A DNA stretch of 64,000 nucleotides from assembly GCA_032622095.1 (NCBI GenBank), contig CP136069.1, forward strand, positions 3,189,566 through 3,253,565. The letters run 5' to 3'. This document shows, one piece after another, positions 1 to 64,000 of the stretch. Source of the DNA: Siphonodentalium dalli. Taxonomy: Eukaryota > Mollusca > Scaphopoda > Gadilida > Siphonodentaliidae. A program made the translations under genes and the position numbers. Within the stretch, counting starts at the first letter, position 1. The number at the start of each line of letters is the position of its first letter. The notes under the pieces are model-generated. The model searched no databases. It was not told the origin of the DNA and was given only the letters and a program-made list of their open reading frames with translations.

Positions 1-409
1 GTCTGAACAGACTGAACTTCTGACGATGGGCTAGTGTGAAAAAGCAAAACCTGCAAATATCTCTCAAGTTTACATGTGTACTATGTATATTTGACTCATC
101 TAGCCAACAATTAAACTCCATTTTATTTTAAAATAATAAAATGAACTAACTCTAAACTTGTTGTTTCTGATAAATTCAGTAAAGTATTCATTTGGAAACA
201 CTAATTTAGTGTATCGTGATATGTATCATATCATTGATGATGTATCTTAATTCGTATTGTATATTGACCAAGTGTATCGTTGCAGCCCTATACTGTGGGT
301 GCCACTACGAGTTAACTCATATTTATCTGGTCTCAAAATCAACACTGCACATGCCAAATAACGCATAATGCAAGTACTTAGTTACTGCATATCCATTGCT
401 CCGGTCAAA

Positions 410-584
410 TTTATTTATTTATTTTTAAAAAAAATTATTAAAATTGTAAAAAATAAAAAAAAATAATAACAAGTGATGAAAAATTGTTAGGCCAATGCAT
501 TCTCTTATATATGCGAGACGAGAATGCATTGGCACAGGGTATATGGGTTGATACAAAAATCTGACCTGGCACTTAAAGGGTTAA
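410..584. mobile_element. TTAA-type hairpin MITE (partial)
   Basis: It contains CCAATGCATTCTCTTATATA and a short opposite arm, then CTGGCACTTAAAGGGTTAA at the right end. The left end is degraded into A-rich sequence. Nothing else is recognisable in 1-410 and 585-1000. Confidence 0.65.
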
Positions 585-999
585 CACATGTTTATAATGG
601 AAACACGTATCTATTGACACAGAAAACATTCATTGTCACAATCCATGTAGAAAATGTGACAAATACCGGTACGAGATAACTCACAGTTGGCGTCCGGGAT
701 TGACACACAGAAAAATTTAGTCGTGGATGCTGCCTACAAGCTATCTCGTACTTAGAAACCGAAATTGGGAGCATTACTCGATATGTGACACTAAATTACA
801 ATGTACTACGACATCAAGGTGATTATTCAACAAAACATCTTGTGAAAGCATCAAGAATATACCGTAATTATTGTAGAAATATATTTATATCTGATAAAAT
901 ATTACACATCAGATTATTACTCATATTGCTTTAGCTCTGAGGTTTTTATAAAAGGCTATATATCAATATTAAACACCTAAAAAAATGAATGTCCCCCCC

Positions 1000-1485
1000 C
1001 CTAATAATAGTATTAAATTAACATTGTTTTTAGTTACATTTCCCTTCTAGGAAGTTTCCATATCCCCTAATTTGCAGAAGATAAAATTCATAATTGAGGT
1101 GCCCAATGGGTGAACATCAACTTCAACTGGGGAACTTCAATCTGATCCTAGGTCTACCATAGCAGTTAAGGGCCTTAGCAGAATGAGGTCCCCAGAGGGT
1201 GAATTTAGTAATGCTAGCCCGCTATGCGGGATAGCGTCACTAAACTCGCCCTCTGGGGACATTATTCTGCAAATGACAGACACGCTATTTGCAGGCTTGT
1301 CTGTGAAGTAGAAACTAAGACAGTTGTAGCCGCATTACATTCATTAGACTGGTCCCATTTGAACTGGTCTCCAGAGGGTGAATTTGGTGAAGCTAGCCCA
1401 CCATGCAGGATACTGTCACTAAATTCACCCTCTGTGGACCTCATTCTGCAAATATCAGACACACTAAATCCAGGCTTGCAGACTT
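1000..1485. mobile_element. AATGAGGTCCCCAGAGG foldback element copies
   Basis: Two hairpins (around 1180-1275 and 1367-1455) with arms GGTCCCCAGAGGGTGAATTT and its complement. They are joined to a body containing AACATTGTTTTTAGTTACAT and CCATAGCAGTTAAGGGCCTT. It is the same family as copies at 14854, 16978, 29200, 44267 and 48022. Short open frames here are hairpin sequence, not genes. Confidence 0.85.
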
Positions 1486-1524
1486 GGCACTCGCCTTTAA
1501 AAAAATTTATATAAAAACCTCAAA

Positions 1525-2255
1525 AAAAATAAAGTCCCCCCCGCTAATATATTCAGTAATATTTTATGAGATATTGGATGGATTTTGACTTAACTTTACG
1601 AAAATGTTTAGTGGTATCTGAGACACAACCTATGCGAGACACTGTCCTGTTAGTTATGTTATGGCCGACTGAGCATGAATTGAATGGAAGAGGGGTGCTT
1701 TTCAAAAGTTGCAAAACACTGACGTAGAGTTGACAGTCACTCCAGTGTTCCAGGCTGTAAATGTGGTCCAAAAGTGACACTCTAGTCCATGATAACATGC
1801 CTGTCATCTTCGGGACACAATATGCTCGCTGCATGCCCAGGCCAGTCAGTCTAACCACATTCCTTTGGAATAACACCTTGAAGTTTCATGCTGTGAGCAA
1901 CAGAGAGTTATTGAAATCAGTCTCTTTGAAGCCATTTTTCAGTAAACCATGTTTCCCACCATGCAGGCCATTGAGGCACCAACAGATACTTGTTCAAAGC
2001 CCATGCGAGAAGTGAGGGACCAAGGCACAGCCGAATGACTGATCACTCTACCTGCGTTTTTGCAACTTTTGAAAATTGCCCCTCTTCCATTCAATTCGTG
2101 CTCACTCAGTCATATCTCACCTCACAGGACAGTGCTTAGCACACTTGATGTCTCTGATACCACAAATCATTTGTGGAAAGATTCATCAAAATTCAATTAG
2201 ATATCTCTGAAAATATTGCAGAATATATTAGGGGGTGGGACTTTCTTTATCAAGT
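1525..2255. mobile_element. Long imperfect inverted-repeat element
   Basis: Arms at about 1525-1710 and 2050-2250 are inverted copies (for example TTTTCAAAAGTTGCAAAA against TTTTTGCAACTTTTGAAAA, and GGTATCTGAGACA against GTCTCTGATACC). The ends carry C-rich/G-rich GTCCCCCCC-type sequence. No convincing ORF. It is probably a decayed foldback DNA element in the last intron of the window. Confidence 0.6.
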
Positions 2256-2307
2256 TCAATGTCATGTATAAATGATACCGAGATGAATAATATTGTCCCA
2301 ACGTTAC

Positions 2308-4830
2308 TTATTCCTGATGATTCTTACCGAGATGAATGAGAGCATCAAGAATGTATGAAAGCTGTTTGTATCGGAGGAGATAATCGAGTGATGTCCCGAC
2401 ATTACTTATTAACGCTCCATGATGATTCTTACCGAGATGAATGAGAGCATCGAGAATGTATGAAAGCTGTTTGTATCGGAGGAGATAATCGAGTGCTGTC
2501 CCGACATTACTTATTAACGCTCCATGATGATTCTTACCGAGATGAATGAGAGCATCGAGAATGTATGAAAGCTGTTTGTATCGGAGGAGATAATCGAGTG
2601 ATGTCCCGACATTACTTATTAACGCTCCATGATGATTCTTACCGAGATGAATGAGAGCATCGAGAATGTATGAAAGCTGTTTGTATCGGAGGAGATAATC
2701 GAGTGCTGTCCCGACATTACTTATTAACGCTCCATGATGATTCTTACCGAGATGAATGAGAGCATCGAGAATGTATGAAAGCTGTTTGTATCGGAGGAGA
2801 TTATCGAGTGCTGTCCCGACATTACTTATTAACGCTCCATGATGATTCTTACCGAGATGAATGAGAGCATCGAGAATGTATGAAAGCTGTTTGTATCGGA
2901 GGAGATTATCGAGTGCTGTCCCGACATTACTTATTAACGCTCCATGATGATTCTTACCAAGATGAATGAGAGCATCGAGAATGTATGAAAGCTGTTTGTA
3001 TCGGAGGAGATAATCGAGTGCTGTCCCGACATTACTTATTAACGCTCCATGATGATTCTTACCGAGATGAATGAGAGCATCGAGAATGTATGAAAGCTGT
3101 TTGTATCGGAGGAGATAATCGAGTGATGTCCCGACATTACTTATTAACGCTCCATGATGATTCTTACCGAGATGAATGAGAGCATCGAGAATGTATGAAA
3201 GCTGTTTGTATCGGAGGAGATAATCGAGTGATGTCCCGACATTACTTATTAACGCGACATTACTTATTAACGCTCCATGATGATTCTTACCGAGATGAAT
3301 GAGAGCATCGAGAATGTATGAAAGCTGTTTGTATCGGAGGAGATAATCGAGTGATGTCCCGACATTACTTATTAACGCTCCATGATGATTCTTACCGAGA
3401 TGAATGAGAGCATCCAGAATGTATGAAAGCTGTTTGTATCGGAGGAGATTATCGAGTGCTGTCCCGACATTACTTATTAACGCTCCATGATGATTCTTAC
3501 CGAGATGAATGAGAGCATCGAGAATGTATGAAAGCTGTTTGTATCGGAGGAGATAATCGAGTGCTGTCCCGACATTACTTATTAACGCTCCATGATGATT
3601 CTTACCGAGATGAATGAGAGCATCGAGAATGTATGAAAGCTGTTTGTATTGGAGGAGATAATCGAGTGCTGTCCCGACATTACTTATTAACGCTCCATGA
3701 TGATTCTTACCGAGATGAATGAGAGCATCGAGAATGTATGAAAGCTGTTTGTATCGGAGGAGATAATCGAGTGCTGTCCCGACATTACTTATTAACGCTC
3801 CATGATGATTCTTACCGAGATGAATGAGAGCATCGAGAATGTATGAAAGCCGTTTGTATCGGAGGAGATAATCGAGTGATGTCCCGACATTACTTATTAA
3901 CGCTCCATGATGATTCTTACTGAGATGAATGAGTGCATCGAGAATGTATGAAAGCTGTTTGTATCGGAGGAGATTATCGAGTGCTGTCCCGACATTACTT
4001 ATTAACGCTTCATGATGATTCTTACCGAGATGAATGAGAGCATCGAGAATGTATGAAAGCTGTTTGTATTGGAGGAGATTATCGAGTGCTGTCCCGACAT
4101 TACCTATTAACGCTTCATGATGATTCTTACCGAGATGAATGAGTGCATCGAGAATGTATGAAAGCTGTTTGTATCGGAGGAGATAATCGAGTGCTGTCCC
4201 GACATTACTTATTAACGCTCCATGATGATTCTTACCGAGATGAATGAGAGCATCGAGAATGTATGAAAGCTGTTTGTATCGGAGGAGATAATCGAGTGCT
4301 GTCCCGACATTACTTATTAACGCTCCATGATGATTCTTACCGAGATGAATGAGAGCATCGAGAATGTATGAAAGCTGTTTGTATTGGAGGAGATTATCGA
4401 GTGCTGTCCCGACATTACCTATTAACGCTCCATGATGATTCTTACCGAGATGAATGAGAGCATCGAGAATGTATGAAAGCTGTTTGTATTGGAGGAGATA
4501 ATCGAGTGCTGTCCCGACATTACCTATTAATGCTCCATGATGATTCTTACCGAGATGAATGAGAGCATCGAGAATGTATGAAAGCTGTTTGTATCGGAGG
4601 AGATTATCGAGTGCTGTCCCGACATTACTTATTAACGCTCCATGATGATTCTTACCGAGATGAATGAGAGCATCGAGAATGTATGAAAGCTGTTTGTATC
4701 GGAGGAGATAATCGAGTGATGTCCCGACATTACTTATTAACGCTCCATGATGATTCTTACCGAGATGAATGAGTGCATCGAGAATGTATGAAAGCTGTTT
4801 GTATCGGAGGAGATAATCGAGAGCGGATTT
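2308..4830 (-). repeat. 105-bp minisatellite across exon 15 donor (24 units)
   Basis: About 24 tandem units of 105 bp, one with an extra 18 bp (a duplicated GACATTACTTATTAACGC near 3250). Each unit holds about 64 nt copied from the end of ASPM exon 15 (…[11 protein letters not shown]), the GTAAGAATC donor, and about 40 nt of intron. All lengths are multiples of three and no unit has a stop in the exon frame, so one frame stays open for 886 codons. Substitutions between units are both silent and amino-acid changing (Y/N, R/Q, A/S, G/S, G/E). The array ends with a degenerate unit near 2308. Confidence 0.95.
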
Positions 4831-4956
4831 TGTACGATTTCCAAGAGTTCTCTCCTCGGTGGCCAATCTGTTCACTTCTAATATCCGCTGTCTCACGAGG
4901 CTCAATCGCTTGTTGTTTCTCGATTCTTTTCTTACTTTGAAGCCCCTCCATGCCGA
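4761..4956 (-). CDS. ASPM: ASPM exon 15 of window: last IQ and start of C-terminal helical repeats
   Basis: This exon is 196 nt when the first donor is used (65 codons plus 1). It encodes [20 protein letters not shown], a basic linker, then [22 protein letters not shown], matching the start of the C-terminal domain of ASPM. In human ASPM the residue after this -HL is Glu, which fits the one-base overhang G before the donor CTCG/GTAAGA. The acceptor is CTTGACCTTTCAG/TCGGCA. The donor region is amplified 24 times downstream (2308-4830), so the true 3' end of the exon could be any in-phase donor as far as 2328. Confidence 0.92.
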
Positions 4957-7900
4957 CTGAAAGGTCAAGAAAGGTCAGTATAGAATAGAATAGAATAGAA
5001 TAGAATTTATTACCATAAAGGACCCCGAAGGGTAACATGTAGTGCGTAATCAAATTACACACAGATGAATGCAAATTCAAAAATAACATGCATAATATTA
5101 ATATATGATATTATAAGAAATGATAATAAGGCAGTTTTTAGGACGGATATCAGAATGGATACAAAGCAGTTGTCTTGAGAGGGCAAATGTCTGCTTACAA
5201 TGTACTTATGAATACTTGCTTGTGTTGAGACGAGGAAATCTTTAATAGAGATATTTAAATGAATCTGAAATTGATCAATTATAATATTTGTTTGGAGTTA
5301 CAGTGAATTAATATGACAGATGCATTCAGATAAGAATATATGTAATTATGTATTTTTCATATAACACAAGAAATGTCAGTATATAATGTATTCATGCCCG
5401 AGACTAAGATGCCTGTCCACAGAGGGTGTGAATTAAGTGATGCTATATCACATAGCGGGCTAGAATCACCAAATTCACCCTCTGGGGACCTCATTCTGCA
5501 TGGCCTATTGGCCTTATCTGCTATATGAGACAAAGACAAAGATTGAAGTTCCCAAATGGTGAATATTGTGATGTACACCCATTGGGAACCTCGATTATGC
5601 AATAAGTCATCTGCCAATTTGGGGATATAGAGAAACTAAACTAAAAAATAAATAGAATCTATGTAAAGAAGTTTCTATAGAAATTTTAAAAAGAAACTTT
5701 CCAGAGAAGATGAGGTCCCCACAATGTGAATTTGGTGATGCTGTTAGCGTCGCTGAATTCACCCTCCGGGGACCTCATTCTGCAAATGACAGACACGCTA
5801 TAATCAGGCTAATACGCTCCTGTATCTTTTTTTTAATTCTAAAGGTTTCCGGATTTATTATGTTTGTGTGTTTATGTACTCAACTTTTATTAGCCTGAAC
5901 CATTTAAAGACATATTATGGACTTGTTCGGGTGCGTGAAAATGATAAATTAGTACTCAGGCGCTATGCCAACTGGGGGAATGTAGCATTCTACTAACATC
6001 GCCCAAAATATCAAAGAAATCGACCATACCACTCCATAAAAAACACCGTCTGAACAACGCTCAATTGGAAATATTTACATCTCGATTCAGGACGCAACAA
6101 TTGGCGATAAACTAACGCCATTGGTATTCATTGCATTTAATATATATATAAGGCTGACGGTGTGTGTTGTAAATTTGGATTAATATTCATAAAAATAACT
6201 ACTTTGAGCAAGATTATTCTCCATTTCTAATTGATCACCTAACCGGAGTGTTTCACATCACTTTTAATAACACTTTCAGTGCCAAGTCCGATTTTTGTAT
6301 CAACCCATATTTCCTTGATCATTTTTCAAATTTATTGATTATAATAATGTGATACATTGATGGAAAGAGCTCTAAAATCGAACTTGGCACTGAAAGGGTT
6401 AATTTTGATATTTTTCACATAGAAAACAAACCTGAATAACAACTATAGCATTTCTTTTCGTTGCCATCGTTTTTCGGCAGAACCATTTCCGGATAGCGCA
6501 CTGAATACACTTAGCTGCGAATTCACGCCTTGCCTGGGATCGCCGGAAATACATCTGGATTTTAATTACAGCAGCGCGGCGTCTACAGAAGGATTTCCTT
6601 TCAAGGTATACTCTGAAACATCTCTGAAATAACAAGAAATCATGGCATTGAAATCCATGTAAAAAGGACGACGGCATGCACTATCCAGAACTCTATGTGA
6701 TGACTTATATGAATGTCAAGATTTAAATAACCATACATATTACATTAATATATGATTTTTCAAGTGGCCCATTCTCAATTTGGGTGAAATTTGAGTTACA
6801 TTAAGTACCCAACCCTTGGGTTGGAAATTCCAACTGGGGCTCAAATGAGTGGAACAAATAGTTCGCCCCTCCCATAATTTGGGTTGGAAATTATAATACA
6901 ACTGCACGTATTATAGCATATACGCGATTTGGTTTCCACCACATGTGGCTGGCCATTGGGAAACCCATTCTGGATGATAATTTTTATGAGATATTTTCAA
7001 AATAAATAATCTGATCTGCAGTGGATTTTTTGTCTTATGACTTCCCAAGGATGGTCGTTATAACTTTTACCACCAGTCGAGTAAAGTTTCTATAGCCTCA
7101 TTGGCACACCGTACGACTACTATATAGAACCTACTATTAATTATTAAATTTTTTAAATGGTCTTTCGGATCCCCAGTACATTGTGATTTGCTTTAAGTGT
7201 GCTATGTCGTTGGCAAAACATCAATAACTTTCGCGGGGAAATGCGCGTGCCAATATAACGTCGCTTTGGATACAACATATGACGTCGCCTAACAGTTTAC
7301 TGTAAAGTGTGACTGTGCTTTTACTAATTTACTAAACTAAAGAAAAGTTTATTTAGTGATATGACAAACATTTTAGATATTTACGAGATGAGTCACGCTG
7401 TTTTTGCGATGTGGCTAACGAATTTGTGCAGTTTTATTTTTTACGTAATTTCCCGAATGGCATAGCAACCCCGAGTCCGGTTGACAATATTTATGATTTA
7501 AGTAATGATTATTGTATAAATTATAAACCATGTAATACCTTCACGCAATGAATACCGCTGTTTTGGCTAAATGAAAAGTTACATTTTGTAGTTTTAATTT
7601 TATTGCAATGACGTTTCAAGATGGCGGCCCCTCAAATTCAAGATGGCGGCGCCCATGTTCGAAAACGAACTTAGTATAAGGACGACCAGCGCATATGTTG
7701 CTACGCAACACATGCGCGGCTGTTCTGCGCCCAGCTGGTCGTCCTTAAAAAATAGAACTCTCAAATTAATTAATCAAGAGCTGCAGCATAATTGCAATCA
7801 ACAGGTACAGTAATGCCCTAAATTATCGACTTCTTAACCACAGCTGAATTATGGGTAACTTTTCAGGATTTAGTCGGAAATATGGCTTGTTGCAATTCAT

Positions 7901-10900
7901 TGGAAAGCTCTCACTGAGAGCTTTCCGATGAATGGTAACAAGCCATATTTCTGACTAAATCCTGAAAAATTACCCATAATTCTGCTGTGGTTAAGGAGTC
8001 GATTATTTAGAGCATTACTGTAGTTTATCCGATTGCATACCAGAGAGGTATGGCCATTGAGAATGATGATGATGTTTACACAACTAATCCCCTTTCTTTG
8101 GAGGCGCCTGTAAGTTGATGCATCCATATGTTCTATAATCATATTGGCAGGTGATTGGTTAATATATAATCATATTGGCAGCCTGGCAGGTGATTGGTTA
8201 ATATATAATCATATTGGCAGCCTGGCAGGTGATTGGTTAATATATAATCATATTGGCAGGTGATTGGTTAATATATAATCATATTGGCAGGTGATTGGTT
8301 AATATATAATCATATTGGCAGGTGATTGGTTAATATATAATCATATTGGCAGCCTGGCAGGTGATTGGTTTCAAATTGCATTTCAGAAAGATTCCAATAT
8401 TTTGAGTTATCAGGCATAACAATGCAATAAAAGAAGAAAAAAAGAGAAGAAATATCACTTTCCCTTGAAGGTGACTATTGCCCCTGTTACGAGGCAACTT
8501 GTGAGCGAATTTATACCCTGATCTCTAATAATTTGTAATGTTGCGTTCAAAGTATTTTTGAATATAATACCCATCTGACCTTTGACAAACCAGTGCACAC
8601 ATATTGCAACAGACCATCAACCCGTAGGTTAATTACCACGCCTTGTTTCGTTTAAATCATGTAATGTATATGGAGTTATGGAGTGGACATGAAGGGTAGT
8701 GTTTGATGACTTAAATGAGAGAACAATCTTGTCCTGTGACCTTGACCTTCAAAAATTGGAAAACAAATTTGTTCATGACACATCGTCTCCTCGTTAGGAA
8801 CTACGCCAAATTTCAACAGAATCCAATAAAGCATCGTGATGTTATGCAGCGGACACGAAGGTTGCAAGATAATATGACTAGTGAAGATGAAGTCTAAGTT
8901 TGAAAGCACCCTGTGACCTTGACCTTTTACAAACCACAAAACACACATATCGCGAGACACTGTCACCCTTAGGTTAACCATCACGTCTTGTTTCATTGGA
9001 ATCATGTGATGTACACAAACGTTATGAAGTGGACACGAAGGTTGGTGTCTGGTGTCTTAACTCTTTAACACTCAAATAGTTTTCTAGGGTAACCCTCAAT
9101 GACGTGATTTGACGTGGCTACCTATTCCTCAATGACGTGATTTGATGTGTTGGTTTGCATGGCAAGTTTTTTGTTTATATAAATGGTGTATATTCAGTTT
9201 TTTTATGCTTTATTGAATATGAATACTGTGACATAACTGCTCAGATCAACACATTGTCGATTTCTGGTCAAGTAGCGGGAAGTTTATATCGCTAAGTGCA
9301 GTTTAATATGGAATAATCCATTTCAATCCCAACTGGGGGTGCAAATAATTATTCCATTTTCAATGACATACCGGTACCCAGGTATTACAACGTACTGGTA
9401 TCAGTACTGGAATTGTCTTCTAATATTTCCAAATCCGCCTGAACAAACCAAAGATCTATTTTTTGTTGCCATATTCTGAATAATTATATCGTTTGAACCA
9501 ACTTTGCGATTCTTAATTCAACTTCGGTCGAATGAAAACCAAGTGTGTGTGTTGTGTTGCAAACCGGAAGAGTGGATCAATCGGGAGGTTATTGGAAGAG
9601 CCTGTATAATTGATGGAAGAGCCGGACCAATCCAACCCAAATAAGGAAGTTGAATTTATTTTTATTTTTTATTGATATTAGGAATCGTAGAGATTATTCA
9701 TATTTAAGAGAAGATTAATACCATCGCACCAGATAAATAAACAACATGTTTTGCGAAAGCGACAAACTGAAAATGACGCAACCAACAATCACGCCATAAA
9801 ATGTTATGATTTACTTGATATTAAAGCTAGATTTGTCCAGTTTTCTCCGCAAAAGTTGAAATTATAATCTGAGATGGGATGTGTGTTCCCTTCATCACAA
9901 GGATTTCCCCCTAAATGAACCGTCTGTTCAACTTTTTCTGGTGACTTTCTCAACTTTTCCGAGGAAGTTTGGCATAAATAAAAATGAAATTTTATCCATT
10001 CCTGTATGATTTAGACCGACCAGTTCCGTTGTATAGGCGTGATTCTCACAATGAAAATTTAGCTGGTAATAAGTTGTAGAATAACGGATACAATTTGCAT
10101 TGAAATGTACCTTTCGGAGGTGTTCAAGGTACCCATTAGACACGTCAAATCACGTCATTGAGGGTTAAAGAGTTATTAAATCAAGAGAACGACCTTGACC
10201 TTCAACAATTCGGAAAGAAATTTGTGTGCAATACATCGCCTTCTCACAATGAACAACTATGGCAAGTTTCAACAGAATCCAATAAAACAACGCGATGTTA
10301 TGGAGCGGACACGAAAAATCTTACAGATGAACAGAAAAGAGAAACAGTATATGCTCCCGAAAATTAATTAAGACCCCAATGAAATCTTGAGGATAAGTCA
10401 CCTTGTGTCTAAGTCACTTTGTTCTCTGTATAATTAAGACGACCATGAAATCTTTGTACAAGTCACCTTGTGTATAAGTCACTCTGTTCTCTGTATAATT
10501 AAGACCCCCATGATATCTTGTACAAGTCACCTTGTGTATAAGTCACTTTGTTCTCTGTATAATTAAAACCCCCATGATATCTTGTACAAGTCACCTTGTG
10601 TATAAGTCACTTTGTTCTCTGTATAATTAAGACCCCCATGATATCTTGTACAAGTCACCTTGTGTATAAGTCACTCTGTTCTCTGTATAATTAAGACCCC
10701 CATGATATCTTGTACAAGTCACCTTGTGTATAAGTCACTCTGTTCTCTGTATAATTAAGACCCCCCATGATATCTTGTACAAGTCACCTTGTGTACAAGT
10801 CACTTTGTTCTCTGTATAATTAAGACCCCCATGATATCTTGTACAAGTCACCTTGTGTATAAGTCACTTTGTTCTCTGTATAATTAAGATCCCCCATGAT

Positions 10901-13900
10901 ATCTTGTACAAGTCACCTTGTGTATAAGTCACTCTGTTCTCTGTATAATTAAGACCCCCATGATATCTTGTACAAGTCACCTTGTGTATAAGTCACTTTG
11001 TTCTCTGTATAATTAAGACCCCCATGATATCTTGTACAAGTCACCTTGTGTATAAGTCACTTTGTTCTCTGTATAATTAAGACCCCCATGATATATTGTA
11101 CAAGTCACCTTGTGTATAAGTCACTTTGTTCTCTGTATAATTAAGACCCCCCATGATATCTTGTACAAGTCACCTTGTGTATAAGTCACTCGGTTCTCTG
11201 TATAATTAAGACCCCCATGATATCTTGTACAAGTCACCTTGTGTATAAGTCACTTTGTTCTCTGTATAATTAAGACCCCCATGATATCTTGTACAAGTCA
11301 CCTTGTGTATAAGTCACTTTGTTCTCTGTATAATTAAGACCCCCCATGATATCTTGTACAAGTCACCTTGTGTATAAGTCACTTTGTTCTCTGTATAATT
11401 AAGACCCCCCATGATATCTTGTACAAGTCACCTTGTGTATAAGTCACTTTGTTCTCTGTATAATTAAGACCCCCATGATATCTTGTACAAGTCACCTTGT
11501 GTATAAGTCACTTTGTTCTCTGTATAATTAAGACCCCCCATGATATCTTGTACAAGTCACCTTGTGTATAAGTCACTTTGTTCTCTGTATAATTAAGACC
11601 CCCCATGATATCTTGTACAAGTCACCTTGGGTATAAGTCACTTTGTTCTCTGTATAATTAAGACCCCCCATGATATCTTGTACAAGTCACCTTGGGTATA
11701 AGTCACTCTGTTCTCTGTATAATTAAGACCCCCATGATATCTTGTACAAGTCACCTTGTGTATAAGTCACTTTGTTCTCTGTATAATTAAGACCCCCATG
11801 ATATCTTGTACAAGTCACCTTGTGTATAAGTCACTTTGTTCTCTGTATAATTAAGACCCCCATGATATCTTGTACAAGTCACCTTGTGTATAAGTCACTT
11901 TGTTCTCTGTATAATTAAGACCCCCCATGATATCTTGTACAAGTCACCTTGTGTATAAGTCACTTTGTTCTCTGTATAATTAAGACCCCCATGATATCTT
12001 GTACAAGTCACCTTGTGTATAAGTCACTTTGTTCTCTGTATAATTAAGACCCCCATGATATCTTGTACAAGTCACCTTGTGTATAAGTCACTCTGTTCTC
12101 TGTATAATTAAGACCCCCCCATGATATCTTGTACAAGTCACCATGTGTATAAGTCACTTTGTTCTCTGTATAATTAAGACCCCCATGATATCTTGTACAA
12201 GTCACCTTGTGTATAAGTCACTTTGTTCTCTGTATAATTAAGACCCCCCATGATATCTTGTACAAGTCACCTTGTGTATAAGTCACTTTGTTCTCTGTAT
12301 AATTAAGACCCCCATGATATCTTGTACAAGTCACCTTGTGTATAAGTCACTTTGTTCTCTGTATAATTAAGACCCCCATGATATCTTGTACAAGTCACCT
12401 TGTGTATAAGTCACTCTGTTCTCTGTAAAATTAAGACCCCCATGATATCTTGTACAAGTCACCTTGTGTATAAGTCACTTTGTTCTCTGTATAATTAAGA
12501 CCCCCATGATATCTTGTACAAGTCACCTTGTGTATAAGTCACTTTGTTCTCTGTATAATTAAGACCCCCATGATATCTTGTACAAGTCACCTTGTGTATA
12601 AGTCACTTTGTTCTCTGTATAATTAAGACCCCCATGATATCTTGTACAAGTCACCTTGTGTATAAGTCACTTTGTTCTCTGTATAATTAAGACCCCCATG
12701 ATATCTTGTACAAGTCACCTTGTGTATAAGTCACTTTGTTCTCTGTATAATTAAGACCCCCATGATATCTTGTACAAGTCACCTTGTGTATAAGTCACTT
12801 TGTTCTCTGTATAATTAAGACCCCCCATGATATCTTGTACAAGTCACCTTGTGTATAAGTCACTCTGTTCTCTGTATAATTAAGACCCCCCCCATGATAT
12901 CTTGTACAAGTCACCTTGTGTATAAGTCACTCTGTTCTCTGTATAATTAAGACCCCCATGATATCTTGTACAAGTCACCTTGTGTATAAGTCACTTTGTT
13001 CTCTGTATAATTAAGACCCCCATGATATCTTGTACAAGTCACCTTGTGTATAAGTCACTTTGTTCTCTGTATAATTAAGACCCCCATGATATCTTGTACA
13101 AGTCACCTTGTGTATAAGTCACTTTGTTCTCTGTATAATTAAGACCCCCATGATATCTTGTACAAGTCACCTTGTGTATAAGTCACTTTGTTCTCTGCAT
13201 AATTAAGACCCCCATGATATCTTGTACAAGTCACCTTGTGTATAAGTCACTTTGTTCTCTGTATAATTAAGACCCCCATGATATCTTGTACAAGTCACCT
13301 TGTGTATAAGTCACTTTGTTCTCTGTATAATTAAGACCCCCCATGATATCTTGTACAAGTCACCTTGTGTATAAGTCACTCTGTTCTCTGTATAATTAAG
13401 ACCCCCCATGATATCTTGTACAAGTCACCTTGTGTATAAGTCACTCTGTTCTCTGTATAATTAAGACCCCCATGATATCTTGTACAAGTCACCTTGTGTA
13501 TAAGTCACTTTGTTCTCTGTATAATTAAGACCCCCATGATATCTTGTACAAGTCACCTTGTGTATAAGTCACTTTGTTCTCTGTATAATTAAGACGACTA
13601 TGAAATCTTTGTACAAGTCACCTTGTGTAAAAGTCACTTTGTTCTCTGTATAATTAAGACCCCCATGATATCTTTGTACAAGTCACATTGTGTATAAGTC
13701 ACTTTGTTCTCTGTATAATTAAGACGACCATGAAATCTTTGTATTATTGATGAGGGCCGTCATGAAATCTTGTGTATAAGTCATATTGTTGAGTGTGAGA
13801 TTAAAGGTACTCAATCCGATTCGATGGTCCCCATATCATCAGATTCCAACAACAACAATTTTTTTTTTAAATGCCGCTTCAGTTATCAGAATCGATTAAT

Positions 13901-16900
13901 TAACCAAAAATAATGCTAACCACAGTCAAATATAGTATAAAATTGCCCAAAACCTGTTATTTTGCCGGTTTGTCAAATATCTGACACAAAAAAGTCAATT
14001 GATTTTAAAGTTATCCATCTTCGTCCGCAAATTTGGTCCGAGACAGTATTCTTGTCGACTTTTATTGGGCCACTTGATATTCGAGGTGGTGAAAAATAAT
14101 AGATTTAAAAAATCGATATCTGATCACTTTGAGCTTTGATGGGTGGGTTCCTCGACTCAAATCAAATATTATTTACCCCTGAAGCCAAAGAAATAGTAAT
14201 TTATGAGGGTCTGATCGGATTGAGTACCTTCAAATTAAATTTAAAGGTTGTCAGACGAAACTGATCTGCAGATAACTCTTGGTTGAAATTTATACAATAA
14301 CTAACCTGAATCAAAATTATTTATACAATATCTAACCTGAATCAAAATTATTTATACAATAACTAACCTGAATCAAAATTATTTATACAATAACTAACCG
14401 GAATCAAAATTATTTATACAATAACTAACCTGAATCAAAATTATTTATACAATAACTAACCTGAATCAAAATTATTTATACAATAACTAACCTGAATCAA
14501 AATTATTTATACAATAACTAACCTGAACCAAAATTATTTATACAATAACTAACCTGAATCAAAATTATTTATACAATAACTAACCTGAATCAAAATTATT
14601 TATACAATATCTAACCTGAATCAAAATTATTTATACAATATCTAACCTGAATCAAAATTATTTATACAATATCTAACCTGAATCAAAATTATTTATACAA
14701 TAACTAACCTGAATCAAAATTATTTTTCCAATATGATCTTCACAAAGATTTTTGAGAAATTCATGTCTTTCTGCTTCTTGTAACTGAAATAATTAGAAAA
14801 AAATTAGATAAACAAGTACCAGAATGATATACAGTCTAAATGAAATTAAACCCAAGCCTGCAAATAGTGTGTCTGTCATTTGCAGAATGAGGTCCCCAGA
14901 GGGTGAATTTAGTGATGCTATCCCGGACAGCGGGCTAGCATCACCAAATTCACCCTCTGGATACCTCATTCTGCTTAGGCGTCATCTTCTGGGAAGTATC
15001 TATAGTATCAAATTAACATTGTTTTTAGTTACATTTCCCTTCCAGGAAGTTTCTATATCCCCTAATATGCAGAAGATAAAATTCATAATTGAGGTGCCCA
15101 ATGGGTGAACATCACCAACTTCAACCTTCTGATCCTAGGTCTGCCATAGCAGTTGATGGCCTTACCCAGAATGAGGTCCCCAGAGGGTGAATTTAGTGAT
15201 GCTAGCCTGCTATGCGGGATAGCGTCATTAAATTTACCCGCTATTTGCAGGAAATATGGCTTGTTGCCATTCATCGGAAAGGTCTCCCCGAGAGCTTTCC
15301 GATGAATGGCAACAAGCCATATTTCCGACTAAATCCTGAAAAGTTACCCATAATTCATCTGTGGTTATGGAGTCGATTACTTAGGGCATTACTGTATACA
15401 TAATAGAATTGTATTTGCAAAGATATTAAAAAAAATAGTGTTTTCTCCAAACCTATGGATATGACATCACTTGACAGATAAGGATTATTACAACTTCGAA
15501 TAATTGTATAGTAAATGCCAAGTGCATATTCTAAATTAGGAGATGATGCAACATGACCATTGTACATCTCAATAATATTATTATAACGTGCTTATCTCTA
15601 TATTTTCATTACATTGTTCTTTATTATATAACATTTGAATGGCAAAACTTGTATTCTGCATGTATAGTGAAGCAAACCTTGAAACAGCCATTTTATTGCC
15701 ATTTGTTTGGGGTAAATTCTGATATTTTTTGGCCAAATTAAATCCTCATTTTCTGGGCTCACAATTAATGAATAATATACATATATATACGGATGGTCTT
15801 CACGGTGGGTTTTGCTGCTAAAATAGTCACATCCGTTAAAACCGCCATAAACAGAAAGAATATTAAAATATAGACATATTATATTCGTATACCGATCATA
15901 AATATCGCGTAAATAGTATGTTATTGCCAAGTTCGTACGCTGTGTTAGTAAACAAAGGCCATCGTATTATGTTACAGAGCAGTACATAAAATAGAATGCG
16001 ATAAGCAAAACACTCAACACCGGATATCAATAATTTGGGTTTTTGAATTAGATTTGCCATTTTTGGGTACCGGTACAAAATTTTTTGGCCAAATTAATTT
16101 TTGCACGAAAGCCCATTTATAAAATCATTATAGTGAGTAAGAACATAATTGTAATCAGTGAATATACTTTAACCTTGTATTCTCTTATATATGCAAGGCT
16201 CCCTATGGGAGAGATATCACTCCTTCATGGGACAAAAGTAGGGAGAAGTGTCACATTTTAAGGAGATGTCTCCCAAGTCACCCTCTAGGCTGGTCCTCTC
16301 CCAAGTTACCATCTCTGCTGGTCCCGGTCTCCCAAGTCACCCTCTAGGCTGGACTTCCCCCAAGTCACCCTCTAGGCTGGTCCTCTCCCAAGTCACCCTC
16401 TAGACTGGTCTTCTCCCAACTTACCATCTTGGTTGGTACTCTCCCAAGTCACCCTTTTGGCTGGTCCCCACCCAAGTCACACTTTTAGATGGTCCCCTCT
16501 CAAGTCACCCTCTAGGCTGGTCCTCTCCCAAGTTACCATCTCGGCTGGCCCCGGTCTCCCAAGTCACCCTCTAGGCTGGACTTCCCCCAAGTCACCCTCT
16601 AGGCAGGTCCCCACCCAAGTCACACTTTTAGATGGTCCCCTCTCAAGTCACCCTCTCGGCTGGTCCCCTCCCAAGTTGGCCACTAGGCTGGTCACCCTCC
16701 CAAGTTGGCCTCTAGGCTGGTCACCCTCCCAAGTTGGCCTCTAGGCTGGTCCCCTACCAAGTTGGCCTCCAGCTATATAGGCTGGTCCCCTCGCAAGTCA
16801 CCCTCTAGGCTGGTTCCCTCCCAAGTCTCCCTCTAGGCTGGTTCCCTCCCAAGTATCACTCTAGGCTGGTCCCTGTCTCCCAAGTGACTTCTCGGCTGGT

Positions 16901-19900
16901 CCCCTCCCAAGTGACCATCTGGGCTGGTCCCCGTCTGCCAAGTCACCATCTAAGCTGGTTCCCTCCCAAGTCACCAAGTCTGCAAATAGTGTGTCTGTCA
17001 TTTGCAGAATGAGGTCCCCAGAGGGTGAATTTAGTGATGCTATCCCGCATAGTGGGCTAGCATCACCAAATTCACCCTCTAGATACCTCATTCTGCTTAG
17101 GCTTCTGGGAAGTATCTATAGTATTAAATTAACATTGTTTTTAGTTACGTTTTCCCTTCTGGGAAGTTTCTATATCCCCTAATTTTCAGAAGATAAAATT
17201 CATAATTGAGTGCCCAATGGGTGAACATCACCAACTTCAATTAGGAAACTAGGTCTACCATAGCAGTTGAGGGCCTTAGCAGAATGAGGTCCCCCAGAGG
17301 GTGAATTTAGTGATGCTAGCCCACTGTGCAGGATAGCATCACTAAATTCACCCTCTGGGGACCCCATTCTGCAAATGACACCATCTAGGCTGGTCCCTGG
17401 ATCCACTGACCTTGACATTTCTCTTTTCCACGTATTTTCTGTAGCTTCTTTGAATACATGTGGCAGCCCGAGTTTCATGGTGGAACACTTCATCTCTCTT
17501 ATTCCGCAGATACCGCCTCACGTTCCGCTGGATACATTTGGCAGCCTCGGTTTGTTGATAGTACACCTCTTCTAGTTTTTTCCGCAGATACCTTCTCACA
17601 TGACGCTGAAGCCTCACAACAGCCAGCAGCATCTTCTTATCCTGTCGTCGCTTCAGATAGCGACGGACGGTGGCCTGTAGTTTAACCACGGCTTTAATCT
17701 GCTCGTAACACTTCCTAGCACGGTAACCACGGTAAACGCTCTGGATCTTCACAGCAGCAGATCTGTTTCTTCCATTAAAACTTTTCAGTTTTTTCATAAA
17801 CAAATAGGATCGGACGTATCGCTGGATACAAACAATAGAGTCTTTGATAACCGTATATCGTTTCCTGGCAACACGCCCTCTGAACACTGACTGTATACAA
17901 ACGACGGCATGCAGAGTATTCAGGTAAATAGTCCGTTGTCGATAATTTCTGAAGGTTGCTTGGATACGAGTTGCAGCTTTTACACAAACGACGGCATGTA
18001 GAGTATTCAGGTAAATAGTTCGTTGTCGATACATTCTGAAGGTTGCTTGGATACGAGTTGCAGCTTTTACACAAACGACGGCATGCAGAGTATTCAGGTA
18101 AATAGTCCGTTGTCGATACTTTCTGAAGTTTGCTTGGATATGAGTTACAGCTTTTATCCTCTCATCAGATTTTCTTGTCTGCCATTTTCGGAAGTATTTC
18201 TGTATCTGAATAACAGACGACTTGATCTGTTGGTATCTCACGACATCTCTCCGTCTTTCCAAACAAGCCCTCCATCGCGTCTGTAGCTTAATAACAGAAG
18301 ATTTTATTTGTTGGTATCTCACGACATCTCTCCGTCTTTCCAAATAAGCCCTCCATCTCGTCTGTATCTGAATAACAGAAGATTTGATCTGTTGGTATCT
18401 CATGAGGTCTCTCTGTCTTTCCAAACAAGCCCTCCATCTCGTCTGAATAATTCTCACAGCTTTCTGGTATTCCCTGTATTTACGTCGACAATTTGTCATT
18501 CTGATGAGTGACTGCAGTTTAACAACCAACGTACGTGTCCGAATATAATCTTGATGGACAAGAAACCTCCTGATAAATGATTGAATTACAACCGCTGACT
18601 TAACCCGTTCCAGATAGGACTGACGAATTATTCTTCCACAACATACATTCCTCCAGTGAAGCTGTATGACCAGGGCGGCATACTTCTTGCAGAGAAACTC
18701 TTTTTGTTGCTTATAACCCCTGTATCGACATTGTATCAATACAATCTTTCTTCTGATTTCCATATACATTTTCCTTACTATGAACATTCTGTAATAGCTT
18801 TGAATTGTAACAGCGCATCGATTTAGTTTCAAAGCTTTTCGTTCTTGGAACTGCCTGAAATGTTTCTGCAGGCAGTTAATGGCCAATCTCCTCCGTTGGA
18901 AGTCAAATTGATCGTTTAATCCTTTCAGGCTAGCTAGATACACTTCCTTTGATTTTGCAGCGATGGCGTGCAGGTGTCTAACGCTCTCCATGTTACAGCT
19001 AATAATCCGACAGGACGTGAATGGCGTTGACGGCAGACGATGGTGATGAGGCTTCTCCATAAACTCTGCGAGAATAAACTGAACATGTCTGCTATCGCAT
19101 TCTTTAGAAATGAGTTGATTTTTTAATTTCGTGACATTTGAACGACGGAACCAATTCTGGATTATTACAGCTGCGTACACACTCTGCGCAGACTTCAGCC
19201 GGCATTGCTGACATCTGTACGCACTCTGAACAATTTTAGCAGATTTGTGTAAAAGAGCAATATGTTTTTGTATGAGATACCGTCTGAAGTGTTTCTGTAT
19301 CGTTACTGATGCCGAGACTAAGCGACTGAATTTCACCCTCGTCCTCCGACACAACTGGTTTGATCTAACACGACTCTGCATGCTGACAATCAAATGACGC
19401 GATTGAATGTACTTTCGTCTAACTGACAGCATTTTCATCCATGATTGGATCTTGATAGCAGACTTCATCTCAACTGCATACTTCTTCGCTTTCCAAGATC
19501 TGTATGCGGACTGGATTGTGACGCATGCGGATTTCTGTCGAACATACTCCCCGCGAGACTTCTGCATGTTTGATACAGATCTCATCCACCGTTGGATACT
19601 AATAGCGGCATTCAGTGTCTGCTTGTATTTTATTCTAGCTTGATGCATCCTAAAATTCTTCTGAAGCACAATGCTTGCCTGAAACATAAACCCCGAAATT
19701 AAATGTGAATATATAAATTATCATGGTCCACTGAGAATCAACTGATAAATTTAAACAGGTTTATTTATTTTAAACTTTTTTCTTATAGACAAACAACTTA
19801 ATCATTCACTCATAAATGCTCAACACCTTAGTTAACCCTTTACCCAACAAAATGCCCAAATAAAGCTTCAACAGCCTAAAATATATTCGGTCTGTCTCAA

Positions 19901-22900
19901 TAAAACCATACAAATATGGATATCATTGGAACCGGTTCATTGACCACATTGTGATGGTTAAAGTTATGCCCTGTGCCAATGCATTCTCTTATATATGCGA
20001 GTCGACCATAGGTCGCCTCGCATATATAAGAGAATGCATTGGCCTAAAAAAAAAATTATAATATTTTTCTACATTCTTTGACAATTTTATCATTTTTAAT
20101 ATGTGTTAAGCCAATGCATTCTCTTATATATGCGAGGCGACCTATGGTCGACTCGCATATATAAGAGAATGCATTGGCACAGGGCCGTTCTGTTGGGTAA
20201 AGGGTTAATAGAATATTTTAGAAGTTAATAGAATATTTTAGATTTTTGTTGTTCAGTTGTGATGGTATTTCTAATTCTCTGAAAGTAAGAAATTTCTCTA
20301 CAAGTAGCATAGTCCAATTTGACTTGATTTCTCACAGTGGCATCATGACAGGGTTCATACACCTAGCTGAGAGTAAAATTCCATAACTTTTAGATATATA
20401 TTGATTTCTCACAGTGGCACCATGACCGGGTTCATACACCTAGCTGAGAGTAAAATTCCATAACTTTTAGATATATATTGATTTCTCACAGTGGCATCAT
20501 GACAGGGTTCATACATCTAGTTGAGAGTAAAATTCCTTAACTTTTTCAAGACTTTCGGACAGATTTTTCAGTTAAAACATTCCATAACTTTTCCATACCT
20601 CGTACCTAGCTAAACAATGAGGAAGACCAATATATAGAGGATCTCACATGAGTTTCTAGTTTATACGGAATTTATCAACCGAGTTCACTAAATTCGATTT
20701 GAGCCGAGGTTTACTGAGGCTCAAATTGAATTTAGTGGACGAGGCTGATAAATTACGTATAAAATAGGACGAGTGTGAGATACCTTTTATCACATGATCA
20801 AATAAACCCGAAGCAACGCGCAATATTCATCGAAAACAACAATCATAAACTACAGCGATCGCAAGTTATTTGAAGAACGCCGTGACGTCATTGCACGCGC
20901 TGATATTAAACACATATACGTTAGTTAAAATGAGCCCTTTATCTGCAAAGATGCATTTAACTAATTAAGCTGATATGAACAATAAATCATAAATGGTTCG
21001 CATCTGCACCCAGAGTCTATAATTTCTAAAATCATTGGGAAAAAAATTACGATTTTCCGGTTATGGATCACGATTTATTTCGAACAAGGCAATACAACGA
21101 TTAAAACTATGTTTGCACCCTATAAAATGGTGCTCTCGGATAATTTTGTCGCCAAATATATTCAGTAACATCAGGTAACATCGGTGAATTTAGAGAGAGT
21201 ACGCATTGACATAATTGTTTTAGGTCCGTTCGATTCGCGTTCTGTTATTGCGTATATAAATGAGTTCGGGTAAGTGAGACAATTCGTGTTTCGGCATACC
21301 GTAAAACGTGTAGTTCCAACTATAACTACGGAGATGGTATCGTAAGCTTACACGATAAGAACGGAAAGTAACAGCGTTTATTTACCTAAGAACTCGGCCT
21401 TGGGATATGACTTTTCAAGACCTTGAATCTCAGGGGAGCTTATTTTCAAGACTTTTCCCATAGTAGGGTGAAAAAAGGTCCCATTTTCCAGAATTTTCAA
21501 GGGTATTGAATCGAAATGTTCGAATTCCATAACTTTTCCAGGATTCCAGACCCGCGTACGAACCCTGCATGATAAATTATGTCAGCTCAATTAGTATTTA
21601 TATTAATCTAGATACAAACATGCTTAAATTTAACATTGTAACGTGGATCACCGGAGACATAGCAGAAGTATATGAACTACAAACCTGCTTTAATTTAACG
21701 TAGTATCCGTGTATCACTCGGGCCTTCCACCAGGCCTGTATAGCTATAGCCGACCCGAGCTGTAGTATGTATGCTCTGCGATCTTGCAGCAGAAGGATCT
21801 TCAATCTGAGCCGCCTCTGCATCGAAATGATTACTCTTCTGGAGCAGTTGTATCTCCGTCGTTGAATCCATCCCCTAACTCTAGACTGCAGAAACATAAC
21901 CTGCCGTCTAATCCGCCGATATTCAGCCTGATCTCGATGCCGTCTCCACACTGCCTGGATGACAGTAGCGGCTCCTTCTCTTCTCTTCGTGTAACCTCTC
22001 CATGACCTCTGTATGATGACGCAAGCTTTTCGTTTCATTTTAAATCCACTCTCCGTCTTCTTCGTCAGTAGTCTCGATTTGTAGAATGTTTGAATAATGA
22101 CAGCAGCCTTTTTAAGTCTGTGATACCGCATCCTTACTGAATGCATTCTAGAATAACTTTGAATGATGATCGCAGCACACTTTTGAGTTAAATATAGTCT
22201 TTGCTGCTTATATGATTTATAACATTTCTGAATCATCAGGGCGGCAGTGTTCCACTTTGAGATTTCATACCGCTGTCTGTAACCTCTATATAATCTTTGT
22301 ATGACGACAGCAGCTAGTCGTCTCTGCTTCATATCGCATCTAACTCTGTGTCCTTTGTAATGTTTCTGGACAACAAATGTAGCATCCCTTAGTTTCTTAT
22401 ACAAATGCCTTTGCATATATCCTCTAAAATAGCGTTGTATGGTCACTGCACACAATTTAATCTTCTGAAACTCACGTCTGTTCCTGTATCCTCTGAAATA
22501 GCGTTGAAGGGTCAGAGCACATGATTTAATCTTCTGAAACCCACGTCTGTCCCTGTATCCTCTAAAATAGCGTTGTATGGTCACTGCACACAATTTAATC
22601 TTCTGAAACTCACGTCTATCCCTGTATCCTCTGAAATAGCGTTGTATGGTCACTGCACACGATTTAATCTTCTGAAACTCACGTCTATCCCTGTATCCTC
22701 TGAAATAGCGTTGTATGGTCAGAGCACATGATTTAATCTTCTGAAACTCACGTCTATCCCTGTATCCTCTGAAATAGCGTTGTATGGTCACTGCACACGA
22801 TTTAATCTTCTGAAACTCACGTCTATCCCTGTATCCTCTAAAATAGCGTTGTATGGTCACTGCGCATGATTTAATCTTCTGAAACTCACGTCTGTCCCTG

Positions 22901-25900
22901 TATCCTCTAAAATAGCGTTGTATGGTCACTGCACACAATTTAATCTTCTGAAACTCACGTCTGTTCCTGTATCCTCTGAAATAGCGTTGTATGGTCACTG
23001 CACACAATTTAATCTTCTGAAACTCATGTCTACCCCTGTATCCTCTAAAATAGCGTTGTATGGTCACTGCGCATGATTTAATCTTCTGAAACTCACGTCT
23101 GTCCCTGTATCCTCTGAAATAGCGTTGTATGGTCACAGCACACGATTTAATCTTCTGAAACTCGCGTCTGTCCCTGTATCCTCTAAAATAAACTTGAATT
23201 GACAATGTAGCTGATTTTAACTCCAGAAACTCACTCCTTGCTAACTTCATCAAATATCTCGAGCGTACTGCCGTTTGAATAACCATCGCTGCATTTCTCT
23301 TCTTCATATAATTTCTTCTCTCCACAACCACCCGACGATTTTTCTGAACAACTCTCACAGCTTCCTGTATTTTCTTGTATTCCTGTCTCTGTCGGTATCC
23401 TTTCCAGGAACTCTGAATAATCATCGAAGCGCAACGTTGTCGTAGCATTTTTCTGTGGTGATAAACCCTCCATGCTTTTTGAATGGACACCGCAGATCGT
23501 CTTACAGTAACGTACTGCTCTCTAAATTTCTTACGAGCCGTATATGCCCGGACACTTCTCTGTAGCACGACTACAGCATGCTTCTTACAATTGTAATCTC
23601 GCCTAGCAACAAGCCCACGATAATAACTCTGTAGTAACACTGCTGCGGATCTCATCCTAATGTACTCTCTCGTCTCAATGAACGACCTGAAGTGCGTTTG
23701 AATGGTTACAGCTGAACGCCGAATTCTGCGGTACTCAAGTTGAGCAACATTCCTCTTCAACTTAGCTCTGTAAATGTTCTGCATAACGACTGCCGCATTC
23801 TTCATCTGAACAAAGTTCTTTCTTGCTAACCAGCCTCTGATCGCTCGCTGCAGTGTAAGAGCTGATGTCTTCTTGCGACAGTATTCTTTCAGTAGAACGT
23901 GACACCTCCACTGAGTCTGTATCATTGTTGCTGCTTCCATTTCTTTCACTGATCTCATCTCGATAATTTTCCTGTACTGGCGTTGCATTACGACAGCTGC
24001 AATTCTCAGCTTTGTATAACCTTGACACACACCTTTCATCAGTTTCCACGATCTGAATCGCTGTTGAATAATCATTGCCGATGATTTTTTCTCAGTAAAC
24101 ATCTTCCTCTCATGCACGCATCTCAACACTGACTGGATCTTTATTGTTGCTCTCTTCTTTTTTTCGTATTCTTTTCTTGCTAAGAAACCAACAACAGCGC
24201 TCTGAAATGAAATACATAACAAAATGTATAAATATGAAATATAAGGCATTTAAAAAGAAATACAGGGCTGTGTTCTCAGGTAATTATATAGGAGAAATTG
24301 AACGAGGGAGGCTTTATAAATAAATACCTGTGTTCTCCAGTGTTCTCAGGTAATTACATGTGAGAAATTGGATGAGGGAGGTAATTTAACTAATTTTATG
24401 GTAAAAATCCTACAACTTCCAAATTGTTGTATAAAATCTGTCATCCAATGCGTTTTAGCCAATAAGTCTTCAACAGAAACCTACCTAAAGGTCTAATTGT
24501 GGGTCAATTGGAGAATTAGTTTTGAACTCTTTTAAAATTTTGGATAAAATAGTAAAGAATTTCTTTTGATGAGGCCCTCTTCTTGGCGATTAATAATCAA
24601 AATTGAAATTCCCTGCCGATTTTACCCGTCTATATGAGCACCATTGACAGTCTCCCTTTCTGATATTAGTTGTAATTTTACATCTGGTGATACAGTCTGG
24701 TGTGCACGAATTTCGTAATCAACAGCCCCTAGTCGACACCAACCATGTACCGGTATATACAACCTGAACATCCCACATGAATTTCTCAAACTATGTTTTA
24801 GACATTTTGATTTCTAAGTGTTTGAATGCAGGTTATATCGTAAATTTATTAGAATGTCCATATCTATAGTGTTGAAACGATTAGCGATTTTAAGGAATCG
24901 ACTAGTCGCCAGAGGTGATCGACTACTAGTCGACTAGTTGGACCCCTTCCAAGAGTTCCCGTTTCTATGCCCATATGACGTATAAAATGGGCCATGTGGC
25001 ATCGCAGTTTTGAGTATACAACTCTTCGTTTCAGAACGTTCAAACGGAAAGCACGTGAACTATATAATCTCCCGTTTTGCCCGTGAGTCTCCCAATTTGA
25101 TGTCTTAAACCCAGCTCTCATGCAACCTCCATATAATCTCACGGTTCGGGGAATGCAGGTAATAAAAACTTATTTCAACAAAATTGTCGCCGGTAACAAG
25201 GAAATATATACGCAAGTCTCGTTCGTAAGTCTCGCTAACGAGATGTCGGGTGTATTCTATTGATGAGGCCCTCTCTGAATAGGTGCCTCATGTCGCTGGC
25301 TGGGGGGGGGTATGGGTATTAGAATCTATTCAGTTACTGAGTTGACTTTACCAGCTTGACTTGTCGCAAATTATGTTTCGTATATCATTGAAGCCATTTT
25401 GTTGCATCATTACTCTAGTATTACACGTGCCACAGTGAGAAGTTATCACTGGTCAATTGCGTCACATCGAACTAGACAGTGTTCAGGCGGCAGCGACACT
25501 TCATTTCTTTGATGATCAACATAAAAGAAACCGCTCCTACACGTGCATACATTGGGTTCAGTACAGGTCATGGAGTTCACCGCCCATGCGTGACTGATGG
25601 CATCGTTAAAGGAACAATGCAATAAGGCTTTAAGAAGTTAATATGTGTTAACTGTTACAGATTACGTTATAATATGGCAGTGCAATGGCACTGCTATCAT
25701 GATAGCACATAGGTAGTGCTTTTTCCCGACTAATCGACTAGCATATTTCGGGATCGACTAATTTAATAGTTGCATCGACTACGACTAGTCGATTAATCGT
25801 TTCAACACTACATATCTATCATTATATTTATCGATGCAGTGTTGCTGACCTAGATGAGTATCACATTTTATGCTCAAACTGAAAAATATAATATTAGGAT

Positions 25901-28900
25901 AAACTTCAGTGGCAAAGTACTGTTCGCGTGCATTCCAGATGAAGTGACAGTCATATCGGTAGATGTAGAGTTTGTAGACAGACTTTGAAGTAGCTAGATG
26001 CAGAAAGCTTCCGGCACATTCGCAGTCTAATAGTATCACAATTGTGCATGTATATGGGTAATGTTACGACATGAATTTTCCATTCCTTTATTAGCCAATA
26101 AAACTGAAACAATATGTTCTTCATACTTGTAAAATAGTCATAAATTTAGTTCTTGGTGATGCTTCAAGGTGATAATACCAATGTGCTAGTTCCCTTCATG
26201 ATTAATTAAAGATGTGGGAAAATGACATCGTGACTGATGTTGCACCAAAACGACATGGATTTTGAGCCCCCGTAGAGAGATTACCTTTCTCCAAAAATAC
26301 AGGCATTCTGGAATTAGTTTTTGTTCGCCAAAATTGGGACGGGGATACTCTTCAATAGAACTTAAAGTATATGTTTATTGATAACTTTGGTTATGTACAG
26401 ATTCAGAACTTTAACGTGGTCACATAGGAATTGGTTTGATTTTGTATTAATCACCGCGTTACCAAAACAAATCAGAACATTACCACGTCAGACGTAGATA
26501 AAAAGCACAACGCTTTGAATATGTGAAAGCATGTACAGTAACTTCTGCTTTTAAAATGCGACATATTTCAACAATGCAAAATCAGAATTGTTCCACTTTT
26601 CCAACAGATAAGATGCGTGGATTTTATGATATCGTAATCGCAACCATGCATCGGAATCGCGACAATGCAGACGGGCTTATTTGGAGTCCAAGACAACCAT
26701 CAGCATTTTATTTACAGGGGGCAATGATTATTAAGGTATTGTCATGTATATTGCATGGAGTGATGATAGTTACCACTGAAACTTTTATTTATACTTTTCC
26801 AGGGAAATATGGTGAATAGTCGACTAGATGATCACCAAAATTCTAGTCGACGTTAACTAATCGTTTCAACACTAGAGCAGTTTCATGACCAAAAAAAATC
26901 TTTTTAAAACACTTTTTACCATTTTTTCTTACATTCTTTAACAATTTTATAATTTTTAATGTGTTAAGCCAATGCATTCTCTTATATATGCGAGGCGACC
27001 TATGGTCGACTCGCATATATAAGAGAATGCATTGGCACAGGGCCCTGTTCAAATAAATGCTTAGCATTTCTTACTACAAAGTGAATTTGAAATCCACAAA
27101 AAGACAACGCTATTCAGAATTTTAACGAGTTTTTAGCTGACCTGAATTTTGGCAGCAGCTTGGTTTTCAATAGCCGCTTCTTCTATTTCTGTCTGCTTCT
27201 TGAGATATTTTCGAACGACGTAGCCCCTCCAGCCTGACTGAATGGTCGCAGCAGATGCAGTCTTTCTTATATCACGCCTTCGGTGAAGGAAGTTGACAAC
27301 ATGTTTCTGGATAATTCTAACTGCATCCAATTTCACCTGCATGAAACGTTACCATCATTTAGGACACAGAACAAAAATATCGAGTTTATCAGGGCAATGT
27401 GGAGGGTCCTTAAATCCTGTGTTGATGTTAATATGTCGGGGGGAAGTGAAAACGAACTTATCCGTTTCCTGGTTGAGATTTCCGATTCATTAAGACATGT
27501 GCTAACCCTTTCATAACGGGAGCTTGACTGGAAAAACCCATAGAGAGCCCCACATAAACCCCATAGAGAGCCCCACATAAAGCCCCACATAAACCCCATA
27601 GAGAGCGCCACATAAACCCCATAGAGAGCCCCACATAAACAGCAGCAGACAACGCTCTGTGGTGCATGCTTCCATATGTATGAGGCTCCCTGTGGGTTAA
27701 ACATTAAACTTTATACATGTACTAGTATATTGCCTCAGTTATTAACCCTTTTGTGACTGGACCTGCGTAGTCGACCATAGATCGCCTCGCATATAAGAGA
27801 ATCCATTGGCCCAACAATTGTTTATCATTTTTTATAAATTTGTCTTACATTCTTTAACAATATTTATCAATTTTTATAATTTTTTTTACATTTTTTAACG
27901 ATTATAAAAACTAGAATGCACTCAGAGAGATGCCAACGTGCGCAAAAATGTAATAAACAATAATTTAAAAAATAATTTTACTGTATTTTACTTATAAATT
28001 TATTTAATTTAATGTTAGCAAAAAAAGACAATTACCATTTCTCATTTCATCACAGATAAAAGGCAAATTACTATATTAATCATTTAAGTAATTAAAACCA
28101 ATTCCATGTTGCCGAAAGGATGAGACTTTAATATCGATTACATTTTTTTCAACGGCATATTTTCATTTTCCGATAGTCAAAGTTGACCAAAGGAGCAATT
28201 ATAAGAAATAATTAATATTATTTGTGTAAATATTGATAGCAGCCAATATGCAACAATAAATATAAATAATTAATCAATAACGATCATTTTATGTAATAAT
28301 AAACTCTTCAAACGGTGTTTGTGTCAACAAATGCGTTTTGTTTTGTGTTCCGTCATTCGTCGTATTTGACCCGGAACTCGGCTGAAGGTTAGGCTATTCA
28401 GCATATTGCGTCGAATTACGAAATCGCATTTTGAATGTCTCTCTTTTCCCGCACAATAAAAAGAGGTCTTCACACGAACCAAAAATTATCAAACTTCCCA
28501 ATTATAAGTAAAAATACCCAAATGAAGAAGTCTATGTAGGTCCCGAAGGAGTCTATAGACTCTTTGATGTAGAGTTCCGATGGAGAAAATGTAGGTCGAT
28601 CTATTTTTGTCATAACTCTGACGTATTTTGACCTGGGAAAAAAATCTAAATCGAGGCTCACTACGAGCATGCCAGTTTTAAATATAGAAACAGGGAATCC
28701 CGACAAATGGCGATATCGGCGACAAACAAATAATTGAAAACACATAAAATAAACATAGCAAAAACGCGGCACAGTTAAAATGTTTTACGTCGTTTTTGGT
28801 GACGTCATGGAGTGAAACGGAGTAGGGTTGACACCAACGTACGAATCTGTCTGATCGCCATACTGTTGCGCGAGCGCACGAAATAATATCAAATTTGTTA

Positions 28901-31900
28901 GGCCAATGCATTCTTTTATATATGCGAGGCGACCTATGCAATGTGTCATCTGCCAATTTGGGGATATAGAGAAACTAAACTAAAAAAGAAATAGAATCTA
29001 TGTGAAGAAGTTTCTATAGAAATGTGATAAGAAGCTTTCCAGAGATGAGTACTAAACAGAATGAGGTCCCCAGAGGGCGAATTTAATAGCGTCACTAAGA
29101 AAGACATTACAACTGTCATGCACTGAAAGGGGCCTACCACAACCCCTCTCCTTTATAAATCAAATTTGAGCTGAATGAAGTGAACAGAAAGGCAAGCCTT
29201 CTTGAAATAGTGTGTCTGTCATTTGCAGAATGAGGTCCACAGAGGGTGAATTTAGTGACGATATCCCCACGGCCGGCTAGTGTCACCAAATTCACTCTCT
29301 GGGGGAACTCATTCTGCTAAGGCCTCATCTTCTGAGAGGTATCTCCAGTCTCAAATTGCCATTGTTTTCAGTTACTTTTCCCTTCGGTTCAGTTTCTATA
29401 TCCCCTAATTTGCAGAAGATAAAATGTAAAATCGAGGTGACTAATGGATGAACATCACCAACTTCAACTGGAGAACTTCAATCTGATCCTCGGTCTCCCG
29501 TAGAAGCAGAATGAGGTTTCTAGAGGGTGAATTTGGTGGACGCTAGTCCACCGAGCAAGATAGTGTTACTAAATTCACCCTCTGGGGACCTCATTCTGCA
29601 AATGACAAGACACTATTTTGAGGCTTCACCAGGAGAAGAGGGAAAGGGGTGGAGAAGGGTGGTGGGTAGTTTTGGGTAACCAAGTTCTCACAATCATTTG
29701 ATTAACCCTTTACCCAAAAGAACGGCCCTGTGCCAATGCATCCTCTTATATATGCGAGTCGACCATAGGTCGCCTCGCATATATAAGAGAATGCATTGGC
29801 TTAACACATTAAAAATTATAAAATTGTTAAAGAATGTAAGAAGAAATGGTAAAAAGTGTTAAAAAAGATTTGTTTTAGGCCAATGCATTCTCTTATATAT
29901 GCGATGCGACCTATGGTCGACTCGCATATATAAGAGAATGCATTGGCACAGGGCATAACTGTAACTATCACAATGTGGTCAAGGAGCCGGTTCCAATGAT
30001 ATCCATATTTGTATGGTTCTATTGAGACAGACCGAAGATATTTTAGGCTGTTGAAGCTTTATTTGGCCCATTTTGTTGGGTAAAGGGTTAAAGTGATGTG
30101 AAACACTTCAGTAGGGCGGTCAGATAGAAATGGAGAATAAACTTGCTCAAAGTAGTAATTTTTACAAATATTATATCCAAATTGACAACAAATACCGTCA
30201 TTCTTATATGTTAATTAAATACAGTGACTATCGATGGCGAAATTGTTTTCGTTATCTTATCGCAGATAGTATCATAGTAGCATCCCGAATCGAGAAGTAA
30301 ATATTTACAATTGTGCGTAGTTCAGACGATGATTCCTGTGGAGTGGTAATGTCGATTTGTTTGACATTTTCGGCGACGCTACTAGAATGCTATATTCCAC
30401 AAGTTGGCATAGCGCCTGAATACTAACTTATTAGTTTCACGCACCGGAATAAGTCCTTAATATGTCTTTAACCTATTTAAAACAAAACTGGACATAATGA
30501 CTGGCACACATTACTGTTAGTAAAATAAAATGATCACCTTAAAATTGTCGCAGCACTTTTGGGCCCGCTTTTTCCGCCATGCGTTCTGGATAACTCTCGC
30601 TGCGCGAGATTCTTGGCTGATATCAAGCAGCCGTGCACATAAATACATGAGGTATGTTGTAACGACCTTCTCATCTGGTATCGTGTTACACATGTCGGCA
30701 GACTTCATCATCAGTGGAATTCCACCAATCGCTGACACCTATAACAAGTACAATCTAACTGTTTAGAATGCACCGAGATATAATATCAAGCATCCATGTA
30801 GAGATATATCGCATGCAATAATATGAACAATCTCTAGTCACATTTTGCCTGGAATTTGAAGATTTTAATGAATTTCATAGTTTTTTTTAATGCTGACCAA
30901 TATTAGTCAAGATCTAATACATGAGGGATATATAATATTAAGCATCCATGTAGAGATATACCGCATGCAATAATATAAACAATTTCTAGTCACATTTTGC
31001 CCGAAATTCAATGCTGTTAATGGATTATATCTAGTGTTTTTTTTTTTTTTCGCTGACCAATATTGGTCAAGATTAAAGAGTACATTTTTATATAAATACA
31101 AATATTAGACATTCAGCTGATTTTATTTAATATTTTACTCCGAGGGTTCGATAGTCTGAAGGTTTGATAGTCCCGAGGGTTTGATAGTCTGAGGGTTCGA
31201 TAGTCTGAGGGTTTGATAGAAGGGGCACAATCCCAACTTTGGTCAAAATTTTCAACAGCTAGAAGGCAACAACATACAGTAATGTCCAAAGTAATTGACC
31301 ACTTAACCACAGCAGAATTATGGGTAATTTTTCAGGATTTAGTCGGAAATACAGTCCTTTTAATTAGGAAAAATACCCCTAGGCAAAATTTTCGTCCTAG
31401 GCAAATTGCCTAGGAAGTTTTGAAAATGCTTTAAAATCATGTTAGTTACATCGTGAGCAGGCGAATATCTTGAGGACACAGTCCACTACACACAGTACAC
31501 AGCAAACTGCATACATTTATGATAATTGAATGAATAACTTGTCAATTTGTCTAACATATGATACTATGTTTGATTATTACATGCATTTTAAAATTTTATA
31601 TACTTGAGTTGACTTGTATCATGATTCACCACACCCACATGATCCCACATGTACATAATCCCATTTAATGCTTTCAGTGTTTTTATTTCTTGTAAATTAT
31701 GTTCACATTTCTTTAATCTTTAATATTAAGGACAAAACTGATGCCATTGTGAAAACATCCTGATGATATCGCGAATTGAGATCGTTAAATTCAGCGCCCA
31801 AAGAAACGTACATACATGTACTACTAAAAGCATGTACCGCCAAACATTCGGTCATTAGAAACGTACTATTTAAACTCGTACCGTTTTCGCCGATTCGTGG

Positions 31901-34900
31901 TATTGACGATAGGTGATTTTTTCTATTTTTGCCGGCGGGTCAATAAAATGTTTAGGGTTGCATGCAAAAAATAGGGTCGGTCGGGAAACCCAAACCAAAA
32001 GACTTTTTTTCTTTGGCCTGATAAGAAATGTCACTTACAGAACCTAGAAAGTTGGAAACTTCTCCCTCGGCAAAAAAAATGCCGACGCAAAATCGTAATC
32101 TCCTCGGCTCGTCCTCGGCAGTGCCGAATGCCGAGGGCTAATTAAAAGGACTGGAAATATGGCTTGTTGCCATATTTCCGACTAAATCCTGAAAAATTAC
32201 CCATAATTCTGCTGTGGTTAAGTGGTCAATTACTTTGGACATTACTGTATCATGGTTGTAGAATCACAAAACTCAAATACAGATTGCACTTATTCACATC
32301 TCACAGATTACTATAGTCAACTCCAGGGAAAAAAGCATCCACAAAAAAAAAAATCCAAAATTTTCTAAGTCAAAATAAGTTGAAAATGAAGTGTAATGTT
32401 AGGAAAAACAGTCCGAGCCAACCCTGAGCCGCAAAACAATATTTCAATTAATAAATTTTTTACGGTTTAATCAACATTCAAAGTTGGTCATTGACCGACA
32501 TTCACAATTGCATCACCAATGCAGCGTCATGCCATGCCAGAAATACACACTCTCTGTGGTGGTGATAATGCTGATTGCATAAACGTGGTCGAGTAACGCA
32601 GTAATATCAGTGGTCAACATCATTAAGGAGGGTCGATTAATTAGAGCATAGCTGTACATGCGATACCATAATTTCCTGGTAGCTAGTGCTGAAAGTGTGT
32701 GGACTTACAGCAACGACAAAAAAGTGCACATTGAGGCCTATATATAGGTGTATGGCCGACTATCGACCCCTCTGATTATCAATCCCTTATGCTATCGACC
32801 CCTCAGACTATCAAACCCTCGTACCTAGTCCCCTCGGACTAACATACAGTACCACATGGAAATATTCCCATATTGAAGATTGGTATCCCCACAATTAAAT
32901 GCTGTCATCTTTTGCAAAATACGCAATGGGTAATACAGTTAAACGGAGATAACAACAGCTTGAGATATCGGTTGGGTTGATGCTGTTTTGGACCGAGTCC
33001 CATCCTGTAACAGACTTTCATTGAAAATAAATACTACATTTACATGTGGAGACCGGGCATTCGCATGAACCCCTCAATGTGACTAATCATCTCACATGTC
33101 TGTGATTCAAAATGATATATATATCATTTACAGTGATCGACAGGGTTCGCGCTGGACCTAAATTTACATTTGCCAAATGAAAATATTTTTTGCCAAATTA
33201 TTTTAGCAATTGCCAAATGCTATCCCTGATAGTATCATTTTCTGCAACATTAAGTCTTATGTTTCGACACTCGCGGTTTGAACGACTTTTGATATCGATA
33301 GAAAAGTTAATATATAATTAAACTTGCATCTATTGTGATTTATCATACAACAATAAGCCAATCTCCTAACAATACAATGGTAGAAGGGTTTCTCCATCAG
33401 AAGGGCACACCACAGGAGGATTAGTAATCACTACAACATTCAGTACTAATGTTATGGGATTAACTGCATCTTAATAGGTGTTAACTTTCCCTAAACCTTA
33501 TATACCACCACTAATACAATTATGCTGTAAGAGTTTCCTGAAATTTACGGTATTGATTGACCAATATTTGTTAAATTGCTTGAGGAACTAATACGTGACT
33601 TGCCAAAACTTTTGCCAAATGAAATTATTTTTTGCCAAATGTGAATTATTTTTGCCATTGGCAAATTTGGCAAGTGGCAGCGCGAACCCTGGTGATCGAA
33701 AAAGGTAAAGTGACGATACGATCATTTAATATATTGTTTACATATATTTTATAAAAGTGCGACAAATCGAAATTAACTGGAAAACGAGGCTTTGTTTAGT
33801 TAGAAATCTTGTAAGTTTGACATTCAACGGACATCTGATATGTTTGATAACATCATGCTTGGGAAAGGCTACCCTCTTCGTTCATATACGCATATATGAC
33901 CTAATCATACAAACAAGATAACTCCCACTCACAACTCTGGGCATAACATCTATTATAGAAAATTAACGAGACGGGACTCGGTCCAAAACAGCATCAACCC
34001 AACCGATATCCCAAGCTGCTGTGGACCGAGAAAACTTGGTCTGTAGCTCTGCTTTTTTGTTTTCGACGAACGGCTGGCATTGGTATTCAGGTCGGCAACA
34101 TTTTTCCATGATTTCTGAGGATTTTTATGTAAGTTGGAAGAGTAGTAATACCCTGTGCCAATGCATTCTCTTATATATGCGAGTCGACCATAGGTCGCCT
34201 CGCATATATAAGAGAATGCATTGGCCTAACAATTTTTCATCATTTGTTATTATTTTTTACAATTTTAATAATTTTTTCTTATATTCTTTAACAATTTTAT
34301 AATTTCACCCATTCAGAGCCCCAGACAAACATGAGCAGACGACACTCTTCTATATGCTTCTATATATGTGTGGGGCTCCCTGCAGGGATTTTGATTTACC
34401 TTTTCATAAAGCAGCTTGAAGTTCTCTTTCTCGTTGAACATTAACTCCTCAAAGTCAGATGGGCTGTCTTTTTCTAGAAAAGAACAGAAGAGTTATTATG
34501 GGATGATTTTAGTGCCAATAGTCAGACTTTAAAGTGATGTGAAACACTCTGCTAGGGTGATCAAATAGAAATGGAGAATACATGTAATCTTGTTCAAAGT
34601 AGTTATTTTTACAAATATTATATCTAAATTGACAACACACACAGTAATTAAATGCAGTGACTGCCGATGGCGAAATCATTTTCGTTAGTTTATCGCCGAT
34701 AGAAAAGTTCTGATTCGAGTAGTAAATATTTACAATTTAGCGCAGTTCAGACAATGTTTTCTATGGAGTGGTACGGTCGATTTGCTTCAGATTTTCGGTG
34801 ATGTTAGTAGAATGCTACATTCCTCCAGTTGGCATAGTACCTGAATACTAACTTCTCAGTATCACACACCCAAACAAGTACATAATATGTCTTTAAATGC

Positions 34901-37900
34901 TCGTATGTCACTGTAGTTGGGTGACATGTAGATTCTAATGCTACCTGCCGACTATGACAAGTGAGTTTGATTCGATTCACTTAATCCTTCCATGACTGGA
35001 GCTTCCTGATTGTTTTTGCAAAAACCTGTGCCAATGCATTCTCTTCTACATGCGAGTCGACCATTGGTCGCCTCACATATAAAAGAGAATGCATTGGCCT
35101 ACATATTTTATATAATTTTTTTATAATTGTAAAAAAATGCAAGAAAAAATGAAAACATTGTTGAAGAATGTAAGAAATAATGATGAAATTGGTAAAAAAT
35201 GTAAAAAAAAATAAATATAAAATTGTTAAAGAATGTAAAAAAAAAAAAAAAATTAGAAAAATTGATAAAAAATTGTTAGGCCATTGCAGTCTCACAACAC
35301 GAGTTTATTATTTCTAGATCCCTAACATTTTATGAGATGGAATTGATCGTTTTGGAGGATAAACAGAAAATTAAAAACTTCCAATAGTGATGTTCCGATA
35401 ATGAAAAGTATCTCGGATGTCTCAAGATATAAGTAAAGTCTCATCCATAATGACCGACAGAAATCTAACATTTTCAGATAAACAAAGAAGGATAACTCTT
35501 GAATGGAACATGTGATCAACATCAACGAACTCTCTTTTGATAGCCCTCCTGATGCCGAACCTACATATCAAATTTCATTGAGATCCGATAACCCATGGTT
35601 GAGAAAAATGAGCAGATGGACAAAAATCCAACATTTTCAGATAAACAAAGAAGGATAACTCTTGAATGGAATATGTGATCAACATCAATGAACCCTCTTT
35701 TGAAAGCCCTCTTGATGCCGAACATACATATCAAATTTCATCAGAGATCCGATAACCCAGGGTTGAATTGACGAATCTCAAATTATTGACTGACAGCGGT
35801 AACTGACCAATCGCGTTACAGCGAACGAAGTTCAAGGGCGTTGCATTGCAAAACAAAAGAACCTCTCGACGACGCATTTATACTCCTTTTAAAACGGTGT
35901 TTAACACGATAATATAACTTCTTTCCGAGATTTTAAAGATGCCTACGTGTGCGTATTCATCTTGTAATAGTGACAGTCGTTATATAAAAACTTTGGAGCC
36001 AGATTCTAACGGTAAACCAATGGTGATATTTTGGGCATTTCCGAAGCCGAAAACTAACAAAGAACGATGTTTACGTTGGATCAGACTGTGCAACAGAAGT
36101 CACGAAAACTTCAATATCGACAGGATTACAAGGAATACATATGTTTGTTCAAAGGTAGGTTAATATAGTTAATATATATTTCGGATTTTTAACTGATATA
36201 TTTTGCTTACATGACTTCAGAATAGCGACATCAACGACATAAATTTCAAGTCACCTAACTTCAATACAGTCACTTTCCCAGTTCGGGATAACTGATCGCA
36301 TTCTCGCTGCACAAAAAATTCTCGGTTGATTTGCATGGTCATACGTTGTTCCAAGACATAAGGAAACATATACTCTGCAGTATTTAATATGATTTTCAGA
36401 TCTAGCTTCGGCAAAAAAAATGTATTTGGTTCTGAAATGACCCTACCCATTTTTCCCAGTTCGGGATTTGTTTTGCCGGTTCGGGATAACTGAATTTTGA
36501 CATTGCTGTTAACTTATCTCTTATTTTGTGTGTATTAAAGTTTTATTTTATGTGATTTTATGCTAATCCCTTTCAACAGAATGCATATTTGAGCTAATAA
36601 AATTGTTTAATGAGAGCGTGATAGCCTTTTGAAAATGACTGTTGAACTGTTGATATCATGTTTTATTCAGTTCAGGAATTATTTTTATTTTTTGTTGAAA
36701 CCTGCAGTATTTGCTTGATTCCAAATGGTTATCTCATGTTTCTTGATGTGATTCTAAAACATTTACTCACCATCATTAATAAAGTTACACAAATAAGGGC
36801 AAACATATTGTTACTATTCAATGCATGGATGGATGTAGTTGGTTAGAAGTACTAATAGTTTAAACAATATGTATTTGTTCCCACGTGTAATAAGTTTATC
36901 ACTTCCGTGTTATTAAAACTCATTTTGTTCTGTTATGCAACAACTAAAATCTATTTATTTCTCTAGTGTCGATTATCTATGCCTTCGCGGATCAAACGTG
37001 TGAAAATCAAATGAAATGCAACCCCGTTTCCTGTGTGTTAATCCGACACACCCAAAATCACACCCAAAATAGGTTGTGACACCCCTTATTTTACAACTTC
37101 ATATCATGGATTGAATAACATGGGTGCTTTGTCCTGGCGATTTTAAATGACATTCGGCTTACTATTACACTCAAAACCAAACGCGATATACTTAAAGAAC
37201 AGTTTGTTTTGGTTTCCTTTGTGTGGCGTCACACCCGGTACATCAAAGATAAAAGCCGACGCATTACTCAGATGATTGGTTGTCAAATTGTTGCACTGAT
37301 TTCTGAGAGAATCTGACGCCATTCGTGTTATTATTGCTTTTAAGAAACTGACATGTCTGGCTGGGTAGGGCCTGTTACTTGCTAAATATATACCGTGTGA
37401 ATTTCACTCACACCCAATAAAAAGAAATCACTTAGGACGAAATAATTTCGCATAAATTTTGTCTGGCACATTATTAATTATTATTGTGTGCAGACATGTC
37501 CTGACACATGAATTTAGTCAGTCTTAAATCATATCAAAACATTATATTGTTTCCCTCCTTTATATATCGTTTTTTATTTTATGCCCAAACAATTCTGGCA
37601 ATTAGCACCATGCACTCGCTGTAGCTCACAGCCTCATAAATCGCACAGCCGCCAGCGCTTGCAAGAGTTAGCGACAGTATCTAGGAAGTAATTACGGAGG
37701 CGTGGTTAAATCGTAAACGAGGTTCCCCAATTATATAAGCAGATGGACAGAAATCCAACATTTTCAGATTAACAAAGAGGGATAACTCTTAAACGGCAAA
37801 TGTGAACATTAATTTGATAGCCCTCCTGATGACAAACATGCATATCAATTATCCTCGAGATCCGATAACCCGTGGTTGAGATATATGAGCGGAGGGACGG

Positions 37901-40900
37901 ACGCATGTAATCCAGTATACCCCATATCATTTGGATCGGGGTATAACTAAACTATTGGTTGAGGCTGCGAATGCCAAATATACTCTGATGACGTTTTGCG
38001 GAGATGGGAAATCCGGATTGTTATTTATAATAACCGATATGAACAATAATAATATTGACTGAACGACATCGTGGCTTTGAGATTACCCATAATTGGTAAT
38101 AAATTGATCAATGCGACTGCATGCGAACCATTCTGTGCGGAATTTAAGAATTTTCAAGGATAGTTGTTGTTTGAACTACTTTTAAAGGAAGAAATCTATT
38201 TATTGTAATATGTAATGTTACCCCACAAGAATAAAAATAGAACTGTAATTCGGGATTTTTTTTACCCTGTGCCAATGCATTCTCTTATATATGCATTGGC
38301 CTAACAATTTTTTACAATTTTAATAATTTTTTCTTGTATTCTTTAACAATTTTATAATTTCACCCATACAGAGCCCCAGACAAATATGAGCAGACGACAC
38401 TCTTCTATATGCTTCTATATATGTGTGGTGCTCCCTGCAGGGTAATGGATGTTTTTTATTTTATGTCCTAAAAATTGTAAGAAAAATTGATAAAAAAAAA
38501 TGATAAAAAATTGTTAGGCCAATGCATTCTCTTATATATGCGAGGCGACCTATGGTCGACTCACATATATATGAGAATGCATTGGCACAGGGTAAAATAT
38601 CGGACTGAACCCACTCTCCAGGGTATAACAATGGTATATTTGTGGGAAATACAGAAAATTTCAAAACGTTCAATAAACAATTCTTGAACAATACAAACCG
38701 ATTTCGTCAACGTCTCGGGCGACGTCAACAGACAATTTCTTCACTAAATTATTAGGTATAGTCTACACTAAGCACACGTTTGTTCAATTAAATAAACCAT
38801 ATAGACCTAAATTTTAGCATAGTACAAGCTACAATCTTCAGAATATGCAATAAACATAGAACAACACAGTTTTGTTAACATATTAACGTTATTGCACTCG
38901 TTTGTCATGTTGCCGCGAGGTAAAACTCGAACCTCTGGTTCTCATTTTACCATCGCGTCACAAGAAACTCGTGCAATAACGTTATCATGTTCACAGACTT
39001 GTGTCGTTCAGTTCTATCTATTTACACACTTTAAAAGGAGTGGGTTGAAATTTAAGCACTTTTCATTTTGAGTTAGAATTACACACGGCGTAATTTAAAA
39101 TGCGAACGACTGGCAGGTTGTTGAAAACAGTGATAAGGCCACACAAAATCAATGGTTTGTTTCTCAGGCGCGCGCGCATGCCCCCAAAACACCGCGCATT
39201 TAACATTTTATCGCGTTTGCAAAAAATGGAAAAAAAAATTTGGTACGAAATTTCTATGGTACGTTTCTCTTTCTCCGTATATTGCTCGATCTCGCGCGGA
39301 ACGGCAATCGAGTGTACCCGAATTTCCTGTGCTTCCGGTGCGTTTGTATTATTTTTTCGACTTTGAACAATTTCATGCCACTTCTAAGCATACATATCAA
39401 GCATTTGACGGCTATTTTGCTAGATTGGACGGTCATATCTGATTATAATGAAGCTGGCACACTAATTGAGCTATTACGGGACCAGATAACAAAACTTAAA
39501 GTCGTCATCGATGTGAAAAATGTAGAGCTGGACGATCTCGAAATCGAATGTTTTGTGGGCACGAACAGAACTGATGACCGTGAATTCCAGCGGGTAGCGC
39601 ATTCTGTGGCGCTGTCTGTTGCTGTTAAAGACCTTGTTGAGGAATTTGGGAAATATTTCAAGTTCAAACTATCTGAATCATCTGACAAGAAAAATGACAA
39701 TAAAAACCGAACTGAAGATGCCTTCAAAATGCTCATGGACAAGTCTAAACATAGACAAGATACAGTTTTTCTCCCCGAGAAGGTGGATGGAGGAAATTCT
39801 AAATGCCGACTCTTCAATGACATCATTGACATGCTCGAAAAAAACAATGTCGGTTGGACGGCTGACGCTGTCAACACAATTGGCAAATATTTTGAATAAA
39901 TAAAAAACATCAAATTCACAATATGCTTCATTTAATATTAAAATAGCTACACAAACAAGACTGGGAAAGTATCGGATATGGGCTTATCAAATAATTTACA
40001 GATGGTGTGAGATATGTGTACAAACAGACAGAACATGTGTCTGAATTTTAATATTAAAACAGTTGAATTAAATGAAAGTACAAATATTGAGGCATATACC
40101 TAGCATGCATATATAGCTCTACTAAAAGTGACTTTAGAACAGATGAACACACTTTGTACCTGTTTATTAAACAGTGATGTTGTATGGTATACACATATGC
40201 CATATTTTATTAAATGTTTTAATACTATAAATATTAAAATGCAAAACATTTCAAATATAATTCTATGATTGGCTGTATTCATATATCAAAAGGGTCATAT
40301 CTGACATATAAAATAAATCTTCCTTAATAATTGCCACTGTTGAATGTCAATTGATATCGAGACCTGCCAAGCAGTGATGATGTGGTATCTTTGCTAGAGT
40401 GACATTCAATCAATCAATCATATGAACCAGTACTTGTAAGTGAATACTCCTGTTTCTGTAAGAGGCCCCCACCCCCTTTCCGTACGCCGTATTCCATGCC
40501 CTGTTATGAGGTACCGTACGTGTATTCCGGCCCCTCTGTTAGGAGGTATTCGGTATTCCAAAAATACCGGTATTCGTACGCCGAACTTCCAAAAAATGAA
40601 GTTTTCATATATTTTTATGTATTCCATATGGCTGTCAACTGGTATTCCGTATTCCACCCTCTGTGTTAAGTGGTATTCCGTATTCCATGGGGGGTGGGGG
40701 TGGGGGCCTCCTGTAATAAGTGGGATGAGACACCTGAAAGAGAGACTAGTTAAAATAATATGACAGATTGTACCCCTGGGCTGGTATTCAGGTTATCAAT
40801 AACAGGATAGAGTGTTCAATTCAAGCAGTCAAATTTAGGGGAAAATACCATTTAATATAATAAAGATGAACAGTGTTCATCCTTGATGAACAGTGTTCAT

Positions 40901-43900
40901 CCTTATTATATTAAATGGTATGTTTCTCTAAAATTGACTGCTTGCTGCAGTGTTAGTAGCCCATGATAAAAAAATAAAATAAAAAATAAAAAATCGCCCT
41001 CCCTCATGCATTTAAAAAAAAAATGCCTGAGAAACAAAACATTGAGTTTGTGTAACCTAAAGCTTTTGATTGACAAGGTATTGAATACCTAGAATCACGG
41101 TAGAACTAACAAGAGGTTGCACTATGGGTGCTGAAATACCCCCATGGTGACAATCGAGATATGGACTGGTCGGAATCCAAATTGTGTAAAAACAAAATTC
41201 AAAACAAATTACTGGACAAACGAACGACGAACGGAAATCCAACATTTTCATATAAACAAAAAGGGATAACTTTTGAATGGAAAATGTGAAACATGTCGAT
41301 GAACCCTCTTTTGAAAGCACCCATGATGCCAAACCTACGTACCAAATTTAATTGAGATCCGATAACCAATGGTTGAGATATATGAATGGATGAACATAAA
41401 TCTAATATTTTCAGATCACCAAAGAGGGATAACTCTTGAATCGAAAGCACTCCTTGAGCCAAATCGGCATACAAAATTCTAACGATATCCGATAACCCAT
41501 GGTTGAGATATATGGACAGACGAACGAACACATGTAATCCATTATACCCCTCCCCATATCTTTTTGGGATGGGGGTATAATCATTTTTGTTTCTACAAGC
41601 ATGGTAAATATTGGTAAATCATGGTAAATATAAGTTGCTGACTGTAGTAATTAAATTTCTTACTTCCAAATATGGCTGGACTTGAGTCGAGAAAGCTGTC
41701 ATTGCCTGTGTTATTAAGATCTGCGATCTTCTCCTGGTGCGTCTGAGTTGTCTTATTGTTTATTAGATTCTTCGGCAGAAGTACTGGATGGTAGTGATGC
41801 ACGAGATAACACAATGCTCTCCCATCGGAGAAAGATACCGTGAAGTTCTCGATCTGTAAAAATACAAGAGATGGTAGTGGTGTCTGATGTATCACAGTTA
41901 TCTCACATCAGAGAAAGATACCGTGAAGTTCTCAATCTGTAAAAATACAAGAGATGGTAGTGGTGTCTGATGTATCACAATGTTCTCACATCAGTAAAGT
42001 TTTCAATCTAAAAGATGGACAAGCAAGATTAACCCCATTGAGAGCCTCACATAAACTGCAGCAGACGACACTCTGTAGTGCATGCTTCCATCTGTGTGAG
42101 GCTCCCTGTGAGTTAAACATTAAACCCTATATATCGCCTCGGTTATTAACCCTTTAGAGAGCCCCACATAAACTGCAGCAGACGACACTCTGTAGTGCAT
42201 GCTTCCATCTGTGTGAGGCTCCCTGTGAGTTAAACATTAAACCCTATATATCGCCTCGGTTATTAACCCTTTAGAGAGCCCCACATAAACTGCAGCAGAC
42301 GACACTCTGTAGTGCATGCTTCCATCTGTGTGAGGCTCCCTGTGAGTTAAACATTAAACCCTATATATCACCTCGGTTATTAACCCTTTAGAGAGCCCCA
42401 CATAAACTGCAGCAGACGACACTCTGTAGTGCATGCTTCCATCTGTGTGAGGCTCCCTGTGAGTTAAACATTAAACCCTATATATCGCCTCGGTTATTAA
42501 CCCTTTAGAGAGCCCCACATAAACTGCAGCAGACGACACTCTGTAGTGCATGCTTCCATCTGTGTGAGGCTCCCTGTGGGTTAAACATTAAACTTTAAAT
42601 ATTGCCTCGTTTATTAACCATTTCACTACGGGAGCTGTGCTGGTGCAGCATTAAAGATACGAATGGCCTTCGCGGCAGGTATTTGCTGACAAAATAGTAA
42701 CATCCGTTAAAACCGCCATAAACAGAAAGAATATTATAATATCGACAGATTTTGTTCTTATATCATTTCATAAATATTGTGTAAATAGTATGTTATTGTC
42801 AAGTTTGTATGCTTTGTTTGTAAACAAAAGCCAAATAATGTTACAGAATCTGTGTAGTTTGTAGCTTGCCAAAGTCCGATGAAGATTTACCGTTGTTTAT
42901 TGAGGGCGCTGTGGAAGACAGAGATAACATTAATTATTGTCGGCAAGCACAGCAAACTCATTCAAATCAAGCCTGCAAATAGCGTGTCTGTCATTTGCAG
43001 AATGAGGTCCCCAAAGGGTGAATTTAGTGACGCTAGCCCGCATAGTGCAGGATAGCATAACTAAATCACCCACTGGGGACCTCATTCTGCAAATGACAGA
43101 CTATTTGCAGACTTGATTCAATTCACATTAAGTCTCAATTTACAACAACGCATACTACCCATTGGCAGTTCAAAATCCAGCTATTAAATGTACATTAACT
43201 ACTTCATGATTGGGAAATGATCGGACAGAAAAAATGTACTACATGTAATCAGTATTGTCTTTGCAAAGATATTAAATTTTACTAATCCAGTTCGTATTTA
43301 CGTCACACACCAAATAAGGAATTTACGCTCTGTTTTACGATAATATTATTGTCACTTCTAAATTGTAGGTGCGCGCATGTTGTAAATACCTTATAAATTA
43401 CATCGAAATAAGGAATATTTACAAACATCGTAAAACACACGCACATCTAAATAAGGAGTTTACGCAATAGCAAGTCACATCAATAGCACAGAGAGTATGT
43501 TCATTGTAGCACAGAGAGTATGTTCATTGTAGCACAGAGAGTATGTTCATTGTAGCATGTCACATTAATAGCACAGAGAGTATGTTCATTGTAGCATGTC
43601 ACATTAATAGCACAGAGAGTATGTTCATTGTAGCACAGAGAGTATGTTCATTGTAGCATGTCACATTAATAGCACAGAGAGTATGTTCATTGTAGCATGT
43701 CACATTAATAGCACAGAGAGTATGTTCATTGTAGCACAGAGAGTATGTTCATTGTAGCATGTCACATTAATAGCACAGAGAGTATGTTCATTGTAGCACA
43801 GAGAGTATGTTCATTGTAGCATTAATTTCTTGTTCCTTTATGTTTATAATACAATTTTGTCGCAGCACGCTACATGGCGATTGCCTTTAGTTTATGACAA

Positions 43901-46900
43901 ATCATGTGAAGGAGAAATCGTATACAGCATACAATGAATGTTGTTGTGCGAACACGTGGTTGTCATTTATGCAGAAGATTCGCGACACTAACTTAGTGAC
44001 TGCTGATAAACAAACAAACTGCTTTTCACGAAAACATATAACAATCGAATAGCATTTTCTCTCACAGAAAGTGTGTTTTGTGGATATCACATTCATAAAA
44101 TACTATCATTAGTATATTCTTGAGGAAATATTCATAATTTAATAACTGTTCTAAATTATAACCTACAAAGAAGACCATTCGTGCCTTTAAAGACCCTGTG
44201 CCAGTGTATTCTCCCATAGGGAGGGTGTGCTGAAGGACATTGTTGACAGATGAATGCAGGCAGGCCAAGCCTGCAAATAGCGTGTCTGTTATTTGCAGAA
44301 TGAGGTCCCCAGAGGGTGCATTTAGTGACGCTACCCCGCATGGTGGGCTAGCATCACTAAATACACCCTCTGGGACCTCATTCTGCTTAGGCCCTCAAAT
44401 GCTATGGTAGACCTAGGATCAAGATAGAAGTTCCCCAGTTGAAGTTGGTGATGTTCACCCATTGGGCACCTCGATTATGGATTTGATCTTCTGCAAATTA
44501 GGGGATATAGAAACTTCCTAGAAGGGAAATGTAACTAAAAACAATGTTAATTTGATAGCATAGATGAAGGCCTAAGCAGAATGAGGTCTCCAGAGGGTGA
44601 ATTTAGTGATGCTAGCCCACTATGCGGGATAGCTTCACTAAATTCACCCTCTGGGGACCTCATTCTGCAAATGACAGACACGCTATTTGCAGGCTTGAGG
44701 CAGGCACAGATGACGGGTACCAACCCATGGCAGCTAGAAGTCACATCCCACCAGATAAATTTACCTGAACATTGTAGTGAGAGCAGACAGATCTGCACCA
44801 TTTCATCAACAAAGCTAACTTCTCATTATCGGAGAAAATATCAGCATCACAGCTATCATCTCTAAGTAAGGAATCATCTAAAATTGAAGGAGAAACAATA
44901 AGTTTGATTCATCTGTAAATGATATGAGATACAAGTTAATTTATTAATCAATATAATTATGATATGGTCAGTCAAATACTGAGTTCAGTTATACAGTAAT
45001 GCCCAAAGTAATTGACCACTTAACCACAGCAGAATTATGGGTAATTTTTCAGGATTTAGTCTTGTTGCCATTCATCGGAAAACTCTCGCCAAGCCGTATT
45101 TCCGACTAAATCCTCAAAAATTACCCATAATTCTCTGCTGTGGTTAAGTGGTCAATTACTTTGGGCATTACTGTACCACTAAAACATTTAATTACATGAT
45201 CGTGCCCTTATTCCATTCAATAAACCCATTCTATAAATTGTGATATTAAACGTTCGTTTAATAACAGGAAATAGTTCAGGTGACCTTTGACTTCCGGTTT
45301 GGCGTCTGTTTACATTCCGTATGCAACGTCGCAAAATACTATGGCTTCCAATATTTTCCAACAAACTGTAATGAATGAAGAGTTTTAAAAGTTGTCATTA
45401 CATTTTCGCCATTAAATACGCCAAAGATTCTTTATTTATCTGGGCAAACAAAGCATAGATACGTGAAACATCATCGCATTCTTTATAGAAGGCGATGTTA
45501 GTTTCGCGTCTCATTTGTTGATTTAAGGATGTTTTGGATCATGTAATAAATTGAATCTACAACTCGTCCCCAGTTTATAGCGGAATTTACAAAACTCGTC
45601 CAGTAAATTAGGTCTGGACCTCACCAAATGCTCGGCCCAGACCTAATTTACTGGACGAGTTTTATAAATTCAGCTATAAATTGGGATCCTCTATTTATCA
45701 TTATTTCTTACATTCTTTACCAATTTTTTTTAATTTTTTCTTACATTTTTTAACAATTATAAATAACAATAATATAAAATATGTTAGGCCAATGCATTCT
45801 CTTATTTATGCAAGGTGACCTATGGTATATATACAAGAGAATGATTGGCATAGCGTATTTTTGCCTGAGAAAAGGGAAATTGCATGACCTAATTATTTGT
45901 CAGTATTAAGTTGTCACGAGTTTGTAAAAATGATGAAACAAAAAACAAACCAAAAATTTATGAATATTCCCAAGCCTGCAAATAGTGTGTCTGTCATTTG
46001 CAGAATGTGGTCCCCAGAGGGTGAATTTAGTGATGCATCCCCACATAGCAGGCTAGCAGAATGAGGTCCCCAGAGGGTGAATTTAGTGATGCATCCCCAC
46101 ATAGCAGGCTAGCAGAATGTGGTACCCAGAGGGTGAATTTAGTGATGCATCCCCACATAGCAGGCTAGCAGAATGAGGTCCCCAGAGGGTGAATTTAGTG
46201 ATGCATCCCCACATAGCAGGCTAGCAGAATGTGGTACCCAGAGGGTGAATTTAGTGATGCATCCCCACATAGCAGGCTAGCAGAATGAGGTCCCCAGAGG
46301 GTGAATTTAGTGATGCATCCCCACATAGCAGGCTAGCAGAATGAGGTCCCCAGAGGGTGAATTTAGTGATGCATCCCCACATAGCAGGCTAGCAGAATGA
46401 GGTCCCCAGAGGGTGAATTTAGTGATGCATCCCCACATAGCAGGCTAGCAGAATGTGGTACCCAGAGGGTGAATTTAGTGATGCATCCCCACATAGCAGG
46501 CTAGCAGAATGAGGTCCCCAGAGGGTGAATTTAGTGATGCATCCCCACATAGCAGGCTAGCAGAATGTGGTACCCAGAGGGTGAATTTAGTGATGCATCC
46601 CCACATAGCGGGCTAGCAGAATGAGGTCCCCAGAGGGTGAATTTAGTGATGCATCCCCACATAGCAGGCTAGCAGAATGTGGTACCCAGAGGGTGAATTT
46701 AGTGATGCATCCCCACATAGCAGGCTAGCAGAATGTGGTACCCAGAGGGTGAATTTAGTGATGCATCCCCACATAGCAGGCTAGCAGAATGTGGTACCCA
46801 GAGGGTGAATTTAGTGATGCATCCCCACATAGCAGGCTAGCAGAATGAGGTCCCCAGAGGGTGAATTTAGTGATGCATCCCCACATAGCAGGCTAGCAGA

Positions 46901-49900
46901 ATGAGGTCCCCAGAGGGTGAATTTAGTGATGCATCCCCACATAGCAGGCTAGCAGAATGTGGTACCCAGAGGGTGAATTTAGTGATGCATCCCCACATAG
47001 CAGGCTAGCAGAATGAGGTCCCCAGAGGGTGAATTTAGTGATGCATCCCCACATAGCGGGCTAGCATCACTAAATTCACCCTCTGGGGATATCATTCTGC
47101 AAATTACAGACCTAGCCGTTTGATGTGGGGAAATCACCCTCGCTCCCTCTTCCCACCTAGATTGAATTGATGGGATTATTTCGTTATCCTACTGTTAATT
47201 TGCGCATGCAATGAAAGATTAAAATGAACTAATATATCAATATCAGAGAGCGAAGATCAGAGAGCGAAGATCAAAGAGCGAAGATCTGAGAGCGAAGATC
47301 AGAGAGCGAAGATCAGAGAGCGAAGATCAGAGAGCGAATATCTGCGATCCTGGATTGGAATAGGTGAGCTATGTTTCCAAACTTTACAATGCAAACCTGT
47401 CATGATGGAATAAAATAATTTCTGGTCTCCAGAAACACTAATTTTTTTTGCAAATTGGGGTTAATGCCGAAGTCAACAATGCGTATCGGGCTCACAAGGC
47501 TATTTAGAAACAGATTATATAGCTGTTTTATCAATTATGTATACTCATTAAAGTGATGTGAAACACTCCGGTATGGTGATCAAATAGAAATGGAGAATAT
47601 TCTTGTTCAAAGTAGTTATTTTTACAAATATTATATCTAAATTGACAACACACACCGACATTCTTATATATTAATTAAATGCAGTGACTGTCGATGGCGA
47701 AATCATTATCGTTATTTTATCGCTGATAGAAGCGTCCCGATTCGAGTAGTAAATATTTACAATTTCGCGTAGTTCAGGCAATGTTTTCTATGGAGTGGTT
47801 TGGTCGATTTGCTTGAAATTTTCAGTGATGTTAGTAGAATGCTACATTCCTCCAGTTGGCATAGCACCTGAATACTAACTTATCAGTTTCACACACCCGA
47901 ACAAGTACATAATATGTCTTTAATGTTACTTGTGTTCTTTGTATTGTTTACATAACATTTCGAACCGACAAAAAATGGATGAGAAGGGCAATTACAGTTA
48001 ACTCTTTTGGTGGCTTGTAAACAAGCCTTGAAATAGGGTGTCTGTCATTTGCAGAATGATGTCCCCAGAGGGTGAATTTAGTGATGCTACCCTGCATAGC
48101 GGGTTAGCATCACCAAATTCACCCTCTGGGAACCTCATTCTGCTGAGGTGTAAGCAGAATGAGGTCCCCAGAGGGTGAATTTGGTGATGCTAGCCCGCTA
48201 TGCGGGGTAGCATCACTAAATTCACCCTCTGGGGACCTCATTCTGCAAATGACAGACACCCTATTTCAAGGCTTGCTTGGAAAACAAGACGAGAAATTGT
48301 ATAATTGGTCATGAAGCAGAACACAAGAGACTGGTTACATATTGTATGAGAGACTGATTATGCAGTGTATGTGTACAAGTTGATGTCCAACATGCTATCA
48401 ATTGCTGAAAAACCTTTGATAAATTGTGGAAAATGCCTAACAAGAGTGGGGCTCTTGAATTTGCTTCAGCTTGGATGTTGAACCTCAATTTCATTTAGAA
48501 TTTATAACCCATGCCTGATATATGCATGAACGATGGACAGACACACAGAAGAACAGATGGACGGACTAGGTCAATCCAGTAATAATGAACTTAATCATTA
48601 GGAAGGATCCCTACAATATTAACCCTTTCACTGCCAGGTCCGATTTTTGTATCAATCCATATACCCTGTGCCAATGCATTCTCTTATATATGTGAGTCGA
48701 CCATAGGTCGCCTTGCATATATAAGAGAATGCATTGGCCTAACAATTTTTTTTTTTACAATTTTAATAATTTATTCTTATATTCTTTAACAGACTTATTT
48801 TGTAGGTTTAGGGCCAATGAGATCGGCCCCTGGCACTCAAAGGGTTAAAGGCAAGTAGTCACTCAACCCAATATTATATGAGTACACAACACATCATACC
48901 TCTGACATCATCATTGAATACTTTTCGGAGTGCACGAAGCTAGTAGTCACTCAGTACACAACACATCATACCTCTGACATCATCACTGAATACTTTACGT
49001 AGTGCACGAAGCTAGTAGTCACTCAACCCAATATTATATGAGTACACAACGCATCATACCTCTGACATCATCACTGAATACTTTACGTAGTGCACGAAGC
49101 TAGTAGTCACTCAACCCAATATTATATGAGTACACAACACATCATACGTCTGACATCATCACTGAATACTTTACGTAGTGCACGAAGCTAGTAGTCACTC
49201 AGTACACAACACATCATACCTCTGACATCATCACTGAATACTTTACATAGTGCACGAAGCTAGTAGTCACTCAGTACACAACACATCATACCTCTGACAT
49301 CATCACTGAATACTTTACATAGTGCACGAAGCTAGTAGTCACTCAACCCAATATTATATGAGTACACAACGCATCATACGTCTGACATCATCACTGAATA
49401 CTTTACGTAGTGCATGAAGCTAGTAGTCACTCAGTACACAACGCATCATACGTCTGACATCATCACTGAATACTTTACGTAGTGCACGAAGCTAGTAGTC
49501 ACTCAGTACACAACACATCATACCTCTGACATCATCACTGAATACTTTACGTAGTGCACGAAGCTAGTAGTCACTCAACCCAATATTATATGAGTACACA
49601 ACACATCATACCTCTGACATCATCACTGAATACTTTTCGTAGTGCACGAAGCTCAGCTTTCGTTTTCAAGCTCCTTTCTAAATGAGCTACCTCCTCCTTC
49701 AACTTCCCGACGTCGAACAGTATATTAACCTGAAAGAAAGAATTTTTTTACCCTGTGCCAATGCATTCTCTTATATATGCAAGTTGACCATAGGTAGCCT
49801 CGCATATATAAGAGAATGCATTGGCCTAAAAAAAAATTATCATTTTTTTTAATAAATTTTTCTTACATAAAATAAAAAACATCCATTACCCTGCAGGGAG

Positions 49901-52900
49901 CCCCACACATATATAGAAGCATTTAGACGAGTGTCGTCTGCTCATGTTTGTCTGGGGCTCTGTATGGGTGAAATTATAAAATTGTTAAAGAATACAAGAA
50001 AAAATTATTAAAATTGTAAAAAATTGTTAGGCCAATGCATTCTCTTATATATGCGAGGCGACCTCTGGTCGACTCGCATATATAAGAGAATGCATTGGCA
50101 CAGGGTTAAATGGTCCCCACCCAAACAGTATATTCACCTGAAAGAAAGAAATTCATTCAAATTCCCGACATAGAACAGTATATTCAACTGAAAGAAAGAA
50201 ATTCATTCAACTTCCCTACGTCGAACAGTATATTAACCTGAAAGAAAGAAATTCATTCAAATTCCCGACATCGAACAGTATATTCACCTGAAAGAAAGAA
50301 ATTCATTTAAATTCCCGACGTAGAACAGTATATTCACCTGAAAGAAAGAAATTTATTCAACTCCCCTACGTCAAACAGTATATTAACCTGAAAGAAAGAA
50401 ATTCATTTAAATTCCCGACGTCGAACAGTATATTAACCTGAAAGAAAGAAATTCATTTAAATTCCCGACGTCGAACAGTATATTAACCTGAAAGAAAGAA
50501 ATTCATTCAACTCCCCTACGTCGAACAGTATATTGACCAGAAAGAAAGAAATTCATTTAAATTCCCGACGTAGAACAGTATATTAACCTGAAAGAAAGAA
50601 ATTCATTTAACTTCCCGACGTAGAACAGTATATTAACCTGAAAGAAAGAAATTTATTCAACTCCCCGACGTAGAACAGTATATTAACCTGAAAGAAAGAA
50701 ATATATTCAACTCCCCGACGTAGAACAGTATATTAACCTGAAAGAAAGAAATTTATTCAACTCCCCTACGTCGAACAGTATATTAACCTGAAAGAAAGAA
50801 ATTCATTCAATTTCTGTGACAAAAGCTTGTATTGTATAGCTATACTTATGATATATCAGTAAATTACAATGGATTGTATAGCTGTACCTACAGTAATGCC
50901 CTAAATAATCGACTCCTTAACCACAGAAGAATTATGTGTATTTTTCAGGATATAATTGGAAATATGGCTTGTTGCCATTCACCGGAAAGCTCTCACTGAG
51001 AGCTTTCCGACGAATGGCAACAAGCCATATTTCCGACTAAATCCTGAAAAGTTACCCATAATTCTGCTGTGGTTAAGGAGTTGATTATTTAGGGCATTAC
51101 TCTATGATATAATAGTATAATATTACTACATATCAGTACATCACAATTTATTGTATACTGGGTTTCTGCTACTAGAGCGGGCCATATTTACGACTAAATC
51201 CTGAAAAGTTAACCATAATTCTGCTGTGGTTAAGGAGTCGATTATTTAGGGCATTACTCTATATAATAGTATAATATTACTACATATCAGTACATCACAA
51301 TTTATTGTATACTGGGTTTCTGCTACTAGAGCGGGCCGGCCGTCCAGTGGTCTCATTCCCCTCCCCAATCCTGACTTCATATTGGCCACAAAATAGCCAC
51401 AGACCTAGCTCAGCCGCCTTTTTTACACAGGACAAGCGATCACAGACACTGATGATTAACAGATTGCAAGGAATCCTGCACTTGGTGCCTGAATAAGTCA
51501 TGATCAGTAGCGTGGACCACATGCAGTTATCTACACTATCCTGGGGTAACGCTTTGTCGGCGAATGTTTAGTAGTAATCAGCCTCTCGCATTTTAATTTA
51601 CCGTAGATTTCTGTCAATAAGTCCCAACTTTCTGACCCAATATTTCCCCTAAAAATGTGCATTATACAGCGGTAAGTCATTAGGGGGCTTAATTCTGAGC
51701 TATAACCATGAACACAGGTGAGTTTTGGCAATCGCTGTGACGAACGTACTGTACAGTGCATACTTTTTACCTCAAAACAAGGTCTCTATCAATGAAATGT
51801 TTATAATTAAAAATAAAACAATTAAAATATTAATAGTTACTATCAGTGCATTTATTCCTTATCCAATTAATACAAAATTATCCATTAAACAAATCCAGCA
51901 TGAGGTCATCTCCGTCTGAGGAATGTCTTTTAATTTGACACCTAATTGTTTTTATTGGTACTGCGAACAAAATGTATTATGAAAGCATGCAGAATGTGCA
52001 TCACGCTATATCATGTGACATGAGCTCTGCTCATGACGTCACACTGGTTACTGCTGGAGTACACTTGCCACTGAGCGTGACAATGTGTCTTTTGCCAACT
52101 GCGGTAGTTCCTTTGATGTTGGCTTTTAATATTGCTACTGTTATAAAAGTTGTTGTATCCACTGTATGTTGTGGTGCTTACATGCTTTTAGTTCATTAAC
52201 TTGAGATCAAAGAAAGATGATCGGTTTTAATTTGGTTTCTATACAAAGCTTCAATGTTCCTGCTTGTTGTTTCAAGTGCAAGGAAATGGCTACTTTTTTT
52301 TTGACGAGTGGGCGTGGTGAGAAGTGTCCCCGCGTGCACCGTGTGCGAATTTCACAGTTTCACGCCCCTCGGTTTAGATTCTGCGGCCCATTAGTGGATT
52401 TGGGGGTACACCATACACGTATAAACTAAAATCCACTTTTCGCTCAGATTTCCTCCAAATGTTGATCGGCGTTATTGATCCAAATTAATGCTGCCAAATG
52501 ATTATTTCTTTGTCTTCGGGGTGAAAAATATTTGATTAGAGTCGAGGAACCCACCCATCAAAGCTCAGAGTGATAACATATCGATTTTTGAAATTTGTTA
52601 TATCTCGAAATGTTTAATTATTTGTGGCCCAGAAACGAGTCATCAAACCGATTGTCTCAGACAAAATTGTGGATGACAATGGATAACTCTAAAATCAAGT
52701 GGTAAATACGGCCAAATTTTGTGATACGAAAGTGATAATACGGCCATATTTCTTTGAACAAAATCTTGATAAATAATGCGTTTTTCAGTAATAAACATCC
52801 AAATTTTCTCCCAACAGGGCGCCGGGTATGTGCTTCCCAAATATGGCTACATTCCCCCACCCTGTTGTAAAGCTAAACCTATGATATATTACTACTATAC

Positions 52901-55900
52901 CTGGAAGGTGAAAATTACGTTCCACAGCAAATTCAAGGTCTTCTCTCTGTGGCCATCGACAATATTTCTCGGGTCAATTTTATCTGAAAATAAAAAATAA
53001 AATAAAATGAATAAATAAGACCTTGCCAAGTCAATTGCTATTTCTCAGGAATGGAAACCGTAACTCTATTCTGAAGCAATTTATCGTGAACAGGAACAGT
53101 AACTCTATTCTGAAGCTATTTCTCAGGAATGGAAACCGTAACTCTATTCTGAAGCCATTTATCAAGACCTCAATCTGCAAATGTCAGTCACACCATTTCT
53201 CATGCCAAAATATTTTGAAAAGCATGCACGCATGCTTTTAATTAAAAATTTGTATTTCTGAGGCACAATCTGATGAAGCAATCGACCTCAGTACCAGATA
53301 CATTAATGCCCTAAATAATCGACTCCTTAATCAAAGCAGAATTATGGGTAATTTTTCAGGATTTAGTCGGAAATATGGCTTGTTGTCATTCATCGGAAAG
53401 CTCTCACCCAAAAAATTACCCATAAATTCTGCTGTGGCCAAGGCTGAAAATAAGTGGCCGGTCACGGTCATTGTCTGACGAAAAATAGCTTATGTCCAGT
53501 GCACTTCTGTATCTATCGGACATTTTGTTCAATGCAAATTTTTAAACAATCTGTATCTGTTTGGGTAAATCCAAGGAGCCACTACTGACCAGATAAATTC
53601 AGAGTTAATGCAATTATCTCGTTTGTGAAGTGCATTTGTATGTATTAAACTATTAATCGACGGAACGTTTTTGAACTTTTTAAATTCAAAAATAACTTGG
53701 GGTTTTCCTGGATGGCGATTGGATGCTCACTAACTCACTCATTGACAAATAATAAGTTGATTGGAAATTTAAATACAGTACAACTGAAAATTTGATAGGC
53801 ACCATTTTGAAATGACCAACATCATCCATTTGGTGCCTGTCATTATGAGTCAGTAGAAACAAATTTATTTTGAGCCTTGGCTGTGGTTAAGGAGTCGATT
53901 ATTTAGGGCAATACTGTAGCTCTGGGTTTAATTTCAGTTGTCGGTGGCCATTACCCAAACAGATGTCCATAAAGTTAGTTGATCGAGTCCATGTGATTTA
54001 TTGTGCTGAAACAGTTGACCTATTTTTGTAGCCGATTAACCGTGACGTGTAACCAGATATCCGCTATTTTCAACCTGACTTTACACTTATCATTTACACC
54101 ATATTAAATATGTACCAATATATCATCATAATTTGATTTCTTAACTGTATGGCAAACTCACGTAATGTTTACACAGACAGAGCTTGTATTAAACAAATGT
54201 AAATCACCAAATACGAACAGTAAACATGAGCAGACGACACTCTTCTATATGCTTCTATATATATGTGGGGCTCCCTGCAGGGTAATGGATGTTTTTTATT
54301 TTATGTCCTAAAAATTTTAAGAAAGATTTATTAAAAAAATGATAAAAAATTGTTAGACCTATGCATTCTCTTATATATGCGAGGGGACCTATGGTCGACT
54401 CGCATATATAAGAGAATGCATTGGCACAGGGTAAAAAATCGACGTGACCAGGCTGTACTGCATTGAAAATAATTGATCTTTGCCAATGACTCAGTGGCTT
54501 TAGTGCACGTGTTTTTAAAGTTATGCCCTGTGCCAATGCATTCTCTTATATATGCGAGTCGACCATAGGTCGCCTCGCATATATAAGAGAATGCATTGGC
54601 CTAAAAAAATAATATTTTTCTACATTCTTTGACAATTTTATCATTTTTAATATGTGTTAAGCCAATGCATTCTCTTATATATGCGAGGCGACCTATGGTC
54701 GACTCGCATATATAAGAGAATGCATTGGCACAGGGCCGTTCTGTTGGGTAAAGGAACATTAAAGATGACATCATGCATCTTTGATGTTAAGTCACCAAAG
54801 CCAGACTCTGTCACTTGTCATTCATGGAAGACTTTTGATCTCACACAAGATTTTTACTTTTAATATGTGTAATGTCGACTGTATACCCATCTGAGTGATA
54901 AAGTTTGTAGCAAAATTGATAAAGTACACGTGTTTAAAAGCTCCTGAATATGTTAGTTTTTGCAGTTGGCATTGCGTGTGTGTATTACATAGCAGTTAAC
55001 CGGTTGATCGTAGTTTAACCGGTTGCCGACAATAGCTGTTTGTCAATCGAATATCTGCTTCAATTCATTTTTTTACCCTGTGCCAATGCATTCTCTTATA
55101 TATGCGAGTCGACCATAGGTCGCCTCGCATATATAAGAGAATGCATTGGCCTAACAATTTTTTACAATTTTAATAATTTTTTCTTGTATTCTTTAACAAT
55201 TTTATAATTTCACCCATACAGAGCCCCAGACAAACATGAGCAGACGACACTCTTCTGAATGCTTCTATATATGTGTGGGGCTCCCTGCAGGGTATCTGCT
55301 TCAACACTAGTGATTTATGATAATAAAATATCATGGACACTTTATTACTGACTTTGCAGTTCACACATGTTTCGACATAGTTGCCAATTACATTAAATAT
55401 TAATCAAACTGAAGATTTCGGGAAACGGGTCTGTTCGATCTCATCTCCGCATGTTGGTATAAAAAGCATACCATATTTCATACCGACGAACACTTTTTCC
55501 CGACATGAACAAAAATGGATGCAAGCGCCAAGTTTCGAGACAATGCGCGTGGGCCTAAGATACGGAATTTAACTTTGCATGGCATGGCCTATCTATTAAC
55601 ACTTTACCCAACAAAACGACCAAAACCGGCCAAATAAAGCTTCAACAGCCTAAAATATCTTCGGTCTGTCTCAATAACACCATACAAATATGGATATCAT
55701 TGGAACCGGCTCCTTGACCACATTGTGATAGTTACAGTTAGCCCTCTGCCAATGCATTCTCTTATATATGCGAGTCGACCATAGGTCGCCTCGCATATAT
55801 AAGAGAATGCATTGGCCTAAAAAAATCTTTTTTTAACACTTTTTACCATTTTTTCTTACATTCTTTAACAATTTTATAATTTTTAATGTGTTAAGCCAAT

Positions 55901-58900
55901 GCATTCTCTTATATATGCGAGGCGACCTATGGTTGACTCGCATATATAAGAGAATGCATTGGCACAGGGCCCTTCTGTTGGGTAAAGGGTTAACATTCAA
56001 AATAATACAGCTCGCAAATTTATTGGCCTTCTCCATCACCATTATTGAGGTATCATTCTCAAAATCTATCCTTCTTGAATTCTGTGACATTATTTTGAAT
56101 AAGTATAATATATCCACAAAGATCACCCCAGAATATATAATCCTTGGTTTAGGAACAGACAAATCACACTTGGATATACTTGATATATGTTTTTTATTAT
56201 ACAAGAGATTTATATACTGTTGCAAAATAAGATCAATGAAGCCTACAGTCCAAGGACTTCTGGGGCGCATCAAACAATACAAAATTATAGAAACTGAATT
56301 TTCCTCAACTCTTGGGTCCAAGAAAGAGATATGTTGTAAGGAAAGATGGGATAAGCTAAGCAACATCTACTCCTGATAGACAAGATTTCTATATGATTCG
56401 GATATTAAAATGATGAGCTTATAACTTTATACATTACATATTCAAGTATGTTCCGCCTCCAGTAAGAAGTCAGAGAGCCGAGCAACATATCCTATGTTTA
56501 CGTCTCGAGCCGTCAACATAAGGGAAACCAAGACAATGGTTTCATCATCTCTCGCTGGCCTGCTTTTTTCATGATGTCATTTACGTTGAACAACGTTATG
56601 GCTTGTAATGCCACATATTCAACATCTATTTATTAGCAATAATTACCCAATGAAAACACTTTGATCATGTAGGAATAATTACCTAATGAAACGCCTTTAT
56701 CCTGTAGGAATTTGATAACCACCTCAATGTTATGTATCTTCTGTAGTCGACTGATTGCTGGGGCTCTCAGCCTCTTCGTGATGCTCCAGTCTCCAGTCAG
56801 TTGTTCTATGACTCGCCTGGGCATATAAAGTATGATAATTAAAGTGATGTGAAACACCCCTTCATGGTGATCAAATAAAATGGAAAATAAATTATAATTT
56901 TCCAACACACAGACCGTCATGCTTATATATTAATTAAATGCAGTGATACACGATGGTGAAATCGCCGAGAGTTGCGTCCTGAATCAAGAGGTAAATATTT
57001 ACATTTTAGCTTAGTTGAAACGACGTTATCTATGGAATGTATACCGATTTGCTTGAAATTTTCTGCAATGTTGTTAGTAGAATTGTACATTCCTCCAGTT
57101 GGCATAGCGTCTGAAAATTAACTTATCAATTTCACGCACCCGAACAAATACATATGTCTTTAATAATTTGGTATCATGTGCATATTTCATAGTATTTAAA
57201 TTGGCCTCATAGGTTTCTTAGATTGGTATTTAAATCTCACTACCGCCTCTGTACAGCACAAGTGACTCATCATGTGACGGACTCGTACTGAAATAATTGA
57301 AGACTTGCCCAACAGTCTTAATTAAATCAGTATATAAAATCGGTATAATTTATGAAATTTTCAGACAAGAACAAACAGAGGAATAAAACTTTAAAAAGAT
57401 GTAATCTGAATGTCCCGTATGTGAGACCTTCAAGTGTAACATCATACAAAATCTATTTTTAACATCACTTTTCGAATCATTTGACTGAGCAATAAGAGCA
57501 TCACTTGGGCGTGAAAAAATACGCCTGTGGTAATTACAAAGGACCATAACTCTGGAGAAAATTGGTGGGCGGAACACAAATCTACATAACAAATTTCATT
57601 CCAATCCAAGCCTTGAAATAATGCGTCTGTCATTTGCAGAATGAGGTCCCCAGAGGGTGAATTTAGTGATGCTACCCCGCGTAGTGGGCTAGCATCACCA
57701 AATTCACCCTCTGGGGACCTCATTCTGCTTACACCTCAGCAGAATGAGGTTCCCAGAGAGTGAATTTGGTGATGGTCTTATAACCTACTAGTAAAGTTAT
57801 CATCCAGAATGGATGTTTAAAAAATTTGAAATTCAAATGTGGCATATAAACTAAACTTTGAAAATTGGGGCATAATTAGTGTTGAAACGATTAGTGAATT
57901 TCAGAGTCGACTAGTCGAGACCCAAAAGTCGCGTTGCGTCGACTAGTCGGTACCCGATATCAAAACTTTCAAACATAACATGGTACGGAAAATTCATCGT
58001 ACATGGCGTACACTGATGACTGATGCGATGACGGTCTATTGCGTAGCGCATTTCCCTGCATAGACACCAATTTATTTGGGAAATAATACTGTAAACATCT
58101 TGATATTTATCCAACACACTGAATGTAATTATATAATTAGACATGTGGTGGATAATGATTAGAAACTCGATCATTTATACAGGTTTTAAATTTAATATCT
58201 GCGTTCGAGATTTCGTTTATTCACGTGATCACCAATAAACCGGTGCCGAGCGGTGTCACTATAAAATGTTAATGTTCCGACTAAATACGCCCTATAGAAT
58301 AGGCTATGTTGTAGAATACGATAGCCAGTTCTTAATGTCAGTATCATTTATATACGGTAGCAACAATGATGTCACCTTAAGCAACCTTCAATTGATCAAT
58401 TGAAATATACACAGTGTCTAGATCAAAGCGGTCTCCGACAAACGATAAAGCCGCGTCAATCATTGCCATCATGTCGCAGTGATGTCTTTGACCTCAACGA
58501 CGAGTGAGACATTGTGTTGTCAATTTCATTCTTTCGATTAATAGTCGGGTCACTGTGTGTGTCTATACTAGTAACACTGTCAATTCCGGGTGTCACCAAA
58601 CGTAAAACTTACCGTAACTTACACGCAGTTAACACCGTTTATGTCGGAATCGATCTTGAAAACGTTATACATGGAACTAATACACTATGTTCCGATTAGT
58701 CGACGACAAAATTCAGAGTCGACGTTCTGACATTTCAGCGTTGTCTACGACTAGTCGATTAATCGTTTCAACCCTAGGCATAATGATATGTGTGTTGCAT
58801 AACAACTCCTATCAAACATCAAAAAGATCAAAACTTCCAGATAATTTCTCAGTAAATTTTTATTGTAAATTAAATTCATTTGATATATAACAAATTATAT

Positions 58901-61900
58901 TAAGGCCATACACACTTAATAGTTCGTTTCTCAGGGATCGCTGCGTCCCCCAAAAACCTGCGCCTCCCCCTTATTTATTGGCACCTATAAAATAATAAAT
59001 ATATAAATACCGCATGTCCCAAAGCACCCCGGCCCGAATAACTCTTCTTAAAAGTTTACATACGTAAAGTGCAAATCTATCCGGCTAACCGGAATTTACA
59101 TTCACCAAGGGCGATAACTTCCGGTTAGCGACAAGATCAAAATGGCTACCTTGGTCAATATTTCTATCGGTGACCGATGTTGGACAATCATATCTGTCGA
59201 AAAGTCGAAATCCGTTCGTCAAATGGGGGAGGATTATATTGAGAAAACGAAAGATGTTGACGGTGCAAGCATCGGTGAATTTACGGTAGCGGTGGGGAGA
59301 ACAAAAACCGGCGATTTTGACGAACTTTCTCCGGAAATAAAGTGTGTGAGGTGATTGCAGTATTTGGAAGATACTTCAAAATTGTAATCGAAAACGATGT
59401 TCCACCGGCCGCCAATGTGAAAGTAACTGATGACGTGTTATCGATGATGATGACCAGTGGCAAAGAGATGGTTTTGACAAAAACTGTCAATGTAAAAAAT
59501 AAACCTGATGAGTTAACCAACTCATTCATTGATTGGTTGCAGGAGAAAAAAGTTGGTTTCCGACGGGATAGTCTGGACAGTGTCGGTCGACAGTTCGTAT
59601 CTAGTGTTTGTGATGCATTGTGGTATGTGGGGCCACACATTTCTAAACTAGAAGATAGAGCGTATCATGTTCCAGAATCACTTCGCAAGTTCTTTGGCTA
59701 TAACGACCCCAAAAAGTCAAAGCATGGAGTGCCACGACTAGACAGTCTGAAGCTTATAGATTTCACCGAGCAGTTGGGGAAAACGCTTGAGCAGCCTTTC
59801 CTGAAAGCTGAGTTGTGGAAGGAAATAAAAACAGCACTGTTTGATTTGACAGAAACCATTCATCTTAAACTGTCTCCTCTATACAACTTTATACCAATCT
59901 TTATTAAAAAATTAAGGGGATTATATGATGGTCAGCTGTCCTGTTTCACTATAGTGTCCATATCCAGTATTATTCCTTAATATGGACTCCGTTAAATATT
60001 ATATATATAAATACCTGCCTCACCACAAAATTAATTTGAAAAAAATAATAAATATAAATAACTGCCTCCCTCCCTCATCACTTTGAAAAAGAAAATCCCT
60101 GAGAAACAAACTATTAAGTTTATATGGCCTAATAAAGATGAAATAAAAGGGATGAACAAGTGAAGAAGAGAAACTCACGTTAATCTGTATCCGTCTTTCA
60201 AATCAGTGGCCAGATTCGACACTGAGAAGTCAAACTCATCCAGAGTTGTCTGCACATGGGTCACAGTTAGATCGAAGTAGGCGAGATGTTTAATGATGTC
60301 TCCCTCACCGCTCAGATAATCCCTCGAAAACAGAGTCAATAGTTCCTTACTCGACTGAAAAATACATAATCATTATACAGGGTTCATAACTTCATACAGA
60401 TAGTCTCTCAAAAAGACTCGCGGAGCCAACATCTCCTTTCACAGCAATTAAGCAACTGAAAACTACATAATAACCATACAGGTAATCTTACAAAATCAGA
60501 CTCGCAGAGCCAACATCGCCTTAACCCAACAAAACGGCCAAAAACGCCCAAATAAAGCTTCAACAGCCTAAAATATCTTCGGTCTGTTTCAATAACTAAA
60601 AAATTCTTTTTTAATACTTTTTACCATTTTTTCTTACATTTTTAAACAATTTTAATAATATTTTTCTACATTCTTTGTCAATTTTATCATTTTTAATATG
60701 TGTTAAGCGAATGCATTCTCTTATATATGCGAGGCGACCTATGGTCGACTCGCATATATAAGAGAATGTATTGGCACAGGGCCGTTCTATTGGGTAAAGG
60801 GTTAATGTCCGCTTCAATATCTTTCAGAATAAGGCAAAAATACCTGTCAATGTGTGTATAAACGAATGTGAGGCTTAAATTATTCCAACTAATGCCCAAC
60901 AAGAATAACATTCAAACGTACTTATGCCATTTTAAAAACAAAATCAGTCACCCCCCCCCCCCCCCCAGGAACTTACAAGAGAATTTATTTGCTCTCTTAT
61001 TACTAGTAATATAATCGTAAGTTGGGTTTTTCTCAAATAAAATGTCAATGTGGGATGTCCAATTACACTTTCACATGCCCATAATTTTACTGAGATGAGA
61101 AAGGTTTGAAATATATGTACCTTCAAATAGTTCAATATTGATTCAACGATCACAGTGACAATAAACATTTTGACAAGAAAAACAAGTGCAAATTAAAAAT
61201 TTGCGAGGGTATACAGGTGAGAGCATTTGATCCAATCTCCTGGGAGGGACTAAAAATAATGAATCTCCTGAGAAGGACTAAAAATAATGAATCTTCTAAG
61301 AAGGACTAAAAATAATGAATCTCCTGGGAAGGACTAAAAATAATGAATCTTCTGGGAAGGACTAAAAATAATGAATCTTCTGGGAAGGACTAAAAATAAT
61401 GAATCTCCTGGGAAGGACTAAAAATAATGAATCTCCTGGAAAGGACTAAAAATAATGAATCTTCTGGGAAGGACTAAAAATAATGAATCTCCTGGAAAGG
61501 ACTAAAAATAATGAATCTCCTGGAAAGGACTAAAAATAATGAATCTCCTGGGAAGGACTAAAAATAATGAATCTTCTGGGAAGGACTAAAAATAATGAAT
61601 CTCCTGGGAAGGACTAAAAATAATGAATCTCCTGGGAAGGACTAAAAATAATGAATCTCCTGGGAAGGACTAAAAATAATGAATCTCCTGGGAAGGACTA
61701 AAAATAATGAATCTCCTGGGAAGGACTAAAAATAATGAATCTCCTGGGAAGGACTAAAAATAATGAATCTTCTGGGAAGGACTAAAAATAATGAATCTTC
61801 TGGGAAGGACTAAAAATAATGAATCTCCTGGGAAGGACTAAAAATAATGAATCTCCTGGGAAGGACTAAAAATAATGAATCTTCTGGGAAGGACTAAAAA

Positions 61901-63075: not shown

Positions 63076-64000
63076 CTAAAATGATAAACAAATTAACTCT
63101 CCACATAGCCTAACATGTTAGACAAATTAACTCTCCACATAGCCTAAAATGATAAACTGATTAAACCCCCGCATAGCCTAAAATGATAAACAAATTAACC
63201 CTCCGCATAGCCTAAAATGATAAACTGATTAAACCCCCGCATAGCCTAAAATGATAAACAAATTAACCCTCCGCATAGCCTAAAATGATAAACTGATTAA
63301 ACCCCCGCATAGCGTAAAATGATAAACTGATTAAACCCCTGCATAGCCTAAAATGATAAACCCCCGCATAGCCTAAAATGATAAACTGATTAAACCCCTG
63401 CATAGCCTAAATTGATAAACTGATTAAACCCCCGCATAGCCTAAAATGATAAACTGATTAAACCCCCGCATAGCGTAAAATGATAAACTGATTAAACCCC
63501 CGCATAGCCTAAAATGATAAACTGATTAAACCCCCGCATAGCCTAAAATGATAAACTGATTAAACCCCTGCATAGCCTAAAATGATAAACTGATTAAACC
63601 CCCGCATAGCCTAAAATGATAAACTGATTAAACCCCTGCATAGCCTAAAATGATAAACTGATTAAACCCCTGCATAGCCTAAAATGATAAACTGATTAAA
63701 CCCCCGCATAGCCTAAAATGATAAACTAATTAAACCCCCGCATAGCCTAAAATGATAAACTGATTAAACCCCCGCATAGCCTAAAATGATAAACTGATTA
63801 AACCCCCGCATAGCCTAAAATGATAAACTGATTAAACCCCCGCATAGCCTAAAATGATAAACTGATTAAACCCCCGCATAGCCTAAAATGATAAACTAAT
63901 TAAACCCCCGCATAGCCTAAAATGATAAACTGATTAAACCCCTGCATAGCCTAAAATGATAAACAAACAAACCCTCCGCATAGCCTAAAATGATAAACAA
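63072..64000 (-). repeat. 34-bp minisatellite of exon 1 acceptor (about 27 units, continues off window)
   Basis: On the minus strand each unit contains TTTATCATTTTAG/GCTATGC, the exact acceptor and first 7 nt of window exon 1, joined to a G-rich stretch. Variants include CTGATTAAACCCC versus CAAATTAACCCTC on the plus strand and one shortened unit near 63360. The array is truncated by the window edge. Confidence 0.93.

What the first reader, a model, noticed from the sequence alone, without database searches (positions are those of the whole stretch)
2308..64000. Minisatellites repeatedly nucleated on splice junctions of one gene
At seven exon edges of this ASPM gene the tandem unit straddles the exon-intron boundary, so the donor or acceptor itself is amplified: exon 15 donor, exon 13 donor, exon 5 donor, exon 5 acceptor, exon 1 acceptor, exon 3 donor and exon 7 acceptor. 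The units are unrelated in sequence and have different periods (105, 31, 72/88, 50, 34, 36, 83 bp), so this is not one mobile repeat. About 28 internal edges are visible, so roughly a quarter are affected. Possible reasons: a duplication covering only one splice site is tolerated because a nearby copy still works; a replication or R-loop mechanism favours exon edges; or extra sites are selected for. Direct reading shows the pattern; the cause is inference.
Basis: partly seen in the sequence, partly recalled or inferred. Interest (0 to 1): 0.92.

Follow-up and report, generated by a model that had tools for sequence, protein, structure and literature searches.

The report
Tandem-repeated splice junctions in ASPM
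In this animal's ASPM gene seven exon-intron borders have been copied over and over in tandem, and the same happens in other genes of the same genome, most likely because repeats that cover just one border are harmless as long as the copy next to the exon is still used.

Summary
All seven arrays are real: each unit carries an exon-intron junction. Fifteen exons joined at the exon-proximal copies give one 2,220-residue frame without stops. It is not peculiar to ASPM: in sampled genes of the same genome (dyneins, CCTs, kinesins, myosins) 15 of 330 exon edges have another copy of the junction within 330 bp, some with 5-13 spare copies. With one unit counted per array, 2.9% of intron sites and 0.6% of exon-interior sites are amplified. 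So junctions are amplified roughly like introns (ratio 1.4-2.6 by threshold), well above coding sequence. Best reading: a tandem duplication across one splice site leaves the protein unchanged when the exon-proximal copy is used; spares fall into the intron. Strong nucleation on splice sites is not supported; a twofold excess is possible. ASPM exceeds its background (6 of 30 against 1.7 expected) but was picked post hoc. The kind is known: 'mirages' of amphioxus genes and, by title only, a human minisatellite with multiple donors. Which copies are spliced needs RNA.

The parts
2315..4821 (-). 105-bp array, 24 copies, over the exon 15 donor (ATCTCG|GTAAGAATC); every copy has a GT donor and all stay in one open frame
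4761..4956 (-). exon 15, ending at the exon-proximal donor
   Evidence: aligns to a recalled human ASPM segment, 45% identity over 69 columns
14288..14733 (-). 31-bp array, 14 copies, over the exon 13 donor (ATTCAG|GTTAGT)
14709..14783 (-). exon 13
41810..41994 (-). 83-bp duplication (plus a degenerate further copy) over the exon 7 acceptor; the spare copies carry stop codons
41664..41853 (-). exon 7
48881..49653 (-). 72/88-bp array, 10 copies, over the exon 5 donor (TCAGAG|GTATGATG)
50124..50814 (-). 50-bp array, 14 copies of the exon 5 acceptor (TTTCTTTCAG|GTTAATATAC), about 400 bp upstream of exon 5
49612..49729 (-). exon 5
56634..56711 (-). 36-bp duplication over the exon 3 donor (CATTAG|GTAATTATT), in frame and open
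56683..56816 (-). exon 3
63069..63998 (-). 34-bp array (27 spare copies in the window, running past its end) over the acceptor of the first visible exon (TTATCATTTTAG|GCTATG)
62945..63075 (-). first visible exon
22418..23190 (-). 69-bp (23-codon) array wholly inside exon 11, IQ motifs
17897..18156 (-). 87-bp array inside exon 12, IQ motifs
18199..18445 (-). 81-bp array inside exon 12, IQ motifs

Best explanation
These are ordinary tandem duplications that expanded into minisatellites in an animal genome with a high load of local tandem repeats. When the duplicated stretch covers exactly one splice site, the copy touching the exon still has the complete exon and its site, and the other copies lie on the intron side. 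If the spliceosome uses the exon-proximal copy, mRNA and protein are unchanged whatever the unit length, so such duplications persist like intronic ones. Duplications inside coding sequence persist less often, and in ASPM the three seen have units divisible by three. Shown here: anatomy, intact frame with the proximal copies, occurrence in other genes, rate close to that of introns. Inferred: which copy is spliced, and near-neutrality.
For: With proximal copies the 15 exons give one 2,220-residue frame with no stop. In 5 of 7 ASPM arrays no spare copy is in frame and open; E3 (1 of 1) and E15 (23 of 23) are the exceptions. In the sample the spares lie on the intron side in 16 of 16 cases, one of which has one further copy on the exon side; in 15 of 16 no spare copy is in frame and open (in the 16th, 1 of 7 is). 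Edges 15 of 330, introns 2.86%, exon interiors 0.59%. For the 216 dynein and CCT edges the first-copy rate at 6 and 8 mismatches is roughly flat from the edge to 500 bp into the intron. Units over junctions in ASPM have any length (31, 34, 36, 50, 72/88, 83, 105) while the three arrays wholly inside its exons are 69, 87 and 81, multiples of three; units inside exons of the sample were not checked for this. Dynein and CCT junction arrays look the same.
Against: No RNA. At strict thresholds edges exceed introns (13 of 330 against 1.54%, P 0.002 at 3 mismatches); one constrained copy per junction may explain this (inference), but a real excess of up to about twofold is not excluded. ASPM is above its own background and above the sample: 5 of 30 v 15 of 330 at a 330-bp reach, Fisher P 0.018; 6 of 30 v 10 of 216 at 900 bp, P 0.0067. 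The open frame is partly built in: edges were placed with an eye to the frame, and the exon 6 acceptor, not an array edge, was moved because the first choice broke it. The exon-interior figure rests on 22,920 positions.
Confidence: 0.75

Rival explanations
1. Splice junctions favour the start or growth of tandem duplications (for example through replication or R-loop stress at exon edges, or duplications primed by AGGT-like motifs).
For: ASPM 6-7 of 30 edges with 1.7-1.8 expected and more than the sample; at 3 and 4 mismatches sample edges are 2.6 and 2.0 times intron sites; for dynein and CCT genes the first-copy rate within 30 bp of the edge is 2.8-3.2% against 1.6% further in at 4 mismatches, edge itself 8 of 216, P 0.027.
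Against: At 6-8 mismatches the sample excess is 1.4-1.6 fold, P 0.055-0.09, and the profile into the intron is flat, with the bin at 120-150 bp higher than the edge (P 0.13 and 0.22 for the edge). ASPM was chosen post hoc. Units differ in sequence and length.
Confidence: 0.17
2. Extra splice sites are kept by selection, as spares, decoys or a source of variable protein length. The exon 15 array could add 0 to 23 units of 35 residues without breaking the frame.
For: All 23 spare exon 15 donors keep GT and the frame is open throughout; one unit carries an 18-bp in-frame duplication. E3 is also in frame. Acceptor dinucleotides in ASPM spares agree better than the rest of the junction (0.96 v 0.87).
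Against: In the sample the difference is small (acceptors 0.95 v 0.91, donors 0.93 v 0.95). Variants among exon 15 units, counted on 21 of the 24, are 7 nonsynonymous and 4 synonymous against 226 to 74 possible, so no sign of protein constraint. Five of seven ASPM arrays, and 15 of 16 sample cases, have no spare copy that is in frame and open.
Confidence: 0.06
3. The arrays are assembly errors.
For: Not testable here: no reads or second assembly.
Against: Copies differ by substitutions and small indels, the same anatomy appears on several chromosomes with different units, and the ASPM frame is intact.
Confidence: 0.02

Closest known systems
[quoted passage not shown] similar repeats in PGBD5); passages read in PMC3087553 and PMC3902484
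   Same: Tandem units spanning a donor or an acceptor, many with AG/GT signals, units of different length (10-72 bp in Adh3, 150-160 bp in BflGb6 as quoted there), authentic copy next to the exon.
   Different: Here seven in one gene and a sampled rate over four gene families. Undisturbed splicing and length instability are reported there, not tested here.
[quoted passage not shown] only the title seen, in the reference list of PMC2572611)
   Same: A minisatellite whose unit contains a splice donor, as the exon 15, 13, 5 and 3 donor arrays here.
   Different: One interferon-induced transcript; the gene name and details beyond the title are recalled, not read.
Intron gain by tandem duplication of AGGT-containing segments (Rogers model; discussed in a passage of PMC3087553; potato RdRp case seen as search listing, PMC4974935)
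   Same: A tandem duplication creates new splice-site pairs.
   Different: Here existing junctions are amplified; no new intron was shown.

Membership tests
mirage minisatellites (tandem-duplicated exon-intron boundaries) | tandem repeat whose unit spans an exon-intron boundary | tested here: met
   7 of 7 arrays read base by base; copy test 6-7 of 30 edges
mirage minisatellites (tandem-duplicated exon-intron boundaries) | many, not all, units keep GT or AG | tested here: met
   85 of 88 spare copies in ASPM and 56 of 64 intron-side copies in the 16 sample cases (sums over, checked)
mirage minisatellites (tandem-duplicated exon-intron boundaries) | both donor and acceptor borders affected | tested here: met
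   ASPM 4 donors and 3 acceptors; sample 9 of 163 donors and 6 of 167 acceptors
mirage minisatellites (tandem-duplicated exon-intron boundaries) | regular splicing is not disturbed | not testable with these tools
   no RNA; indirect support only: open 2,220-residue frame with proximal copies
mirage minisatellites (tandem-duplicated exon-intron boundaries) | copy-number variation between haplotypes or cells | not testable with these tools
   one assembly only
mirage minisatellites (tandem-duplicated exon-intron boundaries) | described in cephalochordates | tested here: inconclusive
   organism unnamed; no GFP-family match and no mollusc haemocyanin match, but neither shows absence
ASPM gene | ASH domain, calponin-homology region, IQ repeats, conserved C-terminal exons, one strand | tested here: met
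   ASH match on the same strand, IQ motifs, exons aligning to recalled human ASPM segments in order; the calponin-homology region was seen only through those alignments, not by its own domain model

The most novel reading that the evidence does not exclude
Splice junctions are about twice as prone to tandem amplification as intron DNA in this genome, a few percent of all junctions carry decoy arrays that the spliceosome must ignore, and some arrays, above all the in-frame exon 15 array of ASPM, are used to make proteins of variable repeat number.
Probability: 0.15. Interest if true: 0.75.

Novelty: new member of a known kind. Interest (0 to 1): 0.5.

Why it matters
If the sample is representative, a few percent of the exon edges of this genome carry repeated, near-identical splice sites, up to about two dozen in a row. 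That is a natural series for asking how the spliceosome chooses among near-identical sites at different distances, and for tracing intron movement and gain. It also suggests that structural variants covering a single splice site can be neutral, which bears on how such variants are scored. The most surprising part of the claim, nucleation on splice sites, shrinks to at most about twofold when intron sites are counted in the same way.

Tried and rejected
Raw overlap (a quarter of edges against a quarter of the window in arrays) was rejected as the null because long arrays dominate it; sites were counted one unit per array instead. The weighted offset profile was set aside near the edge because it down-weights the authentic copy; the first-copy profile (dynein and CCT edges only) replaces it. 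Taxon markers (GFP, mollusc haemocyanin) gave no match and no identification; the control genomes are prokaryotes, so absence is not shown. ASPM exons upstream of the window were not delimited, so their edges are not counted. Downstream, three places in L004 align to the recalled C-terminal segment; of arrays with period 20 or more L004 has only two short ones (23 bp x 2.0, 20 bp x 2.2), away from those places, and the exact edges there were not tested. A first exon 6 acceptor (44912) broke the frame and was moved to 44877; neither position has copies, so no count changed. No whole-genome count on annotated junctions was possible.

Rows dropped before counts: 42 of 53 matches used (2 long open matches and 9 from second gene copies dropped), 75 of 96 (matches in further gene copies and isolated ones dropped), 12 of 85 (many of the rest are from a cluster of similar myosin copies on C4), 48 of 123. 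Edges at ends of domain models were left out: 330 edges of 177 exon matches remain. Edges were placed by a simple splice-site score near the domain match, not by RNA; some low-scoring ones may be misplaced (278 of 330 score above 3; of these 14 are amplified at 6 mismatches). One amplified acceptor (a copy 424 bp away) falls outside the 330-bp reach.

Full report
What was checked. The window is C9:3189566-3253565 of a 2.23-Gb assembly of 9 contigs. On its minus strand lies an ASPM gene. An ASH domain match lies about 22 kb beyond the window on the same strand, the two big exons are full of IQ motifs, and exons align in order to human ASPM segments that I recalled and used as locator queries. 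Fifteen exons with GT and AG sites were placed by eye and by frame.

The arrays. Tandem Repeats Finder lists 31 merged arrays of period 20 or more, 16.7 kb, a quarter of the window. Seven carry an exon edge in the unit, three lie wholly inside exons, the other 21 lie outside the placed exons. The seven claimed cases hold when read base by base. Units range from 31 to 105 bp and look unrelated to each other. In the exon 5 acceptor case the array is cut off from exon 5 by palindromic insertions, but exon 5 begins with the same junction.

What the copies would do. Joining the 15 exons at the exon-proximal copies gives 2,220 codons without a stop. One edge that is not in an array, the exon 6 acceptor, was moved to reach this. 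For the spare copies I asked whether using one instead would keep the frame. At E1, E5 acceptor, E5 donor, E7 and E13 none of the spare copies (27, 14, 9, 1 and 13) is in frame and open; at E3 the single spare and at E15 all 23 are. The variants among exon 15 units, counted on 21 of 24, are 7 nonsynonymous and 4 synonymous with 226 and 74 possible, so the array looks unconstrained although it is open.

Chance within the window. Counting each site by whether its 30-mer has a second copy within 900 bp at 6 mismatches or fewer, and each array as one unit, 5.5% of the window's sites are amplified, and 6 of 30 edges (7 at 7 mismatches, 8 at 8 mismatches, the eighth being the E11 donor). Expected 1.66, 1.82 and 2.03; shifting the edges along the collapsed window reaches the observed number in 0.75%, 0.3% and 0.15% of 2,000 shifts. 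With a 330-bp reach it is 5 of 30 at 6 mismatches, P 0.06. The window was selected for this pattern, so these values overstate the case.

The rest of the genome. I took exon matches of dynein heavy chains and CCT chaperonins and later kinesins and myosins, placed their edges and applied the same test. Ten of 216 edges in the first set have a second junction within 900 bp; 15 of 330 in the full set within 330 bp: dynein donors 1 of 70, acceptors 4 of 66; CCT donors 2 of 39, acceptors 2 of 41; kinesin donors 5 of 42, acceptors 0 of 48; myosin donors 1 of 12, acceptors 0 of 12. Clear arrays include a dynein acceptor in 61-bp steps with 13 spare copies, dynein acceptors in 68-bp and 65-bp steps with 5 spare copies each, and a CCT donor in steps of mostly 39 bp with 7 spare copies; others are single duplications. 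In 16 of 16 cases the spares lie on the intron side (one has one further copy on the exon side), and in 15 of 16 no spare is in frame and open. ASPM remains above the sample: 5 of 30 v 15 of 330 at the 330-bp reach, Fisher P 0.018, and 6 of 30 v 10 of 216 at 900 bp, P 0.0067, again post hoc.

Is the junction special? In the same loci 2.86% of intron sites and 0.59% of exon-interior sites are amplified. Edges at 4.5% are near the intron value (binomial P 0.055). Over thresholds of 3 to 8 mismatches in 30 the ratio of edges to introns runs 2.56, 1.99, 1.74, 1.59, 1.46, 1.42 with P 0.002, 0.016, 0.034, 0.055, 0.088, 0.090. A higher ratio at strict thresholds is what one constrained copy per junction would give (inference), but a real excess of up to about twofold stays open. 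For the dynein and CCT edges the first-copy rate from the edge to 500 bp into the intron is roughly flat at 6 and 8 mismatches (edge P 0.13 and 0.22); at 4 mismatches it is about double within 30 bp of the edge (edge P 0.027). Spare splice dinucleotides agree with the authentic copy about as well as their neighbours in the sample (donors 0.93 v 0.95, acceptors 0.95 v 0.91); in ASPM they agree somewhat better (donors 1.00 v 0.97, acceptors 0.96 v 0.87), which was not tested further.

Conclusion. The simplest account is neutral. A tandem duplication across one splice site leaves the exon and its nearest site intact and drops everything else into the intron, so it is as harmless as an intronic one provided that the proximal site is used. 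In a genome with many minisatellites a few percent of junctions are then expected to be amplified, and that is what the sample shows. ASPM is an unusually rich example. Which site is used is inferred from the frame, not shown.

Against what is known. In amphioxus such structures are called mirages; the passages read say that they span 5' or 3' boundaries, often contain AG/GT signals, appear not to disturb regular splicing and vary in length (PMC3087553; PMC3902484). A human minisatellite with multiple splice donors is known by title only here. My literature searches listed no paper that by title or abstract start gives a genome-wide count of such structures; they cover open-licence papers only and show capped lists.

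Noticed in passing
window 49740-50130 and other places: Palindromic, MITE-like element (GCCAATGCATTCTCTTATATATGCGAG...), its translated trace recurring in the reading frames listed; insertions of it separate the exon 5 acceptor array from exon 5.
   Followed up: no
window 46000-47066: 56-bp array x19 made of part of a second dispersed repeat (CAGAATGAGGTCCCCAGAGGGTGAATTTAGTGATGC) that also occurs in inverted orientation elsewhere in the window (for example 48051-48246).
   Followed up: no
window 10365-13739: Homogeneous (97%) array of 64 bp x52 between exons 13 and 14.
   Followed up: no
window 22418-23190, 17897-18156, 18199-18445: Arrays inside the IQ exons (69, 87, 81 bp), suggesting recent IQ-repeat expansion of ASPM in coding sequence.
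   Followed up: partly
window 39204-39899 and 59321-59980, plus strand: Two open frames of 231 and 219 residues inside ASPM introns on the opposite strand; possibly mobile-element genes.
   Followed up: no
window 3132-3378: One exon 15 unit carries an 18-bp in-frame internal duplication, giving a 123-bp unit.
   Followed up: no
G000:C4:274219791-275508405: Eleven matches to the same myosin-head segment within 1.3 Mb, a cluster of similar myosin gene copies (copies not aligned).
   Followed up: no
G000:C7:133433378-133529057, C1:54085903-54280437, C1:68366105-68562697: CCT chaperonin exons matched in pairs with equal or nearly equal scores, suggesting local duplications of whole or part genes.
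   Followed up: no

Follow-up and report, generated by a model that had tools for sequence, protein, structure and literature searches.

Twenty-four in-frame splice donors in a tandem array at exon 15 of a scaphopod ASPM-like gene, probably for the most part decoys

The window, that is, the whole stretch of 64,000 nucleotides analyzed here, lies at C9:3189566-3253565 (C9 being contig CP136069.1) in the nine-contig, 2.23-Gb assembly of Siphonodentalium dalli. Its minus strand carries an ASPM-like gene, for which a partial model was drawn by hand that may lack exons between those modelled. Judged from its sequence, the gene is an ASPM orthologue: a CH domain upstream of IQ motifs on one strand and a C-terminal similarity after the IQ repeats were both found. 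The CH domain (Pfam, 27.6 bits against a cut-off of 26) lies in the minus-strand frame 41593-41904, upstream of the IQ motifs, and its exon starts at 41853, as placed by the Pfam match and the acceptor; a further exon taken for CH, at ~60.2-60.35 kb, matched no Pfam family. The N-terminal ASH domain would be expected past the right edge of the window. Two minus-strand exons match Pfam IQ (E-values 5e-110 and 3e-78): one at 21685-24201, where a coding array holds 11 in-frame copies of a 69-bp unit, and one at 17411-19678, where the in-frame coding repeats have units of 87 and 81 bp. These arrays multiply IQ motifs and occupy 22418-23190 (69 bp), 17897-18156 (87 bp), and 18199-18445 (81 bp) of the minus strand. 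An upstream exon at 6432-6623 (minus), recognized by its open frame and splice sites, forms the end of the IQ region. It is followed by a 196-nt exon at 4761-4956 (minus), which begins in phase 0 at the acceptor CTTTCAG/TCGGCATGG and ends in phase 1 at the donor CTCG/GTAAGA (the slash marks the junction). This exon bears the number 15 given to it in the original prediction. With an approximate human ASPM C-terminus as the tblastn query, exon 15 gave an alignment of 45% over 69 columns (E 2e-10) that ends at position 4762. The same query found exons left of the window (E 2e-16, 2e-10, and 5e-6); the last ASPM exon located lies at C9:3180528-3180776.

At the end of exon 15 lies a 105-bp tandem array (2315-4821, minus; TRF), which as such is not a product of chance. 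The minus strand carries 24 GTAAGA donors, with last exonic bases at 4761, 4656, and so on to 2328; they are spaced by 105 bp in 22 of 23 intervals and by 123 bp in one, the latter through an 18-bp duplication within one unit (3237-3273, minus; six codons) that is the sole internal length change. Both the number of donors and their spacing in multiples of three thus agree with the original prediction. The first donor occupies 4759-4761 (the exonic G and the intronic GT) and the last 2326-2328, both on the minus strand. The context CTCG/GTAAGA is shared by 22 of the 24, the exceptions being CTCA at 3921 and CTTG at 2958. Each unit comprises 35 codons, of which ~61 nt match the end of exon 15 and ~44 nt, starting with the donor, do not. 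Aligned from donor to donor, the 23 complete units differ by a mean of 2.2% pairwise, with 12 point variants, 13 distinct sequences, and no stop codon; adjacent identical units number 3, vs. 2.0 in shuffles. The stop-to-stop frame (4974-2308) is open across all units and is closed by an in-frame TAA at 2308-2310, the seventh codon from that of the last donor. A further site, ATTCATCTCG/GTATCA (CTCG/GTATCA; 2273-2288, minus, last exonic base 2279), lies 49 bp beyond the last donor and is probably a decayed copy of another unit: its exact 13-base match to the units occurs once outside the array, while its flanking pieces gave alignment scores of 16 and 14 against 16 and 13 for the best of 100 shuffles. 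This site is out of frame and behind the stop, and the product of its use contains stops. A DNA search of the assembly returned at least 24 matches to the array, all those listed being at one place, so that no second haplotype appeared among them.

Exon 16 was found in 30 kb fetched to the left of the window. Its first base, C9:3189368, lies 198 bases to the left of window base 1, and its acceptor is CTTTAG/ATGCTGCTACT, also given as CTTTAG/ATGCTGCTACTCGG. The original prediction had held that every donor leaves the same one-base overhang, that all choices remain in frame, and that up to about 811 residues could be added. These statements stood once the true downstream exons were joined: exon 15 leaves a single G, exon 16 completes the codon GAT (G/AT), and scripted splices to exons 16 and 17 read without a stop before the end of exon 17 from 24 of 24 donors, with 0 to 811 additional residues, the upper figure belonging to the last donor. 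Splicing at the first donor yields ...ALIHL-D-AATRLSSVCCESM, which aligns to the approximate human ASPM sequence without a gap, and only this donor does so, which makes it the best candidate for the site used. The unit codons that do not derive from the exon have no match of their own in the approximate human fragment. Since the similarity to that fragment ends at the first donor and resumes at the next exon, the proposal that this donor is ancestral is likely to be correct. The array had also been placed where the C-terminal helical repeats of ASPM begin, and this is borne out by a published domain order in which the C-terminus is HEAT/armadillo-like (PMC12520113).

The exon 15 donor is not the only splice site of this gene to be repeated. 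Fifteen junctions in the window (the CH-exon donor not among them) were checked for copies of themselves, and junction-spanning matches appeared at three: the exon 15 donor, with 23 copies besides itself; the CH-exon acceptor, with one copy at 96%; and the donor at 21685, with one short match at 82.5% (21613-21685, minus) just inside the following intron. At the CH exon, an 83-bp repeat (41810-41994, minus) copies the acceptor TTTTTACAG together with the first 31 nt of the exon, so that at least one extra acceptor is present (true exon start 41853, copy start 41936). The outer copy is frame-shifted (83 mod 3 = 2) and reads to a stop. Left of the window, the exon 17 donor GAGAG/GTGAGT occurs three times in a 73-bp unit (C9:3184736-3186415), each copy followed by GTGAGTTAA, and the repeat is interrupted by ~1.4 kb of other, inserted-looking sequence; use of donor 2 or 3 would place a TAA as the third codon beyond the exon. 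Exon 16 also has 25 bp of its end copied in its intron, 74 bp on (C9:3189169-3189267); this is perhaps a further, truncated junction-spanning duplication. Because the 83-bp and 73-bp sister repeats are out of frame and meet stops, exon-straddling repeats recur here regardless of frame. As the outer copies at the CH acceptor and the exon 17 donor cannot give the protein, the exon-nearest site probably dominates at both, as it must if the gene works. The out-of-frame sisters likewise support dominance of the first donor at exon 15 and, although read from DNA, are the strongest indirect evidence for it.

Whether the open frame has been selected was approached in three ways, none of them decisive. 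Across three other donors of the gene, simulated duplications with random ends came out open and in frame in 17, 12, and 5% of cases, and across the exon 15 junction in 13 or 2%, depending on the intron start taken; over these five settings (0.02 to 0.17), an open, in-frame array is only mildly unlikely by chance. Away from the arrays and the four modelled exons, 45% of the 42-mers on the minus strand were open (19,334/42,669), as were 53% of those beginning with GGT (261/490). The variants of the exon 15 array comprise 7 replacement and 5 silent changes (P = 0.18 against neutrality, in a test of low power). Among the coding controls in the IQ exons, the 69-bp array gave 7:7 (P = 0.026), the 81-bp array 6:6 (P = 0.046), and the 87-bp array, from 2 units alone, 4:2 (P = 0.52); the pooled coding arrays (17:15) were indistinguishable from the exon 15 array (Fisher P = 1.0, again with low power). 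Purifying selection was therefore rejected as proof that the array codes, since replacements are not significantly few and the pooled controls do not differ, and the unit variants fit both neutrality and coding. By one replacement, 7 of the 23 units carry N in place of Y at a residue that is identical in the approximate human ASPM sequence. Given this replacement and the 2 of 12 variants that lie inside the 9-nt donor (1.0 expected), the donors are not visibly protected.

Manual merging of 102 TRF rows, with short rows left out, gave 26 arrays in the window, which make up ~26% of its length (e.g., 64 bp x 52 and 28 bp x 58). All three arrays inside IQ exons are open and have periods that are multiples of three. 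Outside the four modelled exons, such periods are found in 5 of 22 arrays, a set that includes the 83-bp repeat, which overlaps the CH exon (not one of the four). Of these 22, none of the nine longer than 400 bp is open throughout, while six short arrays of 78-151 bp have an open frame along 96-100% of their length. A lack of frameshifts was also discarded as proof of coding: the 28-bp array of 58 copies, outside the modelled exons, has no indels either, and the single in-frame 18-bp duplication thus tells little.

Neither donor strength nor RNA accessibility marks one site as the one used. By a weight matrix of approximate human values, 22 of the 24 donors score identically, the first being no better by sequence than the others, and the CTCA change lowers the predicted pairing with U1 from -8.2 to -4.5 kcal/mol. 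Predicted accessibility is 0.035 at the first donor vs. a median of 0.061, and such differences are small. The encoded units were also modelled. AlphaFold2, run on the single sequence of exon 15 plus 6 units, predicts two helices per unit (pLDDT 65, pTM 0.49). A Foldseek search with this model listed LGN and importin-alpha first, with low TM-scores and a loose likeness to TPR and armadillo solenoids, and gave no match at E <= 0.001. According to this model, the units, if included in the protein, could be structurally harmless. Searches with the array found no Pfam family and no solved chain at E <= 1, and confirmed no relatives in the prokaryote and viral collections; six weak NCBIfam matches, all far under their cut-offs, were taken as chance matches of repetitive sequence.

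Several known systems resemble this arrangement in part. By analogy, intron 7 of human F7 offers the best precedent: it has 37-bp repeats that each carry a donor, of which only the most upstream is said to be used ("oriented scanning"), and in a +5 mutant the use of a downstream donor yields no functional protein (PMC6627357). As in F7, each ASPM repeat copies the authentic donor and the first copy is the end of the exon, here the point at which the similarity to human ASPM ends. On the other hand, the F7 repeat of 37 bp is not a multiple of three, whereas the 24 ASPM donors follow one another at 105 bp, every one of them in frame and open. Oriented scanning was reportedly put forward in a 2006 paper. 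In human segmental duplications, tandem repeats at exon-intron boundaries modify introns, and 66% of such modifications also have transcripts that keep the repeat (PMC2812944). Like the ASPM array, these are minisatellite units at an exon-intron boundary; kept or spliced out, they change protein length, as the ASPM array would. The human cases, which belong to recent paralogues and are backed by transcripts, have a mean of 4 units of 30 bp, whereas the ASPM array has 24 donors in 105-bp units. Short-range tandem donors also present competing neighboring 5' splice sites, but those differ by 3-6 nt (PMC2423196), and the 24 ASPM donors by 105 nt. The choice between donors can be shifted to the intron-proximal site by the action of SRSF1 (PMC5585400). 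Within the same gene, the minisatellites of the IQ exons are likewise multiples of three and fully open; they differ in lying inside exons and in carrying no splice site.

The lack of clear coding constraint (7:5) together with the two out-of-frame sisters favors a neutral array with decoy donors, which the original prediction had itself named as its alternative. With a probability of roughly 0.68, the exon 15 array consists mainly of decoys, the first donor being chiefly used and the other 23 serving as intronic spares. To the observed array, with its phase, its open frame, the similarity that ends at the first donor, and its out-of-frame sisters, this reading adds a predominant use of that donor, a mechanism of growth, and a tolerance of the result. 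A tandem duplication straddling the end of exon 15 would have founded the 105-bp minisatellite, which unequal exchange or slippage would then have enlarged to 24 donor copies. The spliceosome would join mainly the most upstream donor to exon 16, giving the normal protein and leaving 23 decoys within the intron. Occasional choice of a later donor would still produce a readable, longer protein, as the unit happens to be open and in frame, and this may have made the exon 15 array better tolerated than its out-of-frame sisters. Several observations sit less easily with mainly decoy donors. The array keeps its frame open from end to end, like the arrays of the IQ exons (3 of 3) and unlike the long arrays outside the four modelled exons (0 of 9), and the only change of length within it, 18 bp, preserves the frame. 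The ratio of its variants cannot be distinguished from that of the pooled coding arrays, and the donors are equal bar two, the first being unmarked by sequence and slightly less accessible. In addition, most intron modifications by boundary repeats in human segmental duplications also have repeat-keeping transcripts (PMC2812944).

That human precedent, in which repeat-bearing and repeat-free transcripts are both common (PMC2812944), would also suit appreciable use of several donors, yielding ASPM proteins in steps of 35 residues (0 to 811) and a HEAT/armadillo-like C-terminus lengthened by helical hairpins. Each of the 24 donors would keep the frame and meet no stop through exon 17, 22 donors score alike, and the predicted pair of helices per unit resembles a solenoid, with LGN and importin-alpha first among the Foldseek hits. 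However, the model is of low confidence, its TM-scores are low, and no match reached E <= 0.001; in our judgement, repeats modelled from a single sequence tend to look solenoid-like. Such a role is closed to the sister repeats of the CH exon and exon 17, and a single donor is used in the F7 precedent (PMC6627357). Graded use is unlikely. It is equally doubtful that this spindle protein has a C-terminal helical domain whose length depends, in 35-residue steps, both on the donor chosen and on the number of units, varying between tissues and individuals. Distinctly less probable is that the last donor, nearest the acceptor, always wins and that the array simply codes for 811 further residues, in the manner of the IQ-exon repeats. 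The open frame does close just after the last donor, exons of 2.3 and 2.5 kb and other in-frame coding arrays exist in this gene, and SRSF1 can favor intron-proximal donors (PMC5585400). Yet 23 upstream donors, mostly equal in score, would have to be skipped, 811 residues would enter a run that is similar between this animal and the approximate human ASPM sequence, and the units are without clear purifying selection. The unit number or the array itself could be an artefact of assembly, which near-identical units make difficult, or the gene copy could be non-functional. This is very improbable given an assembly of nine contigs for 2.23 Gb, 13 distinct sequences among 23 units, modelled exons before and after the array that are open with plausible splice sites, and an array at one place among the matches listed.

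If graded use were true, a neutral splice-junction repeat would offer a conserved mitotic gene a simple route to graded protein lengths, and variation in copy number would become variation in protein length. Should the first donor be the only one used, the locus would be a natural test of spliceosome choice among 24 near-identical donors spaced by 105 nt, for which the out-of-frame repeats of a donor and of an acceptor in the same gene would be built-in controls.

Other features lie in and near the gene. Two plus-strand open frames within the ASPM span (39321-39899 and 59321-59977) match no Pfam family and are remotely related to one another (28% over 88, E 7e-9). A 33-bp x 54 array, with a period that is a multiple of three, is found at C9:3178774-3180541, close to the last ASPM exon found. 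By eye and from TRF consensus units only, the motif GCAGAATGAGGTCCCCAGAGGGTGAATTTAGTGATGC marks elements that recur across the window in either orientation.
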